Source: Streptomyces sp. ALI-76-A (GTDB taxonomy: Bacteria; Actinomycetota; Actinomycetes; Streptomycetales; Streptomycetaceae). From it: a stretch of 64,000 nt of DNA. Under the pieces are notes generated by a model. The model ran no database searches, was not told where the DNA came from, and saw nothing but the letters and a program-made list of their open reading frames with translations. The stretch covers positions 2,852,001 to 2,916,000 of the forward strand of contig NZ_JASVWB010000002.1 of the NCBI RefSeq assembly GCF_030287445.1, written 5' to 3'. How positions within the stretch are numbered: position 1 is the first letter of the stretch; each line of letters opens with the position of its first letter. Position numbers and translations under genes: made by a program. Below are positions 1 to 64,000 of this stretch, piece by piece.

Positions 1-1090
1 GGCGCCCCTGCGGGCCGCTCGCCCACCCCAGGAAGACGTCACCGGTGGCCTGGAGCAGCCGCTGCCCGGCGACGACGCGGTGCCCGTGATGGACGTACGG
101 CCCGCTCGGCAGATGCTCCTCCAGTACGGACCTGCGCGCCTCCCTGATCCGCAGGAAGAGGGGGTCGTCCGGGTCCCGGCCGGCGAGCAGCACGAGGAAG
201 CTGCGGGTGCCGACGCCGCCCACGCCGACCACCTCGCGGGCCGCGTCGACGAAGCGGTAGCGGTCCAGGAGCTGCCGGCGCTCGTCGGCGAGGGTGGACC
301 GGTAGTCGCTGAAGATCTTGCGCACGGTGGCCGTGTCGGCGGCGCCGGCGGGTTCGAGGAGCGGCGGGTCGTGGACCAGGCGCCGGCGTCCGTCGACGAC
401 CTCGGTGAGCCTGCCGAGGGGTTGGAGGCCGGTGCGGCGGCGGGCCCGGGTCAGGCTGGACCCGGCCCGGCGGCGCCGATCGGAACGGACCAGCGACCGC
501 AGGCCGTCGGCGTCGATGCGCTCGTACCAGACGTCGAGTTCACCGCGCCCGGCGAGACGGCGGACGGCACGGCGGTAGCCGGCGGCGGCCTCCAGGGCGG
601 CGTGGCGGACCTCGGCCTCGCTGTGGCCGTTCTCGCGGGCGGTGACGGCGACGCTGGCGGCGAGGCGCTTGACATCCCACTCGAACGGGCCCGGGAAGGT
701 CTCGTCGAAGTCGTCGAGGTCGAACAGCAGGCCGCGTTCCGGGGAGGCGTGGAGACCGAAGTTGAGCAGGTGGGCATCACCGCACAGCTGCACCGTGAGG
801 CCGGTGTGCGGCTGGGCGGCGAGGTCCGCGGCCATCACGGCGGCCGCGCCGCGCAGGAACGCCGAGGGCGAGGCGGCCATGCGGCCGTACCGGACCGGCA
901 GCAGCTCCGGCAGCCGGTCGCGGTCCTGCCGCTCCAGGACGCCGACGGGGTCGGGCCGGTCGACGGCGGGGACCCGGGCGGCGTGCGCGGAGCGGGGGAC
1001 GCGCTTGCGGGCCGCCTTGCCGCCGGCGGCGCGGGCGGCCGGATCGGTGCGGTGGGCCGGGCGGGCGGGGACGGCCGGGGTGCTGGTCAT
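1..1090 (-). CDS. DUF2252 family protein (C-terminus cut by window edge)
   Basis: The reading frame is open from the ATG at 1090 to the window edge (363 codons, no stop), so the C-terminus is missing. Visible segments include LPVRYGRMAASPSAFLRG near residue 60 and LCGDAHLLNFGLHASPERG near residue 100, followed by DLDDFDETFPGPFEWDVKR. The GDAH/N and DxDDFD arrangement is typical of DUF2252, a protein-kinase-like fold of unknown substrate. An AAGGCAG ribosome site lies a few bases before the ATG. The strong plus-strand frame over the same DNA is its antisense shadow. Function unknown; the family call is fairly safe. Confidence 0.8.
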   Translation of the reverse strand, partial: MTSTPAVPARPAHRTDPAARAAGGKAARKRVPRSAHAARVPAVDRPDPVGVLERQDRDRLPELLPVRYGRMAASPSAFLRGAAAVMAADLAAQPHTGLTVQLCGDAHLLNFGLHASPERGLLFDLDDFDETFPGPFEWDVKRLAASVAVTARENGHSEAEVRHAALEAAAGYRRAVRRLAGRGELDVWYERIDADGLRSLVRSDRRRRAGSSLTRARRRTGLQPLGRLTEVVDGRRRLVHDPPLLEPAGAADTATVRKIFSDYRSTLADERRQLLDRYRFVDAAREVVGVGGVGTRSFLVLLAGRDPDDPLFLRIREARRSVLEEHLPSGPYVHHGHRVVAGQRLLQATGDVFLGWASGPQGR

Positions 1091-1248
1091 CTGGGCTGCC
1101 TTCGCATCGCGCCTCCTCGGGTGCCCCGGTGTCGTCACCTCCTGATCGCAGTGAAGGCCGGGGGGTGGGGCGTACGCATGCCGGGTACGGCGAACGGGTG
1201 ACGGCGGCCGGGCTCGGTCACCGGGTCCGGCGGCCGGGTCCAGGCGGG

Positions 1249-1290
1249 CGGATCTCGGCGACCGGATCTCGGCGGCCGGATCTCGGCGGC
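1249..1290. repeat. 14-bp tandem repeat, 3 copies
   Basis: Three head-to-tail copies of CGGATCTCGGCG(A/G)C occupy the gap between the divergent DUF2252 and winged-helix genes. They may be a slippage product or an operator cluster; nothing visible decides. Confidence 0.6.
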
Positions 1291-1354
1291 GTCCGATTGT
1301 CAGTGGTGTCCGGGAGGATTCCCGCACGGAGGCGTGAGGGATGAGGAGGCCGGC

Positions 1355-2539
1355 ATGGGTGACGAGGCGCGGTACATCGGCGTGGCGGAGCGGCGGGCGC
1401 GGCTCGCGCTGCGGCACCGGCTGGCCGGAGCGGCGCGAGCGGCGGGGCCGGAGGAGGTCGCCGGCTCCCTGGTCGCCCTGCACGGCTCGGACCCGGCGAC
1501 GGTGTACCTCGCGGTGGGGGCGCGGCTGGTGGATCCGGCGGGGACGGTTCCGCAGACCGGCCGGGCCTTGTACGAGGACCGCACGCTGGTCCGGATGCAC
1601 GGCATGCGACACACGGTCTTCGTGTTCCCGACGGAGCTGACCGCGGTCGTGCACGCCTCGACCGGGCTCACGGTCGCCGCGCGGGAGCGGGCCGCGCTGC
1701 TGAAGGACATGGCGGCGGCCGGGGCGCCGGACGCGGCCTGGCTCAAGGAGGTCGAGGAGTCGGCACTGGCCGCGCTGTCCCGGCGCGGACAGGCGACGGC
1801 GGCGGAACTCGCCCGGGACGAGCCGCGCCTGCGGGAGCAGTTCGCGTACGCGGCCGGGAAGAGCTACGCGGGCGTGCACACCGTCTCGACCCGCCTGCTG
1901 AGGGTGCTCGGCGTCGAGGGCAGGGTCGTCCGCGGCCGGCCGCTCGGCTCCTGGACGTCCAGTCAGTTCCGCTGGGCGGTGGCGCCGGCCCACCCCGAAC
2001 TGGACCCGGCCGAGGCGCAGGCCGCGCTCCTCGAGCGGTGGCTCACCGTGTGCGGACCCGCCACGGAGGCCGACCTGAAGTGGTGGACGGGGTGGAAGGT
2101 GACCGACGTCCGCCGGGCGTTGGCGGCGATCGGAGCGCGGTCGGTGTCCCTGGACGAGGGCACGGGCCACGTCGTCGACGGCGACGTCGGGCCGGTGGCG
2201 GAGCCGGCCGAACCGTGGGCCGCGCTGCTCCCGGCGCTCGATCCGACGGCGATGGGCTGGCAGCAGCGGGACTGGTACCTGGCACCGGAGTTGCGGCCCG
2301 CCCTGTTCGACTACAGCGGCAACGTGGGGCCGACGGTGTGGTGGAACGGGCGGGTGGTGGGCGGGTGGGCCCAGCGCCCGGACGGAGAGATCGTCTGGCG
2401 GATCCTCGCCCCGGACGGGGTCGGGCGGGACGCGGAGGCGGCGATCGCGGCGGAGGCGGAGCGGTTGCGGGAGTGGGTGGGGACGACGCGAGTGACGCCG
2501 CGTTTCCGGACACCGGTGGAGAAGGAGTTGGCACGGTAG
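1355..2539 (+). CDS. Winged-helix DNA-binding domain protein (AlkZ/YcaQ-like, HTH_42)
   Basis: A 394-aa protein of the HTH_42 family, whose characterised members (AlkZ, YcaQ) are DNA glycosylases for interstrand crosslinks. Here the N-terminal winged-helix part (about residues 5-100) contains SLVALHGSDPATVYLAV, then RMHGMRHTVFV, and the C-terminal half has SSQFRW and WKVTDVRRAL followed by a WNGRVVGGW beta segment. The QxQ/QxD catalytic motif of AlkZ/YcaQ is not evident where HGSD stands, so glycosylase activity is unproven. The ATG at 1355 is preferred over the in-frame GTG at 1334 because GAGGAGG lies about 5 nt before it. Confidence 0.8.
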   Translation: MGDEARYIGVAERRARLALRHRLAGAARAAGPEEVAGSLVALHGSDPATVYLAVGARLVDPAGTVPQTGRALYEDRTLVRMHGMRHTVFVFPTELTAVVHASTGLTVAARERAALLKDMAAAGAPDAAWLKEVEESALAALSRRGQATAAELARDEPRLREQFAYAAGKSYAGVHTVSTRLLRVLGVEGRVVRGRPLGSWTSSQFRWAVAPAHPELDPAEAQAALLERWLTVCGPATEADLKWWTGWKVTDVRRALAAIGARSVSLDEGTGHVVDGDVGPVAEPAEPWAALLPALDPTAMGWQQRDWYLAPELRPALFDYSGNVGPTVWWNGRVVGGWAQRPDGEIVWRILAPDGVGRDAEAAIAAEAERLREWVGTTRVTPRFRTPVEKELAR

Positions 2540-2544
2540 GGGCG

Positions 2545-3103
2545 GGACGGGCACCGGAGGACGCGTGGCCGCCACCGGAAGGCGGTCGCCCGCCGGAGGA
2601 GCATGCCCGCCGTTCCAGGACGCCGACCCGCCACCCGAGAGGGCGTGACCGATCCTGGAGGGCGGTCGGCAGCCGGAGAGGGCGCGACCGCCTCAGGGCG
2701 CGAGCCCAGCGAAGGGCGCCGACCCGCCACCCCAGGGCGAGCGGCCACCGGAGCAAGCGCGCCCCTCCAGAAGGCGGAAGGCCCCGGAGAGCGTGCGATC
2801 AGCCGTCGGAGGCGCGGGTCCGCCGCGGGAGAGGGCGCGACCAGCCGCCGAACGGCGCGGGTCCGCTACGTGAAAGGGCGTGAGGCGATCCCGGAGGACG
2901 CGCGGACCGGCCCGCAGGGCGATCGACCGCCGGAGCAGGCGTGGCCCTTCCCGAGAGCGGAAGGCCGCCGGAGCAGGCGTGGCCCCCGGCGGAGGGCGCG
3001 GACCGACCCCGGCCGGTGCGGGCCCGACTCCGGGGGCGGTGCCCTCCGTCGGGGGCGCGCGGGCGCCGGGAGCCCGGTGGGGCGGGGCGCCCGGCGCCGT
3101 GGC
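2545..3103. repeat. Degenerate GC-rich repeat region, no gene supported
   Basis: About 560 bp between the winged-helix gene and the next minus-strand gene. It is filled with imperfect copies of short words such as GGAGGGCGCGACC and CCGGAGCAGGCGTGGCCC (the latter twice near 2931 and 2973). The long frames crossing it encode only R/G/P/A-rich strings without domains and in several frames at once, which is what repeated GC-rich words produce. I see no promoter or conserved ORF. Confidence 0.6.
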
Positions 3104-3418
3104 TCACCTCGAGTAGCGCATCAGCGCCCGCACCATGTGACACGTCGTGTCCGACGGCGGATGGACACCGATCATCTCGGCGGCGTCCCGGATCGTCTCG
3201 TCGCGGGCCTGGTTGGGCAGGTACACGCCCGAGTCGAGCAGGGCGATGGCGAGGCGCATCGCCTTGAGACGACGGTTGTGGCTCACGTACCACTCACGCG
3301 GGCGTCCCGGCGGCAACGGCCGCTTCTCCACCGGCTCGTACGGCAGATCGAGCAGAACGGGACGCTTCGCGGTGGACTGGGTCGGCAGCGGCTTCGGCTT
3401 CAGTGCGGCAGCGGGCAC
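3104..3418 (-). CDS. Small conserved hypothetical protein
   Basis: A 104-aa basic protein with a Pro/Lys-rich N-terminus and a compact C-terminal half (PREWYVSHNRRLKAMRLAIA, then an acidic and Asp/Thr region). No transmembrane segment, signal peptide or recognised domain. An AGGAGG lies 6 nt before the GTG at 3418, whereas it directly abuts the ATG at 3424, so the GTG is preferred. Third-position GC bias supports coding. Function unknown; it resembles small Streptomyces-specific proteins found near glnII. Confidence 0.65.
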   Translation of the reverse strand: MPAAALKPKPLPTQSTAKRPVLLDLPYEPVEKRPLPPGRPREWYVSHNRRLKAMRLAIALLDSGVYLPNQARDETIRDAAEMIGVHPPSDTTCHMVRALMRYSR

Positions 3419-3514
3419 AGGCATCCTCCTGTCGCGGTCAGGGCGTCACGCCGGGGACTTCGGCGACCCCGGCAACACCCTCGAACACTGCTTCTATTCT
3501 ACTGCCCGCCACTG

Positions 3515-3540
3515 ACAAAAGCCCCTGGCCACAAGGGCTT
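3515..3540. terminator. Hairpin in divergent intergenic region
   Basis: AAAGCCC and GGGCTTT form a 7-bp stem with a 10-nt loop between the two divergent genes. The place is unusual for a terminator, since both neighbours start here; it may lie in the leader of the ArsC-like gene. Confidence 0.35.
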
Positions 3541-3593
3541 TCGGGGGTGGTGTGACGCAGGTGGAGAACGGGTTCTCGCGTACCGTGGACGGC

Positions 3594-3953
3594 ATGGAAA
3601 TCTGGATCAACCCGGCCTGTTCCAAGTGCCGCAGCGCGCTCTCCCTGCTGGACGCCGAGGGCGCGGACTACACCGTCCGCCGCTACCTGGAGGACGTACC
3701 GGGCGAGGACGAGATCCGGGACGTACTGGACCGTCTGGGCCTGGAACCCTGGGACATCACGCGCACCCAGGAGGCCGTCGCCAAGGAACTCGGCCTCAAG
3801 GCGTGGCCGCGGGACGCGAGCGCGCGGGACCGCTGGATCGAGGCACTCGCCGCGCATCCGAAGCTGATCCAGCGGCCGATCATCACGGCGGACGACGGAA
3901 CGGCGGTGGTGGCCCGGACCGACGAGGCCGTACGGGACGCCTTGTCCCGTTAG
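3594..3953 (+). CDS. ArsC/Spx-family thioredoxin-fold protein (arsenate reductase-like)
   Basis: A 119-aa protein starting MEIWINPACSKCRSAL, with the C-x2-C at residues 9 and 12 of the ArsC/YffB family, and the later LIQRPIITADDG segment that contains the Arg-Pro of the active site. Glutaredoxin-coupled arsenate reductases have this fold, but many actinobacterial members are orphan oxidoreductases and no ars genes are adjacent, so the substrate is inferred only. The ATG at 3594 gives a start that matches family N-termini; the longer GTG at 3552 would add a non-conserved tail. Confidence 0.8.
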   Translation: MEIWINPACSKCRSALSLLDAEGADYTVRRYLEDVPGEDEIRDVLDRLGLEPWDITRTQEAVAKELGLKAWPRDASARDRWIEALAAHPKLIQRPIITADDGTAVVARTDEAVRDALSR

Positions 3954-4115
3954 CCCCCAGGCCGGAGGAGGGAGCCAGGGCGGTCGCCCCCAGTACCGGT
4001 AGCCCCGACTCCCGTGTGACGCAGGTAACTTCAGTGACTCCTGTCACCACTGAGCAGCATCGTTCGGTATCTCGTACATAGCGGCGTACGCTCCCCGACC
4101 ACTCAGGAGTCGCGC

Positions 4116-4805
4116 ATGTCGCGCAGGAGAACCCTCGGTACGAAGAAGAAGATCGCGCTGCTGGTCAGCGCGGCGGCGGTGGCGGGAGGCGGTGCCTTCG
4201 TCATGGCGAGCACCTCGAACGCCGCGGGTCCGCAGTCCGCGGCGGAGTCGACCGTCTGTCAGGGACTCGCCACCGCCCTCGGCAACAACCAGAAGTTCAT
4301 CGCCGACCAACGGGCCGCTCCGGACGCGCAGTCCGCGGCCAGGGTCGCCAACCGCGAGGCGGTCATCGCGCAGATCGAGCGCCAGCAGGAGGCGTCCGGG
4401 TGCGTCGTCGGGGAGTCGGCTCAGGACTCCCAGGCGGCACAGCCCCCGCAGACCGCCCAGCCCTCGCAGACCGCCCAGCCTCCCCAGGCCGCGCAGCCCG
4501 CGCCGAGCGCCCCCGCCGCCTCGCCGCCCCCCGCGGCGGGAGGCGGCGCGGCCACCGGGCAGCAGGTGTGCAACGGCTCGACCATCACCCTGTCCGGTGA
4601 GGGCGGCGCCCCGGCCGCGTCCAGCAACCAGTTCCCGGCGGGCACCAGGCTGAAGGTCACCAACCTGGACAACAACAAGTCCACGACGGTGGAGGTCACC
4701 TCGGTCTCCGGCAGCTGCGCACTGCTGAACAACGCGGCCTTCGAACAGGTGCGTGAGCCCGGCAAGTTCCTGATCCGCCGGGCCGTGATCGAGAAGGTGG
4801 GGTGA
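4116..4805 (+). CDS. Secreted protein with C-terminal double-psi-barrel-like domain
   Basis: A 229-aa exported protein. It has a basic start (MSRRRTLGTKKK), a hydrophobic segment to about residue 35 and a signal-peptide-like end near SNAAG. Next comes a helical region with single Cys residues (about 45-105), a Gln/Pro/Ala low-complexity linker of AQPPQ-type repeats (110-145), and a C-terminal domain beginning QQVCNG. In that domain FPAGTRLKVTNLDNNKS and TTVEVTSVSGSC recall RlpA-like double-psi beta barrels. An AGGAG lies before the ATG. The order signal, helical Cys region, linker, domain is shared with the DUF1996 protein at 11539. Extracellular role unknown. Confidence 0.75.
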   Translation: MSRRRTLGTKKKIALLVSAAAVAGGGAFVMASTSNAAGPQSAAESTVCQGLATALGNNQKFIADQRAAPDAQSAARVANREAVIAQIERQQEASGCVVGESAQDSQAAQPPQTAQPSQTAQPPQAAQPAPSAPAASPPPAAGGGAATGQQVCNGSTITLSGEGGAPAASSNQFPAGTRLKVTNLDNNKSTTVEVTSVSGSCALLNNAAFEQVREPGKFLIRRAVIEKVG

Positions 4806-4952
4806 CGCCGTTCGCGTAGGAACCCGCTGAGGCGACGGCCCGTCCGGAGGGCGCGGCGTGCGGCGGCGTGTGGGGACACGTCCGGCAGGACCGCTGTCCC
4901 GGTACGCGGCAGCTGCTCACCCGCCCCGGGCCGTCACCTCGTACGTGTCACA

Positions 4953-4986
4953 GGTTCGGCTGTTCGCGGCCACGAACAGCCGAACC
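4953..4986. terminator. Perfect 14-bp hairpin terminator
   Basis: GGTTCGGCTGTTCG pairs perfectly with CGAACAGCCGAACC over a 6-nt loop, 147 bp after the secreted-protein gene and 176 bp before the GlnR box. It separates that gene from glnII transcription. The rest of 4806-5161 shows no supported gene. Confidence 0.75.
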
Positions 4987-5161
4987 GGCATGTCCGGGGC
5001 CCGTGGCGCCCGCGGGGTCCTGCCCCCGCGCCGGCCCCTCACGCACATCGCATACGAGCCGTCGTGCGCGCACACGCGAGCCCGCGTCCGTGAGCGCGGA
5101 CAGCGGACTCCCGGCCCGTGGCGGCGCCCTCACACAGTGAATCGCGACACAGCACCACCAG

Positions 5162-5199
5162 GTAACACCGGGTTCACATTCGGGCAATGATCGGGAAAT
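5162..5199 (+). promoter_or_regulatory. GlnR box upstream of glnII
   Basis: Four half-sites with exact 6-nt spacing: GTAAC, TTCAC, GCAAT, GAAAT. This matches the gTnAc-n6-GaAAc-n6 pattern recognised by GlnR, the actinomycete nitrogen regulator, and lies about 100 bp before the glnII start. Regulation by GlnR is inferred from the match and from known GlnR control of glnII in S. coelicolor. Confidence 0.85.
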
Positions 5200-5299
5200 C
5201 GCCTGTTGGCAGGCTGCCGGGCATCCACCGCGGCGCCCCAGTGCCGTAGCGCCGCAGCACCCGCACGTGCGTCTGACCCACCCCCGAAGGAAGTGGCCC

Positions 5300-6328
5300 G
5301 TGACCTTCAAGGCTGAGTACATCTGGATCGACGGCACCCAGCCGACCGCCAAGCTCCGCTCCAAGACGAAGATCCTGGCGGACGACGCCAAGGGTGCCGA
5401 GCTGGGAATCTGGGGCTTCGACGGGTCCTCCACGAACCAGGCCGAGGGGCACTCCTCGGACCGTGTCCTCAAGCCGGTCTTCTCCTGCCCGGACCCGATC
5501 CGCGGCGGCGACGACATCCTCGTGCTGTGCGAGGTCCTCAACATCGACATGACGCCGCACGAGTCCAACACCCGTGCCGCGCTGACCGAGGTCGCCGAGA
5601 AGTTCGCCGCGCAGGAGCCCATCTTCGGCATCGAGCAGGAGTACACGTTCTTCAAGGACGGCTACCCGCTCGGCTTCCCCAAGGGCGGCTTCCCGGCCCC
5701 GCAGGGCGGCTACTACTGCGGTGTCGGCGCCGACGAGATCTTCGGCCGTGACATCGTCGAGGCGCACCTCGACAACTGCCTCAAGGCGGGCCTCGCCATC
5801 TCCGGCATCAACGCCGAGGTCATGCCCGGCCAGTGGGAGTTCCAGGTCGGCCCGGTCTCCCCGCTGGAGGTCTCCGACCACCTGTGGGTGGCCCGCTGGC
5901 TGCTCTACCGCACCGCCGAGGACTTCGGCGTCGCCGCCACCCTGGACCCGAAGCCGGTCAAGGGCGACTGGAACGGCGCCGGCGCGCACACCAACTTCTC
6001 CACCAAGGCGATGCGCGAGACGTACGAGGCGATCATCACCGCCGCCGAGTCGCTCGGTGAGGGCTCCAAGCCGCTCGACCACGTCAAGAACTACGGCGCC
6101 GGCATCGACGACCGCCTGACCGGTCTGCACGAGACCGCCCCGTGGAACGAGTACAGCTACGGCGTCTCCAACCGTGGCGCCTCGGTCCGCATCCCGTGGC
6201 AGGTCGAGAAGGACGGCAAGGGCTACATCGAGGACCGCCGCCCGAACGCCAACGTGGACCCGTACCTGGTGACGCGGCTGATCGTCGACACCTGCTGCAC
6301 CGCGCTGGAGAAGGCCGGACAGGTCTGA
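5300..6328 (+). CDS. glnII: Glutamine synthetase type II
   Basis: A 342-aa eukaryotic-type (GSII) enzyme that makes glutamine from glutamate, ammonia and ATP in the cytoplasm. Recognisable segments include TFKAEYIWIDGTQPTAKLRS at the N-terminus, WGFDGSSTNQAEGHSSD near residue 40, GIEQEYTFF near 115, NAEVMPGQWEFQ near 175 and GAGAHTNFST near 225. Length equals the Streptomyces GlnII family. The GTG at 5300 is chosen because GAAGGAAG precedes it by about 7 nt; the upstream extension is not conserved-looking. GSII is heat-labile and, unlike GSI, is not known to be adenylylated. It is preceded by a GlnR box and followed by a strong terminator, so it is monocistronic. Confidence 0.97.
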   Translation: MTFKAEYIWIDGTQPTAKLRSKTKILADDAKGAELGIWGFDGSSTNQAEGHSSDRVLKPVFSCPDPIRGGDDILVLCEVLNIDMTPHESNTRAALTEVAEKFAAQEPIFGIEQEYTFFKDGYPLGFPKGGFPAPQGGYYCGVGADEIFGRDIVEAHLDNCLKAGLAISGINAEVMPGQWEFQVGPVSPLEVSDHLWVARWLLYRTAEDFGVAATLDPKPVKGDWNGAGAHTNFSTKAMRETYEAIITAAESLGEGSKPLDHVKNYGAGIDDRLTGLHETAPWNEYSYGVSNRGASVRIPWQVEKDGKGYIEDRRPNANVDPYLVTRLIVDTCCTALEKAGQV

Positions 6329-6350
6329 TCCGTCCAGCCGCTTCTTCCGA

Positions 6351-6381
6351 GGGGGCGCCCGCCATACCGGCGGGCGCCCCC
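6351..6381 (+). terminator. glnII terminator
   Basis: A 13-bp perfect GC stem (GGGGGCGCCCGCC with its complement) around ATACC, 23 bp after the glnII stop codon. Confidence 0.85.
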
Positions 6382-6415
6382 TCGCGTTGTCGGTGGGGCG
6401 TGTCATCGTGGGGAC

Positions 6416-7348
6416 ATGGAGATCGACGGGGACCCGGCCGGCCGTCTGGCCGTCAAGGTGCAGACGGAGAACTGGCAGACACACGCCCGGATTTCGGCGG
6501 CGCGGCTGCGGGAGCTGGTGGGCCGGATCGGGGGCGCCGGGGACCGCTTTCTGACCGTCCAGCGGATCCCCGACATCCCGGACGTGTTCGCCCAGGTGTG
6601 GCACGAGGAGGGCGGGGACTACCGGCTGGAGCACCGGCTCGGTGAGGACGGGTTCCACGGGGTGAACCTGACCGACCCCGGCCGGGTGGCCGGGCTCCTG
6701 ACCGGCTGGGCGCTCCAGGAGGCCGGCTGGGACGCGGGCGTCGGGTGGGAGCCGGTCGACCTCGGACCGCGCGAGGAGGTCCCCGAACTGCCGGACGCGG
6801 TGCGGGAGAAGGTCGAGGCGCGGGTCCGGACGCGGCTGCGCGGCGGCTACGACAGCCGGCGGGAACTGGCCGGGCTCGCCGAGGAGTACCTGGCCGAGGG
6901 TGACCGGCGGCCGGTCTCCGGGGCCCAGGCCCGGCGGCTGGTGGACCGGCTGTGGCGGGAGCGGCTGGCCGAGCAGGAGACCTGGCGGGGTGTCACCGAC
7001 CCCGAGCGGCTCACCCGCGCCTTCGAGGCGCTCGACGCGGCCGGCATCACGGCCCGGGAGCACTTCGCCTGCTGCCGCAGGTGCGGCATGGCCGAGATAG
7101 GCGCGGAGGGCGAGGGCGCGCGGGGCTTCGTCTTCTTCCACCAGCAGTCCACCGAGAGCGTGGCCGAAGGGCAAGGCCTGGCGCTCCACTACGGCGGCTT
7201 CGACGGCACGGACGGCACCACCACCAGCGTCGGACACGAGGTCGTCGCCGCGCTCCGCGCCGCCGGGCTGTCCGCCCAGTGGGACGGCCGCCCGGACACC
7301 GCCCTCTCGGTCACGGACCTGACCTGGCACAAACGCCTGGTGGGATGA
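6416..7348 (+). CDS. DUF6891 family protein
   Basis: A 310-aa cytoplasmic protein without signal or membrane segment. The C-terminal half carries the pattern of DUF6891: HFACCRRCGMAEIG (Cys pairs, possible metal site, about residue 220), GFVFFHQQSTE, and LALHYGGFDG. The N-terminal 100 residues (VQTENWQTHARISAARL) look like a separate domain. It is transcribed after the glnII terminator and ends before the 40-codon ORF. Function unknown. Confidence 0.75.
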   Translation: MEIDGDPAGRLAVKVQTENWQTHARISAARLRELVGRIGGAGDRFLTVQRIPDIPDVFAQVWHEEGGDYRLEHRLGEDGFHGVNLTDPGRVAGLLTGWALQEAGWDAGVGWEPVDLGPREEVPELPDAVREKVEARVRTRLRGGYDSRRELAGLAEEYLAEGDRRPVSGAQARRLVDRLWRERLAEQETWRGVTDPERLTRAFEALDAAGITAREHFACCRRCGMAEIGAEGEGARGFVFFHQQSTESVAEGQGLALHYGGFDGTDGTTTSVGHEVVAALRAAGLSAQWDGRPDTALSVTDLTWHKRLVG

Positions 7349-7436
7349 GGCCGGCACCGTCGGCCGCACGCCAGGCAGGTGTCCGAGGTGTGAGAGGAGG
7401 GTCCTGGTGGCGGCCGGTGTCTGCTTCAATGGGGCC

Positions 7437-7559
7437 ATGGTCGGCATCCAGAAGCACACCGCGACAGGTCGCCATGACCTCGAGCCCTTCTGGCCCTCCC
7501 GTCAGCACCACGACTTCGACCGGGTGTGTTGCCGCGCGATGAACGCGCCGGCCCTCTAA
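7437..7559 (+). CDS. 40-aa small protein or leader peptide
   Basis: ATG at 7437 opens 40 codons to TAA at 7559, reading MVGIQKHTATGRHDLEPFWP at the start and containing RVCCRAMNAPAL at the end. The aromatic, His and CC content, the ordered codon bias and its place 118 bp upstream of a winged-helix regulator suggest a real small gene rather than chance. A GC hairpin follows it at 7573. It could be an independent small protein or a regulatory leader ORF; no ribosome site of normal strength is seen close to the ATG. Confidence 0.55.
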   Translation: MVGIQKHTATGRHDLEPFWPSRQHHDFDRVCCRAMNAPAL

Positions 7560-7572
7560 AGCCGTTCACCCC

Positions 7573-7588
7573 GGCCTTCGGCCGGCGC
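7573..7588 (+). terminator. Short hairpin after the 40-codon ORF
   Basis: CCGGCC-TTC-GGCCGG forms a compact stem-loop 14 bp after the small ORF stop and about 90 bp before the next gene. It could act as an attenuator or terminator. Confidence 0.5.
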
Positions 7589-7677
7589 GAAAAGACGTAG
7601 GTCCTCGACGAGCCCGACCACGAAGCCGGGTCGTCGACCTCCCCGACCCGCCTCTCGCGCGAAAGAGCTGACGTCTC

Positions 7678-8286
7678 ATGGCGACCACTCGTTCCCTCTC
7701 CACCGCCCCCCGCACCGGCTCGTCCGCCCCGGCCGACGGCTCCGCCCGGCACCGTCTGCGCGCCGTCGACCGGGACGAGGTGGTCGAGATCGCGGACTTC
7801 CTGCCGCCGGGTGCCACCTGGCTGCCCGCTCCCCCGCACACCCTGCCCACGCTGCCGGGCCGGCCGCCGATGGTCGGCTACCTGGTGCTCGTGCCGGCCG
7901 GCCAGCAGCCACCGTTCCCGCCGGCCGCGGTGCCCGGCCTGCCGCTCGCGGCGACCGCGCCGGAGACCGACGAGAAGGCCCTCGACCCGGTCGAGCCGCT
8001 CGTGCGGGTCGACACCGTGCGCCGTACCGCCGCCGTGGACGGGCGTGAACTGGACCTGACCTACCTGGAGTTCGAGCTCCTCGCGCACCTCGTCACGCAC
8101 CCGCACCGGGTGCACACCCGCGACCAGCTGGTCGGCACGGTGTGGGGCTACGGACATGTGGGCGACGGCCGTACCGTCGACGTCCACATCGCCCGGCTGC
8201 GCCGCAAGCTGGGCTCCGAGCACCGACGGGCGATCCAGACGGTGCGGCGGGTCGGCTACAAGTACGCGCCGCCGGCCGGACACTGA
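7678..8286 (+). CDS. Winged-helix regulator, OmpR/PhoB-type DNA-binding domain without receiver
   Basis: A 202-aa regulator. Residues about 105-198 form an OmpR-type winged helix: TYLEFELLAHLVTHPHRVHT, DQLVGTVWGYGH, GRTVDVHIARLRRKLG and VGYKYAPP are the hallmark segments. The N-terminal 100 residues are Pro/Ala-rich and lack the phosphoacceptor Asp fold of a receiver, so it is not a classical response regulator. No kinase gene is adjacent. The preceding 40-codon ORF and hairpin may affect its expression. Target genes unknown. Confidence 0.85.
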   Translation: MATTRSLSTAPRTGSSAPADGSARHRLRAVDRDEVVEIADFLPPGATWLPAPPHTLPTLPGRPPMVGYLVLVPAGQQPPFPPAAVPGLPLAATAPETDEKALDPVEPLVRVDTVRRTAAVDGRELDLTYLEFELLAHLVTHPHRVHTRDQLVGTVWGYGHVGDGRTVDVHIARLRRKLGSEHRRAIQTVRRVGYKYAPPAGH

Positions 8287-8346
8287 CCGTCTGCCGACAG
8301 CAGACCCCGGTTCCCGCCCGCGGCCGGACCGGGCAGAGTCGTCGGC

Positions 8347-9372
8347 ATGAGACTTCTGCTGCTGGGCGGGACCGAGTTCGCCGGACGGGCCGTCGCGGAG
8401 GCCGCCCTCGGGCGCGGCTGGGACGTGACGGTGTTCCACCGGGGACGCCACGAACCACCCGCCGGTGTGCGGTCGCTGCGCGGCGACCGCACCGCGCCCG
8501 ACGGACTCGCCGCCCTGGACGGGGCCGACGGCGACTGGGACGCCGTCGTCGACACCTGGTCGGCGGCGCCCCGGGCGGTACGGGACGCGGCGCAGCTGCT
8601 GCGGGACCGCGCCGGCCGGTACGTGTACGTGTCGAGCTGCTCGGTGTACGCCTGGCCCCGGCGCGCCGGGTACACCGAGGACGCGCCGCTGGTGCAGGAC
8701 GCGTCCGCCGACGCCGGACCGACCGACTACGCCCGGGACAAGCGGGGCGGCGAGCTGGCGGCCGTCGGGGCGTTCGGCGCGGACCGCTCCCTGCTGGTGC
8801 GGGCGGGCCTGATCCTCGGGCCGTACGAGAACATCGGCCGGCTGCCGTGGTGGCTGAACCGGATCGCCCGCGGCGGGCCCTTCCTCGCCCCCGGCCCGCG
8901 CGCGTTGCCCCTCCAGTACGTCGATGTCCGTGACCTCGCCGAGTGGATCCTGGACTCGGTGGAGCGGAGGACGAGCGGGCCGTACAACCTCGTCGGCCCG
9001 CCGGGACACGCCACCATGGGCTCGCTGCTCGACGCGTGCCTGGCCGTCACCGGCGCGCCCGCCGAGCCGCGCTGGACCGCCCCGGAGACGATCCTCGACG
9101 CGGGCATCGAGCCGTGGCTGCACCTGCCGGTGTGGCTGCCGCCGGACAGCGAGGGGCACGCCTCCGTGCACGGCGCGGACGTCTCCCGGGCGCTCGCGGC
9201 GGGTCTGCGCTGCCGTCCGGTCGAGGACACCGTGGCCGACACCTGGCGGTGGCTGCGGGACATCGGCGGCGTGCCGCCGCAGCGCCCGGACCGGCCGGCG
9301 GTGGGCCTTGACCCGGAACGGGAGGCGAAGGTCCTCGCGGCGGGTGGGGGTGTACCTGGCACCACCCCCTGA
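8347..9372 (+). CDS. NAD-dependent epimerase/dehydratase-type SDR
   Basis: A 341-aa extended SDR. The N-terminal MRLLLLGGTEFAGRAVAEAA holds the GGTxFxGR dinucleotide-binding loop. YVYVSSCSVYAWP near residue 100 provides the catalytic Ser region, and DYARDKRGGE the Y-x3-K pair. The C-terminal half (LPLQYVDVRDLAEWIL, GPYNLVGPPGHATM) matches atypical SDRs of the isoflavone-reductase-like/mRNA-binding type. Substrate not predictable. It starts 60 bp after the winged-helix regulator. Confidence 0.88.
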   Translation: MRLLLLGGTEFAGRAVAEAALGRGWDVTVFHRGRHEPPAGVRSLRGDRTAPDGLAALDGADGDWDAVVDTWSAAPRAVRDAAQLLRDRAGRYVYVSSCSVYAWPRRAGYTEDAPLVQDASADAGPTDYARDKRGGELAAVGAFGADRSLLVRAGLILGPYENIGRLPWWLNRIARGGPFLAPGPRALPLQYVDVRDLAEWILDSVERRTSGPYNLVGPPGHATMGSLLDACLAVTGAPAEPRWTAPETILDAGIEPWLHLPVWLPPDSEGHASVHGADVSRALAAGLRCRPVEDTVADTWRWLRDIGGVPPQRPDRPAVGLDPEREAKVLAAGGGVPGTTP

Positions 9373-9424
9373 CCGGGCGTCCAGGCCCCGTGTCCCGCGC
9401 CGCCGCCTCGGCCAGACTGACGTC

Positions 9425-10696
9425 ATGACCATTGCGACGAAAAGCGGCGGCGACAGCGCACGGGTACGGGGCGTCGGACGGGCGGCGCTGCGGGGACTGG
9501 GCCTGGCGCTGGTGGTGCTGCCGGGGGCGGTGCTCTGCTTCACGCTCTCCGTGGTGTCGATCGCGCTGATCCCGATCGGCCTCGGGATCGTCACCACCCC
9601 GTGGGTGCTCACCGGGGTGCGGGTGTTCGCGGACTGGCGGCGGGTCCTCGCGGCCGAGTGGTACGGGGTGCGGATCCCGTCGGCGTACCGGCCGCTGCCC
9701 GAGGACGCCAACCCGTGGACGCGCACCTCCGGGATGCTCCGTGACCCCGCCACCTGGCGGGACCTGCGGTGGCTGCCGGTGGACATGACGGCCGGGTTCG
9801 TCACCGCGCTGCTGCCGGCCGCGCTGCTGCTCTACCCGCTGGAGGGGTTCGCGCTGGCGGCCGGGCTGTGGCGGGTCTTCCCCGACGGGTACTGGTACGG
9901 GTTCGTGCCGGTGACCGGGCAGGGCTCCGCGTTCGCCGCCGCCGCGCTGGGTCTGGTCCTGCTCTTCTTCGCGCACTTCCTCACCCCGCGGCTGCTGGAG
10001 GGACACTTCCTGCTGACCCGGGCCGTGCTCGGCTCCGGTCAGCGCGAACTGGCCGAGCGGGTGCGGGTGCTGACCGAGACCCGGCGGGACGCGGTCGACA
10101 CCTCGGCGGCCGAACTGCGGCGCATCGAACGGGACCTGCACGACGGGGCGCAAGCCCGGCTGGTCGCCATGGGCATGGACCTCGGCACCGTCGAGGTGCT
10201 GCTGGAGAAGGACCCGGAGCAGGCCAGGCGGCTGCTCGCGCAGGCCCGTCAGTCCTCCGCCGACGCGCTCGCCGAACTGCGCGACCTGGTCCGGGGCATC
10301 CACCCGCCGGTGCTCGCCGAACGCGGACTGGGCGACGCCGTACGGGCGTTGGCGTTGCGGCTGCCCGTGGCCACCGAGGTGGAGGTGGACCTGAGCAGCC
10401 GGCCGGACGCGCCCGTGGAGTCGGCGGCGTACTTCGCGGTCAGCGAGGTGCTGACCAACGCGGTCAAGCACTCCGGCGCCGACCGGATCTGGATCGACCT
10501 GCACCACGCGCGGGCCGAGGGCATGCTGCGGATCTCGGTCACCGACAACGGCAGCGGCGGCGCGGTGACCGGGGCGGGTTCGGGCCTTGCCGGAATCGAA
10601 CGGCGACTGGGTACATTCGACGGCGTCCTGGCCGTCAGCTCGCCCGCGGGCGGTCCCACCATGGTCACCATGGAGATCCCTTGCGCGTTGTCCTAG
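9425..10696 (+). CDS. NarL-type sensor histidine kinase with membrane N-terminus
   Basis: A 423-aa membrane kinase. Hydrophobic segments at about residues 20-60 and 115-195 form a multi-pass sensor of unknown ligand. The HisKA_3 dimerisation box ELRRIERDLHDGAQARLVAM carries the phosphoacceptor His at about residue 239. The HATPase region has SEVLTNAVKHS (N box) and VTDNGSGG (G box). Translation is coupled to the response regulator at 10681, which overlaps its last codons. Together they form a two-component system. Confidence 0.93.
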   Translation: MTIATKSGGDSARVRGVGRAALRGLGLALVVLPGAVLCFTLSVVSIALIPIGLGIVTTPWVLTGVRVFADWRRVLAAEWYGVRIPSAYRPLPEDANPWTRTSGMLRDPATWRDLRWLPVDMTAGFVTALLPAALLLYPLEGFALAAGLWRVFPDGYWYGFVPVTGQGSAFAAAALGLVLLFFAHFLTPRLLEGHFLLTRAVLGSGQRELAERVRVLTETRRDAVDTSAAELRRIERDLHDGAQARLVAMGMDLGTVEVLLEKDPEQARRLLAQARQSSADALAELRDLVRGIHPPVLAERGLGDAVRALALRLPVATEVEVDLSSRPDAPVESAAYFAVSEVLTNAVKHSGADRIWIDLHHARAEGMLRISVTDNGSGGAVTGAGSGLAGIERRLGTFDGVLAVSSPAGGPTMVTMEIPCALS

Positions 10697-11334
10697 CCGA
10701 AGACCTGTTCCTGCTGCGCGACGGACTCGTCCGGCTCCTCGAGGCCTACGACTTCGAGATCGCCGCCGCGGTCGAGACCGGGCCGGAGCTGGCCCGGGCA
10801 CTGGCCGAACTGGAGCCGGACGTCGCCGTGGTCGACGTCCGGCTCCCGCCCACGCACACCGACGAGGGTCTGCAGTGCGCGCTCGACGCCCGCCGGAACA
10901 GACCCGGGCTGCCGGTGCTGGTGCTGTCCCAGCACGTGGAGCAGCTGTACGCGCGCGAGCTGCTCGCCGACGGCAGCGGCGGGGTCGGATATCTGCTCAA
11001 GGACCGGGTCTTCGACGCGGAGCAGTTCGTGGACGCCGTACGACGGGTGGCGGCGGGCGGCACGGCGATGGATCCGCAGGTGATCCGGCAGCTGTTGTCC
11101 CGGCGGGCGGCCGACGACCGGCCGCTGGGGCGGCTGACCCCGCGCGAACGGGAGGTGCTGGAGCTGATGGCCCAGGGCCGGACCAACGCGGCGATCGCCG
11201 AGAAGCTCGTCGTGACGGAACGGGCGATCGCCAAACACACCTCCAACATCTTCGCCAAACTGGGCCTGGAGGTGTCGGACGACGACAACCGACGCGTCCT
11301 GGCGGTTCTCGCCTATCTGGACCAGGACCGCTGA
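10681..11334 (+). CDS. NarL/FixJ response regulator
   Basis: A 217-aa regulator with a receiver domain (acidic pair E7/D8, phosphoacceptor D52 in VAVVDVRLPP, Lys in YLLKDR) and a C-terminal LuxR helix-turn-helix (LTPREREVLELMAQGRTNAA, then VTERAIAKHTSNIFAKLGL). The start is a TTG at 10681, inside the kinase 3' end, with GGAG 6 nt upstream; the 16-bp overlap implies translational coupling. It is the cognate partner of the kinase at 9425. Confidence 0.93.
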   Translation: MRVVLAEDLFLLRDGLVRLLEAYDFEIAAAVETGPELARALAELEPDVAVVDVRLPPTHTDEGLQCALDARRNRPGLPVLVLSQHVEQLYARELLADGSGGVGYLLKDRVFDAEQFVDAVRRVAAGGTAMDPQVIRQLLSRRAADDRPLGRLTPREREVLELMAQGRTNAAIAEKLVVTERAIAKHTSNIFAKLGLEVSDDDNRRVLAVLAYLDQDR

Positions 11335-11538
11335 AAAAGGGCCTCGCTTTTCGCACCTGCCGTGTTGGATCAGCAACTGCGGGTACTACAGAGGTAGTTG
11401 TGTCTGCATGGACGTACGAAACTCTCACCAATTTCTGAGACGGCTGAACACCCGTGGGACTCCCCGCGTATGGAAGGGAGCCGCTTCACTCCTGTCGGGC
11501 GCCTCGATGCTGCCCCGCAAGGAAGTCAGAGGAGTTCC

Positions 11539-13089
11539 ATGGGACGCAACACACGTAAACGCCGTTCGTCGATGGCCACGAAGGCCGTGGCAGCATCGGC
11601 GGCCCTAGCGCTCGGTGGGGGCGGGCTGATCTGGGCGAACTTCTACGCTTCGGCGCACGAGTCCAACGACTCGTCGCAGAACCAGACCAAAGCCGCCGCA
11701 GGGCAGATAGCCACGATCTCCTGCCCGGATGTGGGGCAGAAGCTGACGAGCGTGCCCGACGGGGCCCGCGCAGGTGTCGACAAGGAGCTGGCGAACCTCG
11801 ACAAGCAGATCACCGAGGCCTACGCCCGGCTCGCTTCCACGCGCCAGGCCCAGGCAGGTGACCCGGGCTTCGTCCAGAACGCGATCGTCGGCCCCCTCAA
11901 GGACAAGCGGGCCGCCACGATCGACCGCATCCGGATCAACATCCAGCGGGTCGGCGGACAGGCACAGAACCTGAGCCAGCTCGCCGCCTGCACCCCGCAG
12001 GCCGCCACTCCGGAGACCAACGCCGGTGAGGGCGACGGCGGTCAGAACCAGGACGGCGGTCAGAACGACGGCGGCCAGGACGGCGGTCAGGATGACGGCG
12101 GCCAGAACGAGGGCGGCCAGGACGGCGGCCAGCAGCCCGGCAACGGCGGTCAGGGCGGCAACGGCCCGGTGGCGGCCGACTTCCAGGACATCACCACCGT
12201 CCAGCCCAACAACCAGCTGGGCGTCGGCGCGAACGGTCTCGCCGCGAACGGCAGGTCCGGTTCGCGGGGCACCTTCACCACGGTCTGTGGCACCAACAGC
12301 AACGACAATCACAACACGGACAACGTGATCGTCGCCCCCGGTGTCACCAACGGCGCGCACCACCTGCACGACTACGTCGGCAACCAGAACAACGACGCGT
12401 TCGCGAGCGACGAGGACCTGGCTGCCGCCGACACCAGCTGCCAGAACCAGGGCGACAAGTCGTCGTACTTCTGGCCCGTGCTGCGTCTGCAGGACGGCAC
12501 GCAGGACTTCGACCAGAACAACGCCGGTGGCGGCACCGAGGGCAACGTCGGCAAGATCCTCGAACCCGTCCAGGCGCAGCTCAAGTTCGTCGGCAACAAG
12601 AAGAGCAAGGTCGTCGGCATGCCGACCGGCCTGCGCATCATCACCGGTGACGCCAAGTCGTTCGTCAACGGTCTCGCCAACGCCAACGTCAACTGGAGCT
12701 GCACCGGTTTCGAGGACCGGCAGCTGAAGGACAAGTACCCGATCTGCCCCGAGGGCAGTGACGTGGTCCGCGTCTCCAACTTCCAGAGCTGCTGGGACGG
12801 CCAGAACATCGACAGCGCCAACCACCGCACCCACGTGTCGTTCGTCCAGGCCGACGGCACCTGCGCCAACGGCTTCAAGGCGATCCCGCAGCTCCAGGTC
12901 CGTCTGGTCTACGACGTACCGGCCCCGGCCATCGAGAACGGCCAGGTCGTGAACCCGTTCGCGGTGGACTCCTTCCCGGAGCAGCTGCACAAGCCGATCA
13001 CCGACCACAACGACTTCATCAACTTCTTCTCGCAGAACACGATGAACAAGATGGTCAACTGCATCAACACCGGCAAGAAGTGCAAGTGA
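11539..13089 (+). CDS. Secreted DUF1996 domain protein
   Basis: A 516-aa exported protein. N-terminus [15 protein letters not shown] is basic, with a hydrophobic core to about residue 35, i.e. a signal peptide or anchor. A helical region with paired Cys (about 55-150) is followed by a Gly/Gln/Asp-rich linker built of [10 protein letters not shown] repeats (about 165-210) and the DUF1996 domain. That domain shows [31 protein letters not shown] and [13 protein letters not shown]; its His/Asp-rich motifs suggest a metal-dependent or hydrolytic site, but this is unproven. The ATG at 11539 has AGAGGAG 4 nt upstream. The linker DNA is a run of short direct repeats (about 12034-12160). Confidence 0.9.
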
Positions 13090-13134
13090 TCACCGAGTGA
13101 CCCACTGGGTGATCGCTGAGTGACCCGCAACGGG

Positions 13135-13168
13135 AAGCCGGCGGTGAGGACTTCCTCACCGCCGGCTT
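13135..13168. terminator. Terminator between convergent genes
   Basis: AAGCCGGCGGTGAGGA pairs with TCCTCACCGCCGGCTT, 46 bp after the DUF1996 stop and 20 bp before the lipoprotein stop. It can serve both strands. Confidence 0.8.
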
Positions 13169-13187
13169 TCCGCTGTGCGGGTCCCGG

Positions 13188-13628
13188 TCAGTGAGCGGAG
13201 TGCGTGGCGCCGTCGGAGGGCTCACCCGACTCGTGCGCGGAGTGGTCCGTGCCCTCCTCGATGTCGCCGCCGAGCGTGCCCCGCAGGGCGGTCACGGTGC
13301 TGGTCTCCCCCACGGCCACCCACTTGCGGCCGACCAGGTAGTGACCGCCGTAGTCCTTCGCCCCGTTGATCCACTCGCGCTGGCCGCGGTCGGTGCTGAA
13401 GGTGGCGAGGATGAACTTGCCGTCGGGGTTCTTGCACACGGCCTGGCGGATCTCGTCGGCGTCGGTCTGCATGTTCGGCGTGCACTTCACCTCGGCCGCC
13501 AGATGCTCCAGGCTGCCGGTGGCCGTCTCGGGTACGGCGTCCTTCGCCTCGCCGGAGCCGCAGCCCGCCAGCGCCAGCGCCAGCAGCGCCGCGCCGATCG
13601 GAGCGAGTGTCGGTCGGGTCACCCTCAT
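13188..13628 (-). CDS. DUF3558-like small lipoprotein
   Basis: A 146-aa lipoprotein: MRVTRPTLAPIGAALLALAL leads into a lipobox AGC around residue 22. The mature part has two Cys residues (VKCTPNM and VCKNPDG) likely forming a disulfide, and ends in a His/Ser-rich tail (SAHESG ... ATHSAH). The ATG at 13628 is preferred over 13652 because GGAGGAA precedes it by 3-5 nt. Exact family uncertain; function unknown, possibly metal-related given the terminal histidines. Confidence 0.75.
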   Translation of the reverse strand: MRVTRPTLAPIGAALLALALAGCGSGEAKDAVPETATGSLEHLAAEVKCTPNMQTDADEIRQAVCKNPDGKFILATFSTDRGQREWINGAKDYGGHYLVGRKWVAVGETSTVTALRGTLGGDIEEGTDHSAHESGEPSDGATHSAH

Positions 13629-13767
13629 CTGTTCCTCCGGAGTCGCACGCATCAGACCATGCCTCGGCCGACCCCGGCGAGGGGCCCGTCCTCTTCGATA
13701 CGGCTCCGGGGCCCGCCCCGCTCAAAATGCGGTGCCCCGACCGGCACACCCGTGCGAGGGTGTCCCG

Positions 13768-14268
13768 GTGAACCGAGACTGGGAAGAGCGCGTGGCCGCC
13801 GCCTGGGCCGCCTTCGACGACGACCCCGAACAGGACGCGGCCGGGTTCCGGGCCCTGATCGACACCCTCGTCGCCGAACTGCCGGACGGCAGCCCGCTCG
13901 GCCCCTTCGAGCGGGCCTGCGCCTGGGACTCGACCGGCCACTCCGACAGGGCCGTGCCGCTGTACCGGGAGGCGCTCGCCCTCGGCCTGAGCGGCTACCA
14001 GGGGCGGCGCGCCAGGATCCAGCTCGCCAGTTCCCTGCGCAACATCGGGCAGGCGGAGCAGGGCGTCAAGCTGCTGACGCCCGAACTGGACGCCCCGTCC
14101 GACGAGTTGGACGACGCGGTACGGGCGTGTCTGGCGCTGTGCCTGTCCAGCCTCGGCCGCGACCGTGAGGGCCTGTCCCTCGTGCTGGGCGCCCTGGCCC
14201 CCCATCTGCCGCGCTACCGGCGGTCGATGGCGGACTACGCCCGTGCCCTGGTCACGCCGGAGGGCTGA
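13768..14268 (+). CDS. Tetratricopeptide-repeat protein
   Basis: A 166-aa all-helical protein. The segments GHSDRAVPLYREALALGLSG, RIQLASSLRNIGQAEQGVKL and CLALCLSSLGRDREGLSLVL have the size and alanine/glycine pattern of three TPR-like helical pairs. Start GTG at 13768 with GAGG about 7 nt upstream. Streptomyces homologues are described as tetratricopeptide-repeat proteins. A protein-binding scaffold role is inferred only. Confidence 0.8.
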   Translation: MNRDWEERVAAAWAAFDDDPEQDAAGFRALIDTLVAELPDGSPLGPFERACAWDSTGHSDRAVPLYREALALGLSGYQGRRARIQLASSLRNIGQAEQGVKLLTPELDAPSDELDDAVRACLALCLSSLGRDREGLSLVLGALAPHLPRYRRSMADYARALVTPEG

Positions 14269-14317
14269 TTCCCCCGGGTGGCGGTGACCATCGGACGATT
14301 CGCTCGTTCTGCTGAAC

Positions 14318-16240
14318 GTGCAGTCACAGGATGTCGCCCCGCCCACCGCACCCGCCGCCTCGTCCGACCCGCTCGTGGATGTCGAGCAGGCCGAGGCCGC
14401 ACTCGTCGAGCACTACCCGCGGCTCGTCCGGCTCGCCTATCTGGTGCTGCCGCCGGGGCTCGGCCGCAGCCGACGCGTCCTGACCGCGCACGCCCTCACC
14501 CAACGCGCGCTGCCCCGCGGCCGGACGCCCGCGCCCGTGATCCCGGCCCAGTCGGCCGGCCGCGACGGCGACCCGGGCTACACCCTGGTCCGCCTCCAGG
14601 TGCTGCGTACGGCGCTGAAGGCGGGCCGGCCGGTCAGGCACCGGATGTGGCCCAGGAGGTCCCAGCTGCCGCCGCCGCTGCCCCAGGTGTGGGGCCTCAA
14701 GCTGTTCCCGCGCTCGGGCGGCGCCGACGAACTCGCCCTGGACCAGAGGCTGTCGGCCCTGTCCGGTGCGGGCCGGGCCGCGTATGTGCTGCGCGGCCTG
14801 GAGAAGCTCCCGGACGGCGACGTCCGCGAGGTACTGGAGGCCGCGGGCGTCGCGGACGTGGACGCCGCACTGGACGAGGCCGACGAGGTACCCGCGCGGT
14901 ACGCGCTGCTCGACTCCCCCGAGTTCGACCCCTGTTCGCTCCAGGCCCGGCCCACCGACCTGATGCGCCGCAGGCAGCACATGAAGGCGGCGCTCGCCGC
15001 GGCCGCCGCCGTCGCCGTGTGCGGCGCGCTGCTCGGCCTGCCCGGTGACGGCTGGGGCCCCGACGGCGCCGCCGCCCCGCCGTACGCCCAGAACCCGGCG
15101 GCCCAGGCAGCCCTGGACCCGGCCACGCTGACCCGGGTCGCGCCCGCCGCGTGGGAGTCCGCCACGCGTGCCGACTTCTCCGTGTGGCCGGCGCGCGGCG
15201 AACTCACCGGCGACACGGCTCTGCTGCGCCGCGCCCTCGCCGTGTGGGCCCGCCCCGGCGAGACCGTCCAGGTGTCCGCGACCCCGGGCACCCCGTCGGG
15301 CGGTCCCGCCGGACCGCCCCAGCTGCTGTACGCGGGGGTCGTCGACACCGCGCGGGTGGTGATCCTCCACGACGGTCTGCGCGTCGTCCGCTACGCCGAG
15401 CCGAAGGACGGCACCCAGGGCGCCGCGCTCGACTTCGCGCGGGTGGACGGCGCGACCGGCGCCGCGGCGAGCGCGGTGGTGCTCGGCCGGGCCGACGGCA
15501 ACGTCCGTTATCTGACGGCGCCCTGGGTGACGAAGGCGGCCGAGCGGGACCTGACGAAGCCGGGCTCCGGCGCGATGGACCTCACCCTGACCGACGGCCG
15601 CACCGCGCCGCTGGCCAGCCCCGCCGTCCGGACCGGCGCGTGCGCCTCGTGGAACGTGCTCCAGCTGACGGACGCCTCCGGCACCCGGGTGCTGACCGAC
15701 CTGGGCGAGCTGGTTCCGGCCCACCTCACCACCGGGCGGCCCGGGTCGGCGCGCGAGGCGTCCGGTGCCCGGGCCCTGCGCGTCTGGGCGCCGTTCGCCT
15801 GCTCCCTGTCCGCCGTGCGCGCCGCGGGCGTGCGGAGCGTGAACACCTGGGAGTTCGCCGCGCAGCCGCTGCCCGACGCGAGCGGGTCGGCGGCGTGGGT
15901 GTGCACCCGGGCCGAGACCTGGCGGGGCGGCGGGACACGCGTCCTGGCGCAGTTCCACACGCCGGGCGGGGCGTACGGGGCGGTCGCGGCGAAGGCCGAG
16001 AACGTGCCGGCCTGCGGTCCGCGCGACCCGCACGTGCTCGCCGGGGTGCTGTGGAAGTCGGGGGCGGGGTCCTGGTACCTGCTGGCGGCCGGCAGCCGGG
16101 ACACCGCGTCGATCACGGCGACGGGCGGGGTGGCCGGCTCCGCGCGGGGCAGCCTGCTGGCCGTGAGAACCGAGCAGGGGGCCAAGGCCGGGCTGAAGGG
16201 GACCTTGCAGAGCGGGCGGGCGGTCGACGGACTGGGCTGA
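14318..16240 (+). CDS. Sigma-factor-like N-terminus fused to a membrane-anchored extracytoplasmic domain
   Basis: A 640-aa protein in three parts. Residues about 20-215 look like a degenerate ECF sigma region: AALVEHYPRLVRLAYLVLPP resembles region 2, and LSGAGRAAYVLRGLEKLPDG resembles region 4. A single transmembrane helix follows at about 228-245 (AALAAAAAVAVCGALLGLPG). The remaining 390 residues lie outside the membrane, with Cys pairs (ACASWN, APFACSL, AWVCTR, PACGPR). Such proteins are conserved in Streptomyces without known function; a membrane-bound signalling role is inference. An unusually large tail for the family sets it apart from true sigma factors. Confidence 0.7.
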   Translation: MQSQDVAPPTAPAASSDPLVDVEQAEAALVEHYPRLVRLAYLVLPPGLGRSRRVLTAHALTQRALPRGRTPAPVIPAQSAGRDGDPGYTLVRLQVLRTALKAGRPVRHRMWPRRSQLPPPLPQVWGLKLFPRSGGADELALDQRLSALSGAGRAAYVLRGLEKLPDGDVREVLEAAGVADVDAALDEADEVPARYALLDSPEFDPCSLQARPTDLMRRRQHMKAALAAAAAVAVCGALLGLPGDGWGPDGAAAPPYAQNPAAQAALDPATLTRVAPAAWESATRADFSVWPARGELTGDTALLRRALAVWARPGETVQVSATPGTPSGGPAGPPQLLYAGVVDTARVVILHDGLRVVRYAEPKDGTQGAALDFARVDGATGAAASAVVLGRADGNVRYLTAPWVTKAAERDLTKPGSGAMDLTLTDGRTAPLASPAVRTGACASWNVLQLTDASGTRVLTDLGELVPAHLTTGRPGSAREASGARALRVWAPFACSLSAVRAAGVRSVNTWEFAAQPLPDASGSAAWVCTRAETWRGGGTRVLAQFHTPGGAYGAVAAKAENVPACGPRDPHVLAGVLWKSGAGSWYLLAAGSRDTASITATGGVAGSARGSLLAVRTEQGAKAGLKGTLQSGRAVDGLG

Positions 16241-16385
16241 CCGATGCTGGGCCGCAACTCCGGTCGTAGGCAGGGACGTCGCCGGTCCCGGAGGCCCGGA
16301 CGGGTGAGCGTCCTGTGGGGGACGGGTGAACACCGATGGCCGGTCCGATCCGTTCGAGGCCGGATTCGATCGGTAAGGTGTTCGT

Positions 16386-17102
16386 ATGACTACCGGGGTG
16401 CGCCGCAGGATGGGTGTCGAGGAGCGGCGGCAGCAACTGATCGGCGTCGCCCTGGAGCTGTTCAGCGGCCGGTCGCCGGACGAGGTCTCCATCGACGAGA
16501 TAGCCGCGGCCGCCGGTATCTCGCGGCCGCTGGTCTACCACTACTTCCCCGGCAAACTCAGCCTGTACGAAGCCGCGTTGAAGCGTGCCGCCGACGATCT
16601 GGCGAGCCGGTTCGTGGAGCCGCACGACGGTCCGCTCGGGGCGCGGCTGCTGCGGGTGATGGGCCGCTACTTCGACTTCGTCGACGCCCACGGACCCGGT
16701 TTCTCGGCGCTGATGCGCGGCGGCCCGGCGGTCACCGTGGGCGGACCCCGCTCCCTGGGCAACGTCTCGGCGACGAACGCGCTCATCGACTCCGTACGCC
16801 AGGCCGCCTACGACCAGCTCCTGGCGCATCTGGGGGTGACGGACCCGCCCGCGCGGCTGGAACTGGTCGTCCGCTCCTGGATCTCGCTCGCCGAGGCGAC
16901 GGCGCTGATCTGGCTGGACGGCCGCCACATCCCGCGCGCCGAACTGGAGGTGCAGCTCGTGCACGACTTCGGGGCGCTCGCGGCCGTGAGCGCCGCGCAC
17001 GACGAGGAGATGAGCGGGCTGCTGCGCCGCGTGCTGAAGGACGAGCCGGGCGACGGGCCGTTCAGCGACCTGGCCGCCCGGCTGCTCACGCTGACGTCCT
17101 GA
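16386..17102 (+). CDS. TetR-family regulator
   Basis: A 238-aa repressor-type protein. The N-terminal helix-turn-helix is clear: RRQQLIGVALELFS, then SIDEIAAAAGISRPLVYHYF and GKLSLYEAAL. The C-terminal ligand domain (about 85-230) includes FSALMRGGPAV and LVVRSWISLAEATALIWLD. It is followed closely, on the opposite strand, by the tautomerase gene. Ligand and targets unknown. Confidence 0.92.
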   Translation: MTTGVRRRMGVEERRQQLIGVALELFSGRSPDEVSIDEIAAAAGISRPLVYHYFPGKLSLYEAALKRAADDLASRFVEPHDGPLGARLLRVMGRYFDFVDAHGPGFSALMRGGPAVTVGGPRSLGNVSATNALIDSVRQAAYDQLLAHLGVTDPPARLELVVRSWISLAEATALIWLDGRHIPRAELEVQLVHDFGALAAVSAAHDEEMSGLLRRVLKDEPGDGPFSDLAARLLTLTS

Positions 17103-17111
17103 CCGGCACCG

Positions 17112-17465
17112 TCAGCGGTCGACCTTGCGGTAGGAGGTGTCGAGGTCCCGCACCTCGACGGAGGCGTGCAGGGCGAAGCCGCCCTCCTCGATGTGCCGGG
17201 TGAGCAGCTCCACCACGGTTTCGGTCAGCTTGGACTTGGTCTCCTCGGTGCGTCCGGCGAGCAGGCCGATGCTCACGTGCACGACCGCGTGCCCCTCCGC
17301 CTCGTGAGCGACCAGCGTGTACTCGGAGGCGCGGAACTGGGTCTTGCACGCCTCCGGCTTCGCCGCCGCGATCTCGACGACGGCCGAGTGCAGGGCATCG
17401 GCGAAACCGGCCCGGTCGAAGGCGGACGCCATCGTGGCGGAGTAGTCGACGGTGATCTGCGGCAT
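17112..17465 (-). CDS. 5-carboxymethyl-2-hydroxymuconate isomerase-like tautomerase
   Basis: A 117-aa protein of the CHMI branch of the tautomerase superfamily. MPQITVDYSA places the catalytic N-terminal Pro directly after Met. AHEAEGHAVVHVSIGLLAGR and SVEVRDLDTSYRK follow the family pattern. CHMI acts in homoprotocatechuate breakdown, but no other hpc genes are near, so the substrate is open. The ATG at 17465 is the only start giving Pro-2; the longer upstream frame runs into the neighbouring 169-bp repeat. Its ribosome site lies inside a 10-bp hairpin (17469-17497). Confidence 0.85.
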   Translation of the reverse strand: MPQITVDYSATMASAFDRAGFADALHSAVVEIAAAKPEACKTQFRASEYTLVAHEAEGHAVVHVSIGLLAGRTEETKSKLTETVVELLTRHIEEGGFALHASVEVRDLDTSYRKVDR

Positions 17466-17468
17466 GTG

Positions 17469-17497
17469 GGCTCCTGTTCCTGGGGTCAACAGGAGCC
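17469..17497 (-). promoter_or_regulatory. Hairpin enclosing the ribosome site of the tautomerase gene
   Basis: On the minus strand GGCTCCTGTT and AACAGGAGCC form a perfect 10-bp stem with a 9-nt loop, ending 3 nt before the ATG at 17465. The AGGAG ribosome site is inside the 3' arm. It could restrict translation or end read-through from upstream. Confidence 0.65.
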
Positions 17498-17500
17498 ACC

Positions 17501-17669
17501 CTAGTGCCGCGGCAGGCAACGTTCGCCCCGTCGCGACGCCCGGCACGCCCTCTCGCCGCACCGGCCGAAAGCCCAAGTACATCCAGTACGAGGGCTTCCG
17601 GCCGGCACGCCGAGAGCACGCACCGGACGCCGCTCCTTGACGGGCAAACGTTGCCTGCCGCGGCACTAG
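17501..17669. repeat. 169-bp palindromic MITE-like repeat, copy 1
   Basis: The ends are 23-bp perfect inverted repeats beginning CTAGTGCCGCGGCAGGCAAC, and the two halves are imperfectly complementary throughout, so the unit can fold into one long hairpin. A second copy at 60483-60651 is inverted and differs at three positions. The right end supplies the TAG stop codon of the phosphatase gene. No transposase is encoded. The short frames it contains (MPRQATFA-type) are not treated as genes. Confidence 0.9.
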
Positions 17670-19288
17670 TTCTTCACTTGCAGCGCCAGCATGGCGATGT
17701 CGTCCTCACGGTCGTGACCGAAGCAGGCCAGGAGGGTGTCGCACAGGGCGTCCAGTCCGGGCAGGGCGCCGGAAGCCGCCGCGCGGAGCTGTTCCATGGA
17801 GATCTCCAGGTCCGTGCCCCGGTTCTCGATCAGGCCGTCGGTGACCATGAGGAGCCGGTCGGTGGGCTCGAGGAACAGCTCGGTGGGCTCCGGGTGGGGC
17901 AGGCCCAGGCCGAGCAGCGGGCCGGCGGCCTTGGCGTAGTCGGCGCTGCCGGTGTCCCGGATGATCAGCGGCGGGATGTGGCCGGCGTTGGCGATGCGGA
18001 CGCGTCCGGTGGCGGGGTCGACCAGGATCAGGCAGACGGTGGCCGTGACGTAGGCGTGGTAGTGCTGGAGCATCCGGTCGAGACGTGCGGCGAGGACCGC
18101 CGGGTCGCTCTCGTCGACGCAGTAGGCGCGCAGCGCGTGCCGGATCTCGACCATGACGGTGGCCGCCTCCAGGGAGTGCCCGACCACGTCCCCGACCGCG
18201 GCGAGCACGCCGCCCGGGGTGCGCAGCGCGGCGTAGAAGTCGCCGCCGATCTCGGTGTCCCGGGACGCGGGCACGTAGCGGACCACGACCTCCATGCCCG
18301 GCAGCTCGGGCAGCCGGTGCGGCTGGGGCAGGAAGCTGTGCTGGAGGGTGAGGGCGACGTGCCGCTCGACCTGGTACATGAGCAGCGGCTCGGCGGCCAG
18401 CGCGGTGGCCTGGGCGAGCCGGGCGACCAGGGCCTCGTCCTCCGGGTTCACCGGGCGCGTCCCGCGGGTGGGCGTGGCCAGGCACACCGCGGAGTTGCCG
18501 TCCTGGGTGAGGTTGAGCACCAGGCGGGCGTCGTGCTGCACGCCGGGCCGGAAGAACCCGGCGGGCCACATCGGCGCCGACACCGTGGTGATCTGCACCC
18601 CGGCCTGCCCCCGGGTGAGCCGCCGCAGCAGGTGGGCCACGGCCCGGTGGGCGCCCTCGTCGGGCAGCGCGAGCGAGGTGCGGTCCCGGGAGGTGGCGCG
18701 TACCAGTTCGTCGTCGGGGCCGAGGACGAAGACGGCGGCGGGAGCGCCGGTGAGCCGCGCGGTGCCGTCGGCGGCGGCGTCGGCGAGTTCCTGGAGGGAG
18801 CGTGCCGCCTGGATGGTGACGATCGTCTCCGACAGCAGGGTCAGCCGCCGGGCCAGCGCCTGGTCGTCGGCGCGCAGCCGGGCGGCGCGCACCGCGGCCC
18901 GGACCACCGCGTCGATCTCCTCGGGCTCGGCGGGCACCGTCAGATAGGCTTCGCCGCCCGCCTCCAGCCCCTGGCAGCGGTCGCCGGGGGCCACGGCGGC
19001 GGCCGAGAAGTGGACGACGGGCAGGCCGGCCATGTGCGGCCGGGCCTTGAGCCGGCGGCACAGTTCGAAGCCGCTCATGTCCGGCAGGCCCACGTCGACG
19101 AGGGCCACGTCGGGCAGGGTGCCCTTGCGCAGCCGCACGTCGAGTTCCACGAGTGCCTCGGCGCCGGTGGCGACCGCGACGACCTGGTGACCGGCGCGGC
19201 GCAGCACGGCGCCCATGGCGTACCGACTGGCCGCCACGTCGTCCACGACCAGCACGGTCGTGTCTGTCCGCTTGCCGTTGACGTCCAT
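17666..19288 (-). CDS. REC-GAF-SpoIIE (PP2C-type) serine phosphatase regulator
   Basis: A 540-aa cytoplasmic signalling protein. Residues about 10-125 form a receiver domain (VLVVDDVAASR, phosphoacceptor Asp in VALVDVGLPDMSGFEL). The middle, about 145-310, is GAF-like (LQELADAAADGTARLTGAPA). The C-terminal PP2C-SpoIIE domain has RDTEIGGDFYAAL, AVGDVVGHSLEAATVM and DRLLMVTDGLIENRG, which carry the metal-binding aspartates; it ends REDDIAMLALQVKN. Such proteins act on anti-anti-sigma factors or similar. The ATG at 19288 has AGGGG about 7 nt upstream, better than the GTG at 19306. Its TAG stop lies in the adjacent repeat. Confidence 0.9.
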   Translation of the reverse strand: MDVNGKRTDTTVLVVDDVAASRYAMGAVLRRAGHQVVAVATGAEALVELDVRLRKGTLPDVALVDVGLPDMSGFELCRRLKARPHMAGLPVVHFSAAAVAPGDRCQGLEAGGEAYLTVPAEPEEIDAVVRAAVRAARLRADDQALARRLTLLSETIVTIQAARSLQELADAAADGTARLTGAPAAVFVLGPDDELVRATSRDRTSLALPDEGAHRAVAHLLRRLTRGQAGVQITTVSAPMWPAGFFRPGVQHDARLVLNLTQDGNSAVCLATPTRGTRPVNPEDEALVARLAQATALAAEPLLMYQVERHVALTLQHSFLPQPHRLPELPGMEVVVRYVPASRDTEIGGDFYAALRTPGGVLAAVGDVVGHSLEAATVMVEIRHALRAYCVDESDPAVLAARLDRMLQHYHAYVTATVCLILVDPATGRVRIANAGHIPPLIIRDTGSADYAKAAGPLLGLGLPHPEPTELFLEPTDRLLMVTDGLIENRGTDLEISMEQLRAAASGALPGLDALCDTLLACFGHDREDDIAMLALQVKN

Positions 19289-19357
19289 ATCAGCCCCTGG
19301 ACACACCGGTGGGGCAGACCGGGGTTCAGGGTCTGCCCCACCAAGGTAATGCCCTTG

Positions 19358-22300
19358 TCAGGGAGTCGGCGAGAATACGGCCACGGTCCGCCCCGGAACG
19401 GCGAACGTGCCCGATACACGCTCGTGGGACGCGGACTTGACGATAGGGTCCGCGCCCGCCGCCTGCGCCGGGTGCAGACGGTAGCCGGTCCCGGCGAGCG
19501 CGTGGACGCGCTGCTCCTGCCGTCGCGGCGTCGCGTTGAACACGACGACCAGGTCCCCGAGCCGCATGGTGATCACTCCCGGCGTCTCGTCCTTCCCGGA
19601 CAGCGGGAAGGAGAGGGCCGACTGCACCTGTCCGGCCGTGTCGAGGGAGAAGACCCGTTCCGTCGTACGGATCCGCAGCAGGTCCCGGTACGCGGCCGAG
19701 GATCCCTCGATCTGCGGGCAGCCGACCCGCACCGTGCTCAACAGGGGCTTGGCGTACGGCCACTTGGAGGCGTTGTCGGCCGCCATCGGCAGTCCGCGGC
19801 CGAAGCCGTTGCCGTCCTGGCAGTTCCAGTGGACGGCGTTGAACCAGTCGCCGCTGTCGTAGGAGTTGCGGTCCAGGGACTTGGAGCGCAGCAGGTCGGT
19901 GCCGGCCTGGGAGAGGGACGGTCCCTGCGAGAGGGTGGCCGTCGCCATGGCGAGGACCTGCGCGCGGGCCCGGTCGGACGGGGAGGTGCCCGCCGGCAGC
20001 TTGAAGGCGAGCGCGTCGAACAGGGTCTCGTTGTCGTGCGCGTCGGCGTAGGCGAGGGCGTCACCGGGGGCGTCCGCGTACCCGGCGGGCTGGCCGTTGT
20101 AGTCGACCTGGGCGCCGGTGACCTCCTTGCCGGCGGTGTCGGTGAAGGTGAACGCCTTGAGGTTGCCGGAGAGGCCCACCTTGATCAGGTCCTGGTAGTG
20201 CAGCAGGCGGGCCTTCTGCTCGGCCGGAGTGCCGTTGCCCGTCGACGCGTTGGGGTCGGTGGACAGGCCGGACGCGAAGCCCTGGACGCCGGGGTCCTCG
20301 TCGAAGGGGCCGCCGCCGCGCACGGCGTCACGGGCCCGGTCGGAGAAGGTGGCGACGCCGGTGCCGGCCATGTTCCGCTGTGTGGCCTGCACGAAACGGG
20401 CGTCGTCGGCGACCTCGCCGAAGTTCCAGCCCTCGCCGTACAGGATGATCTTCCTGCCGTCGACGCCGTCCTCGGCCGGGGTCAGCGCGTCCAGGGCCTT
20501 CCTGACCGCGAGGATGTTGGCCTTCGGGTGGTGGCCCATCAGGTCGAAGCGGAAGCCGTCGACCTTGTACTCCCTGGCCCAGGTGACGATCGAGTCGACG
20601 ACCAGCTTGCTCATCATGGCGTTCTCGGTGGCCGTGTTGGCACAGCAGGTGCTGGTGGCGACCGACCCGTCGGCGAGCAGCCGCTGGTAGTAGCCGGGCA
20701 CGATCCGGTCGAGGACGCTGGTGTCCGCCTGGCCGCTGGCGGCCGTGTGGTTGTAGACGACGTCCATGACGACCCTCAGGCCGTCCTCGTTCAGCGCCTT
20801 GACCATCTCGCGGAACTCGACGGTACGACGGGTGCCGTCGGGGTCCGTCGCGTACGAGCCCTCGGGAACCGTGTAGTGGTAGGGGTCGTAGCCCCAGTTG
20901 TAGGCGTCCTTCGCGGCGGCCTTCGCCACGCACTCCTGCTGCTGGTCGGAGTCGGCCGGGTGGGAGGGCAGGTCGCAGTCGGCGGTCGTCCGGTCGGACT
21001 CGCGCTCGGGGATGGTGGCGATGTCGAAGGCGGGCAGGAGATGCACGTACGACGTGCCCGCCTTCGCCAGCTTCCGCAGGTGCCGGGAGCCGTCGCTGTC
21101 CTGGTCGGTGAAGGCGAGGTAGGTGCCCGGGTGCGCGGCCGTCCGGTCGGCGACCGAGAAGTCCCGGATGTGCAGCTCCTGGATCTGGGCGTCCTTGAGG
21201 GGCACGGCCTTGGGCTTGACCAGTGAGGACCATCCCTTCGGGGCCAGGGACCCGTCGGCGAGGTCGACGAGCAGGCTGCGCTCGGAGTCCGCGGTCAGGG
21301 CGACCGCGTAGGGGTCGGTGACCTTGTTGGTGACGACCTGGCGGACGCTGGGCGCCCACACCGTCACGACGTACCGGTAGGGCTTGTTCTTCCAGGACCG
21401 GGGGCCGGTGACGGACCAGACTCCGGTGGTGGCGTCGCGCCTCATGGGAACCGTGGAGCCGGCCACTTCGAGCTTGACGGACTGCGCGGTCGGCGCCCAG
21501 ACGGCCGGCGTGGGACGGCCGTCGCGGAACGTCGGCCCGAGCCGCGCCTTCGTCGCGGCGGGGTACAGATCGTCGAGCGCGCCGGCGATCTGGACCCCCG
21601 TCGCGGCGAGGACGGCACCGTTGGCGGCCCGCTGGGAGGCGACGAGCTGGCCGGTGAGGGCCTCGCGCACCCGGTCGCGGTCGCGCGGGTCGACGGACCA
21701 GGCGGTGGAGTCCTTCAGGTGCGGGAACCTCGCCTTCTGGGCGTCGGTCAGCGTGGTCCTCGACAGCCGGAGCCACCTCTGGTCGTCGCTGCTCAGCGTT
21801 CCGTCCCGCACCTCGATCGAACCGTCGCGGGAGGACAGCAGCTGGGTGGAGGCGGCCGCGGCGGAGCCGTTCCACACGACCGTGTTCCGGTCGGTCCACA
21901 CCGCCCTGGACGTGGTGAGGTCCAGTGCGGCGGCGGAGCCGGCCGGCTGCGGGAGCAGGTACTTCTGCTCGCCGCTCAGCAGCCACACCTCATGGCCGTT
22001 CGCCGTGAGGTCGAGCGACTGGTCGGTGGGCAGGTCCTTCTCGTCGCCCTTGTGGAGGATGTAGCCGAGGCTGGTGGCACCGCTGGTGAGCGGGACCTCG
22101 AAGACCGCGCCGTAGGGGTCGGTCCGCACCGGCTTCAGGGGGTGCGACCAGTCGGTGGGAGTCGCGGCGCCGGTCCAGACATGCAGGCCCCAGCCGTCGT
22201 AGTCGGCGTCGGCGCGGTGGTAGTGCAGGACGGCCTTGGTCCGGTCCGGGGCCGGGACGTCGGGCCGCTCGGTGCGTACCTCCGCCTTGCCCTGCTCGAT

Positions 22301-24760
22301 CCACACCTCGCCGGTCCGGGTGACGTCGATCGTGCGGTCGGCGGAGACGTCCTTGTCGCCGTCCTCGTCGATGACCAGGAACCCGACGTTCGAGGCGCCG
22401 GGCTTCAGCTTGACGTAGGCGAAGGCGCCGTACGCGTCCCGGCCGATGAACGGGTGGCTGTCCGGCCAGGTGGTCGACTCGCCGTCGGCGAGGTCGCCCC
22501 AGGCGTACAGGCCCCAGTCGGCGTAGTCGCCGTCGGCGCGCTTGTAGTGCACGATCACGTGGTCCCGGGAGGAGGCGGTGGGGATCTCGGGGGCGGGCGG
22601 GGTGCCGGTGGTGCCGACGGCCGTCGCGCTCGCCGTGCGGCCCGCCGAGTCGACGACGACCGCCTTGTAACGCAGGGCGGTTCCGGCCGGTACGTCCTGG
22701 TCGAGGGTCTGCGTGACCTTGTACGGGGCGTGGTCGGCGGAGCCCAGGGTCCGCCATCCGCCGGTGCCGACCTGGGCGGCGAAGACGACCCGGTTCAGCT
22801 GTCCCCCGGCCACGTCGGCGCTCAGCTCGACCGTGCCGGTGGCTCCGGCGGCGGGGGCCTTCAGGGTGATCGTCGGCTCGGTGGCGGGCTCGGGGAGCCG
22901 GCCGGCCGCCTTGAGGACGATCGCCGACCCGGCCGGGACGGTGACGGTGATCTTCTTGCCGGCGTCGGAGGCCGTCGTGGCGGACGTGCCGTGGATCCCC
23001 CGGAACCGCGTGCCCGCCGAACCGGTCGGGAAGGTCGCCGTCCTCGCCTCGGCGGCGTTGTTGAAGGCGACGACGTACTCGGTCCCGGACCGGGCGTCGG
23101 TGCGGGAGACGGCGTAGACACCGGGTCCGTCGGCCGCGTACCGCTCGGTCTGCACGCCGTCCGTCAGCGCGGGGTTCGCCTTGCGCAGCGCGGCGAGGCG
23201 GGCGATCTGCCGGTACAGCGGCGCGCTGGTGTCGTAGGCGTCGCTCGCGTGGGTGCGGTCGGTGCCGATCTCGTCGTCGTCGAGGTAGTCGGCGGTGCGG
23301 GAGGCGAACATCGGCTGGCGGGCGTCCTTGTCGCCGCCGGCGCCGGTGAAGCCCTGCTCGTCGCCGTAGTAGACGACGGGGTTGCCGCGGCTGAGGAACA
23401 TCAGCTCGTTGGCGAGCCTGTCCTTCCGCAGCAGCTCGGCGTCGGTCGCCCGCGGGTTGTCCTGGCGCAGGAAGTGGCCGATGCGGCCCATGTCGTGGTT
23501 GCCGAGGAAGGTGACCTGCTCGTACGCGTTGGCCTTGTCGGTCGTGTACCTGTAGTCGTCACCGAAGACGGACGCGAGCTTCCGCGCGCTGCCGCCCTGG
23601 GAGGCGTACTGGCGGGCCGCCTCCTGGAAGGGGAAGTCGAGCGTGGCGTCGAGACGGCCCTGGGTGACGTAGGGCGACGTGACCGACGTGTCGGCGGAGT
23701 AGACCTCGCCGAACATGAAGAAGTCGTCGCGCCCCTGCCTGGCCGCGTAGGCGTCCAGGGCCGTCGCCCACTGGGTCCAGAACTCCATGTCGACGTGTTT
23801 CACGGTGTCGATCCGGAAGCCGTCGATGTCGAAGTCCCGCACCCAGCGCTGGTAGATCCGCTCCATGCCGCTGACGACCTCGGGGCGCTCGGTCCACAGG
23901 TCGTCGAGGCCGGAGAAGTCCCCGTACGTCGTCGACTCGCCGGCGTAGGTCGAGTCGCCGCGGTTGTGGTACATCGTCGGGTCGTTGAGCCAGGAGGGGA
24001 CCTTGACGTCCTTCTTGGCGGCGGGCACCACGGGGGTGCGCGGGAAGGAGCCGGTGTCGACCCGCGGGAACCGGCTGCCGCCCGCGTGATCCGCGTCGTC
24101 GAAGGGCTCGCCGTCCTTCGTCAGGTACGGGAAGGCGCCCTTGGAGAGGTACTCGTAGGACTTCTCCTGGTAGTCGACGACGTCGGCGGTGTGGTTGGTG
24201 ATGACGTCGAAGAAGACCTTCATGCCCTTGGCGTGGGCCTTGGAGATGAGGTTCTCCAGGTCCTGGTTGGTGCCGAAGTGCGGGTCGACCTGGGTGAAGT
24301 CGGTGATCCAGTAACCGTGGTAGCCGGCGGAGGCGTTGGCGCCGGTGCCCTGCACGGGCTGGTTCTTGAAGATCGGGGCCATCCAGAGGGCGGTGGTACC
24401 CAGGCCCTTGATGTAGTCGAGCTTCCTGGTCAGGCCCTTGAGGTCGCCGCCCTGGTAGAAGCCCTTGTCGGTGGGGTCGTAGCCGGTGGCGAGGCGGGAA
24501 CCGGTCAGGCCGCCCCGGTCGTTGGCGTTGTCCCCGTCGGCGAAGCGGTCCGGCAGGACGAAGTAGAACTGCTCGCGGGTGAGGTCGTGGCGGGCGGCGG
24601 TCTTCGCCAGCTTCGCGTCGGACGGGGGCGCCGGCGGGGCGTCGGCCCGGGCGGCGAGGGGCTGGACGAGCGCTGCGGTCAACGCGGTCGCGACGACCGC
24701 GGCGACCCGTCCGGCGTGGGTGGTACGGCGCCTCGACGGCACCGGCCATCTCGGTATCAC
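19358..24760 (-). CDS. pulA: Secreted amylopullulanase (two GH13 domains, two CBM41)
   Basis: An 1800-aa exported starch and pullulan hydrolase. A signal peptide covers about residues 1-40. The first GH13 alpha-amylase domain starts at [15 protein letters not shown] and has its nucleophile in [11 protein letters not shown] near 315 and FLGNHDMGR near 420. A beta-sandwich follows, then two CBM41-type modules ([18 protein letters not shown] near 737, [19 protein letters not shown] near 845). Next are a pullulanase N-domain/CBM48 ([14 protein letters not shown] near 1088) and a second GH13 domain of the pullulanase type ([11 protein letters not shown] near 1403). GTG start with AAGGAG upstream. 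It is 138 bp downstream of the amylase gene and has its own MalR-like site. The symbol is by analogy. Confidence 0.93.
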
Positions 24761-24829
24761 GGCAGTGAACTCCTTGCGATGACGGCTCTCGTGGGTCCGA
24801 CCCCGCGCGACCGTATCGCCGCCGAAAGA

Positions 24830-24850
24830 CTTTCAGCAAGGGTCCTGCAA
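24830..24850 (-). promoter_or_regulatory. MalR-like operator upstream of the amylopullulanase gene
   Basis: CTTTCAGCAAG and TCCTGCAA lie about 80 bp before the pulA start. On the coding strand they read TTGCAGGA and CTTGCTGAAAG, the same words as before the amylase gene. MalR binding is inferred. Confidence 0.6.
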
Positions 24851-24898
24851 TGACCGGAAAGAACTTTCAATTTGGACGATCGGCGCGAGGTCGGCGAC

Positions 24899-26269
24899 TC
24901 AGCAGCTCGACTTGCCCACGTGGATCGCGAGGGCGGTGCGGGCGCCGAGGGCGGCGGTGAACCGCCCGCTGCCGTCGACGGTCACGGTCCTGTTGTTCTG
25001 CACGTCGCAGTACGTGCCCGCGGGCAGCGAGGTCTGGAACGTGCGGCTCAGGCCGCCCGCCTCGTGGTTGACGACGACGTACCCCTTGGCGCCCCGGCCG
25101 AAGGCGATGGCGTCCGCCCCGTTGTCCCACCAGTGGGTGACCGGTTCGCCGCGGGTGGCGTTGCGGAAGGCGACCATGCGCGAGATCTCCGGCCAGGCGT
25201 GCTGGCACTTCCAGCCGTTCTGCCAACAGGTGCCGACGGCCCCGCCGTCGGGCGGGCCGGCGTCCGCGTTGGACCACTCGTAGCCGGAGTTGACGTCCGG
25301 GGCGCCGTAGGGCCAGGCGAGCATGAAGACGTTGGCCAGCGTGTAGGTGGCGCCGTCCCTGTAGCTGAGCGTGGAACCGTTGCGCTCGGTGTCGTGGTTG
25401 TCGACGAAGACACCGGCGGCCGAGCTCTTCAGGTACCCCCAGCCCTCACCGTAGTTCTTCAGGTAGGCGAGGTTCTCCCGGGTGAACACGCGCTTGAGGT
25501 CGTACGCGTACCGGAACTCCTGCACGTCGCCGTTACCGGTGTACTCGGCCGGCTGGACGGCCTCTCCGCCGCCGAAGATGACCTCCTGCTTCCAGTACGC
25601 GCCCGGGTTGCCCAGCCGGGACTTGATGTTCGCGAGGTCCGCCGCGGGGATGTGCTTGGCGCCGTCGACGCGGAAGCCGTCCACCCCGTGGGCGAGCAGG
25701 GAGTTCAGGTAGCCCGCGATGGCCGAGCGGACGTACTCCTCGCCCGTGTCCAGGTCGGCGAGGCCGAGGAGTTCGCAGTTCTGGACGTCGGCGCGGTCGG
25801 CGTAGTCGGTGATCGTGGAGGTGCAGTCGTCGAAGTCGTACGACGAGTACAGGCCCGGATAGGCGTACTTGGTGTACGACGAGCCGCCGGTGCCGGTGCC
25901 GCCGCCCGCCGACATGTGGTTGATCACGGTGTCGACGACGACCTTCACGCCCGCCGCGTGACACGTGTCGACCATGCTCCGGAACGCGGCGGCGTCACCG
26001 AGCCGGCCGGCGATCCGGTAGCTGACCGGCTGGTACGACGTCCACCACTGCGCGCCCTGTATGTGCTCGGCGGGCGGTGAGACCTGGACGTATCCGTATC
26101 CGGCGGGGCCGAGGGCGGTGGTGCACTCCTTCGCCACCGAGGCGAAGTTCCACTCGAAGAGGACGGCGGTGACGTCCTTGGCGCCGGGCGGGGAGGCGTG
26201 TGCGACGGTCGGGGTCATGACAAGGGCCGCCGCGAGGGCGAGGGCCCCCGAAAGGGTTGAGCGTGCCAT
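24899..26269 (-). CDS. amlA: Secreted alpha-amylase (GH13)
   Basis: A 456-aa extracellular endo-amylase. Signal peptide: [18 protein letters not shown] to about residue 27 (VAHA). The GH13 barrel shows [10 protein letters not shown] near 107, the nucleophile in [11 protein letters not shown] near 197, the acid/base Glu in [10 protein letters not shown] near 225 and the Asp in [10 protein letters not shown] near 293. A C-terminal beta domain follows with the Cys pair near YCDVQNN and KSSC. Length matches Streptomyces amylases without a starch-binding domain. The ATG at 26269 is chosen for the signal peptide and the GAAGGAA upstream; the longer frame is non-coding leader. A MalR-like operator precedes it. 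Confidence 0.94.
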
Positions 26270-26294
26270 GTGTGGGGTTCCTTCGTCTTTGAAG

Positions 26295-26325
26295 GTTCTT
26301 GCTGAAAGCTCCAGCAAACTTGCGG
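26295..26325 (-). promoter_or_regulatory. MalR-like operator of the amylase promoter
   Basis: CTTGCTGAAAG and CAGCAAACTTGC occur 26-55 bp upstream of the amylase start. They are CTTGC/GCAAG-type words of the kind described in Streptomyces aml promoters for maltose induction and glucose repression. Confidence 0.7.
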
Positions 26326-26341
26326 TGACGCAGATGTTAAA

Positions 26342-26369
26342 GGCCCGCTGCCGGAAAGGGCAGCGGGCC
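26342..26369 (-). terminator. Terminator after aglA
   Basis: GGCCCGCTGCC and GGCAGCGGGCC form an 11-bp stem with a 6-nt loop, followed by TTTAA on the transcribed strand, 36 bp after the aglA stop. A CTTGCA word lies in the intervening DNA. Confidence 0.8.
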
Positions 26370-26404
26370 GGACGAAGTTGATGCAAGAACTTCCGAAGAC
26401 GCCG

Positions 26405-28084
26405 TCAGACGGTCGTCCACCACACCGTCGTGTCCGCCGGCAGCTTCGCCTCGCCCGCCACCTCGGCCACGTCGCCGCTGGTGAGGAGGAGACGTCCGTA
26501 GGCCGGAGTCGTCACCGACTCGCCGCTGGTGTTGGCGACACAGACGAACTCGCCGCGCCGGAAGGCGAGCACGCCCTCGGGAGCCTTGAGCCACTCCACC
26601 GCGTCGCCCGCGCCCAGATCGGGCTGCTCGCGGCGGACGGCGAGAGCCGTGCGGTAGAGCTCCAGGGTGGAGCCGGGGTCACCGGTCTGCGCCTCGATGC
26701 TCAGGTCGGCCCAGGCCGACGGCTGCGGCAGCCAGCTGCCGCCCGTGCCGAAGCCGTACGACGAGCCCTCGCGCGTCCACGGGATCGGCACCCGGCAGCC
26801 GTCGCGGAAGCCGTCCTGGCCGGCGCCGCGGAAGTACGCCGGGTCCTGGCGGACCTCGTCCGGCAGGTCGACGACGTCCGGGAGGCCGAGTTCCTCGCCC
26901 TGGTAGACGTACGCCGATCCGGGCAGCGCCAGCATGAGCAGGGTGGCGGCGCGGGCGCGGCGCAGGCCGAGGTCGCGGTCGCCCGCCTCGCGGATCTGGG
27001 TGCCGAGGCCGGGCGGGTTGGCGAAGCGGGTGGCGTGCCGCGTCACGTCGTGGTTGGACAGGACCCAGGTGGCGGGAGCGCCCACCGGGCGCATCGCCTC
27101 CAGCGTGCGGTCGATGACGTGGCGGAGTTCGGCCGCGTCCCACGCCGTGCTCAGGTACTGGAAGTTGAACGCCTGGTGCAGTTCGTCCGGACGCACGTAG
27201 TTCGCGGTCCGCTCGATGGTCGGGGTCCACGCCTCGGCCACGAAGATGCGCTCGCCCGCGTACTCGTCGAGCACGGTGCGCCACTGGCGGTAGATCTCGT
27301 GCACGCCGTCCTGGTCGAAGAACGGCATGACATCGTTGCCCAGCAGGGTGACCTGATCGTGGGATCCCAGGTCCGGCAGGCCCTCCGCCTTCACCAGGCC
27401 GTGTGCCACGTCGATCCGGAAGCCGTCGACGCCCATGTCCAGCCAGAAGCGCAGGATGGAACGGAACTCGTCGCCCACGGCGGGGTGTTCCCAGTTGAAG
27501 TCGGGCTGCTCGGGGGCGAAGAGGTGCAGGTACCACTCCCCGTCCGGCACCCTCGTCCAGGCGGGTCCGCCAAAGATCGACTCCCAGTCGTTGGGCGGGA
27601 GTTCGCCGTGCGCGCCCTTGCCGGGGCGGAAGTGGTAGCGGTCCCGCAGCGGTGAGCCGGGGCCCTCGGCGACCGCCCGCCTGAACCACTCGTGCTGGTC
27701 GGAGGAGTGGTTGGGGACCAGGTCGACGATGATCCGCAGGCCCATCCCGTGGGCGTCGCGGATCAGCGCGTCGGCGTCCAGGAGGTTGCCGAACATGGGA
27801 TCCACGGCCCGGTAGTCGGCCACGTCGTAGCCGGCGTCGGCCTGCGGCGAGGCGTAGAAGGGGCTCAGCCACACGGCGTCCACGCCGAGGTCGCGCAGGT
27901 ACGGCAGCCGGGTACGGATGCCCTCCAGGTCCCCCATGCCGTCACCGTTGCTGTCGGCGAAACTGCGCGGGTAGACCTGGTAGATCACCGCGTCCCGCCA
28001 CCAGTCGCGGCGCTTGACGACGGTGGCGACAGCCGCTTCGGGAAAAGGGGTCGGGGCCGGGTCGGCGGAGTGCTGCTGGCTCAT
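26405..28084 (-). CDS. aglA: Alpha-glucosidase (GH13)
   Basis: A 559-aa cytoplasmic exo-glucosidase that releases glucose from imported maltose and maltodextrins. DWWRDAVIYQVYPRSFADSN opens the GH13 barrel. Catalytic regions: GFRIDVAHG near residue 221 (nucleophile), RIFVAEAW near 280 (acid/base) and WVLSNHDVTRH near 345. No signal peptide, consistent with acting after uptake. It is the gene following malG in the malEFG direction, separated by a hairpin at 28182, and is likely under MalR control together with the transporter. Confidence 0.93.
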   Translation of the reverse strand: MSQQHSADPAPTPFPEAAVATVVKRRDWWRDAVIYQVYPRSFADSNGDGMGDLEGIRTRLPYLRDLGVDAVWLSPFYASPQADAGYDVADYRAVDPMFGNLLDADALIRDAHGMGLRIIVDLVPNHSSDQHEWFRRAVAEGPGSPLRDRYHFRPGKGAHGELPPNDWESIFGGPAWTRVPDGEWYLHLFAPEQPDFNWEHPAVGDEFRSILRFWLDMGVDGFRIDVAHGLVKAEGLPDLGSHDQVTLLGNDVMPFFDQDGVHEIYRQWRTVLDEYAGERIFVAEAWTPTIERTANYVRPDELHQAFNFQYLSTAWDAAELRHVIDRTLEAMRPVGAPATWVLSNHDVTRHATRFANPPGLGTQIREAGDRDLGLRRARAATLLMLALPGSAYVYQGEELGLPDVVDLPDEVRQDPAYFRGAGQDGFRDGCRVPIPWTREGSSYGFGTGGSWLPQPSAWADLSIEAQTGDPGSTLELYRTALAVRREQPDLGAGDAVEWLKAPEGVLAFRRGEFVCVANTSGESVTTPAYGRLLLTSGDVAEVAGEAKLPADTTVWWTTV

Positions 28085-28181
28085 GGCGTCCTTGATGTGT
28101 CACGGGGTTCGGGTCATTGAGCTGTGCGTACGGACGGGAGGTCCCCCGCCCGGACGACGCCGGGAGGGGGCGGGACGACGA

Positions 28182-28225
28182 GGCGGCCGCGGTGCCGGCG
28201 GGGTCGGATGGACACCGCGGCCGCC
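28182..28225 (-). terminator. Hairpin between malG and aglA
   Basis: GGCGGCCGCGGTG and CACCGCGGCCGCC form a 13-bp stem with an 18-nt loop, about 40 bp after the malG stop. It may partly end the malEFG transcript before aglA. Confidence 0.7.
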
Positions 28226-28263
28226 ACCCGCGCGCCGTGGCGCGCGGGAGTCCTGGGAAGGGA

Positions 28264-29175
28264 CTATCCCTTCGTGCCGCCCGAGGTGAGGCCGGTCACC
28301 AGGTTCTTCTGCACGAAGTAGAAGAACGCGGCGGCGGGTATCGCGATCAGGACCGCGGTGGCGGCCATCAGATTGCGCTGCGCGTCGTGCTCGCTGACGA
28401 AGGTCTGCAGGCCGACGGCGAAGGTGTACTTCGTGTCGGACAGCATGAACGTCGCCGCGAAGGCGACCTCGCCGAAGGCCGTGAGGAAGCTGTAGAAGGC
28501 GGCGACCGCCAGGCCCGGCCTGGCGAGCGGCAGGATCAGCCGCGCGAACGTGCCGAAGGGGGTCAGCCCGTCGACGCGGCCGGCCTCGTCGATCTCGAAC
28601 GGGATGGTGTCGAAATAGCCCTTCATCAGCCATGCGCAGTAGGGAACGGTGGTCGTGCAGTACACCAGGATGAGGCCAAGGTAGCTGTCGATGAGCTGAA
28701 GCTCCGACAGGATCTGGTACATCGGCACCATCAGTACGGCAACCGGGAACATCTGGGTGACCAGGAGGACCCACATGAACTTCCGGTAGCCGGGGAAGCG
28801 CATGCGCGAGACCGCGTAACCGGTGGTGGCGGAGATGATCACGCCGATGGCGGTGGTGCCGAGGGTGACGATCAGCGTGCTCTGCAGCCAGTCGAAGAAC
28901 TTCGTCTCCTGGAGCACGAACGTGTAGTTGTCGAGCGTCATCTTCCCCCAGATGCCTCCGGGGTGCAGGTAGTCGTCCTTGTCCGGGCCGAGGGACAGGT
29001 AGACCAGCCAGGCCACGGGGAAGAGCGCGACCAGGCTCGCGAGGAGCAGGATGCCGTGGGAGACGAGGCGGACGGCGGGGGTGCTCTCGCCGCGGCGGGT
29101 GACCCCGCGCGGGGAGGCCGCCGGGGAGTCCTGCCGGGACGCCGCGGCGGAGGTGTCGACGGTGGTCGTACTCAT
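28264..29175 (-). CDS. malG: Maltose/maltodextrin ABC permease MalG
   Basis: A 303-aa inner-membrane permease with six predicted segments. The binding-protein-dependent permease (EAA) loop reads EIDEAGRVDGLTPFGTFARLILPL near residue 210. LVTQMFPVAVLMVPMYQI is typical of the MalG side. It pairs with MalF to import maltodextrins delivered by MalE; the ATPase is not in the cluster and in Streptomyces is generally the shared MsiK encoded elsewhere. The ATG at 29175 has AGGAG 6 nt upstream. 13 bp separate it from malF. Confidence 0.94.
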   Translation of the reverse strand: MSTTTVDTSAAASRQDSPAASPRGVTRRGESTPAVRLVSHGILLLASLVALFPVAWLVYLSLGPDKDDYLHPGGIWGKMTLDNYTFVLQETKFFDWLQSTLIVTLGTTAIGVIISATTGYAVSRMRFPGYRKFMWVLLVTQMFPVAVLMVPMYQILSELQLIDSYLGLILVYCTTTVPYCAWLMKGYFDTIPFEIDEAGRVDGLTPFGTFARLILPLARPGLAVAAFYSFLTAFGEVAFAATFMLSDTKYTFAVGLQTFVSEHDAQRNLMAATAVLIAIPAAAFFYFVQKNLVTGLTSGGTKG

Positions 29176-29188
29176 GGGGACTCCTGCC

Positions 29189-30193
29189 TCAGATCGCGAG
29201 CTGCTGGTCATTGCGGTTCAGCCAGCGGCGGTAGAAGGAGGTGAAGACGATCAGGATGGCCAGCAGCAGGATGCCGTAGGCGGCCGACTGGGCGAAGTCA
29301 CGCGGCTGCTGTCCGAAGCCGAGGTAGTACGCCCAGGTGACGAGGATCTGTGCCTCCGGGGCGGTGGTGCCGAACAGCAGGAAGATGATGGCGAACTGGT
29401 TGAAGGTCCAGATGACGCCGAGGAGCACGACGGTGGAGCTGACGGACCTCAGGCCCGGCAGGGTGACGTACCGGAAGCGCTGCCAGGCGTTCGCGCCGTC
29501 CATCTCCGAGGCCTCGTACAGGGAGGTGTCGATGGACTGCAGGCCGCCGAGCAGCGACAGCATCATGAAGGGGACACCGCACCAGGTGTTGACCATGACC
29601 GCGGCGAACCGCTGCCAGAAGGTGTCCTCCAGCCACAGTGGGGTCGGCAGGTGCAGCGTCTCCAGGAAGGAGTTGATGATGCCGGCGTCCGCGAGCATGA
29701 AGCGCCAGCCGAAGACGGTGACGAAGGTCGGCACGGCCCAGGGCAGGATCAGGACCAGCCGGTAGAAGGTGCGGCCGCGCAGCTTCTGGTTGAGCAGCAG
29801 GGCGAGCCCGAGGCCGATCGTGTAGTGCAGGGTGACGCAGAGCGCGGTCCACACGACGGTCCAGATGAAGTGCGACCAGAAGCGGTCGTAGGCGGTGTCG
29901 CCCCACAGGATGTCGGCGTAGTTGTCCAGGCCGATGAACTTGTACGTGGCGTCGATGTGGTTGACGCCGATGGTGCGGGCCGTGTTGAGGCTGTTGGCGT
30001 CGGTGAGCGTGAGGTAGAGGCCGTACACCAGGGGATAGACGACGAGGACGCCGAGGACGATCACCACCGGGGCGATCATCGCGTAGGCGTACCAGTGCTT
30101 CTGGTAGCGGTGCCTCAGGCGCCGGCCCAGCCCGGGCTTCGGCGCGCGGTCACCGCGGCGCTTGCCGGTCGCGCGGTCGATGGCGACTGTCAT
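29189..30193 (-). CDS. malF: Maltose/maltodextrin ABC permease MalF
   Basis: A 334-aa membrane permease. WYAYAMIAPVVIVLGVLVVY is the first transmembrane helix; the EAA loop is YEASEMDGANAWQRFRYVTLPGL near residue 235. A long external loop lies between helices 1 and 2. The ATG at 30193 with GAAGG about 9 nt upstream is preferred over the TTG at 30202. Forms the channel with MalG. Confidence 0.94.
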   Translation of the reverse strand: MTVAIDRATGKRRGDRAPKPGLGRRLRHRYQKHWYAYAMIAPVVIVLGVLVVYPLVYGLYLTLTDANSLNTARTIGVNHIDATYKFIGLDNYADILWGDTAYDRFWSHFIWTVVWTALCVTLHYTIGLGLALLLNQKLRGRTFYRLVLILPWAVPTFVTVFGWRFMLADAGIINSFLETLHLPTPLWLEDTFWQRFAAVMVNTWCGVPFMMLSLLGGLQSIDTSLYEASEMDGANAWQRFRYVTLPGLRSVSSTVVLLGVIWTFNQFAIIFLLFGTTAPEAQILVTWAYYLGFGQQPRDFAQSAAYGILLLAILIVFTSFYRRWLNRNDQQLAI

Positions 30194-30250
30194 GTTCGAC
30201 AACCTTCGTGAAGATCTGAGGGCCAGGGTTCGGGCCGTGCGCAGGCCGGT

Positions 30251-30293
30251 GGCCGCCGGATCCGCTCCCGGTTCTCCGGGGGATCCGGCGGCC
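30251..30293 (-). terminator. Hairpin between malE and malF
   Basis: GGCCGCCGGATCC and GGATCCGGCGGCC form a 13-bp stem with a 17-nt loop just after the malE stop. Such a structure in binding-protein operons commonly protects or ends the malE part of the transcript, giving more MalE than MalFG. Confidence 0.75.
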
Positions 30294-30301
30294 GCCCGGC
30301 G

Positions 30302-31570
30302 TCACTTGCTGAAGTCCGGGACCAGCTTGGCGATCGCGGTCTCCGCCTTGCCCAGGCCCTCGTCCAGGGACTGCTTGCCGCCGGCGATCTGCGGCAGCTC
30401 GGTGTCCAGCGGGCCCCACAGGGAGCTGTACTCGGGCAGCGCCGGGCGCGGCTGGGCGGCGGGCAGCACGCTCTGGAAGCCGGCGATGCCCGGGTCGGCC
30501 TTGACCTCGGCGGTGTAGGCGTCGTCGCGGGTCGGCAGGGTGGAGTTCTTCAGCGCGATCTGCGTCTGGGACTTCGCGGAGGTCATGAAGTTGACGAACT
30601 TCAGCGCGGCCTTCTGGTGGGCGGCGTCCGAGCCCGCGTACACCGACAGGTTGTGGCCGCCGGTCGGGGCGCCCGCCTTGCCGGTGGAGCCGGCCGGGAC
30701 GGTGGCGATGCCGAGGTTGCCCTTGTCCTTGAAGGCCGAGCCCTTGTAGAAGTTCGTGATCTCCCACGGGCCCTGGATGATCGCGGCGACCTTGCCGCTG
30801 ACGAACGCCTCCTGGATGTGGGCGTAGGCGTCGGCGGTGGTGTCGGCCTTGTGCAGGCCCTTGCCGTCGAACAGGCTCAGCCAGGTCTCGTAGCCCTTCT
30901 TGGCGGGAGCCGAGGCGACGGTGACCTTCTTGGCCTCGGCGTCGACGGTGTCGGCGCCCTCGCCGTGCAGGAAGGTCTGCGCGTAGTAGGCCTGGGTGGA
31001 GCCCCAGTAGCCGTCGACGCCGGTCTTGTCCTTGATCGTGGCGGCGGCCTTCCTCAGGTCGTCCCAGGTCTTCGGGGCCTCGACGCCGGCCTTCGCGAAG
31101 AGCTCCTTGTTGTAGACCAGCGCGAGGGTGTCGGTGACCAGCGGCACGCCGTACGTCTTGCCCTCGTACGTGGCCTGCTCGATCAGGTTGGGCTGGAACT
31201 TGCTCGCGTCGGCGAGGGCCTCGGTGCCGTCCAGCGGCAGGAAGTAGCCCTTCTTGGCGAAGGCGGGGGTCCAGCCGACCTCGGAGCGCAGGATGTCCGG
31301 GGCGCCCTTGGAACCGGCGGCGGTGTCGAACTTGTTCTGCGCCTGGTCGAAGGGGACGTTGACGTAGTCGACCTTGACGTCCTTGTTGGCGGCCTCGAAC
31401 TCCTTGACCAGGGCCTGATAGGCCGGCGCCTCGTTGGTGGCGTTGGTGGTGTCCCACCAGGTGATGGTGACCGGCCCGTCGGCCGAGTCGCCGCTGTCGC
31501 TTCCGCCGCAGGCCGTCGCCGCGAGGGCGAGGGACGCCACCAGCGCTGTGGCCGCTATGCCACGCCGCAT
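30302..31570 (-). CDS. malE: Maltose/maltodextrin-binding lipoprotein MalE
   Basis: A 422-aa solute-binding lipoprotein. MRRGIAATALVASLALAATAC gives a lipobox LAATAC with the lipidated Cys at 21. VTITWWDTTNATNEAPAY opens the mature family 1 binding protein, and TYGVPLVTDTLALVYNKELF is the signature segment. It presents maltose and maltodextrins to MalFG. The ATG at 31570 has AAGGAG 5 nt upstream; the longer frame is promoter DNA. Divergent from malR across a shared operator region. Confidence 0.94.
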   Translation of the reverse strand: MRRGIAATALVASLALAATACGGSDSGDSADGPVTITWWDTTNATNEAPAYQALVKEFEAANKDVKVDYVNVPFDQAQNKFDTAAGSKGAPDILRSEVGWTPAFAKKGYFLPLDGTEALADASKFQPNLIEQATYEGKTYGVPLVTDTLALVYNKELFAKAGVEAPKTWDDLRKAAATIKDKTGVDGYWGSTQAYYAQTFLHGEGADTVDAEAKKVTVASAPAKKGYETWLSLFDGKGLHKADTTADAYAHIQEAFVSGKVAAIIQGPWEITNFYKGSAFKDKGNLGIATVPAGSTGKAGAPTGGHNLSVYAGSDAAHQKAALKFVNFMTSAKSQTQIALKNSTLPTRDDAYTAEVKADPGIAGFQSVLPAAQPRPALPEYSSLWGPLDTELPQIAGGKQSLDEGLGKAETAIAKLVPDFSK

Positions 31571-31687
31571 GAGTTCTCCTTGAGGGTGAAGGCCCGTGTA
31601 CTGACAGGCGGCGGTCCCGTCCGCCGTTCCTGTCGACTTGCCGACTGCGCCGTTGCTGCCGTCGGGCGTCGCCGAACGTAACAGCGA

Positions 31688-31836
31688 TGCAAGCCTCTCG
31701 AAAGTCCTTGCAGCAAAAAAGTGCAAGAGATCTCCGAAGTTATCCGTGCGTGACCCGATGGCGACCGCCATGAGACGCTTCCTTACGGCCGTCGAGCAGT
31801 TGGGGCGGGTTGTGCAAGACTCTGCAAGCTCTTGCC
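31688..31836. promoter_or_regulatory. MalR operator cluster between malE and malR
   Basis: Within the 381-bp divergent gap there are five exact TGCAAG/CTTGCA words (31688, 31707, 31722, 31813, 31823) and a CTTGCC at 31831. The first three face malE in an AT-richer stretch, the rest face malR. Pairs such as CTTGCA at 31707 and TGCAAG at 31722 form an inverted repeat. This suits a LacI-type dimer acting on both promoters. Confidence 0.75.
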
Positions 31837-31951
31837 ATCACTTTCATGAGGGAGCGCGATGACCCAGCAGTCCGGCCCGGGGCCGTCCCCCGGTCGCGCA
31901 CGGCGCCGGTTCGGTGTGCAAGGCGACACCTGGCCGGTACAGTCCACCCCT

Positions 31952-32986
31952 GTGACCACACGGCTTGCCGACATCGCTGCTCAGGCGGGGGTGAGCGAAG
32001 CGACCGTCAGCCGCGTCCTCAACGGCAAGCCGGGCGTCGCCGCCACCACCCGCCAGTCCGTGCTCGCCGCCCTCGACGTCCTGGGCTACGAGCGCCCGGT
32101 CCGTCTGCGGCAGCGCAGCGAGGGCCTGGTCGGCCTGATCACCCCGGAGCTGGAGAACCCGATCTTCCCGGCGCTGGCCCAGGTCATCGGCCAGGCGCTG
32201 ACCAGGCAGGGCTACACGCCGGTGCTGGCCACCCAGACCCCGGGCGGCTCCACGGAGGACGAGCTCACCGAGATGCTCGTCGACCGGGGCGTGGCCGGCA
32301 TCATCTACGTCTCCGGACTGCACGCGGACACCACCGCAGACATGCAGCGCTACGAGCAGCTGCGCGCGCAGGGCGTGCCCTTCGTCCTCGTGGACGGCTT
32401 CTCGCCGAAGGTGCAGGCGCCCTTCATCTCCCCCGACGACCGGGCGGCGATGACGCTGGCGGTGACCCACCTGGTGTCCCTGGGGCACACCCGGATCGGT
32501 CTGGCGCTGGGGCCGAAGCGGTTCGTGCCCGTGCAGCGCAAGATCGAGGGGTTCGTACGCACCATGCAGGACCTGCTGGGCCTGAGCACCGACACGATCG
32601 AGTCGGAGCTGGTCCAGCACTCCCTCTACACCCTGGAGGGCGGCCAGGCGGCCACCTCGGCCCTGATCGACCGGTCCTGCACGGCGGTGGTGTGCGCCAG
32701 CGACATGATGGCGCTGGGCGCGATTCGGGCGGCCCGGCAGCGGGGCCTGGAGGTTCCGACGGACATCTCGGTCGTGGGCTTCGACGACTCCCCCCTGATC
32801 GCCTTCACCGACCCGCCCATGACGACGGTCCGCAAGCCGGTCCCGGCGATGGGCCAGGCGGCGGTGCGCACGCTGCTGGAGGAGATCGGCGGCACCCCCG
32901 CGCCGCACAGCGAGTTCGTGTTCATGCCGGAGCTGGTGGTGCGCGGATCGACCGCTTCGGCGCCCGGGGAACGCGGTCGTCCGTAG
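31952..32986 (+). CDS. malR: LacI-family repressor of the maltose regulon
   Basis: A 344-aa LacI/GalR repressor. VTTRLADIAAQAGVSEATVS is the helix-turn-helix and hinge start; LVGLITPELENPIFPALAQV opens the periplasmic-binding-like ligand domain, with DISVVGFDDSPLIAFTDPPM at the C-terminal end. The GTG at 31952 gives the 344-aa length of Streptomyces MalR; the longer ATG at 31859 would place the helix-turn-helix far from the N-terminus. Represses malEFG and amylase genes in the absence of maltose (known for the family). Confidence 0.94.
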   Translation: MTTRLADIAAQAGVSEATVSRVLNGKPGVAATTRQSVLAALDVLGYERPVRLRQRSEGLVGLITPELENPIFPALAQVIGQALTRQGYTPVLATQTPGGSTEDELTEMLVDRGVAGIIYVSGLHADTTADMQRYEQLRAQGVPFVLVDGFSPKVQAPFISPDDRAAMTLAVTHLVSLGHTRIGLALGPKRFVPVQRKIEGFVRTMQDLLGLSTDTIESELVQHSLYTLEGGQAATSALIDRSCTAVVCASDMMALGAIRAARQRGLEVPTDISVVGFDDSPLIAFTDPPMTTVRKPVPAMGQAAVRTLLEEIGGTPAPHSEFVFMPELVVRGSTASAPGERGRP

Positions 32987-33137
32987 TCGTCCGCAGCTCC
33001 TCCTCAGGGCGGAGCGGGGCGGTTCGCGCAGTGCGCCGGCAGGACGCCGCGGTCGTCTGCCGGGTGGAGGACGTGCGGCCCGGACCCGACCGGGGGATGA
33101 TCGGTGGGACAGGGCTTTTCTGGCAAACTCTGTGCCT

Positions 33138-34022
33138 ATGACTGAGACGACCGCGACGACACAGGACGGCCGCGAACCGGCCGTTCCGTATCCGGTCGCG
33201 GCCGGGACGGAGGCCGAGACGGAGCAGCTTCCACCGCGCCGGGTGCGCGTCCCGCGCCGGCCCCGCCTCTGGTTCGAGATCCTGCTGATCGCGGTGAGTT
33301 ACTGGACGTACTCGCTGATCCGCAACGCGGTCCCGGAGCAGCGGAGCGAGGCGCTGCGCAACGCCGACTGGATCTGGCGGCTGGAGCACCATCTCGGGAT
33401 CGCCGTCGAGGAGTCGGTCAACCATGCGGTGAACTCGGTGACTTGGCTCATCATCGGCATGAACTACTACTACGCGACCCTGCACTTCGTGGTGACGCTG
33501 GGTGTACTGGTGTGGCTCTACCGCCGTCACCCCGGCCGCTACGCCGCGACCCGTCTCGTGGCCTTCGCGACCACCGGTGTCGCCCTGGTCGGTTACTACC
33601 TGTATCCGCTGGCCCCGCCTCGTCTGATGAACGGCGGCCACTTCGTCGACACCGTCATGGTCCACCAGACGTGGGGATCGATGGCCTCCGGTGACCTGAA
33701 GAACATGTCGAACCAGTTCGCCGCGATGCCGTCGATGCACATCGGCTGGTCCGTGTGGTGCGGGCTGACGATCTTCGCACTGGCGTCGGTGCCGTGGGTG
33801 CGGGTCCTGGGCGCGCTGTACCCGGTGGCCACCCTGGTGGTCATCGTCGCCACCGCCAACCACTTCTGGCTCGACGCGGTGGGCGGCGTCCTGTGCCTCG
33901 CCTTCGGCTTCGCGGTGGCCCGCCTCTGGTACGGCGCCCTGCCGTACGCCCTGCCGCGGCTGGTCCCGGTGAAGGGGCCGGAGCGGCCGGTGACACCGGC
34001 GAGGCTGCCGGCCGAGCGGTAG
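33138..34022 (+). CDS. PAP2-superfamily membrane phosphatase-like protein
   Basis: A 294-aa membrane protein with about six hydrophobic segments (residues 45-65, 105-130, 145-165, 200-260). The PAP2_3 motifs are visible: NQFAAMPSMHIGWSVW and ANHFWLDAVGG, whose His residues form the catalytic pair, with Asp in the latter. Related proteins act on lipid phosphates or transfer inositol-phosphate groups. The ATG at 33138 has no ribosome site, so the mRNA may be leaderless. Confidence 0.87.
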   Translation: MTETTATTQDGREPAVPYPVAAGTEAETEQLPPRRVRVPRRPRLWFEILLIAVSYWTYSLIRNAVPEQRSEALRNADWIWRLEHHLGIAVEESVNHAVNSVTWLIIGMNYYYATLHFVVTLGVLVWLYRRHPGRYAATRLVAFATTGVALVGYYLYPLAPPRLMNGGHFVDTVMVHQTWGSMASGDLKNMSNQFAAMPSMHIGWSVWCGLTIFALASVPWVRVLGALYPVATLVVIVATANHFWLDAVGGVLCLAFGFAVARLWYGALPYALPRLVPVKGPERPVTPARLPAER

Positions 34023-34109
34023 CGGCACCGGGCGTCTCCCTCACGCGGGCGACTGCGCGGGGCGCCGGGGTGGCGCCGGGTGCGGCGTCGTGGCGGGCCG
34101 TCTCGCGCG

Positions 34110-34185
34110 TGCCGGTCGTTCGTGGCCGGTTGAGTGGCCGGTTGTCGTTCGTGGCCGGTCGTTCGTGGCCGGCCGCCCCGGCATC
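34110..34185. repeat. GTTCGTGGCCGGT short tandem repeat region
   Basis: Three close copies of CGTTCGTGGCCGG and a shorter GAGTGGCCGGTT lie in the 319-bp gap between the convergent PAP2 and glnE genes. No gene or clear terminator is seen in the rest of this gap. Confidence 0.6.
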
Positions 34186-34341
34186 CGACCGGTGCCCACC
34201 GTGACTCGTGCCGGTCAGCCGCTGCGGCCCGCGCCGGTCAGCCGGCGCAGGAGCCGCACCGCCCGGCCGGCCGGCCACCCCGGCACCCACCGGGTCGGTC
34301 GCCGTGACAGGTCCCCGGGTGCCCGCGCCGGACCCGCCCGG

Positions 34342-37338
34342 TCACCCCCCGTAGAACAGCTCGTCCACCACGCCGCGGGCCCGTCGCGCCGTGCGGCGGT
34401 AGTCGTCGAGCATGTCTCCGACGTGCCCGGAGCCGTATCCCAGGTAGCGGCCCACCGCGGCCAGCTCGCGTGCCTCCGAGGGGAAGGTGTCGCCGGCCCG
34501 TCCCCGCACCAGCATCACCGCGTTGCGTACGCGCGTGGCGAGCACCCAGGCCTCGTCGAGGATCGCCATGTCCTCGGCCCGGACCAGACCGGCGGCGCTC
34601 GCGGCGGCGAGGGCGGCCCGGGTCCGGGTGGTCCGCAGTCCGGGCACCCGCGCCCCGTGCCGCATCTGGAGCAACTGCACGGTCCACTCGACGTCCGACA
34701 GCCCGCCCGGCCCGAGCTTGGTGTGCAGCTTCGGATCGGCGCCGCGCGGCATCCGCTCCGACTCCATGCGTGCCTTCAGCCGCCGGATCTCGCGTACGGC
34801 GTCGTCGCCGAGCCCCGCGTCCGGGTACCGCAGCGGATCGATCAGCTCGATGAAACGCCGCCCCAGCTCCACGTCCCCGGCGACGGGTTCGGCCCGCAGC
34901 AGCGCCTGTGACTCCCAGACCAGGGACCAGCGGCGGTAGTAGGCCCGGTACGAGTTCAGGGTCCGTACCAGCGGGCCCGACTTGCCCTCGGGACGCAGGT
35001 CCGCGTCGATGAGCAGCGGCGGGTCGGCGCTGGGGAGCTGGAGCAGGCGGCGCATCTCGGAGACGACCTTGTTCGCCGCCTCGGAGGCCTCCCGCTCGTC
35101 GACGCCCTCGCACGGCTCGTGCACGAACAGCACGTCGGCGTCGGAGCCGTAGCCGAGTTCGTGGCCGCCGAAGCGGCCCATGCCGATGATCGCGAACCGG
35201 GTGGGCAGGGTCTCCCCCCAGGTCTCCCGGACCACCGCGCGCAGGGTGCCCGCGAGCGTGGCCGCCGTCAGGTCGGACACCGCGCCCCCCGACCGGTCCA
35301 CGAGCGCGCCCTGGTCGGCCTCGGCCTGCTGGGCCTCGGTGCCGTAGGAGCCGATGATGTCCGCGGCGGCCGTCCGGAACAGCTCACGGCGGCGGACCCC
35401 GCGGGCGGCCGTGACCGCCTGCACGGCTCCGTCCGCGCGGCCGACCGCGGCGAGGATCTCCTGCTCCAGGTGGGCCCGGCCGCGCGGCTCCAGACCGCCC
35501 CCGTCGCCGTCCCCGAGCAGCGCCACGGCCTCGGGCGCGCGCATCAGCAGGTCGGGGGCGAGCCGGCCGGCGGACAGGACGCGGGCGAGGTTCTCGGCGG
35601 CGGCGCCCTCGTCCCGCAGCAGCCGCAGGTACCAGGGCGTCTTGCCCAACGCGTCCGACACCTTGCGGAAGTTGAGCAGTCCGGCGTCCGGGTCGGCGGA
35701 GTCGGCGAACCACCCCAGCATCACCGGCAGCAGAGTGCGCTGGATCGCTGCCTTGCGGCTCACGCCGGACGCCAGCGCCTCCAGGTGCCGCAGGGCCGCC
35801 GCCGGGTCGGCGTACCCGAGGGCGACCAGCCGCTCCCGGGCCGCCTTCGGGCTCAACCGGGCCTCGCCGGTGGCGAGTTGGGCGACCGCGTCGAGCAGGG
35901 GGCGGTAGAAGAGCTTCTCGTGCAGGCGCCGTACGACGCCGCTGTGCCGTTTCCACTCGCGGGTCAGCTCGGCCACCGGGTCGGCGCGCAGGCCGAGGGA
36001 GCGGCCCAGGCGCCGCAGGTCGGCCTCGTCCTCGGGGACGAGATGGGTGCGGCGCAGCCGGTAGAGCTGGATGCGGTGTTCCATGGTGCGCAGGAAGCGG
36101 TAGGCGTCGTCGAGCTGGACGGCGTCGGCACGGCCGACGTACCCGCCGGCCGCCAGGGCCTGGAGCGCGTCCAGGGTGGTGCCGCTGCGCAGCGAGGCGT
36201 CGGCCCGTCCGTGCACCAACTGCAGGAGCTGTACGGCGAATTCCACGTCCCGCAGGCCGCCCGGGCCGAGCTTGAGTTCCCGTTCCACCTCGGCGGCGGG
36301 AATGTTCTCGACGACCCGGCGGCGCATCTTCTGCACGTCGGCGATGAAGTTCTCCCGCTCGGCGGCCTTCCAGACGAGGGGGGCGAGGGCGGTGATGTAC
36401 TCCTCGCCGAGTTCGAGGTCACCGGCCACCGGATGGGCCTTGAGCAGGGCCTGGAACTCCCAGGTCTTGGCCCAGCGCTGGTAGTAGGCGCGGTGGCTGG
36501 CGAGCGTGCGCACCAGCGGACCGTTGCGGCCCTCGGGTCGGAGATTGGCGTCCACGGGCCAGATCGAGCCCTCGACGGTGGTCTCGGAGCAGATGCGCAT
36601 CAGGTGCGCGGCGAGCTTGGCGGCGGACCGGACGGCCTTGCCCTCGTCGGCGCCCTCGACGGCCTCGCCGACGAAGATGACGTCGACGTCGGAGACGTAG
36701 TTCAGCTCGTGGCCGCCGCACTTGCCCATCGCGATCACCGCGAGCCGGCACAGCGCGGCGTCGTCGGGGGCGGCGGCGCGGGCTATGGCGAGCGCGGCGC
36801 GCAGGGTAGCGGTGGCGAGGTCGGCGAGTTCGGCGGCGGTCTCGGCGATGTCGGTGGTGCCGCACACGTCCCGGGCGGCGATGGACAGCAGACAGCGCCG
36901 GTAGGCGACGCGCAGGGCGACCGGGTCGGTGGCCTCGGCGAGGCCGCGTTCGAACTCCTCCACTCCGGGGTGCAGGTCGCGCGGCTCGTACATGACGAGG
37001 GCGTGCCAGTCGCCGGGGTGCCGGGCGAGGTGGTCGGCGAGCGCGGCGGAGGCGCCGAGCACGCCGAGCAGCCGGTCGCGCAGCGGCTTGGCCGCTATCA
37101 CCGTGTCGAGCAGTTCCCGCCGGGCGGTGGGGGCGGGCTGCGCCTCCAGCAGCCGGACGAGGCCGTGCAGCGCGAGATCGGGGTCGGCGGTGGCGCCCAG
37201 CGCGTCGAGCAGGACCGGGTCGCTCCTGATGGGCGCCAGCTCGGCGCTGTCCAGGAGGCGCTCGGCGGCGGAGGGATCGGTGAAGCCGTGCCGCAGCAGT
37301 CGTATGAAGGTACTGCTCCTGCGCCCCGGCGCCGTCAT
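34342..37338 (-). CDS. glnE: Glutamine-synthetase adenylyltransferase
   Basis: A 998-aa two-headed enzyme that adds and removes AMP on GSI. Each half has a nucleotidyltransferase core: MGKCGGHELNYVSDVDVIF near residue 203 (de-adenylylating half) and GMGRFGGHELGYGSDADVLF near 719 (adenylylating half). Each is followed by an LRPEG(R/K)xGPLVRT segment and by KLGPGGLxDVE(F/W). The start ATG at 37338 has GGGAGG 5 nt upstream, better than the TTG at 37359. It sits in the same region as glnII and glnA2, but its usual substrate is GlnA (GSI). Confidence 0.96.
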   Translation of the reverse strand: MTAPGRRSSTFIRLLRHGFTDPSAAERLLDSAELAPIRSDPVLLDALGATADPDLALHGLVRLLEAQPAPTARRELLDTVIAAKPLRDRLLGVLGASAALADHLARHPGDWHALVMYEPRDLHPGVEEFERGLAEATDPVALRVAYRRCLLSIAARDVCGTTDIAETAAELADLATATLRAALAIARAAAPDDAALCRLAVIAMGKCGGHELNYVSDVDVIFVGEAVEGADEGKAVRSAAKLAAHLMRICSETTVEGSIWPVDANLRPEGRNGPLVRTLASHRAYYQRWAKTWEFQALLKAHPVAGDLELGEEYITALAPLVWKAAERENFIADVQKMRRRVVENIPAAEVERELKLGPGGLRDVEFAVQLLQLVHGRADASLRSGTTLDALQALAAGGYVGRADAVQLDDAYRFLRTMEHRIQLYRLRRTHLVPEDEADLRRLGRSLGLRADPVAELTREWKRHSGVVRRLHEKLFYRPLLDAVAQLATGEARLSPKAARERLVALGYADPAAALRHLEALASGVSRKAAIQRTLLPVMLGWFADSADPDAGLLNFRKVSDALGKTPWYLRLLRDEGAAAENLARVLSAGRLAPDLLMRAPEAVALLGDGDGGGLEPRGRAHLEQEILAAVGRADGAVQAVTAARGVRRRELFRTAAADIIGSYGTEAQQAEADQGALVDRSGGAVSDLTAATLAGTLRAVVRETWGETLPTRFAIIGMGRFGGHELGYGSDADVLFVHEPCEGVDEREASEAANKVVSEMRRLLQLPSADPPLLIDADLRPEGKSGPLVRTLNSYRAYYRRWSLVWESQALLRAEPVAGDVELGRRFIELIDPLRYPDAGLGDDAVREIRRLKARMESERMPRGADPKLHTKLGPGGLSDVEWTVQLLQMRHGARVPGLRTTRTRAALAAASAAGLVRAEDMAILDEAWVLATRVRNAVMLVRGRAGDTFPSEARELAAVGRYLGYGSGHVGDMLDDYRRTARRARGVVDELFYGG

Positions 37339-37518
37339 CCCGGCCTCCCGTCCGATCAAGGTCGTACGCGCCCGAGCCTAACCGGAGTGCTGGTGAGAAG
37401 CTCCCGGGCGGGCGGCGACGAGTTGCGGCGAGGGTGGCGGCCGGTCGCGGCACACGGCGGGGTCTGCACCGGCCAGGGCGGGGAAGGCCTGAGGTGAGAC
37501 ATCTCTGGAGGGCCGCTG

Positions 37519-38043
37519 ATGACGGACAAGGAAACCGAACGGGTGCCCGAAGCCCGGCTCGACCCGCGCTACAGCGACGAGACGGCCGCCGCGATCCCCT
37601 GGCCGGACGCCGAGGCGCTGCTGGCCGCGGCGGAGCTGTTCTGGATCTCGACGGTACGGCCGGACGGGCGGCCGCACGTGACCCCGCTGCCCGCGGTCTG
37701 GGCGCACGGCGCGCTGCACTTCTGCACCGGACCGGACGAACGGAAGGCGAAGAACCTCGCGCACAACCCGAACGTCGTGCTGACCACCGGCACCAACATC
37801 TGGGACAAGGGCTACGACCTGGTGGTGGAGGGGGAGGCGGTGCGCGTGTCTGACGACGGCCGGCTGCGTGAGCTGGCGGCCGCGTGGCAGACGAAGTACG
37901 GAGATTTCTGGCGCTTCGAGGTACGGGAGGGGTATTTCCATCACGGTCCGGGACACGCGGTCGTCTATGCGGTGGCGCCGCATACCGTTTTCGGCTTCGG
38001 TAAGGGCGAGCCGTTCAGCCAGACGCGGTGGCGGTTCGTGTGA
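37519..38043 (+). CDS. Pyridoxamine 5'-phosphate oxidase-like flavin protein
   Basis: A 174-aa split-barrel protein. ELFWISTVRPDGRPHVTPLP and WAHGALHFCTGPDERKAKNLAHN are the cofactor-binding strands of PPOX/FDOR proteins; NVVLTTGTN and DLVVEGEAVRV follow. FMN or F420 is the likely cofactor; the substrate is unknown. Good GGAGGG upstream of the ATG. Followed by a VOC gene on the same strand 36 bp later, possibly co-transcribed. Confidence 0.87.
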   Translation: MTDKETERVPEARLDPRYSDETAAAIPWPDAEALLAAAELFWISTVRPDGRPHVTPLPAVWAHGALHFCTGPDERKAKNLAHNPNVVLTTGTNIWDKGYDLVVEGEAVRVSDDGRLRELAAAWQTKYGDFWRFEVREGYFHHGPGHAVVYAVAPHTVFGFGKGEPFSQTRWRFV

Positions 38044-38079
38044 CGCCCCGCGAGTGACGTACGACGAAGGAGTCGTCCC

Positions 38080-38526
38080 ATGCCCATGCACATGAGCCTC
38101 GAAGTGGTCCTGCTGCCGGTGTCCGACGTGGACCGGGCCAAGGAGTTCTACCGGGACAAGGTCGGCTTCCACGTGGACCTCGACGGCGAGGTCATGCCGG
38201 GGGTACGGATCGTGCAGCTGACGCCGCCCGGCTCCGGCTGCTCCATCGCCCTCACCGACGGACTCCAGGTCCCGACGGGGGCCCCGCAGCCGGGGACGTA
38301 CCACGGGCTGCAACTGTGCGTCACGGACGCGAAGGCGGCGTACGAGGAGCTGACCGCGCGCGGTCTCGACGTGAGCGAGCCCCAGCAGTTCGCCCCGCAG
38401 GACGGCGCCACCTTCATGTACTTCAAGGACCCGGACGGCAACGGCTGGGCGATCCAGGAGTACCGCCGCCGGCAGACGGAGCCCCTGCACAAGGTCCTCG
38501 CCGACCTGGCCGCCCGGGGCGAGTGA
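38080..38526 (+). CDS. VOC-superfamily (glyoxalase/dioxygenase-like) protein
   Basis: A 148-aa VOC protein made of two beta-alpha-beta3 units: MSLEVVLLPVSDVDRAKEFY in the first, GLQLCVTDAKAAYEELTARG and MYFKDPDGNGWAIQEYR in the second. The final DPDGNxWxIQE is a family signature with the metal-binding Glu. Enzyme activity cannot be told. AAGGAG precedes the ATG and a strong terminator follows. Confidence 0.88.
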   Translation: MPMHMSLEVVLLPVSDVDRAKEFYRDKVGFHVDLDGEVMPGVRIVQLTPPGSGCSIALTDGLQVPTGAPQPGTYHGLQLCVTDAKAAYEELTARGLDVSEPQQFAPQDGATFMYFKDPDGNGWAIQEYRRRQTEPLHKVLADLAARGE

Positions 38527-38539
38527 GACCGACGGACCC

Positions 38540-38575
38540 GGCAGGGGAGCCCGCGGGTCGGCGGGCTCCCCTGCC
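38540..38575 (+). terminator. Terminator after the VOC gene
   Basis: GGCAGGGGAGCCCGC and its complement form a perfect 15-bp stem over GGGTCG, 14 bp after the stop codon. Confidence 0.88.
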
Positions 38576-38662
38576 GGCGTCCGGACACGACCGACGGGTT
38601 CGCCGTCCGGGCGGGACCAGGCATGCCGGAGCCGGCTCGGTCTCTCTTCGCCATGGCGGCCC

Positions 38663-38824
38663 TCAGGGGAAGTCCAGAAGCTCCCCGAGCGTGTTCAGGA
38701 TCCGGTTGCGGCGGCGGTGTGCCTTGCAGCAGTAGTTCCGCCTGCGCCACCGGCTCTCCGGCTGCTCGACCGGCTCACGACACCATTTGCACGGCCGCGT
38801 ACGGCGCTCTCGTCCCCCACCCAT
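38663..38824 (-). CDS. 53-aa zinc-binding small protein
   Basis: A 53-codon gene from ATG 38824 to TGA 38663. CKWCREPV (C-x2-C) and NYCCKAHRRR (C-C-x2-H) form a likely zinc site, followed by a basic and then hydrophobic tail ending GELLDFP. In the pre-insertion chromosome it would lie directly downstream of glnA2 on the same strand, after the glnA2 terminator. Function unknown. Confidence 0.65.
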   Translation of the reverse strand: MGGGRERRTRPCKWCREPVEQPESRWRRRNYCCKAHRRRNRILNTLGELLDFP

Positions 38825-38876
38825 ACGAGGACCGTAGCGGCATTCCGCACGCTTGGCCCGCGCTTGCAGCGCGAAA

Positions 38877-38907
38877 CAGGGCCGACGGTGCCCGACCGTC
38901 GGCCCTG
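38877..38907. terminator. Native glnA2 terminator, now separated from the gene
   Basis: AGGGCCGACGGT and ACCGTCGGCCCT form a 12-bp stem with a 5-nt loop, 38 bp outside the left repeat. The same hairpin type stands next to intact glnA2 at 54834, showing that this was the original chromosomal terminator of glnA2 before the element inserted. Confidence 0.8.
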
Positions 38908-38944
38908 CGTGTCGTCCCGGCGGGAAACCCCGCTGACCCGTGCC

Positions 38945-39031
38945 TACAGCACCGGCAGGTTCTTCCGCAGCTCGAAGGCGGTGACCTCGCTGCGGTACTC
39001 CTCCCACTCCTGGCGCTTGTTGCGCAGGAAG
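38945..39031. other. attL: left direct repeat holding the displaced glnA2 3' end
   Basis: An 87-bp copy of the last 28 codons of glnA2, matching 54904-54990 with one mismatch (38977 versus 54936). A 54-bp stretch (38978-39031) is fully identical and is the likely crossover core. This copy ends in a TAG stop (minus strand, 38944-38946), while intact glnA2 ends in TAA. Identity stops abruptly after 39031, the inner boundary. Confidence 0.92.
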
Positions 39032-39242
39032 TGGCGTCGGCTTGGGGCGATCTCCTCCGATCGACGTCGGCGCAGCGCTGCCGTGTGATCGAACGGCCGT
39101 CATTGGTCGTTCTTGGTCGCCGTGGGCCACCCTTCGACGGCCCACAGACGGCCCCGGACGGCCCGTCCGGGATCCCCCGTGAGACAGCCGAGAACTGCGA
39201 ATCGTGTCGCGCTCGTCCGCCAAAGGGAGCTAGCTTTTGGGC
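39032..39242. promoter_or_regulatory. Left end of the element, probable integrase arm region
   Basis: A non-coding 211-bp stretch with the repeated word TTGGTCG (two copies near 39098-39118) and a small palindrome CCCGGACG-GCC-CGTCCGGG near 39153. Such short repeats near att cores are typical of integrase/Xis arm sites. It also contains the leader of the HEPN gene, with GGGAG upstream. Confidence 0.4.
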
Positions 39243-40235
39243 ATGGACTCCGTTCTCTCGCATCGTAGCCTCTACTGGGGGGCACACAAATTCGCTCACT
39301 CAGCGATGGACGCACATGCCCGCCATGACCAAGAGGTTTTTCTGCTTCACGCAGGGGTCAGTATTGAGAGGCTAACGAAGGCAGTCCTATCAAAGACGAG
39401 CCCGTTCCTTTTGATGGAATTGAAGGGCAATGATGACACTCTCTTTCAACTTGCGGGCCTTAAGGAGCTGACGAAGGTAAGAACTGCTGGAGCGTCGCAA
39501 GTAATCGGGCGACTGAGAGCAATGGACGTTCTACCGAAGAAGGACCCTGACCTAGATGAGCTAATCGAGCTGAGAAACGGCGTGGCGCACCTTTTGACTA
39601 ACTCTTCGGAGTCATTTGATGCCTTGGGTACGTTCGCCCGCGTCAGCAATACATTGCTCCCTCACCTGGATATCGAACCCGCTGAATTCTGGGGCACTTG
39701 GAATGAGGCTATCGAAATCGCTCTCAGCGAATCTCTCGCTGAAGTTGCACGCGAGATTCGCGGGCGCATCGAACAGGCGAAGTACCGTCTGGAAAGACGC
39801 CTTGACGGTGTACCGACCGATGCCGTTGACATCATCTACGGGAATGCTAATGACGCGGCTGAAGCGGGTGGTTTCGGCGTGCGCGTCCAGTGCGGAGACT
39901 TCAGCTATCATTCCCCTAGAGAGTGTCCAGCGTGCCGCTGCACAGGACATCTTGTGGTCACGCTCCCTGGAATTGGAGCCACCCCGGAGGGTGACCCGAA
40001 CCGCAGCTTTCACTGTCCTCTATGTGATTTCAGCGCCTATGGCGTTGATGAAGTAGCAGCGGCCGGAATTGCGCGCAGCGAAGTATTCTTCAGCGGCAGC
40101 GGGGAGCCGCTCACCGCTCTCGACCCATCCGTTCTTGAAGAATACGTAACGTATGGAATGATCGACCATTCCGGTGTCGCGAAAGCGGTGCAGGTTTTCG
40201 CAGAGCAAGCAGCAGCCCGCCCTACTACCTCATGA
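39243..40235 (+). CDS. HEPN-type protein with C-terminal zinc ribbon
   Basis: A 330-aa protein of visibly lower GC than all its neighbours. Near residue 111, LIELRNGVAHL holds a canonical HEPN Rx4H motif (R111, N112, H116) between helices, the catalytic signature of many toxin and defence RNases. A C-terminal zinc ribbon is formed by C228/C231 (ECPACRCTGH) and C258/C261 (FHCPLCDFS). No signal or membrane segment. No partner antitoxin such as an MNT gene is adjacent; the XRE regulator follows 170 bp later across a terminator. RNase function is inference; a DUF4145-like non-catalytic HEPN is an alternative. Confidence 0.65.
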   Translation: MDSVLSHRSLYWGAHKFAHSAMDAHARHDQEVFLLHAGVSIERLTKAVLSKTSPFLLMELKGNDDTLFQLAGLKELTKVRTAGASQVIGRLRAMDVLPKKDPDLDELIELRNGVAHLLTNSSESFDALGTFARVSNTLLPHLDIEPAEFWGTWNEAIEIALSESLAEVAREIRGRIEQAKYRLERRLDGVPTDAVDIIYGNANDAAEAGGFGVRVQCGDFSYHSPRECPACRCTGHLVVTLPGIGATPEGDPNRSFHCPLCDFSAYGVDEVAAAGIARSEVFFSGSGEPLTALDPSVLEEYVTYGMIDHSGVAKAVQVFAEQAAARPTTS

Positions 40236-40263
40236 TCTGCTTCCACAGATCAAGCTCACTTCG

Positions 40264-40288
40264 GGGCCCGGACACTCTGTCCGGGCCC
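40264..40288 (+). terminator. Terminator/bracketing hairpin left of the XRE-flavoprotein cassette
   Basis: GGGCCCGGACA-CTC-TGTCCGGGCCC, an 11-bp stem with a 3-nt loop, 29 bp after the HEPN gene. The 19-nt centre CCCGGACACTCTGTCCGGG is identical to that of the hairpin at 42235. Confidence 0.85.
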
Positions 40289-40407
40289 TTCGTGTCGGTC
40301 GCCCTCAGACTCGTACTGGTCTTGACGTACGAGCGGTCAACTACGCGCCCAACCACGGGCTCTGTACCGTGAAACCGGCCCCCAACATCCAGCAGGAGGC
40401 AGCAGGT

Positions 40408-41643
40408 ATGCGTGGTCTTGGAGATCACCTCACCATCGGTGAGCGCATCGCGTTCTACCGGAAGCGTCGCGGCTACACGCAAGAGGTGCTCGCCGGTCTG
40501 GTCGGGCGTAGCACGGACTGGTTGGCAAAGATCGAGACGGGGCGCCGGAAGCCTCCCCGTATCGACATGCTCGCGGAGCTGTCGCGCATACTGCGCGTGC
40601 CCCTCGGGGACCTGCTCGGTCAGACGGTGCTCATGGAGGACGAGAAGCAGCAGGACGACGTTCCGGCCGTGCGTGATGCACTCATGAGCCCGCGCCGGCT
40701 TTCTCGTCTGCTCTTCGGCCCCGAGACTGAGGCGCAGCTTCCCATGCCGGCCCCCGTAGCCGTGCGTGTGGAGCAGGCATGGAACGACTACCAGGGTGGG
40801 CGGCTCGGCAGCGTCATCGCCGCGCTTCCCGCGCTCCTACAGACTGCGCAAGAGCTGGAGGAGCGAGCCGCGCGGCGCGGTGAGGACCGTAGCGACTGCT
40901 GGGCAGTGTCGGCCCGTACCCACCACCTCGCAGCAACGACCCTCGCGAAGATCGGCGAATCGGACATCTCATGGCTCGCCGCCGAGCGCGCGATGCGTGC
41001 CGCAGACGAGTCTGACGACCCACTCGTGTTGGCGTCCGCCGCGCGGTCCGGCACGCACGCCCTACTGGCCAATGGCCGGTACGACGATGCGTTGGAGCTG
41101 GGCAATACGGCCGCCGCATGGCTCTCGTCTCGTGTGACAGACAACGACCCTGCGGCACTGAGTTTGCTGGGGATGATCCACCTGCGGGCCGCTGTCGCGG
41201 CGGCCCGACATCAGGACCGGCCCACCGCAGCCGGTCTGTTGGATCGGGCCGAGGAACTCGCGGATGATCTCGGCTCGGATGAGAATTACTGGCAGACCGG
41301 CTTCGGACCCACGAACGTCCTGCTTCACCGTCTGTCGGTTGAGCTGGACCTCGACAACGTGTCGTACGTGGTGGAACACGGCCAGATCAACGTCGACCAC
41401 ATGCCGCAGGAACGCAGCGTGTCGCACCGCATCGACTTCGCGCGCGCTCTCTCGCTCAGCGGACAGGGCGATGCGGCGTTCACGGAACTTCGCACGGCTG
41501 AACGCACATCACCGCAGCTCGTACGCAACAATCCGAGGGTGCGCGAGACACTGCGGGACCTGATCAAGCAATCGCCGGTCACCGGCGGCTCGCGATCGTC
41601 CGAGGTGTTCGTGATGGCTCAACGGTGCAGGGCGGTGCAGTGA
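40408..41643 (+). CDS. XRE-family regulator with TPR-like C-terminus
   Basis: A 411-aa protein with an N-terminal helix-turn-helix (TIGERIAFYRKRRGYTQEVL, then VGRSTDWLAKIETGRRKP) and about 300 residues of helical TPR-like repeats (LAATTLAKIGESDISWLAAE, NTAAAWLSSR, RALSLSGQGDAAFTELRTAE). The architecture suits a regulator whose repeats sense a peptide or ligand. ATG at 40408 with AGGAGG 8 nt upstream. Its last base pairs overlap the flavoprotein start (GTGA), so the two are translationally coupled. A TTGAC/GTCAA inverted repeat near 40322 may be its operator. Confidence 0.85.
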   Translation: MRGLGDHLTIGERIAFYRKRRGYTQEVLAGLVGRSTDWLAKIETGRRKPPRIDMLAELSRILRVPLGDLLGQTVLMEDEKQQDDVPAVRDALMSPRRLSRLLFGPETEAQLPMPAPVAVRVEQAWNDYQGGRLGSVIAALPALLQTAQELEERAARRGEDRSDCWAVSARTHHLAATTLAKIGESDISWLAAERAMRAADESDDPLVLASAARSGTHALLANGRYDDALELGNTAAAWLSSRVTDNDPAALSLLGMIHLRAAVAAARHQDRPTAAGLLDRAEELADDLGSDENYWQTGFGPTNVLLHRLSVELDLDNVSYVVEHGQINVDHMPQERSVSHRIDFARALSLSGQGDAAFTELRTAERTSPQLVRNNPRVRETLRDLIKQSPVTGGSRSSEVFVMAQRCRAVQ

Positions 41644-42203
41644 GTTCAGGCAAGCGTGGGGTGCTCGGAGTCGTCGGGTCGGCGGCCGGAGGCGTAGAGA
41701 CGCTGCGCACCGGTCTGGTTGAGCCCGCGATGGAGCGCGGCTGGCAGGTGGCTGTCACTCTGACGCCGACCGCAGGTCAGTGGCTACGGATGAGCGGCGA
41801 GGTCGAGCAGCTGGAGAAGCTAACCGGCCTACCCGTGCGCGACGAACCGCGCTTGCTTGGCGAGGCACGACCGCATCCGCCAGTTGACTGCTACGTGGTA
41901 GCCCCTGCGTCGGCCAACATGGTGGCCAAGCTCGCCACGGGCCTGATGGACAACCAAGCGCTGACCCAGGTAGGCGAGGCGATCGGCACCCTCAGGTTGC
42001 CCGTCGTTGTCTTCCCTCGGGTCAACGCGGCGCACGCCCGCCACCCGGCATGGCAGAACCATATCGACACCCTCCGGGCGGGGGGCGTGCGCATCGTCTA
42101 CGGCCCGGAGGTGTGGCCGCTATACGAGCCACGCGAGGCGCCGGCGGGCCGTGAACTGCCGTGGGGGGCAGTGCTGGATGCCGTGGACGAAGCGACCCGA
42201 TGA
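41640..42203 (+). CDS. HFCD-type flavoprotein
   Basis: A 187-aa member of the homo-oligomeric flavin-containing Cys decarboxylase family. KRGVLGVVGSAAGGVETLR is the FMN-binding N-terminus; TPTAGQWL supplies the TPTA signature, and YVVAPASANMVAKLATGLMDN matches the conserved APAS(A/T)N-x-L/V-A-K-x-A segment. Family members oxidatively decarboxylate peptidyl cysteines or phosphopantothenoylcysteine. GTG at 41640 overlaps the XRE stop; a terminator follows. A biosynthetic or modifying role for the pair is possible but not shown. Confidence 0.85.
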   Translation: MSSGKRGVLGVVGSAAGGVETLRTGLVEPAMERGWQVAVTLTPTAGQWLRMSGEVEQLEKLTGLPVRDEPRLLGEARPHPPVDCYVVAPASANMVAKLATGLMDNQALTQVGEAIGTLRLPVVVFPRVNAAHARHPAWQNHIDTLRAGGVRIVYGPEVWPLYEPREAPAGRELPWGAVLDAVDEATR

Positions 42204-42234
42204 CGAGTCGTCAACCACCCTGACCTGCAAGGAA

Positions 42235-42265
42235 AGAGGACCCGGACACTCTGTCCGGGTCCTCT
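42235..42265 (+). terminator. Terminator right of the XRE-flavoprotein cassette
   Basis: AGAGGACCCGGACA-CTC-TGTCCGGGTCCTCT, a 14-bp perfect stem, 31 bp after the flavoprotein gene. Its central part repeats the hairpin at 40264. Confidence 0.88.
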
Positions 42266-42280
42266 GCCGTTCACGGCTAC

Positions 42281-42511
42281 ATGCTCATTGGCATGCCAGG
42301 GATCAATGAGCGAAGCGGCGAGCTGGAATGCATGACTCCTGCTGAACTCGCTTTGATCAAAGCGAGTTTGAGGGACGCTCGCCTCAGGGTCGAACGACTG
42401 CTGAGGCGTGCGGATGAACTCACGGCGATGGTGGAGTCTCGCTACCCACAAGCCGCTCAAGCCGGTCAAGCCGCTCCCCGAGCAACCGGAGAGCGTCATG
42501 AATCGTGCTGA
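42281..42511 (+). CDS. Possible small coiled-coil protein overlapping the GntR gene
   Basis: A 76-codon frame; the part from the ATG at 42332 (MTPAELALIKASLRDARLRV, then ERLLRRADELTAMVESRY) reads as a regular amphipathic helix. Its end overlaps the antisense GntR 3' end by 92 bp. There is no clear ribosome site and the codon bias is weaker than in neighbours. It may be real or may be the shadow of the GntR C-terminal helix. Confidence 0.3.
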   Translation: MLIGMPGINERSGELECMTPAELALIKASLRDARLRVERLLRRADELTAMVESRYPQAAQAGQAAPRATGERHESC

Positions 42512-42815
42512 GCTCTGCGGCCAGGGCCGCGAAAGCAGGGCTACTACCCGGCTCGGTGCCGAGGGGTGCCGCAGGGTCGCGTACGAACGTCCCGCGCCCC
42601 TGCTGAGTGAGGATCAACCCCTCGTCACGGAGTTGGCCGTACGCGCTCTGAACAGTCATGAGCTGCACGCCAAGTTGCTTGGCCAGCGCGCGAGCTGCTG
42701 GGAGCCGGTCCCCCGCGCCGTACTCGCGATCGGGGCCCGTGATCTTCTCGCGGAACTGCGCCGCAATCTCCCTGGCCGTTGGCGTGGGCTTGGGCACTTT
42801 GGGGCTCTGATCCAT
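42420..42815 (-). CDS. GntR-family repressor (KorA-like)
   Basis: A 131-aa regulator with a GntR winged helix: TAREIAAQFREKITGPDREY, then DRLPAARALAKQLGVQLMTV and GLILTQQGRGTFV. The short C-terminal helical tail without a ligand domain is typical of the KorSA/KorA regulators of AICEs and plasmids that hold back transfer and replication genes. Two palindromic operators lie directly upstream (42833, 42881). Divergent to the transfer operon it probably controls. Confidence 0.88.
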   Translation of the reverse strand: MDQSPKVPKPTPTAREIAAQFREKITGPDREYGAGDRLPAARALAKQLGVQLMTVQSAYGQLRDEGLILTQQGRGTFVRDPAAPLGTEPGSSPAFAALAAELSTIHDALRLLGERLDRLERLVGSETPPSP

Positions 42816-42832
42816 GCCCCCGAGAGTAACCG

Positions 42833-42846
42833 GACCTAGGTCAATC
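42833..42846. promoter_or_regulatory. GntR operator copy 1
   Basis: GACCTAGGTCAATC, a near-complete match to the palindrome at 42881, lies 18 bp upstream of the GntR start. Suited to autorepression. Confidence 0.75.
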
Positions 42847-42869
42847 TCACGCTGTTCCGTCGTACCCTC

Positions 42870-42898
42870 TTGACAGGCAGATTGACCTAGGTCAATCT
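42870..42898 (+). promoter_or_regulatory. Probable promoter of the transfer operon
   Basis: TTGACA at 42870, 17 nt, then CAATCT at 42893: a sigma70-like promoter whose -10 and spacer overlap the second GntR operator, so the repressor would block it. Confidence 0.6.
42881..42896. promoter_or_regulatory. GntR operator copy 2 (16-bp perfect palindrome)
   Basis: ATTGACCTAGGTCAAT, a perfect palindrome 66 bp upstream of the GntR start and overlapping the rightward promoter. Similar TGACnnnGTCA-type sites serve GntR repressors. Confidence 0.82.
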
Positions 42899-42940
42899 TC
42901 CCTTAGCCGGATCGAGAACCCCGAAGGGGCTTCACCGGCT

Positions 42941-43150
42941 GTGTGGCAAGTGCTTGACCTGCACGAATGCACAGGGCGGGGACGCTGCAATCCCGCTAAA
43001 GGCCAGATGGAACAGGGTTTCGACCCGTACTGGCGAGGTGGCCCGGTGACCGCGAGCAACGGCCGGAGAGTGGGGACGCGATCCCCTTTGCAGTGCTTCA
43101 CCCCTGTTGACCTCGCGAAAGGGCGCCTGATGTACCGACGAAAACCCTGA
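42941..43150 (+). CDS. Possible 69-aa small protein of the element
   Basis: A frame from GTG 42941, starting VWQVLDLHECTGRGRCNPAK and ending GRLMYRRKP. It is the first ORF after the repressed promoter, with GAAGGGG about 10 nt upstream. Two Cys near the start. Codon bias is mixed, and no homology is recognised. The remaining 43151-43385 holds hairpins and no gene. Confidence 0.35.
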   Translation: MWQVLDLHECTGRGRCNPAKGQMEQGFDPYWRGGPVTASNGRRVGTRSPLQCFTPVDLAKGRLMYRRKP

Positions 43151-43319
43151 GCGCCACCGTTACGGACCGGTCGGCGGCGCCTGGACAGCAGGCACGGTCC
43201 ACCACGGCTCGCAGCACGTCATGCTGCGGCCGGCTGCCTCTCCTGCCCGTCCGTCCCGCGCATGGCGTGAGGACGTACGGACGGGAGTGCGGGGAGCCGG
43301 AACCGACTCCAACGGCGAG

Positions 43320-43348
43320 CGGCTCCCGGGGGTGCATCCCGGGAGCCG
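43320..43348 (+). terminator. Hairpin upstream of the transfer gene chain
   Basis: CGGCTCCCGGG and CCCGGGAGCCG form an 11-bp stem with a 7-nt loop, 37 bp before the DUF6284-like gene. It may attenuate transcription entering the transfer genes. Confidence 0.7.
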
Positions 43349-43385
43349 CGTTCGGGCCGTTCCTCTCTGGAAGGAACACGACCCA

Positions 43386-43649
43386 ATGGACCACATCGTT
43401 ACTGTTCAGGACGCTGTTACGGCGTTCGCCGACTTCATGGAGCCGACGGACGCGGAGCTGGGCGCGATCGAGCAGGAGATGCCGCTGATCCTGGCGGACG
43501 TCGACCTGCTGGACGCCTACATCACGACCCTGGACCGTACGCCGAACGAGCTGGACACCCGCCGCATCCGCCGCGCCCGCCGCCGGGCCCTGGCCGTGCG
43601 GGTGGAGCTGGCCAACCTGCCGACCACGGTGTCGGGGGTGGGGGCATGA
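43386..43649 (+). CDS. DUF6284-like small protein
   Basis: An 87-aa protein: MDHIVTVQDAVTAFADFMEP, then TDAELGAIEQEMPLILADVD and a basic helix RRIRRARRRALAVRVELA. Proteins with this pattern occur in AICE and plasmid transfer regions of Streptomyces. GGAAGGAA lies about 9 nt upstream of the ATG. Its stop overlaps the next start (ATGA), marking the beginning of a coupled gene chain. Role unknown. Confidence 0.7.
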   Translation: MDHIVTVQDAVTAFADFMEPTDAELGAIEQEMPLILADVDLLDAYITTLDRTPNELDTRRIRRARRRALAVRVELANLPTTVSGVGA

Positions 43650-43816
43650 GCGAGCGCCAGATCCTGGACAGCTTCCCGGCCGGCGCCCCGCGCGGTTCCT
43701 GGCCCGCGGAGGAACGGGCCACCGAACTGCGCGAGCAGGGCCAGCCGGCCACCGTCGTCATGGACCTGCACACGGACCGCTTCCTGGTCATCACGCCCGA
43801 GGACGGTGTGCGGTGA
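43646..43816 (+). CDS. 56-aa hypothetical protein of the transfer gene chain
   Basis: Starts ATG 43646 overlapping the previous stop and ends at 43816, overlapping the next start by 4 bp. MSERQILDSFPAGAPRGSWP opens it and VVMDLHTDRFLVITP follows. The two 4-bp overlaps and codon bias make it a convincing gene. Function unknown. Confidence 0.7.
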   Translation: MSERQILDSFPAGAPRGSWPAEERATELREQGQPATVVMDLHTDRFLVITPEDGVR

Positions 43817-44145
43817 CTGAGCTGCCTCCCCCCGTCCGTGACCTGCTCACCGCGGTCCTGGAAGCCCTCGACATCCCGCACCCGGCAGCCGTCGGCGGTA
43901 CCGAGGCGCATGACCGCTTGTTGAACACCCGCGCCGTGCACGCCGTGATTGCCCTGCGCGCCGTCCTGAGCGACGGGCCCGGCCTGGGCGCCGCCTGGAA
44001 CGCGCAGTACCTGCGGGAGCGTCTCGCTGAGCACCCCGTGACCGGGTACGTCACCGTCGAGCAGGCCGACGCTGCGCTCGCCGAGGGCAAGTCCTGGTCC
44101 CAGGCCGTCACCCTTCCGGCGCAGGCCGCGGAGGTGGGCGAATGA
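43813..44145 (+). CDS. 110-aa hypothetical protein of the transfer gene chain
   Basis: GTG at 43813 overlaps the upstream stop; its own stop overlaps the next ATG (44142). All-helical sequence with PPPVRDLLTAVLEALDI and AAWNAQYLRERLAEHPV. No membrane segment. Such small soluble proteins occur in AICEs without known role. Confidence 0.72.
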   Translation: MTELPPPVRDLLTAVLEALDIPHPAAVGGTEAHDRLLNTRAVHAVIALRAVLSDGPGLGAAWNAQYLRERLAEHPVTGYVTVEQADAALAEGKSWSQAVTLPAQAAEVGE

Positions 44146-45482
44146 CTGCCCTGCTCGCATGGGCGCAAGCCCACCTGCTCGCGGCCGTCACCGCTGGCGT
44201 TCTCATGCTGGCCGTGGTCGTCGCGGTGCTGTGGCCTTTGCGTCGTACCCCGGCTGCCGTGGCGGTGGCCGCGCTCGCCGCAATGGCTTGCACCGGGTAC
44301 AGCGCGGATACCTCGTGGCGGTTCGCCGAACACGAACTCGGCATGACGTCGACCGGTGAGCGGGCGGCGATGTTCGCCGCCGCGGAACTCGCCCTGTTCG
44401 CGTGTGCGCTGATGGCTCGGCAGAACCTGCGCGGACCGCAGAAAGCGCCGGGTACACCGGGTGTACTCGTGTGGCTGATCACCGGAGTACAGGTGATTCC
44501 GGCGTACTCCGAATCCGGGTTCGTCGGAGGCACCGTGCGCGCCGTGGTCGGCCCGGTCCTGGCCGCGATGCTGTGGCACCTGGCCATGGGCATCGAACTG
44601 AGGCACTCCAAGCCGGACGCCGCATCAGCCTCACTGCCGGCCGTACTCGCCCGCGAGGTACGCGAACGCCTGCTGTCCCGGCTCGGTCTGGCCGTGCGCG
44701 ACCGCACCGCCGAACAGATCAGCCGCGACCGCGCCACCGTCAAAGCGGTCGCCCTGGCGGCGAAGTTGTCCCAGATGAAGCCCGGTGCGCGGGGCCGTGC
44801 CCGGGTGGCCCGGCGCCTGTCGGTGGCCGTGGGCAAGGCACAGGCCGGCGCGTCCGAGGAGCAGCGTCACAAGCTGCTGGATCTCCTCGCCGCGCGCCGT
44901 CACGCCGCATCCCTCGCCACGATCGACCTGCCGTCCCCGTGGCAGCGCGAGGAAGACGCGGCCGGCGAGTACACGGAGTACGCCCGCGTCGAGCCTGTAC
45001 CCGAGGTGTACCCGGCGCCGTCGAACGCCGTACCCGCGGGCGTCCGGCTGCTGCCGGTCGTGGCCCGCCCCGAGCCGCGCACGCTCGAACTCGACGCGTT
45101 CCGCGGGCAGCCGGCGCGGTCCGGGGAGCCTGCCGTACTCGCCGCTGAGGCGCGGCGTACCCGGCCCGAGGTACATGCCGAGTACGTACCCGAGCAGTCT
45201 GCCGGCGAGCAGGGCGAGGACTGGCGCATCGACGGCGACTACGCCGACGGGCAGGGCAACCCGGCGCAGGGCAACCCGCTCGGTCAACTCGGTCTGGACT
45301 GGGCGGCTCAGCAGTTCAAGGACGAGCTGCTGGCCGGACAGATCCCGTCCATCCGCGCCATCAAGGACCGGCTGTCCGTGGGCCAGAACCGGGCCAAGGA
45401 GATCCAGGACGGGTTCCGGCAGGCGCAGGCCGCATGGCGGCTCGCCGGGTCGGGAGTGGAGCCGGCTGAGGCGGTGCTCTGA
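44142..45482 (+). CDS. DUF2637-type membrane protein (Spd-like)
   Basis: A 446-aa protein. The first 150 residues carry four hydrophobic segments (AVTAGVLMLAVVVAVLWPL, AAMFAAAELALFACAL, GVLVWLITGVQV, GGTVRAVVGPVLAAMLW), as in DUF2637. The rest is soluble, with a basic helical part (RDRATVKAVALAAKLSQMK) and an acidic, Val/Pro-rich linker, ending in a possible helix-turn-helix-like segment (AIKDRLSVGQNRAKEIQ). It is coupled by 4-bp overlap on both sides. DUF2637 proteins in Streptomyces elements are linked to plasmid spread; function inferred from context. Confidence 0.8.
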   Translation: MTALLAWAQAHLLAAVTAGVLMLAVVVAVLWPLRRTPAAVAVAALAAMACTGYSADTSWRFAEHELGMTSTGERAAMFAAAELALFACALMARQNLRGPQKAPGTPGVLVWLITGVQVIPAYSESGFVGGTVRAVVGPVLAAMLWHLAMGIELRHSKPDAASASLPAVLAREVRERLLSRLGLAVRDRTAEQISRDRATVKAVALAAKLSQMKPGARGRARVARRLSVAVGKAQAGASEEQRHKLLDLLAARRHAASLATIDLPSPWQREEDAAGEYTEYARVEPVPEVYPAPSNAVPAGVRLLPVVARPEPRTLELDAFRGQPARSGEPAVLAAEARRTRPEVHAEYVPEQSAGEQGEDWRIDGDYADGQGNPAQGNPLGQLGLDWAAQQFKDELLAGQIPSIRAIKDRLSVGQNRAKEIQDGFRQAQAAWRLAGSGVEPAEAVL

Positions 45483-45865
45483 TGCCGACCGCCTACGCCC
45501 GCTGCTACGACCCGACAGGCGCCCGCTACGGCATACCCACCTACCCCTGGCGCATGGCCCCGGACGGCTACGCCACCCGCCGCCAACTCCGCGCCCGCGG
45601 TCTGCGGCCCGGCGGTCAGCCGGTCGCAGCCCAGGTCATGGTCACCAACCGCAAGGCGAACACGCCCCGCGTCGCCTACCTGTACCGCGAGGACCTGGCG
45701 CTTCCCGTGCGGCCGATGACGTCGCGCAAGTGGGGCGCCCTGGCGCTGGCGATGCTCGCCCGCCGCACCTGCCCGCGCTGCCAGGTCACCTACAGCTACT
45801 GCCTGTCGACCAGGCACGGCATCTGCGGTCTGTGCATCGCCGCCGACGAACAGTGCGCCGCCTGA
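45482..45865 (+). CDS. RRQRL-motif zinc-binding protein
   Basis: A 127-aa protein whose DGYATRRQLRARGLRPGG holds the RRQRL-type motif (here RRQLR). A C-terminal zinc site follows: TCPRCQVTYSYC with GICGLCIAADEQC. Commonly found in AICEs and actinophages next to transfer genes. Start ATG shares a base with the preceding stop. Role unknown, possibly nucleic-acid binding. Confidence 0.82.
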   Translation: MPTAYARCYDPTGARYGIPTYPWRMAPDGYATRRQLRARGLRPGGQPVAAQVMVTNRKANTPRVAYLYREDLALPVRPMTSRKWGALALAMLARRTCPRCQVTYSYCLSTRHGICGLCIAADEQCAA

Positions 45866-45894
45866 GCCTCCTCGACTTCCCTGGGAGTTTCGCT

Positions 45895-46395
45895 GTGTCC
45901 AGCCGTACCCGTACCCGCACCGTGAAGACGGCCGCGGGTGTCCACACCATCCGTATCCCGCGTCAGCGCGGGCGCCGCTCCGCTCAGCCGTTCGTGGTCG
46001 TCGTGCCCGAACACCCCTCCCTGACCCGCGAGGCACTCGGCTTCGTGGGGCGCGCGTTGTGGCGCTTCCGTGGCTCGCTGGCCCCGACCGGTTTCGCTGT
46101 GCTGGCGCTGGTCGTGACCGCGCTGCTGCACGTGCTGGGCTGGTGGTCGGGCCTGGTGCTCGCCCCGCTGGCCGCGGCCCCGGCGCTGTGGTTCGTCCTC
46201 ATCCAGCGCCGGTGTCCCGCCCGCACGTCCGCGCTGGCCTGGCGCGCCGGCCTGGCCGTGCTGGCCACGCTCGCGTTCGCGTGGGCGGCGCTGGCCGCCG
46301 GCTTCGGCCCCCTCGCGGGCCCGCTGCCGCTGCTCTGGCTCCTGATCCTCATCGCGGCTCAGACCGCGTGGCTCATCGTCCGCCGCACCCACTGA
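45895..46395 (+). CDS. Small membrane protein of the transfer region
   Basis: A 166-aa protein with a basic N-terminal 60 residues, then hydrophobic segments at about 65-85 (APTGFAVLALVVTALLHVLG), 88-105, 120-135 and 142-160. GTG start with GGGAG about 7 nt upstream. It lies between the RRQRL gene and the pre-traB gene, where AICEs carry membrane proteins for plasmid spread; SpdB-like role inferred. Confidence 0.72.
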   Translation: MSSRTRTRTVKTAAGVHTIRIPRQRGRRSAQPFVVVVPEHPSLTREALGFVGRALWRFRGSLAPTGFAVLALVVTALLHVLGWWSGLVLAPLAAAPALWFVLIQRRCPARTSALAWRAGLAVLATLAFAWAALAAGFGPLAGPLPLLWLLILIAAQTAWLIVRRTH

Positions 46396-46413
46396 CCCTG
46401 AGGAGAACGTCAA

Positions 46414-47013
46414 ATGGCTAGCTACGGACGCACCAGCGCCGACGAGGTCCGCGACTTCGCGAACCGGCAGGCGAGTCAACCCTTCACCCGCCCTCGCAAC
46501 AGCGGGACCAGCAACAACGGCAAGGGAAACAAGTTCGCCAACGCGGGTGCCGCCGCGGGCGGGTTCGTCGGTGCGATGGGCGGCTCGTTCGTCCCGCCGA
46601 TCAACGTCACCGTCAACAACAACAAGAACGCCCGCGCGGGCGGGGGCCGCTCCCACGCCCAGTCCCTGCTCCCCGCACCTGAGTTCACCTCGCCGGCGCA
46701 GGTCCGCAACTACTGCAACACCCTGCGCGCGGCCGGCGTGACGCTGTCCATCGAGGTGGCCATGGGCGCCGAGATCCTCAAGGGCGTACTGGCCGCGGTC
46801 CCGGACCCCGAGGGCCGCGCGTTCGGCTCCCGGATCCGCGCCGCGAAGGTGGCCCGCAAGATGCAAAAGGCCGCCGACGAGCTGCGGGCCGCGGCGAAGA
46901 ACGCCGCCGCCTGCTACGCGACCTTCCAGCAGGAATACGAGGAAGAGATCAACCGCGTCCGCCACCGCGCCCGCAAGCCTCAGCAGCCGGTCATCGACTG
47001 GGCCCAGCAGTAA
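46414..47013 (+). CDS. Hydrophilic transfer-region protein, TraA-like in position
   Basis: A 199-aa protein directly before traB. The N-terminal 80 residues are Asn/Gly-rich and probably disordered with one hydrophobic stretch (AGAAAGGFVGAMGGSF). The C-terminal part is a long helix: VRNYCNTLRAAGVTLSIEVA and KVARKMQKAADELRAAAKNA. AGGAG precedes the ATG. Small proteins in this place in other AICEs are called TraA; no sequence motif proves it here. Confidence 0.68.
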   Translation: MASYGRTSADEVRDFANRQASQPFTRPRNSGTSNNGKGNKFANAGAAAGGFVGAMGGSFVPPINVTVNNNKNARAGGGRSHAQSLLPAPEFTSPAQVRNYCNTLRAAGVTLSIEVAMGAEILKGVLAAVPDPEGRAFGSRIRAAKVARKMQKAADELRAAAKNAAACYATFQQEYEEEINRVRHRARKPQQPVIDWAQQ

Positions 47014-47025
47014 GGAGGGACGACC

Positions 47026-49080
47026 ATGGCGCACAAGTGGACCGACCAGGACGGCCGGACCTACCCCCTCACCCTCCCCGCCGACACCGACGCAGGCACG
47101 GGCGGCAGTGTCCGGGCGTACCTGCTGCACCGGGCCAAGCCGCATCTTCCCCCGTGGCTGGGCTGGGCCGGTACCGGCCTGACCGGCGCGGTGGGGCACT
47201 GGCGGTGGGGCGACAGCGCCGCCGCCGGCGTCGGCCTCACCCTCGCCTCGGTCGCCCTGACCGGCGCCACCTGGTGGGCCGGCAAGGCCACCAGCCAGCA
47301 GCGCCGCCTGCACTCCGCCGTCACCGTCGCCGCCGGGTCCGCCTGGCTGACCGCCGCCTGCCTCGCGGGCCCGACGGCAGGTCCGATCGATGATCTGTTC
47401 CTGATGGGCGGGCCGGCGCTGGCCCTGTCGTGGAACGTGCGCATGGTCCTGCGCCACAACACCGAGGCCACCGGGCAGGGCGGCGACAAGGGCCTGATGG
47501 ACAAGATCGGGCTGGCGCGGGCGCAGATCGGGGCGGCGAAGGTGGAACCCAACCGGGTCACCGCCCCCGTCGCGTTGGCCGCGGGTGAGCAGACCAACGA
47601 CGACATGGCCAAGGCACTGGGCAACATCGCCTCAGCCCTGGACCTGCCGAAGAGCGCCGTGCGCTACACCCCCGACCCCGACTCCAACCGCCGCGGGGAC
47701 CTGGTCATCGTCCCCGAAGACATGCTGGCCGACGTCGTCGAGTGGGAGGGCCCCTCCAACCTGGGAGGCTCGATCGCGGATCCGCTGGTCATCGGCCGCT
47801 ACGACGACGGCTCCCTGCTCGTGATGTGGCTGCCCGGTGACCCGGAAGCGGGCCGCAACTCCACTCACGGCCTGGTCGCGGGCGGCACCGGTTCCGGCAA
47901 GGGCGATGCCGCCCTGAACCTGCTCACGGAGATCCTCTCCCGCCGGGACGTCATCGTGTGGTTCTCCGACCCGAAAGCGTTCCAGGACTTCGCCCCCCTG
48001 CGGCCCGGCCTGGACTGGGCCGTGGAGGGCGGATCCGGCACTGAGGTGATGGTGGCCGCTGTCGAGGCCGTCATCCCCGCCCGCACCCGCTGGCTGGGCG
48101 CCCACGGCTACCGCCAGTGGATCCCCGCGGCAGCCGAGACGCAGAACGACCCGGCACACTCCTGCCGCACGGACGGCAGCGCCTGCGGGTGCGCGGGCAT
48201 GCCGTTCCTGGTCACCTGGTTCGAGGAAGCCGCCAACACCCTGCGCGCGCTGGGAGACGACGCGTTCACCGGCATCGCGCAGGAAGCCCGCGCCGCCGGT
48301 ATCTCCCTGATCGTGTCGTTGCAGCGGCCGTCCTACGACCAGATGTCCACCAGCACCCGCGCTTCGCTGCCCTCCGTGATCGCGCTCGGTTGCGACCCGC
48401 GCGACGAGGGATTCGCCCTGCCGGACGAGGTCCTGGCCCAGGGCGCCCACCCGGGCGCGTGGGGCAACCGGCGGCCCGGCTACTGCTACGTCGTCTCTCC
48501 GGGCATCCCCGAGGACCGTTACGCCTCCCCGGGACGCACCTGGCGCTTCACCACCCGCGCGGTGCCGGTCATGGAACTGCTGGCCACCTGGGCACAGCGC
48601 AACGGCGCCACCGCCGACCCCATCACCGCCCGCGCGGCATCCAGCGTGGCCGGCAACGCCTACACCGGCCGTCCCGCCGACGACGGCGCCCTGCAGCCGA
48701 CGGCGTTGCGGGCCGTCCAGGAGGAGGATGACATGGACGACATCGGCCCGCGCGTGGACCCCGAGGACCAGCACATCGACCCCGAGGCCGAACTCCCCGA
48801 GCCGGAGCAGGGCGACGATGTCCCGCTCTTCGGGCAGGAGACGGGCCGCAAGCCCTCCCCGGAAGAGGCACGGGAGCTGTTCGCCCGGGCGCTGGAGGAG
48901 TTCGAGGACGCCGGCCAGATGGTCGTCGGCCCGAAGGACTTCATGGACTGGTGCGACCGGCACAACCTCTCCCGCCCGTGGGTGTCCGCCCGGCTCAAGG
49001 AAGCCGCCCTGGACGGGCGGCTGGAGCCGACGAACACCACCGGCCGGTGGCGCATCGTCCCCGCCCTGACAGCCGCCTGA
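47026..49080 (+). CDS. traB: TraB-type FtsK/SpoIIIE DNA translocase
   Basis: A 684-aa conjugative motor. Hydrophobic segments at about 45-75 and 85-135 anchor it. The motor has Walker A GGTGSGKGD at about residues 285-293, and Walker B FLVTWFEEA near 393, followed by IVSLQRPSYDQMSTSTRASL. The last 70 residues (DFMDWCDRHNLSRPWVSARL, then TGRWRIV) form a winged helix like the DNA-recognition domain of TraB. In Streptomyces TraB alone moves double-stranded DNA between mycelia by reading 8-bp repeats. An octamer array follows directly at 49078. GGAGGG precedes the ATG. Confidence 0.93.
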   Translation: MAHKWTDQDGRTYPLTLPADTDAGTGGSVRAYLLHRAKPHLPPWLGWAGTGLTGAVGHWRWGDSAAAGVGLTLASVALTGATWWAGKATSQQRRLHSAVTVAAGSAWLTAACLAGPTAGPIDDLFLMGGPALALSWNVRMVLRHNTEATGQGGDKGLMDKIGLARAQIGAAKVEPNRVTAPVALAAGEQTNDDMAKALGNIASALDLPKSAVRYTPDPDSNRRGDLVIVPEDMLADVVEWEGPSNLGGSIADPLVIGRYDDGSLLVMWLPGDPEAGRNSTHGLVAGGTGSGKGDAALNLLTEILSRRDVIVWFSDPKAFQDFAPLRPGLDWAVEGGSGTEVMVAAVEAVIPARTRWLGAHGYRQWIPAAAETQNDPAHSCRTDGSACGCAGMPFLVTWFEEAANTLRALGDDAFTGIAQEARAAGISLIVSLQRPSYDQMSTSTRASLPSVIALGCDPRDEGFALPDEVLAQGAHPGAWGNRRPGYCYVVSPGIPEDRYASPGRTWRFTTRAVPVMELLATWAQRNGATADPITARAASSVAGNAYTGRPADDGALQPTALRAVQEEDDMDDIGPRVDPEDQHIDPEAELPEPEQGDDVPLFGQETGRKPSPEEARELFARALEEFEDAGQMVVGPKDFMDWCDRHNLSRPWVSARLKEAALDGRLEPTNTTGRWRIVPALTAA

Positions 49081-49188
49081 CGCCTGACACCGTCACGGTC
49101 GCCTGACACCCAAAACCCTAGGCAAAACCGGTGTCACAAACGCATGACGCCCCCGGCGTGACACCCCTGACACCCCTGCCTGACACCC
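49078..49188. repeat. TGACACCC octamer array after traB, candidate clt
   Basis: Exact TGACACCC at 49104, 49159, 49168 and 49181; variants TGACGCCT at 49078, TGACACCG at 49085, TGACGCCC at 49145; and an inverted GGTGTCA at 49130. Its position next to traB and its 8-bp unit match the clt/TRS sites that TraB proteins recognise in Streptomyces plasmids. Assignment is inferred. Confidence 0.6.
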
Positions 49189-49194
49189 ACACGC

Positions 49195-49227
49195 GCGGGC
49201 CCGCGCCACACCCTGGCGCGGGCCCGC
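49195..49227 (+). terminator. Terminator after traB
   Basis: GCGGGCCCGCGCCA and TGGCGCGGGCCCGC form a 14-bp perfect stem with loop CACCC, between the octamer array and the SpdB-like gene. Confidence 0.85.
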
Positions 49228-49249
49228 GGCCCACCCGGAAGGATCACCC

Positions 49250-49696
49250 GTGGCCCGCACCGAACAGCCCGCGGACATCGAACTCCACCACCCCATCCCG
49301 ATCACCACCCACCCGCACACACACGCACCCGTACTCGTGCAGCCGGGGACCGCGAGCGCCGTGCAGTCCATCGTGCTGCCGGACGGCCGTGTCGTCACCG
49401 GCTACGCCATCAACCCCGCCCAGCCCGAACCCCTCACCGCCAAGCCGCCCGTCTCCCGCACGGCGGTCAACGTCGCCCTCGGAGGCGTCGGGTTCCTCGC
49501 CGTGTGCGGCGGCCTGCTGCTGCTCACCTCGTTCATCGCCGCCCTGACTGCGTTCATCACCCAACTGATCACCCTGGCCGCAGTCATCTTCGGCGGCTGG
49601 ATCGCCGTGCAGATCTTCAGCACTGGTGGCCGTCAGGGCGGCACCACCTTCAACATCCGCAAGGCCGTGATCAAACGCAACCACTTCCACGGCTAG
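49250..49696 (+). CDS. SpdB-like membrane protein
   Basis: A 148-aa protein with a His/Pro-rich N-terminus, two adjacent hydrophobic segments (VALGGVGFLAVCGGLLLLTS, then LITLAAVIFGGWIAVQIF) and a basic tail (FNIRKAVIKRNHFHG). GTG start with GGAAGGA 6 nt upstream. Its place after traB and its topology fit the Spd proteins that help spread transferred elements through septated mycelium. Confidence 0.72.
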   Translation: MARTEQPADIELHHPIPITTHPHTHAPVLVQPGTASAVQSIVLPDGRVVTGYAINPAQPEPLTAKPPVSRTAVNVALGGVGFLAVCGGLLLLTSFIAALTAFITQLITLAAVIFGGWIAVQIFSTGGRQGGTTFNIRKAVIKRNHFHG

Positions 49697-49786
49697 CTAC
49701 GCCAAGGGCGGCCCCCGTCTCACGCCAATGAATCCGGGGCCGCCCTTGAACACCCAGCACCTTCAACAGGACTGGAGACACTCAGC

Positions 49787-50479
49787 ATGACGCAACCCAA
49801 CGACATTCGGCGAGTGCGCGGCCTACGGCCAAAGCTGCTGGACCTGTACTGCAAGCAGGGCGGCGCCGCCAAGGGCTACACCGATGCCGGGTTCGACGTG
49901 ACCGGCGTCGACAAAGACCCGCAGCCCCGCTACCCGTACCGGTTCGTTCAGGCGGACGCCATCGCGTTCGTCCTTGAGTACGGGGCGGAGTTCGGCTTCA
50001 TCCACGCGTCCCCGCCCTGCCAGTTCGACAGCGACTGCAAGCGGATCCGGGGCAACGACCACCCCGACCTGATCGACCCGACCCGCGACGCCCTGGAGAC
50101 CACCGGGCGCCCGTGGGTGATGGAAAACGTCGGCGGCGCTGTCCGGAAGCTGAACGCTCCCGTGATGCTGTGCGGGCAGATGTTCGCCCTGGCCAACTAC
50201 CGCCACCGGTTCTTTGAGGCCGGCGGCGGCTTCATCCTAGACCAGCCGGACCACCCGCCGCACCTGGTCCCCCAGGCCAAGATGGGCCGCCCCGTCCCGC
50301 CCGGCCATTACGGCCAGTTCGTCGGCAACTTCTCCGGCGTCCAGGCGGCCCGCGACCTTCTCGGGGTGCCGTGGATGAACCGCGACGGCATCCGCGAGTG
50401 CATCCCGCCCGCCTACGCCCGCCACATCGGACGGGCCGCCCTCGGCCACCTGCGCCCGGAGCTGGAGGTGGCGGCGTGA
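49787..50479 (+). CDS. Orphan cytosine-C5 DNA methyltransferase-like protein
   Basis: A 230-aa protein. Motif I region LLDLYCKQGGAAKGYTDAG and VTGVDKDPQ bind AdoMet; HASPPCQF near residue 75 is motif IV with the catalytic Cys of C5 methyltransferases; WVMENVGGA is motif VI. It is much shorter than restriction-modification enzymes (usually over 300 aa) and lacks an obvious target-recognition domain and a partner nuclease. Similar short forms occur in actinophages. It may protect the element from host restriction; activity not certain. Confidence 0.8.
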   Translation: MTQPNDIRRVRGLRPKLLDLYCKQGGAAKGYTDAGFDVTGVDKDPQPRYPYRFVQADAIAFVLEYGAEFGFIHASPPCQFDSDCKRIRGNDHPDLIDPTRDALETTGRPWVMENVGGAVRKLNAPVMLCGQMFALANYRHRFFEAGGGFILDQPDHPPHLVPQAKMGRPVPPGHYGQFVGNFSGVQAARDLLGVPWMNRDGIRECIPPAYARHIGRAALGHLRPELEVAA

Positions 50480-51309
50480 ACGAGCACCTGCACACCGCCC
50501 TGCGTCTCGCCTCCGACAACGTGCCCGTGCTGCCGCTGCGGAAGGGCAAGGTGCCTTTCGGGAACTGCCCGGCTTGTGCGCAGAACGCGTGCGGTGGTCG
50601 GCCGAACATGAAGACCCCCGGGCCCTGCGGCTGCCTGGCTCCCTGCCACGGCTGGGCCGCCGCCACCACCGACCCCGGCGTCCTGCGCTCCCGAGCATGG
50701 GCGCGGGCATGGCGCGACGCGGCAGCGGTGGCCTACCACCCCGGCGGCGCCGGCCTCACCATCGTCGACCTCGACAACGTGGAAGCCATCGCGTGGGCCC
50801 GAGGGAGCCTGCCCGCCACCCGAACCGTGCGGACGACGCGCGGTGAGCACTGGATCTACCAGGGCGTCATGCAGTCCGCCAACGCCGTACGGCCCGGCGT
50901 GGACATCAAGTCGACCATGTCCTACGTCCGCTGCCTTGGCCCCGGCACCGGCACCATGACCGCCCTGCCGGACGCCGTTCGCGCGCTGGTCGTGAAGGAA
51001 CCGCCCACCGTCCGGCCGGCGCCCCGTTCCATCTCCGTGCCCGCCCGGTCCGGCGGCTGCCCCCACCGCACGCCCGCCTTTCTGGAACGGGGCATCGCCA
51101 TGGCGGAGCAGCGCATCACGGAAGCCCGCAGCGCGGTGCACGTGGCCGTGTACCGGACGTTCCTCGCCGTGCTGTCGACCCACGGCCGGTGCGGCTGCCT
51201 CACCGACACCCACATCACACGCCTGTTCACCGCCGCGCAGACCAAGGGGGAGACCCTGCGGCACTGCACCGAGGCGTGGGCCAACGCCCGCACCACGTTG
51301 GGACTGTGA
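50476..51309 (+). CDS. Bifunctional DNA primase/polymerase (Prim-Pol)
   Basis: A 277-aa replication protein. The N-terminal Prim-Pol region has PVLPLRKGKVPFGNCPACAQ, a Cys/His-rich insertion (C-G-C-L-APCHGW), and the metal-binding IVDLDN near residue 96, followed by RTTRGEHWIYQG. The C-terminal third is helical (HVAVYRTFLAVLSTHG). GTG start overlaps the methyltransferase stop. It probably forms the replication initiator with the ATPase at 51312, i.e. the Prim-Pol type of AICE replication. Confidence 0.85.
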   Translation: MNEHLHTALRLASDNVPVLPLRKGKVPFGNCPACAQNACGGRPNMKTPGPCGCLAPCHGWAAATTDPGVLRSRAWARAWRDAAAVAYHPGGAGLTIVDLDNVEAIAWARGSLPATRTVRTTRGEHWIYQGVMQSANAVRPGVDIKSTMSYVRCLGPGTGTMTALPDAVRALVVKEPPTVRPAPRSISVPARSGGCPHRTPAFLERGIAMAEQRITEARSAVHVAVYRTFLAVLSTHGRCGCLTDTHITRLFTAAQTKGETLRHCTEAWANARTTLGL

Positions 51310-51311
51310 CC

Positions 51312-52790
51312 ATGTCCGACGACGAGAAGAACCCTGCACGCCAGGTCATCACCGACTACGCACAAAGCCACTTCCGGTACTTCCGCACCGCAGACGGCAC
51401 CGTGTACGCGCAGAAGAACGGCCACCCCGTGGCCCGCCCGATCCGCTCCCAGGGCACCACAGGAAGTCACCGGCAGGAACTCATGGTCGGCCTCTTCCGC
51501 GACGGCGTGGGCGTCTTCAACGGCACCGCCATGAAAGAGGCCCTGGACCTGATCGAAGCCCTCGCACTGACCGAGGACGTGCAGCCCGTGCACATCCGCG
51601 TCGCCCCCGGATTCGACGGAGCGACGTGGCTGGACCTGGGCCGCAACGACGGGCAATCCGTGCGTATCCACCCCACCGGCTGGGACATCCTCACCCCGGA
51701 CCCGCGTGAGGTGTGCTGGCGCCGCACCCAGCTCACCGGGGAACTGCCCCTCCCGACCAAGGACACCAACGGCAAGGGCATCGACCTGCTGATGCGGCTG
51801 TGCAACTTCGCCAACGCCGAGACCGAGTGCCTGGCCATCGCCTGGCTCATCGGCTGCCTGGCTCCCTCCGTACCCGTCCCCGCCCCGTTCCTCACCGGAC
51901 CGCAGGGCGCGGGCAAGTCCACCGGCGGACGGATGCTCGTACGGATCATCGAGGGCATGACCGGGGACCTGCGCCGGGCACCGAAGGATGAGGAAAACCT
52001 GATCGCAGCGGTAGCGGCCGGTTGGGTCACGGCGCTGGACAACCTCTCTCACATGACCCCGGACCTGTCCGACGCGATGTGCTGCATCGTCACCGGAGCC
52101 GAGAACGTCAAACGCGCCCTGTTCACCGACGGGGACGTCTTCCGCGTCGGCTACCGCCGCCCACTGCTCCTGACCGGCATCGACGTGGGAGTCATCCGCC
52201 CCGACCTCGCCGAACGCCTCCTGCCCCTGCGCCTGGAACGCCCCCGCGTCCGGCGCACCGAGGCCGAACTGTGGTCGGACTTCGCCCAGGTCCTGCCTGT
52301 CATCCTCGGCTCGCTCCTGGACCTCACCGTGCAAGTGCGGGCGGCTGAGGCGGACATCCCCACCGACCTGCGCATGGCCGACTTCGCCCACCTGTGCGCA
52401 CAGCTCGACGCGGCCACCGGTCTGGGAGCGCTCACCGCCTACCGTGCCAGCCTGGACGACCTCAATGACGACGTCATCGAGGGCGACCTGTTGGCACAGA
52501 CCGTGCTCAAGCACGCCGCCGGCATCGACCCGGACACCGAGCAGCGGATGACATCGGCCGAGTGGCTGCACTGCCTCACCGGCCTCTACAGCGGCGAGGA
52601 CTTCCGTCCCCTGCCCAAAGGGTGGCCGACCACCGGCAAGGTGCTCTCAGACCGCCTCAAGCGCCTACAGCCCACCCTCGCCGCCCGAGGCGTCCTCATC
52701 GACTGGGGACGCAACAACACAGCCCGCTACATCGAAATGGCCCGCCCGTCCGCCGCACCACCCCCGCACGCGCAGGAAGCCGCGTTCTGA
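51312..52790 (+). CDS. Replication-associated P-loop ATPase/helicase-like protein
   Basis: A 492-aa protein. PFLTGPQGAGKSTGGRML holds the Walker A loop at about residues 196-204, followed by AAVAAGWVTALDNLSHM (Walker B-like) and YRRPLLLTGIDVGV, a pattern of phage and plasmid helicase/primase ATPases. The N-terminal 170 residues (QVITDYAQSHFRYFRTADGT) are family-specific. The start lies 2 bp after the Prim-Pol stop, so they are co-translated. It likely unwinds DNA for the Prim-Pol during replication of the excised circle. Confidence 0.82.
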   Translation: MSDDEKNPARQVITDYAQSHFRYFRTADGTVYAQKNGHPVARPIRSQGTTGSHRQELMVGLFRDGVGVFNGTAMKEALDLIEALALTEDVQPVHIRVAPGFDGATWLDLGRNDGQSVRIHPTGWDILTPDPREVCWRRTQLTGELPLPTKDTNGKGIDLLMRLCNFANAETECLAIAWLIGCLAPSVPVPAPFLTGPQGAGKSTGGRMLVRIIEGMTGDLRRAPKDEENLIAAVAAGWVTALDNLSHMTPDLSDAMCCIVTGAENVKRALFTDGDVFRVGYRRPLLLTGIDVGVIRPDLAERLLPLRLERPRVRRTEAELWSDFAQVLPVILGSLLDLTVQVRAAEADIPTDLRMADFAHLCAQLDAATGLGALTAYRASLDDLNDDVIEGDLLAQTVLKHAAGIDPDTEQRMTSAEWLHCLTGLYSGEDFRPLPKGWPTTGKVLSDRLKRLQPTLAARGVLIDWGRNNTARYIEMARPSAAPPPHAQEAAF

Positions 52791-52819
52791 CCGGCTAGCC
52801 CCGGGCTACCGCCCGCACA

Positions 52820-52856
52820 AGCAAGAGGAGCACCCAGCCCGCGTGCTCCTCTTGCT
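52820..52856 (+). terminator. Terminator after the replication genes
   Basis: AGCAAGAGGAGCAC and GTGCTCCTCTTGCT form a 14-bp perfect stem with a 9-nt loop, 30 bp after the ATPase stop. Confidence 0.87.
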
Positions 52857-52972
52857 GTTCGGCGGCGGCGCCGCCCTGCCCAGGTCGTGCCGCGAAGCGG
52901 CTCCTTCTTCACGCCCTGAGCCGCACACCACAACAGACACCACCCCCTCCTTTGTCCGAAGTAGAGAGACGC

Positions 52973-53181
52973 TGCGTCACCTGCGTCACCCACGCACCCC
53001 AAACGGCCCGCGACCTGCCGAAAGAGCGGTGACGCAGACGGCCCCCCGCTGCGTCACCCCGCGTCACCTGCGTCACCCCGTGACGCAGGTCTGCGTCACC
53101 CGTGACACAACCTCTGACCCCTGCGTCACCCAAAAGCCGCAGGTCAGCGCCATAAGTGACGCACATGACGCAGGTGACGCA
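52973..53181. repeat. TGCGTCAC iteron array, candidate replication origin
   Basis: Ten exact copies of TGCGTCAC or its complement GTGACGCA in 209 bp. Six are forward (52973, 52982, 53050, 53069, 53092, 53122) and four reverse (53029, 53080, 53156, 53174); near-copies lie at 53061, 53102 and 53165. It lies between the replication genes and xis, in DNA without a convincing gene. Binding by the initiator at an origin is the most likely role; use as TraB or Xis sites cannot be excluded. Confidence 0.7.
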
Positions 53182-53238
53182 GAAATCCGCACCTCGGACA
53201 CACGCGGACTCCCGACACATCACGCACGGAGGCGCCTC

Positions 53239-53481
53239 ATCGATACCGCACTTGATCGGCCGGACCCCCGCGCCATCCTCCGTAGCGGTCTCCCCGACCG
53301 CTACCTCACCCCCGACGACATCGCCGAGATCTTCGAGGTGCCCAAGGAAACGGTCTACCAGTGGCGCAAGAAACGGACCGGCCCGCCCGGATTCCGCATC
53401 GGCAAGTACGTCCGCTACGACCCCGCCGATGTGAGCGCCTACATCACTCAGCGCAAGGCCGAGGACGCCGCCGCTGCGTGA
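53239..53481 (+). CDS. xis: Excisionase-type helix-turn-helix protein (Xis)
   Basis: A MerR/excisionase-like winged helix: DRYLTPDDIAEIFEVPKETV, then YQWRKKRTGPPGFRIGKYVR and YDPADVSAYI. It lies just before int, as in most AICEs, and would bind arm sites to steer Int toward excision. The start is a problem: no ATG, GTG or TTG is in frame close by. GGAGG at 53228 stands 6 nt before an in-frame ATC at 53239, used here; the nearest normal start is a GTG at 53029 inside the iterons. Confidence 0.75.
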   Translation: MDTALDRPDPRAILRSGLPDRYLTPDDIAEIFEVPKETVYQWRKKRTGPPGFRIGKYVRYDPADVSAYITQRKAEDAAAA

Positions 53482-53497
53482 ACCAATAAATCACCCA

Positions 53498-53535
53498 CAG
53501 AGCAGGGAGAGCCGTTCGCGGTTCTCCCTGCTCTG
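53498..53535 (+). terminator. Hairpin between xis and int
   Basis: CAGAGCAGGGAGA and TCTCCCTGCTCTG form a 13-bp stem with a 12-nt loop, 17 bp after xis. It can uncouple or attenuate int expression. Confidence 0.82.
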
Positions 53536-53558
53536 TGTCGAGAGAGGACTACTGCCAG

Positions 53559-54827
53559 ATGGCAGGCCACATCCAAGACCGGTGGTACAAGACCGAAGCC
53601 GACGCCGCCGGCAAGCCCCGCCGGGTACGGACGGATCGCTACGGCATGGGCCGGCGATACCGCGCCCGCTACATAGGTCCGGACGGGACAGAGAAGAGCA
53701 AGTCATTCCCCGACGGACAGAAGCGACTGGCTGACCAGTGGCTTGCCCACATCGAGGCCGACATGTCGCGCGGTCAGTACGTCGACCCTGCGGCCAGCCG
53801 CGTTACGTTCCGGCAGTACGCCGAGAAGTGGCTGAAGACGCAGACGACCGAGATGACCACGCGAGAGTCAGTCGAGTCCTCGATTCGCGGCCACGCGATT
53901 CCATACCTCGGGTCGCGACCGCTCGGTTCCTTCAAGCCGGAACACATCCGGGATTGGCTGAGCGAATTGGAGGGGGCCGTCCCTGCCTCGTCGTACCGGC
54001 GCGTGATCTACAACAACGTTTCGACGGTCCTCAATGCGGCTGTCGACGACGGCCACCTGTCGAAGAACCCTTGCCACGCGCAATCCGTGCGGCCCCCTGC
54101 GGCAGGAACTGGCCGCGTTGTGCCGTGGAGCGCAGAGCGCATTTTCGCCGTACGGGCAGCTCTGCCGGAGCGCTACCGCGCGACGGTCGACCTCGGGGGC
54201 GGATGCGGACTCCGGCAAGGGGAGATCTTCGGGCTTCCTGTCGACGAAATCGGCTTCGACTCCGGATGGCTGCACATCGCCAATCAGGTAAAGGTGACGA
54301 AGCAGGGTCTCGTGTTCTCCCCGCCGAAGCGGAACAAGGTCCGCGACGTCCCCTTGCCGGACCGCGTCGCGCACGTCCTCAAGCAGCATATGGAGACGTT
54401 CCCCCCGGTAGAGATCACCCTGCCGTGGCTCCGGCCGGATGGTCCGCTCGTCACCAAGCGGCTGCTGTTCACTCGTCTCGATGGCGCGGGGGCGGTTCGA
54501 CGAACCGACTTCAACGACCGGGCTTGGAAACCCGCTCTTGTCGCGGCTGGGGTGATCCCCCAGCCGAAGCCGGGCGAGCGGCACCAGGCAGCCCGCGAAC
54601 ACGGCATGCACGCCCTCAGGCACTTCTACGCCTCGGTGCTGCTGGACGCCGGCGAGAACGTCAAGGCGCTGAGTCACTACCTCGGGCACAACGATCCGGG
54701 GTTCACGCTCCGGGTCTACACGCACCTCATGCCGAGCAGCGACGCACGGGCCCGGAAGGCCGTGGACGGCCTGTACGAGGGCACCGTTCCGGCGCCTGAC
54801 GGCCCAGAGACGGCCCAGGGGCAGTGA
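53559..54827 (+). CDS. int: Tyrosine-family site-specific integrase
   Basis: A 422-aa recombinase. The N-terminal arm-binding part (YRARYIGPDGTEKSKSFPDG) is followed by a SAM-like core-binding domain (TFRQYAEKWLKTQ) and the catalytic domain. Active-site residues are visible: Arg in GGCGLRQGEIFGLP, H-x2-R in MHALRHFYAS, His in LGHNDPGFTLRVYTH and the Tyr of VYTHL. The ATG at 53559 is preferred because the GTG at 53535 lies in the hairpin. It lies 76 bp from attR, where it would recombine the glnA2 core site. Confidence 0.93.
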   Translation: MAGHIQDRWYKTEADAAGKPRRVRTDRYGMGRRYRARYIGPDGTEKSKSFPDGQKRLADQWLAHIEADMSRGQYVDPAASRVTFRQYAEKWLKTQTTEMTTRESVESSIRGHAIPYLGSRPLGSFKPEHIRDWLSELEGAVPASSYRRVIYNNVSTVLNAAVDDGHLSKNPCHAQSVRPPAAGTGRVVPWSAERIFAVRAALPERYRATVDLGGGCGLRQGEIFGLPVDEIGFDSGWLHIANQVKVTKQGLVFSPPKRNKVRDVPLPDRVAHVLKQHMETFPPVEITLPWLRPDGPLVTKRLLFTRLDGAGAVRRTDFNDRAWKPALVAAGVIPQPKPGERHQAAREHGMHALRHFYASVLLDAGENVKALSHYLGHNDPGFTLRVYTHLMPSSDARARKAVDGLYEGTVPAPDGPETAQGQ

Positions 54828-54833
54828 GACACC

Positions 54834-54866
54834 ATGGGGCCGACGGTCCACGACCGTCGGCCCCAT
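54834..54866. terminator. Element-borne copy of the glnA2 terminator
   Basis: ATGGGGCCGACGGT and ACCGTCGGCCCCAT form a 14-bp stem with a 5-nt loop between the convergent int and glnA2 genes. It is homologous to the hairpin at 38877 outside attL, so the element supplies a replacement terminator along with the gene end. Confidence 0.85.
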
Positions 54867-54902
54867 CAGTCGAATCAGCGGGAAACCCGCCCTGACCTGC
54901 CC

Positions 54903-56264
54903 TTACAGCACCGGCAGGTTCTTCCGCAGCTCGAACGCGGTGACCTCGCTGCGGTACTCCTCCCACTCCTGGCGCTTGTTGCGCAGGAAGAAGTCGAAGA
55001 CGTGCTCGCCGAGCGTCTCGGCGACCAGGTCGCTGCGTTCCATCAGGGTCAGGGCCTCGCCGAGGTTCTGCGGGAGGGGCTCGATGCCCATCGCGCGGCG
55101 CTCGGCGTCGGAGAGGGCCCAGACGTCGTCCTCGGCGCCCGGGGGAAGCTCGTAGCCCTCCTCGACGCCCTTGAGGCCGGCGGCCAGGAGCATCGCGTAC
55201 GCCAGGTACGGGTTGGCGCCGGAGTCGATGGAGCGGACCTCGATGCGGGCCGAGCCGGTCTTGCCGGGCTTGTACATCGGGACGCGGACCAGGGCGGAGC
55301 GGTTGTTGTGGCCCCAGCAGATGTAGGACGGGGCCTCGCCGCCGGCGCCGGCGGTGCGCTCGGTGCCGCCCCAGATGCGCTTGTAGGAGTTCACCCACTG
55401 GTTGGTGATGGCGGCGATCTCCGCGGCGTGCTTGAGCAGGCCCGCGATGAAGGAACGGCCGACCTTGGAGAGCTGGTACTCCGCGCCGGACTCGTAGAAG
55501 GCGTTGCGGTCGCCCTCGAAGAGCGAGAGGTGCGTGTGCATGCCGGAGCCGGGGTGCTCGGAGAACGGCTTGGGCATGAAGGTCGCCTGGACGCCCTGCT
55601 CCAGCGCCACCTGCTTCATGACCAGGCGGAAGGTCATGATGTTGTCGGCCGTGGAGAGCGCGTCGGCGTAGCGCAGGTCGATCTCCTGCTGGCCGGGGGC
55701 GCCCTCGTGGTGGGAGAACTCGACCGAGATGCCCATCGACTCCAGCATGGTGATCGCCTGGCGGCGGAAGTCCATGCCGATGTTCTGCGGGGTGTGGTCG
55801 AAGTAGCCGGAGTTGTCGGCCGGGGTGGGGCGCGAGCCGTCGAGCGGGCGGTCCTTCAGCAGGAAGAACTCGATCTCCGGGTGGGTGTAGAAGGTGAAGC
55901 CCAGGTCGGAGGTGCGGGCCAGGGCGCGCTTGAGCACGTACCGCGGGTCCGCGAAGGACGGGGAGCCGTCCGGCATGAGGATGTCGCAGAACATCCGGGC
56001 GGTGCCGGGGGCCTCCGCGCGCCACGGCAGGACCTGGAAGGTCGACGGGTCCGGCTTGGCGATCATGTCGGACTCGTAGACCCGGGCGAAGCCCTCGATC
56101 GCGGAGCCGTCGAAACCGATGCCCTCGTCGAAAGCCTGCTCGAGCTCGGCCGGGGCCACGGCGACGGACTTGAGGAAGCCCAGCACGTCCGTGAACCACA
56201 GGCGTACGAACCGGATGTCACGCTCCTCCAACGTCCGGAGCACGAACTCCTGCTGCTTGTCCAT
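54903..56264 (-). CDS. glnA2: GSI-like gamma-glutamylpolyamine synthetase GlnA2
   Basis: A 453-aa GSI-fold enzyme. FVRLWFTDVLGFLKSVAV and GFDGSAIEGFARVYESD form the N-terminal part; EIEFFLL, GAPGQQEIDLRYADAL, HTHLSLFEG and RSALVRVP the catalytic barrel. A Tyr precedes ELPPG near residue 358, the place of the adenylylated Tyr in GSI. In S. coelicolor the like protein GlnA2 glutamylates polyamines instead of ammonia; this is taken from knowledge of the family. The start at 56264 (GGGGAAG upstream) gives the usual length. Codons from 54990 down are duplicated at attL; the last part is probably element-derived and unchanged in protein. Confidence 0.88.
   Translation of the reverse strand: MDKQQEFVLRTLEERDIRFVRLWFTDVLGFLKSVAVAPAELEQAFDEGIGFDGSAIEGFARVYESDMIAKPDPSTFQVLPWRAEAPGTARMFCDILMPDGSPSFADPRYVLKRALARTSDLGFTFYTHPEIEFFLLKDRPLDGSRPTPADNSGYFDHTPQNIGMDFRRQAITMLESMGISVEFSHHEGAPGQQEIDLRYADALSTADNIMTFRLVMKQVALEQGVQATFMPKPFSEHPGSGMHTHLSLFEGDRNAFYESGAEYQLSKVGRSFIAGLLKHAAEIAAITNQWVNSYKRIWGGTERTAGAGGEAPSYICWGHNNRSALVRVPMYKPGKTGSARIEVRSIDSGANPYLAYAMLLAAGLKGVEEGYELPPGAEDDVWALSDAERRAMGIEPLPQNLGEALTLMERSDLVAETLGEHVFDFFLRNKRQEWEEYRSEVTAFELRKNLPVL
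54904..54990. other. attR: right direct repeat within glnA2
   Basis: The 87-bp counterpart of 38945-39031, forming the last 28 codons of the intact glnA2. The single difference (54936) is GCG versus GCC in an Ala codon, so the protein end is the same. Identity stops at 54990, where the chromosomal part of glnA2 continues. Confidence 0.92.
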
Positions 56265-56288
56265 CTTGCGCTTCCCCATCCTTGCTGG

Positions 56289-56372
56289 TCAGGCCGCCTG
56301 TCTCCGGTCCTGCGGAGGCGGGTCGGGCACCCGAGCATCCCACCACAACACCATTTCGTGCGCGTTGCGCAC
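56289..56372 (-). CDS. Possible 27-aa upstream ORF of glnA2
   Basis: GTG at 56372 with GGAAG 6 nt upstream opens VRNAHEMVLWWDARVPDPPP and ends QDRRQAA before TGA, 24 bp upstream of glnA2. Third-position GC is high. It may be a small protein or leader ORF. The rest of the 351-bp divergent gap (56373-56615) shows no other gene. Confidence 0.4.
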   Translation of the reverse strand: MRNAHEMVLWWDARVPDPPPQDRRQAA

Positions 56373-56615
56373 CTTGATCTTCCAGCCGACCTCGGTGTGA
56401 ACGCCTCACGTCCGGCAGATGCACTGCTCTGCCGCCCATCTTGCCTGCTCGGACCGACATCCGTAATGCCGGGACTCCCCCCGCCTGACGGACGCCCCGG
56501 GGAGCGGGCCGGCGGGCCCGTTCTTCGGCCATTCCTGTGCCCGGTCTACGAGAGTCCTTTCCCTCCCCCTTACGATCAGCGGACCGACCGGCCCCCTTTC
56601 CCCGAAGGACATCGC

Positions 56616-57278
56616 ATGGGCTCCGCCAAGAACAGCACCAACGCGACCCGCAAGGAGCGCATAGAGGAGATGCGGCGCGCCGAACAGGCCCGGGAGCGCC
56701 GCAGCCGGATCCTCACCGTCGCCGCGAGCGTGGTGGTCGTCGCCGGTCTCGTCGTGGGCGGCGTCGTCCTCGTGCGGTCGCAGTCCGACGACAGCGGTTC
56801 GGTGGCCGACGCGAAGACCACCGGGAAGTTCGTCACCGGCGCGGACGGCGTGAAGAAGTGGGACGGCAAGCTCAGCCAGACCCACGTCACCAAGGCCGTG
56901 AAGTACCCGACCGAGCCTCCCGTCGGCGGCGACCACAACCAGGTCTGGATGAACTGCAACGGCGACGTCTACACCGAGGAACTCAACAACGTGAACGCCG
57001 TGCACTCCCTGGAGCACGGCGCGGTGTGGGTGACGTACACCAGCAAGGCCGCCAAGGCGGACGTGGACGCGCTGGCGGCGAAGGTGAAGCGGACGCCGTA
57101 CACGCTGATGAGCCCGGACGAGAAGCAGGCCGACCCGATCATGCTGACCGCCTGGGGCCACCAGCGCACGGTGACCGGCGCCGACGACCCGAACGTGGAC
57201 ACGTTCCTCTCCAAGTTCGTGCAGGGCGAGCAGACGCCGGAGCCGGGCGCCGCGTGCACGGGGGGGCTGGCGAAGTGA
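56616..57278 (+). CDS. DUF3105 membrane-anchored protein
   Basis: A 220-aa protein with a charged N-terminal helix (RKERIEEMRRAEQARERRSR), one transmembrane segment at about 32-52 (ILTVAASVVVVAGLVVGGVV) and an external DUF3105 domain. In it, YPTEPPVGGDHNQVWMNCNG, VHSLEHGAVWVTY and the C-terminal CTGGLAK carry His and Cys residues that suggest a metal site. Its stop overlaps the DUF305 start (GTGA), so the two are coupled. Possible copper or iron handling, unproven. Confidence 0.88.
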   Translation: MGSAKNSTNATRKERIEEMRRAEQARERRSRILTVAASVVVVAGLVVGGVVLVRSQSDDSGSVADAKTTGKFVTGADGVKKWDGKLSQTHVTKAVKYPTEPPVGGDHNQVWMNCNGDVYTEELNNVNAVHSLEHGAVWVTYTSKAAKADVDALAAKVKRTPYTLMSPDEKQADPIMLTAWGHQRTVTGADDPNVDTFLSKFVQGEQTPEPGAACTGGLAK

Positions 57279-57892
57279 GGTCCGCCGGTGTGGCCGTCGC
57301 CGTGGCCGGGGTGCTGGTCGCGGCGGGTGCCATCAGCTATGCCGTGGCCGAGGACGACGGTTCGCAGGAGATCCCCGCCGCCGACTCGGCGGACGCCGGG
57401 TTCGCCCGGGACATGGCGGTGCACCACCAGCAGGCCGTGGAGATGTCGTACATCGTGCGCGACCGCACCGACGACGAGGAGGTCCGGCGCCTCGCCTACG
57501 ACATCGCGCAGACGCAGGCCAACCAGCGCGGCATGCTGCTGGGCTGGCTCGATCTGTGGGGGCTGCCGAAGGTGTCCGCGGACCCGCCGATGACCTGGAT
57601 GGGCATGGGTGACATGGCCTCGGGCAAGGACGGGGCGCTGATGCCGGGCATGGCGACCAACAGCGAGATGGAGAAGCTGAACACCCTCCGGGGCGAGCAG
57701 GCCGAGGTCTTCTTCCTCCAGTTGATGACGGACCATCACGAGGGCGGCGTCCACATGGCCGGGGGCTGCGCGAACCGGTGCGCGGTCGGCGTGGAGAAGC
57801 GGCTCGCGCAGGGCATGGTCGACGGTCAGCGGTCGGAGATCCAGTTGATGGCGGGCCTGCTGAAGGAGCGGGGCGCCAAGCCCCGGCCGTAG
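57275..57892 (+). CDS. DUF305 protein
   Basis: A 205-aa exported or anchored protein: [20 protein letters not shown] is the N-terminal hydrophobic segment. Two HH motifs of DUF305 (ferritin-like four-helix fold), FARDMAVHHQQAVEMS and LMTDHHEGGVHMA, with a Met-rich middle (MTWMGMGDMASG) that suggests copper binding. Coupled to the DUF3105 gene. Function inferred from the fold only. Confidence 0.88.
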   Translation: MRSAGVAVAVAGVLVAAGAISYAVAEDDGSQEIPAADSADAGFARDMAVHHQQAVEMSYIVRDRTDDEEVRRLAYDIAQTQANQRGMLLGWLDLWGLPKVSADPPMTWMGMGDMASGKDGALMPGMATNSEMEKLNTLRGEQAEVFFLQLMTDHHEGGVHMAGGCANRCAVGVEKRLAQGMVDGQRSEIQLMAGLLKERGAKPRP

Positions 57893-58174
57893 GGCGGGCA
57901 GGCGCGGAGGTCGCGGGCCCGAAGGGGCTGCGGGCCCGAAGGGGCTGCGGGTGCGGGCGCGGGCGCGGGCGAGCGCCATGAGGGCGGGAACCTCCCGGGA
58001 CGCACCCCCGGCAGGCGCGGGCCGTGGGTGCGGGGGTACGGAGGGACAAGGGCCCGTCAGCCCATCGTGTCGCTCTGACGATTACACTGGCCGTGTGTCT
58101 CGACCCGGACGCGTGCTGACGAGATCCTCCGCGTTCGTCCTCCGTGCCCGTCCACTCCTCCCGAGGAAGCACCT
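57893..58174. other. Intergenic with short GC repeats
   Basis: Two copies of GGGCCCGAAGGGGCTGCG and a GCGGGC run follow the DUF305 gene; then the nadE leader. No gene seen. Confidence 0.5.
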
Positions 58175-60220
58175 TTGAACTTCTGGTCGGTCTATCAGCA
58201 CGGCTTCGCCCGCGTCGCGGCGTGCACGGGTCACACCGTCATCGCGGACCCTCCCGCCAACGCCGCCGCGGTCCTGCGCCAGGCGCGCGCGTGCGCGCGG
58301 GACGGGGTCGCGGTCGCCGTCTTCCCCGAGCTGGGCCTGTGCGGCTACTCGATCGAGGACCTGCTGCTCCAGGACGCGCTGCTGGACGAGGTCGAGCAGG
58401 CGCTCCGGTCCGTGGTGGAGGGGTCGGCGGACCTGCTGCCGGTGCTGGTCGTCGGGGCCCCGCTGCGCCACCGCAACCGGATCTACAACTGCGCGGTGAT
58501 CGTGCACCGCGGCCGGATCCTCGGTGTCGTGCCCAAGTCGTACCCCCCGAACTACCGGGAGTTCTACGAGCGCCGGCAGATCGCCGGGGGCGACGACGAG
58601 CGCGGCGGGACGATCCGGGCCGGCGGCCAGGAGGTGCCGTTCGGCGTGGACCTGCTGTTCGCGGCGGCGGACGTGCCCGGCCTGGTGCTGCACGCCGAGG
58701 TCTGCGAGGACATGTGGGTCCCGGTGCCGCCGAGCGCCGAGGCCGCCCTGGCCGGCGCGACCGTCCTGGTCAACCTCTCGGGCAGCCCGATCACGGTCGG
58801 CCGGGCCGAGGACCGCAAGCTGCTGTGCCGCTCGGCGTCCTCCCGCTGCCTCGCCGCGTACGTCTACTCGGCGGCCGGCCTCGGCGAGTCGACCACCGAC
58901 CTGTCCTGGGACGGGCAGACCCTGATCTACGAGAACGGGGTGCTGCTGGCGGAGTCCGACCGCTTTCCGGACGGCGAGCAGTACGCGGTGGCCGACGTGG
59001 ACCTCGACCTGCTGCGGCAGGAGCGGATGCGGATGGGCACGTTCGACGAGAACCGCCGTACGCACGCCGCGCGGACCGCGGACTTCCGGACGGTGTCCTT
59101 CGCACTCGACCCGCCGCACACGGACCTGGGGCTGCGCCGCCGTCTCGAGCGGTTCCCGTTCGTGCCCGCCGACTCCGACCGGCTGGCCCTGGACTGCTAC
59201 GAGGCGTACAACATCCAGGTCGCCGGGTTGCAGCAGCGGCTCGCCGCGATCGGCGGCCCGAAGGTGGTCATCGGGGTGTCCGGCGGGCTCGACTCCACGC
59301 ACGCGCTGATCGTCGCCGCGCAGGCGATGGACCGCGCGGGCCGCCCGCGCACCGACATCCTGGCCTTCACCCTGCCCGGCTTCGCCACCAGCGACCACAC
59401 CAAGGACAACGCCCACAAGCTGATGCGCTCCCTCGGCGTCACCGCGGCGGAGCTGGACATCACGCCGACCGCGCGGCTGATGCTGAAGGAGATGGACCAC
59501 CCGTTCGCCTCCGGCGAGCCGGTGTACGACGTCACCTTCGAGAACGTGCAGGCCGGCCTGCGCACCGACTACCTGTTCCGGCTGGCCAACCAGCGCGGCG
59601 GCATCGTGCTCGGGACGGGTGACCTGTCGGAGCTGGCGCTCGGCTGGTCCACGTACGGCGTGGGCGACCAGATGAGCCACTACAACGTCAACTCGGGCGT
59701 CCCGAAGACGCTGATGCAGCATCTGATCCGCTGGGTCATCGCCAGCGGGCAGTTCGACGAGGACACCGGGAAGACGCTCGCCGCGATCCTCGACACCGAG
59801 ATCAGCCCGGAACTCGTACCGGGCGAGGAGATGCAGTCCACCGAGTCCAGGATCGGTCCGTACGCGCTGCACGACTTCACTCTCTTCCACGTGCTGCGCT
59901 ACGGCTTCAGGCCGTCGAAGATCGCCTTCCTGGCCTGGCACGCCTGGCACGACGCGGAGGCCGGCGCCTGGCCGCCGAACTTCCCGGAGGCCAAGCGGGT
60001 GGCGTACGACCTGCCTCAGATCCGGCAGTGGCTGGAGGTGTTCTGCCGTCGCTTCTTCGCGTTCGCGCAGTTCAAGCGCTCCGCCATGCCGAACGGGCCG
60101 AAGGTCTCGGCCGGCGGTTCGCTCTCGCCGCGCGGGGACTGGCGCGCGCCGTCCGACGGCACGGCCCGGGCCTGGTTGCGCGACCTGGCCCGCTTCGACA
60201 TTCCGGAGACGGACGGCTGA
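58175..60220 (+). CDS. nadE: Glutamine-dependent NAD+ synthetase
   Basis: A 681-aa two-domain enzyme for the last step of NAD+ synthesis, using glutamine as amide donor. The N-terminal nitrilase-type amidase has AVFPELGLCGYSIEDLL (catalytic Glu), GVVPKSYPPNYREFYE (Lys) and HAEVCEDMWVP (Cys near residue 178). The C-terminal synthetase begins KVVIGVSGGLDSTHALI near 365, the PP-loop, and has LGTGDLSELALGW. The start is a TTG at 58175 with CGAGGAA about 6 nt upstream. A perfect palindrome terminator follows. Confidence 0.96.
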   Translation: MNFWSVYQHGFARVAACTGHTVIADPPANAAAVLRQARACARDGVAVAVFPELGLCGYSIEDLLLQDALLDEVEQALRSVVEGSADLLPVLVVGAPLRHRNRIYNCAVIVHRGRILGVVPKSYPPNYREFYERRQIAGGDDERGGTIRAGGQEVPFGVDLLFAAADVPGLVLHAEVCEDMWVPVPPSAEAALAGATVLVNLSGSPITVGRAEDRKLLCRSASSRCLAAYVYSAAGLGESTTDLSWDGQTLIYENGVLLAESDRFPDGEQYAVADVDLDLLRQERMRMGTFDENRRTHAARTADFRTVSFALDPPHTDLGLRRRLERFPFVPADSDRLALDCYEAYNIQVAGLQQRLAAIGGPKVVIGVSGGLDSTHALIVAAQAMDRAGRPRTDILAFTLPGFATSDHTKDNAHKLMRSLGVTAAELDITPTARLMLKEMDHPFASGEPVYDVTFENVQAGLRTDYLFRLANQRGGIVLGTGDLSELALGWSTYGVGDQMSHYNVNSGVPKTLMQHLIRWVIASGQFDEDTGKTLAAILDTEISPELVPGEEMQSTESRIGPYALHDFTLFHVLRYGFRPSKIAFLAWHAWHDAEAGAWPPNFPEAKRVAYDLPQIRQWLEVFCRRFFAFAQFKRSAMPNGPKVSAGGSLSPRGDWRAPSDGTARAWLRDLARFDIPETDG

Positions 60221-60231
60221 CCGCTGAGCGC

Positions 60232-60261
60232 CGCGTGTTCCCGGCCGGCCGGGAACACGCG
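60232..60261 (+). terminator. nadE terminator (30-bp perfect palindrome)
   Basis: CGCGTGTTCCCGGCC followed directly by its complement, 11 bp after the nadE stop. Confidence 0.8.
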
Positions 60262-60289
60262 CGCGGCGGCCACCCGCTCGCGGCCGGTC

Positions 60290-60330
60290 AGGCGACCGGA
60301 CGCCCAGGCGACCAGGCGACCAGGCGACCA
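60290..60330. repeat. AGGCGACC short tandem repeat
   Basis: Four copies of AGGCGACC/AGGCGACCG in the nadE-MFS gap, three of them in direct tandem. No gene is supported in 60262-60482. Confidence 0.6.
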
Positions 60331-60482
60331 GCGGAGTCTTCGGCGCAGGCGCACCGCGTGGGTCACGACGGCCACCGACGGGCCGGGCGGGCGCCGGGCG
60401 CCGACGGCGGGCGCCGACGGCAGGCGCGGCACCATCGGGAGCCCGGACACTGCCTCCTTGACCACCGCGCCTTCTCCTTCGA

Positions 60483-60651
60483 CCAGTGCCGCGGCAGGCA
60501 ACGTTTGCCCGTCAAGGAGCGGCGTCCGGTGCGTGCTCTCGGCGTGCCGGCCGGAAGCCCTCGTACTGGATGTACTCGGGCTTTCGGCCGGTGCGGCGAG
60601 AGGGCGTGCCGGGCGTCGCGACGGGGCGAACGTTGCCTGCCACGGCACTAG
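60483..60651. repeat. 169-bp palindromic MITE-like repeat, copy 2 (inverted)
   Basis: Reverse complement of the repeat at 17501-17669 with three differences over 169 bp. Its outer CTAG supplies the TAG stop of the MFS gene at 60648. No transposase inside. Confidence 0.9.
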
Positions 60652-61865
60652 CGCGCCATCTCCTTCGACGCCCCCGGCACGTGTGCCACGACGACCCGCG
60701 TCGGCCCGCTCCGCGGCGCCCGGCGCCGGTCCACGAGACCGGCCGCGCCGGCCACCGCGAGTCCGACCACCGCGAGCGCGGCCCCGGCCGTCGCCGGAGA
60801 CGTCACGCCGAGCCCCGCGGCCAGGGCGAGCCCGCCGATCCACGCACCCCCGGCGTTCGCCAGGTTGAACGCGGCCTGGTTGGCCGAGGACGCCAGGGAC
60901 GGGGCCGCCGACGCCTTCTCCATGACCATCAGCTGGAGCGGGGATCCCGTCACGAAGGCCGCCGCACCGAGCAGCGCCACCGCCACGGCCGCGCTCCACG
61001 CCGTGGTCATCAGCAGCGGGAACAGGGCCAGGACCGCCACCAGCGACACCAGACCGCCGTACAGGGTGCCCCGCATCGAGTGGTCGGCCAGCCGGCCGCC
61101 GAGCAGGTTGCCCGCCGTCGCGCCCACGCCGAACAGCGCGAGCAGCAGCGTCACCTTCCCGTCGGCGTACCCGGCGGCGTCGGTCAGCATCGGCGTGATG
61201 TAGCTGTACGCGGCGAACAGCGCCCCGAAGCCCGCCACGGTGGTCCCGAGGGCCAGCCAGACGGGGAGGGACCTCAGCGCCGCGAGTTCGCCGCGCAGGC
61301 CGGTGCTCGGGGCGGACGCGTGGTCGTGCGGGATGAGCAGGGCCAGCGAGGCGATCGCGGCCAGGCCGATGGCGCTCACGCCGAGGAAGGTGGCCCGCCA
61401 GCCCAGGTGCTGCCCCATGAGGGTGGCGACGGGGACGCCCGCGATGTTGGCGACGGTCAGGCCGAGGAACATCAGCGAGACGGAGCGGGCCTTGCGCTCC
61501 GGCGCCACCATGCCCGTGGCGACGACGGCCCCCACGCCGAAGAAGGCGCCGTGCGGCAGGCCGCTGAGGAAGCGGGCCGCCAGCAGCCAGTGGTGGTCGG
61601 GGGCGAGGGCGGAGAGCGCGTTGCCCACCACGAACAGCGCCATCAGGCCGATCAGGACCGTGCGACGGGACATGCGCGAGGTGACGGCGGCCAGCAGCGG
61701 CGCGCCGATCACCACGCCGAGCGCGTACGCCGAGACCAGATGTCCGGCGGTGGGGATCGAGACGTGCAGATCGTCCGCGACGTCGGGCAGCAGGCCCATC
61801 ATCACGAACTCGGTCGTACCGATGCCGAAGGCGCCCACGGCGAGGGCGAGCAGGGCCAGGGGCAT
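60648..61865 (-). CDS. MFS efflux transporter (DHA1-type)
   Basis: A 405-aa membrane protein with 12 predicted helices. LAVGAFGIGTTEFVMMGLLP at the start is the mark of the AraJ/YdhP-like sugar or drug exporter group; SRRTVLIGLMALFVVGN is the MFS motif A loop. Probable proton-driven exporter; substrate unknown. The ATG at 61865 gives a normal N-terminal helix; its ribosome site is weak. Its last codon and stop touch the MITE-like repeat, so the original C-terminus may have been changed by that insertion. Confidence 0.9.
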   Translation of the reverse strand: MPLALLALAVGAFGIGTTEFVMMGLLPDVADDLHVSIPTAGHLVSAYALGVVIGAPLLAAVTSRMSRRTVLIGLMALFVVGNALSALAPDHHWLLAARFLSGLPHGAFFGVGAVVATGMVAPERKARSVSLMFLGLTVANIAGVPVATLMGQHLGWRATFLGVSAIGLAAIASLALLIPHDHASAPSTGLRGELAALRSLPVWLALGTTVAGFGALFAAYSYITPMLTDAAGYADGKVTLLLALFGVGATAGNLLGGRLADHSMRGTLYGGLVSLVAVLALFPLLMTTAWSAAVAVALLGAAAFVTGSPLQLMVMEKASAAPSLASSANQAAFNLANAGGAWIGGLALAAGLGVTSPATAGAALAVVGLAVAGAAGLVDRRRAPRSGPTRVVVAHVPGASKEMAR

Positions 61866-61977
61866 AAAAGTGCCTGTGCCTTTCAGGGGAGAGCGGTTTT
61901 CCGTACGGGTTGAGCGCTTCTTATGTTCAAGTACGGAACAAAGGCTCCCCGGCCCGGTATTCCACATACCCCGCGGG

Positions 61978-63045
61978 CTACGACGATGTGTCCGCGTTCA
62001 CATTCATCCGCGCCGCCACCGGGAGGTGGTCGCTCGGGGTCCTCGGCAGCGTCCACGAGCTCTCCGGCTCGATCCCCTTGACCATGATCTGGTCGATCCG
62101 CGCCATCGGGAACGACGCGGGCCAGCTGAACCCGAAGCCGCTGCCCACCGCGCCCTGGGTGGAGCGCATCTGGGAGGTGACGCCGTTGAGCGCGCGGTCG
62201 TTCATGGTGCCGTTCAGGTCGCCGAGCAGCACCACCCGGGTGAGCCTCTCGTCGGCGATGGCCTCGCCCAGCGCGTCCGCGCTCTTGTCGCGCTGGCGGG
62301 CCGTGAACCCGGCCTCCAGCTTCACCCGGACCGACGGCAGGTGGGCGACGTACACCGCGACCTGGCCGGCCGGGGTGGTGACGGTGGCGCGCATGGCGCG
62401 GGTCCAGCCGAGCTTGATGTCGACGGCCCTGACACCGGTCACCGGGTACTTGCTCCACAGCCCGACCGTGCCCTCGACCGCGTGGTACCGGTAGGTCGAC
62501 GCGAGCGCCTTCTCGTACACCGGGACGGCCGACGTGGTCAGTTCCTCCAGGGCCAGCACGTCCGCGCCGGACGCGGCCACGTCGCGGGCGGTGCCGGACG
62601 GATCGGGGTTGTCCGCGTTGACGTTGTGCGTGGCCACCGTGAGGTCGCCGCCGCTGCCCGCCTTGTCACCGAGCAGCCCCCCGAAGAGGTTCAGCCAGAC
62701 GATCGCGGGGAGCAGCACCGCGATCAGCGCGGTCGCGGACCTGCGCACCAGCGCGAGCACCAGCAGGACCGGGACGCACGCGCCCAGCCAGGGCAGGAAG
62801 GTCTCGATGAGGCTGCCGAGGTTGCCGACGACGTTCGGGATCTGCGCGTGCGACACCATGACCAGGGCGGTCATCACCGCCAGGGCGGCGAGCACCGTGC
62901 CGCGGCGCCAGACGCGCCGGTCACCGCGCCAGCCGGCGAACAGACGCTTCCCCAGCCGGTTCATCAGGCGCCGGATCCGGGTTCTCGAGTGCTCGGGACC
63001 CGAGCCTCCGTTGTCCGTCTCCGTCATGTACGCCTGCTGCGCCAT
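61978..63045 (-). CDS. Membrane endonuclease/exonuclease/phosphatase-family protein
   Basis: A 355-aa protein with three hydrophobic segments at about 50-130 and a C-terminal EEP domain: LTVATHNVNADNPDPS, ADVLALEELT, LLGDLNGTMND and TPSDHLPVAARM provide the metal and phosphate-binding residues. The EEP domain should lie outside the membrane. Could act on lipids, nucleic acids or phosphodiesters. GAGG about 7 nt before the ATG at 63045. Confidence 0.9.
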   Translation of the reverse strand: MAQQAYMTETDNGGSGPEHSRTRIRRLMNRLGKRLFAGWRGDRRVWRRGTVLAALAVMTALVMVSHAQIPNVVGNLGSLIETFLPWLGACVPVLLVLALVRRSATALIAVLLPAIVWLNLFGGLLGDKAGSGGDLTVATHNVNADNPDPSGTARDVAASGADVLALEELTTSAVPVYEKALASTYRYHAVEGTVGLWSKYPVTGVRAVDIKLGWTRAMRATVTTPAGQVAVYVAHLPSVRVKLEAGFTARQRDKSADALGEAIADERLTRVVLLGDLNGTMNDRALNGVTSQMRSTQGAVGSGFGFSWPASFPMARIDQIMVKGIEPESSWTLPRTPSDHLPVAARMNVNADTSS

Positions 63046-63229
63046 ACCGTCGCCTCACTACCCGCCGTGCACACCGTTCGTCCCCCGCGTCCTAAGACCC
63101 TAGGGGATGAACGGCCCCTTCCTGTCCGTCTCCAGGACGGCCGTACGGGCACGATGACGTACAAGTCGGCGGCGCCAGTTCCGCTGCCCCGCGGGAAAGC
63201 GCCCTCTGTGACGAACCGCGCACAAAGGC

Positions 63230-63907
63230 CTAGGCGGGAGTCGAACTGACGGGCGGTGAACTGACGGGTGGTGAACTGACGGGTGGTGAACTGACGGGCC
63301 GTAGTCCTTGCAGGACCGTGTCGACCAGCAGCTCCGACAGGCCCTCGGGAAGGTCGGCGTCCGGACGCATGACGGTGCGCACCAGCATGGGACCGACGAC
63401 CATGTCGTTCATCAGCTCGACGTCGATGTCGTCGCGCAGTTCTCCGTTCTCCTGCCCGCGGCGCAGCACGCCCATCTGTATCCGGCGGCGGGGCTCCACG
63501 ACGGTCGCGTGGTACGCGTGCCAGATCTTCGGGCTGCTCTTCATCTGGGCGTGGACGTTGTGCAGGAGGGCGGAGGAACGGGTCATCAGCCCGCGCTGGC
63601 GCAGCTGTTCCATCAGGGCCACGAGATCGTCGCGCAGGGAGGTGCCGGGCAGTTCGGGGTCCGGCGGCTCGGCCGTGCGCACGACGTCGACGAAGAGTTC
63701 CTCCTTGCCGTTCCAGCGGCGGTAGATGGTCGCCTTGCCGACGCCCGCGGTCCGGGCGATGCGCTCGATGGAGAGGTCGGCGAGCGGCACGCCCTCCTCC
63801 AGCAGCTTCATCACCCCCTCGACGACGGCACGTTCCACCGCCTCGTTGCGGGGACGGCCCCGGGTGGGGCCGCCCTCCCCGGGGCGGCTGTCGGCGGGGC
63901 TGCTCAC
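63230..63907 (-). CDS. TetR-family regulator with PVSSP-repeat C-terminus
   Basis: A 225-aa regulator: GRPRNEAVERAVVEGVMKLL, then LSIERIARTAGVGKATIYRR and WNGKEELFVDVV form the helix-turn-helix; the C-terminal TetR_C-like domain (TSLRDDLVALMEQLRQRGLM) follows. The last 20 residues repeat PVSSP four times, encoded by a 15-bp tandem repeat, and look like a recent expansion. Divergent neighbour lies beyond the window edge. Confidence 0.9.
   Translation of the reverse strand: MSSPADSRPGEGGPTRGRPRNEAVERAVVEGVMKLLEEGVPLADLSIERIARTAGVGKATIYRRWNGKEELFVDVVRTAEPPDPELPGTSLRDDLVALMEQLRQRGLMTRSSALLHNVHAQMKSSPKIWHAYHATVVEPRRRIQMGVLRRGQENGELRDDIDVELMNDMVVGPMLVRTVMRPDADLPEGLSELLVDTVLQGLRPVSSPPVSSPPVSSPPVSSTPA
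63243..63302. repeat. 15-bp tandem repeat in the TetR 3' end
   Basis: Four units of GAACTGACGGGYSGT in frame, coding the repeated PVSSP tail. Confidence 0.85.
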
Positions 63908-64000
63908 GTGGCTGGGTCCCTTCTGTGGCCTGGGGGTGATTCTCCTGGGTGCGCGGGGCGCGGCGTACGCGGGGGCTCGGCGTACGCGGGGCGCGGGGCG

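Follow-up and report, generated by a model that had tools for sequence, protein, structure and literature searches.

The window, the whole 64-kb stretch of Streptomyces sp. ALI-76-A DNA that was analyzed, carries at glnA2 an element of the AICE type, which encodes a tyrosine integrase, an Xis-like protein, Prim-Pol, TraA and TraB, and a GntR regulator. Its borders are a detached 87-bp glnA2 3′ end (38945-39031) and the intact glnA2 gene (54903-56279, minus strand). The features are listed below with position, strand, and the basis of assignment.

38080..38526, plus: glyoxalase-family gene, likely the original host neighbor of glnA2 (PF00903)
38877..38907: hairpin past the host-side glnA2 end, like the hairpin at the right end (sequence)
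38945..39031: left attachment site, the detached 87-bp glnA2 3′ end; stop TAG on the minus strand, 38944-38946 (repeat comparison)
39237..40235, plus: cargo gene, 332 aa, without family, in the window's lowest-GC kilobase
40174..41643, plus: HTH/NsdA-like TPR regulator (PF13560; NF053720 below cut-off); the ORF start may be too early
41625..42203, plus: flavoprotein-family gene (PF02441)
42420..42815, minus: GntR-family regulator (PF00392)
43221..43649, plus: DUF6284 protein (PF19801)
45482..45865, plus: RRQRL-motif zinc-binding protein (NF041638, 142.5 bits, cut-off 65)
46414..47013, plus: plasmid transfer protein TraA (NF041213, 255.3 bits, cut-off 80)
47026..49080, plus: plasmid transfer protein TraB (NF041214, 1013.5 bits, cut-off 800)
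49787..50479, plus: possible DNA methylase, cargo (weak DrmMII match, E 2.3e-5; without Pfam family)
50479..51309, plus: Prim-Pol replication protein (PF09250); frame read from 50479 as a provisional start
51189..52790, plus: protein following Prim-Pol, probably replication (no family above threshold)
52843..53481, plus: Xis-like HTH_17 protein, directly upstream of int (PF12728)
53535..54827, plus: tyrosine integrase of the glnA2-site clade (PF00589, PF14659; tree)
54828..54902: int-glnA2 interval, 75 bp between the two stop codons; holds a hairpin at 54834-54866 and, ahead of the glnA2 stop, the motif TGACC
54904..54990: right attachment site, 87-bp glnA2 3′ end; stop TAA on the minus strand, 54903-54905 (repeat comparison)
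54903..56279, minus: intact glnA2 of 458 aa, glutamine synthetase family (PF00120, E 4e-124; PF03951; gene order)

Borders, gene content, and target gene

The ends of the element form a direct repeat of 110 nt (38922-39031 and 54881-54990; 92%, spacing 15,959), the 87-bp core of which (38945-39031 and 54904-54990) contains a single mismatch. The window yielded no tRNA gene, which rules out a tRNA target; the repeat and the intact glnA2 confirm the original prediction of an AICE that lies between 87-bp direct repeats of the glnA2 3′ end, in a protein-coding gene rather than a tRNA gene. The stop-proximal part of the right site would come from the element. In the adjoining interval, the hairpin reaches −43.0 kcal/mol (z −5.9), and the TGACC motif is present in 36 of 37 int-glnA2 intervals, 6 of 43 having been dropped because they were off the search pattern. 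When the flanks are joined in silico, the resulting glnA2 encodes 458 aa, keeps its final residues, and ends in TAG. A gene of the glyoxalase family is convergent with glnA2 at a distance of 61 to 126 bp in four relatives (L096, L103, L125, and L133), and in other relatives it is more distant or was not found. Alignments spanning glnA2 in 28 of 60 relatives extend only about 66 bp past the stop, inside the hairpin shared with the element ends, and therefore say little about the host flank.

The sequence holds features by which AICEs are recognized, namely a TraB of the FtsK/SpoIIIE type, an integrase gene at the attachment site, an Xis-like protein, a Prim-Pol, and direct repeats. Against the general Pfam FtsK_SpoIIIE model, TraB scored 21.6 bits, which is under the cut-off of 24. 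Family models corroborated the integrase, Xis, Prim-Pol, TraB, and GntR genes of the original prediction, but not its Spd-like gene: no Spd family match was obtained among the ORFs scanned, which did include TraA and the zinc-binding protein. The HTH_17 protein is predicted to fill the role of the recombination directionality factor (Xis) of an AICE, and the element is, as far as its sequence can tell, probably self-transmissible. The protein encoded at 51189..52790 is 83 to 93% identical in 10 fetched glnA2-site elements and absent or divergent in others.

Integrases of this kind are found in phages too, and a phage or a nonconjugative integrative plasmid would be compatible with the lack of a recognizable relative of the window's TraB in many glnA2-site elements; such a relative occurs in only 4 of the 22 other paired elements (G040, G240, G068, and G024), and the glnA2-site elements are therefore regarded as mosaic. 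TraA and TraB of the window, however, lie above curated cut-offs, a Prim-Pol is present, and the attachment region had no match in 50,697 phage records; a phage or plasmid of this sort is considered very improbable. In the plasmid collection, the attachment region matched a single record, which is from Nonomuraea and 11.85 Mb long, and the integrase had two matches at about 62% among plasmid records.

The name glnA2 rests on gene order, since NCBIfam alone gives type I glutamate--ammonia ligase (444.7 bits, cut-off 429.15); the gamma-glutamylputrescine synthetase model gave 315 bits, below its cut-off of 650. This name fits the gene order in the window's genome, where a stronger match to glutamine synthetase (regarded as glnA) comes first, then a weak one (regarded as glnII), then glnE and the target gene. 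The locus numbers SCO2198, SCO2210, and SCO2241 are from PMC8998196. A polyamine role of the target gene, as claimed in the original prediction, is presumed from gene order and not from a family model.

Integrase clade and insertion site

An integrase gene was scored as beside glnA2 if it lay within 5 kb and was convergent with it. This held for all 18 other genomes whose integrase shares at least 70% identity with that of the window, among the matches listed (296 congeneric genomes), and for 47 loci in a set of 80 integrase loci; chance is excluded because a close integrase recurs beside glnA2 in these 18 of 18 genomes. The gap between int and glnA2 amounts to 1.2 to 4.5 kb in 5 of 48 glnA2-site rows. 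Hosts with the integrase clade beside glnA2 belong to Streptomyces, Kitasatospora, Nonomuraea, and Acrocarpospora.

A detached glnA2 end lies 3 to 26 kb away in 18 of the 23 genomes picked by the integrase alone, and in the remaining 5 the contig ends first, at 1.4 to 9.2 kb. The detached copies beside integrases of the glnA2 clade measure 81 to 88 bp (query, 88 bp). A second copy of the glnA2 end is absent in 58 of the 60 relatives without an intact integrase at this position, with 40 relatives hand-picked from the genomes listed for a glnA2-end match, mostly on long contigs and with the integrase results in view. The original prediction had named two findings that would speak against it, relatives lacking both the element and a single glnA2 end and repeats unconnected with the integrase; both counts point the other way. 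They also bear on the reading that the 87-bp copies arose by chance or by segmental duplication of glnA2, independently of the integrase: homologous duplication can yield direct repeats, but a copy of this length recurs with the same integrase clade and is missing from nearly all relatives that lack an intact integrase there, which makes this reading exceedingly improbable.

In a tree of 82 integrases, a single branch (100/96) separates integrases of the glnA2 site from those of other sites, the sole exception being L045 from Streptosporangium (71% integrase identity), which lies near an Smr gene and not beside glnA2. The tree was computed without the very distant integrases L003 and L004, with both of which the root fell inside the glnA2 set. 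The number of site changes on the tree is two, with three rows of unknown site left out; it is higher when these rows are treated as a group of their own. For L017 (89% integrase identity), the 1.9 kb downstream contain no glnA2 before the contig ends. Judged from these comparisons, the insertion site goes with the integrase.

Exchange of the glnA2 end

The living glnA2 end and the detached end were compared in 23 pairs, which include L021, L031, L032, and L053 (repeat or second glnA2 end within 10 kb; outside the count of 18 of 23) and exclude the relics L089 and L090. The pairs differ by 40 synonymous and 5 amino acid codon differences. Element and host ends agree even at unusual residues, with 0.22 amino acid differences per own pair versus 2.63 when host i is combined with element j, and differ in synonymous and stop codons. 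The stop is TAA in 18, TAG in 4, and TGA in 1 of the living genes, versus TAG in 11, TAA in 8, and TGA in 4 of the detached ends; in a larger set of 37 glnA2-site loci, the bias toward TAA is weaker (TAA, 24; TAG, 13). Given the synonymous bias and the stop differences, insertion therefore appears to provide glnA2 with a functional coding end and stop codon from the element, and with the hairpin behind them, which supports the earlier claim that the last codons are replaced on insertion. The repeats could also have been homogenized after insertion.

An AICE with a tyrosine integrase specific for the glnA2 3′ end, whose attP carries the gene end in frame, is very probably what these data describe. 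This copy in attP would span the final 28 codons of glnA2 together with its stop, and would adjoin the hairpin and the int end. The crossover would fall within the 87-bp stretch of identity, most likely in its stop-distal part, and would separate the host glnA2 from its last portion; the gene body would receive last codons, stop, and hairpin from the element, and the host's own last codons would stay as a fragment at the element's far end. The GlnA2 protein sequence is unaltered in the window, and glnA2 stays whole because the element supplies its own copy of the last codons. Int and Xis would excise the element, the resulting circle would be replicated by Prim-Pol, and TraB would transfer the DNA. 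We infer both the point of strand exchange and a terminator function of the hairpin.

A crossover closer to the stop, with the element contributing just a few codons to the living gene, is quite unlikely. Mismatch-free stretches of at least 7 bp over all 23 pairs lie at 25 to 32, 55 to 62, and 72 to 79 nt from the stop, and the first of these would accommodate it; however, 62 mismatches fall at 0 to 54 nt versus 11 at 55 to 86 nt, and in the 13 pairs with a full-length integrase the sole long mismatch-free stretch is 55 to 84.

It is also unlikely that the window holds a decayed, no longer mobile island with repeats as old footprints. Relics do occur at the same site in relatives (second copies in L089 and L090; C-terminal int pieces in L089 and L145), and several integrases of the wider sample contain internal stops. 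In the window, however, the reading frames of int, TraB, TraA, Prim-Pol, and glnA2 are all open, and the detached end still encodes the same 28 residues, which is not expected of an old noncoding fragment.

Significance and comparison with known systems

The integrase of this AICE belongs to a new, well-defined site-specific family, within a kind of element already known; a clade of integrases from AICE-type elements is defined that has one protein-coding target, and related elements occupy the same glnA2 end in other actinobacteria. Its attB lies outside tRNA genes and might serve site-specific integration vectors. The system is also a natural experiment in which mobile DNA exchanges the terminal part of a functional enzyme and leaves the enzyme intact. 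It is conceivable, though doubtful, that the protein-coding site acts as a compatibility filter on gene transfer, in that the element's GlnA2 C terminus must fit the resident enzyme; the carried protein end may then keep elements inside host lineages, or the host may re-template the ends.

The rarity suggested in the original prediction holds insofar as AICEs usually integrate at tRNA genes, but insertion at protein-coding genes has already been published (PMC3218068, PMC9513070). In the latter, on a Streptomyces rhizosphere population, conjugative elements of several types occupy 14 protein-coding sites, 36 tRNA-gene sites, and 1 intergenic site; glnA and glutamine synthetase are absent from its main text. 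Its elements at protein-coding sites (e.g., rlmN and a glycosyltransferase gene) show decay and accretion at the site. That paper describes integrase sequence and site as uncorrelated, in contrast to the present case, where the site tracks a single integrase clade. In Streptomyces turgidiscabies, PAISt integrates site-specifically at the 3′ end of bacA, which is protein coding like glnA2, but it is a large island with an 8-bp palindromic site, and an exchange of the gene end is not stated in the accessible part of the source (PMC4057263). The AICEs pSAM2 and SLP1, as described in PMC3218068, share with the window element an integrase, a replication module that includes Prim-Pol, a single FtsK/SpoIIIE-type transfer protein, and direct repeats located at the 3′ end of a gene. 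According to the same paper, most AICEs with tyrosine integrases use tRNA genes, whereas the window element uses a protein-coding gene and needs a translatable end; the pSLS integrase subfamily, also tyrosine integrases, is described as the exception to tRNA integration (PMC3218068), and the window element likewise does not use a tRNA gene.

The glnA2 end and the genes between its copies

A repeat search found the 3' end of glnA2 twice in the window, at a spacing of 15,959 bases, which confirms the direct repeats of the original prediction.

The two copies of the glnA2 end (one mismatch between them)
38945-39031: left copy, 87-bp core
54904-54990: right copy, 87-bp core, terminus of a 458-aa minus-strand gene of the glutamine synthetase family, which is intact

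Past the stop codon, a hairpin and short motifs are also common to both copies. A scan of the window with ARAGORN gave no tRNA gene, and the repeat is a glnA2 end; the insertion target is thus protein coding and not a tRNA, as predicted. In the window's own genome (G000), four landmarks lie in an order compatible with the target being glnA2: 2849449 (strong match to glutamine synthetase, taken as glnA), 2857573 (weak match, taken as glnII), 2886852-2889074 (glnE), and 2906903 (the target gene). The reference points in S. coelicolor are SCO2198, SCO2210, and SCO2241 of PMC8998196. Under NCBIfam the target protein is named type I glutamate--ammonia ligase, and the glnA2 label therefore depends on gene order. 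PMC8998196 describes GlnA2 as a gamma-glutamylpolyamine synthetase and names five glutamine synthetase (GS) and GS-like genes for S. coelicolor; a profile search of G000 gave four Gln-synt_C matches and, judged by four versus five, this genome may be without one GS-like gene.

Between the copies lie genes for a tyrosine integrase, an HTH_17 Xis-like protein, Prim-Pol, TraB, TraA, a GntR regulator, and cargo, which is the gene set of an AICE; TraB and TraA both score over curated cut-offs. Among the AICE genes originally proposed, integrase, Xis-like, Prim-Pol, TraB, and GntR were recovered, whereas Spd was unconfirmed. Elements at the glnA2 site have the integrase end in common, and their remainder is variable. 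Ten fetched glnA2-site elements (genomes G241, G061, G066, G013, G056, G240, G123, G024, G269, and G374) encode the protein that follows Prim-Pol at 83-93% identity; it is partial or divergent at loci L031 and L021, and no match to it turned up in the other fetched elements. Relatives of the window's TraB occur among fetched elements only in G040, G240, G068, and G024 (46-76%), so that conjugation is not established for every glnA2-site element.

As to cargo, a gene at 39237-40235 (332 aa) lies within the window's lowest-GC kilobase (39001-40000, 58.3%), and its product matched no family over cut-off in Pfam, NCBIfam, or PADLOC. A possible DNA methylase is located at 49787-50479, with a weak DrmMII match.

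Adjacency of integrase and glnA2

An int search of genomes was restricted to the best 80 loci by match. In 47 of these, all at ≥70% identity, glnA2 is convergent and at most 5 kb from int. With the window, this gives 48 glnA2-site loci; the int-glnA2 gap, measured by match ends, is 81-94 bp in 43 of them and 1.2-4.5 kb in five (L013, whose glnA2 itself contains a run of Ns, L016, L041, L046, and L053). The remaining 33 of the best 80 comprise 30 with 64-68% int identity, one of which (L077) stops 125 bp past int, together with L055 (73%), where the sequence stops 79 bp past int, L017 (89%), with 1.9 kb lacking glnA2 before the contig end, and L045 (71%), which lies near an Smr gene, not glnA2. 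At L045:5070-5250, the post-int sequence carries the TGACCTGC end of glnA2-site elements and then continues to the Smr gene; this location is possibly a secondary site for a glnA2-clade integrase. Across 296 genomes of the genus, 18 besides the window have int at ≥70% among the matches listed, and in 18/18, all fetched, it lies beside glnA2; 1.0-4.5 kb separates the two in G056, G024, and G269. In G071 (int 68%), no glnA2 was found within the 39 kb fetched.

In a tree of 82 integrases, a single branch (bootstrap 100, SH-aLRT 96) divides other-site from glnA2-site rows, L045 being the sole exception; site changes number two in all, with three unknown-site rows omitted. Two sister integrases lie at other protein-coding gene ends, L057 at NusG and L002 at a histidine-phosphatase-family gene. 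L002 is a second related integrase (60%) of the window's own genome (C2:4303580-4304830, with an in-frame TGA), where it adjoins the 3' end of that gene.

Detached ends were sought in 23 genomes chosen by integrase in batches of 10, 8, and 5; the batch of 5 and several others overlap the best 80 loci and are not independent evidence of adjacency. A detached glnA2 end lies 3.2-26 kb off in 18 of the 23, and in the other five (G203, G194, G181, G373, and G343) the contig end was reached after 1.4-9.2 kb, which ties the repeats to the integrase. The outer flanks of the detached copies in G240 (L162/L163) and G263 (L148/L149) resemble the right end of another element, a similarity that suggests tandem insertion.

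Among 60 relatives chosen by glnA2 similarity, none has an intact int at the site, and a second glnA2-end copy is absent in 58 (16-17 kb searched; 8.5 kb for L106); these have the single uninterrupted end expected where the element is missing. L089 and L090 have a second copy, and L089 and L145 retain a C-terminal integrase piece. A glyoxalase gene resembling 38080-38526 sits 61-126 bp from glnA2 in L096, L103, L125, and L133, and is more distant or not seen in the remaining relatives. In 28/60, one continuous alignment starts shortly ahead of the stop and crosses the 87 bp into glnA2, but it extends only ~66 bp past the stop.

Probable exchange of the gene end

If the element supplies the gene end, the living-gene (element-side) and detached (host-side) ends of one element would be expected to differ like two working genes. 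Twenty-three such pairs were compared (the window, the 18 integrase-chosen genomes with a detached end, and L021, L031, L032, and L053, chosen for a repeat or second copy). Codon differences were synonymous in 40 cases and amino-acid changing in 5, and stops differ (living genes: TAA 18, TAG 4, TGA 1; detached ends: TAG 11, TAA 8, TGA 4), in support of the proposal that the host's last codons are replaced on insertion. Stops are TAA 24 and TAG 13 in a larger set of 37 glnA2-site loci, and TAG 42 and TAA 18 in the 60 int-free relatives.

At a distance of 0-54 nt from the stop there are 62 mismatches in total, against 11 at 55-86 nt. In the 13 pairs with full-length int, the sole long mismatch-free stretch lies at 55-84 nt, which speaks against a crossover nearer the stop codon. 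Over all 23 pairs, mismatch-free stretches of ≥7 bp lie at 25-32, 55-62, and 72-79 nt; because the first of these remains, we consider the stop-nearer crossover improbable but keep a small chance for it, and strand exchange in the part far from the stop, as judged from these alignments, is likely rather than certain.

Paired ends agree even at rare residues. Within pairs, the two ends differ on average by 0.22 amino-acid and 1.74 synonymous changes, versus 2.63 and 4.88 when the host end of one pair is set against the element end of another, and 0/5,000 random pairings matched the observed closeness. Any of three causes would account for this, and the comparison does not tell them apart: exchange among close relatives, gene conversion, or selection for a C-terminus that fits. 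Relatedness very likely contributes.

The int-glnA2 interval was analyzed for 37 of 43 loci (6 dropped). A strong hairpin (z below -2), a putative terminator, is present in 36/37, as is a TGACC motif ahead of the glnA2 stop (36/37); the motif also occurs in 16/60 int-free relatives, where it may be a footprint of past insertions or native sequence. At four loci, cargo separates the int 3' end from glnA2 (L041:11292-12848, L053:11230-12612, L046:11341-12174, and L016:11316-14479), encoding an ApeA-type HEPN protein (also PADLOC PDC-S58), a HEPN/RES protein, an HNH protein, and AAA-ATPase-like proteins, possibly a defence-cargo slot adjoining the attachment site.

Relation to known elements

Listings of mostly open-access papers on AICEs, integrative elements, or islands together with glutamine synthetase or glnA2 show no report of a glnA2 insertion site, and the accessible part of PMC11755657 does not report the site. 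According to the portion of PMC3218068 available, the vast majority of tyrosine-integrase AICEs lie at tRNA genes, the pSLS subfamily excepted, in agreement with the original statement on described AICEs. Protein-coding targets are nevertheless documented: for a Streptomyces rhizosphere population, PMC9513070 counts 14 insertion sites of conjugative elements in protein-coding genes, 36 in tRNA genes, and 1 between genes, and saw integrase sequence and site as uncorrelated. Among islands, PMC4057263 places one at the 3' end of bacA, and PMC12884075 states that islands often reconstitute the gene entered.
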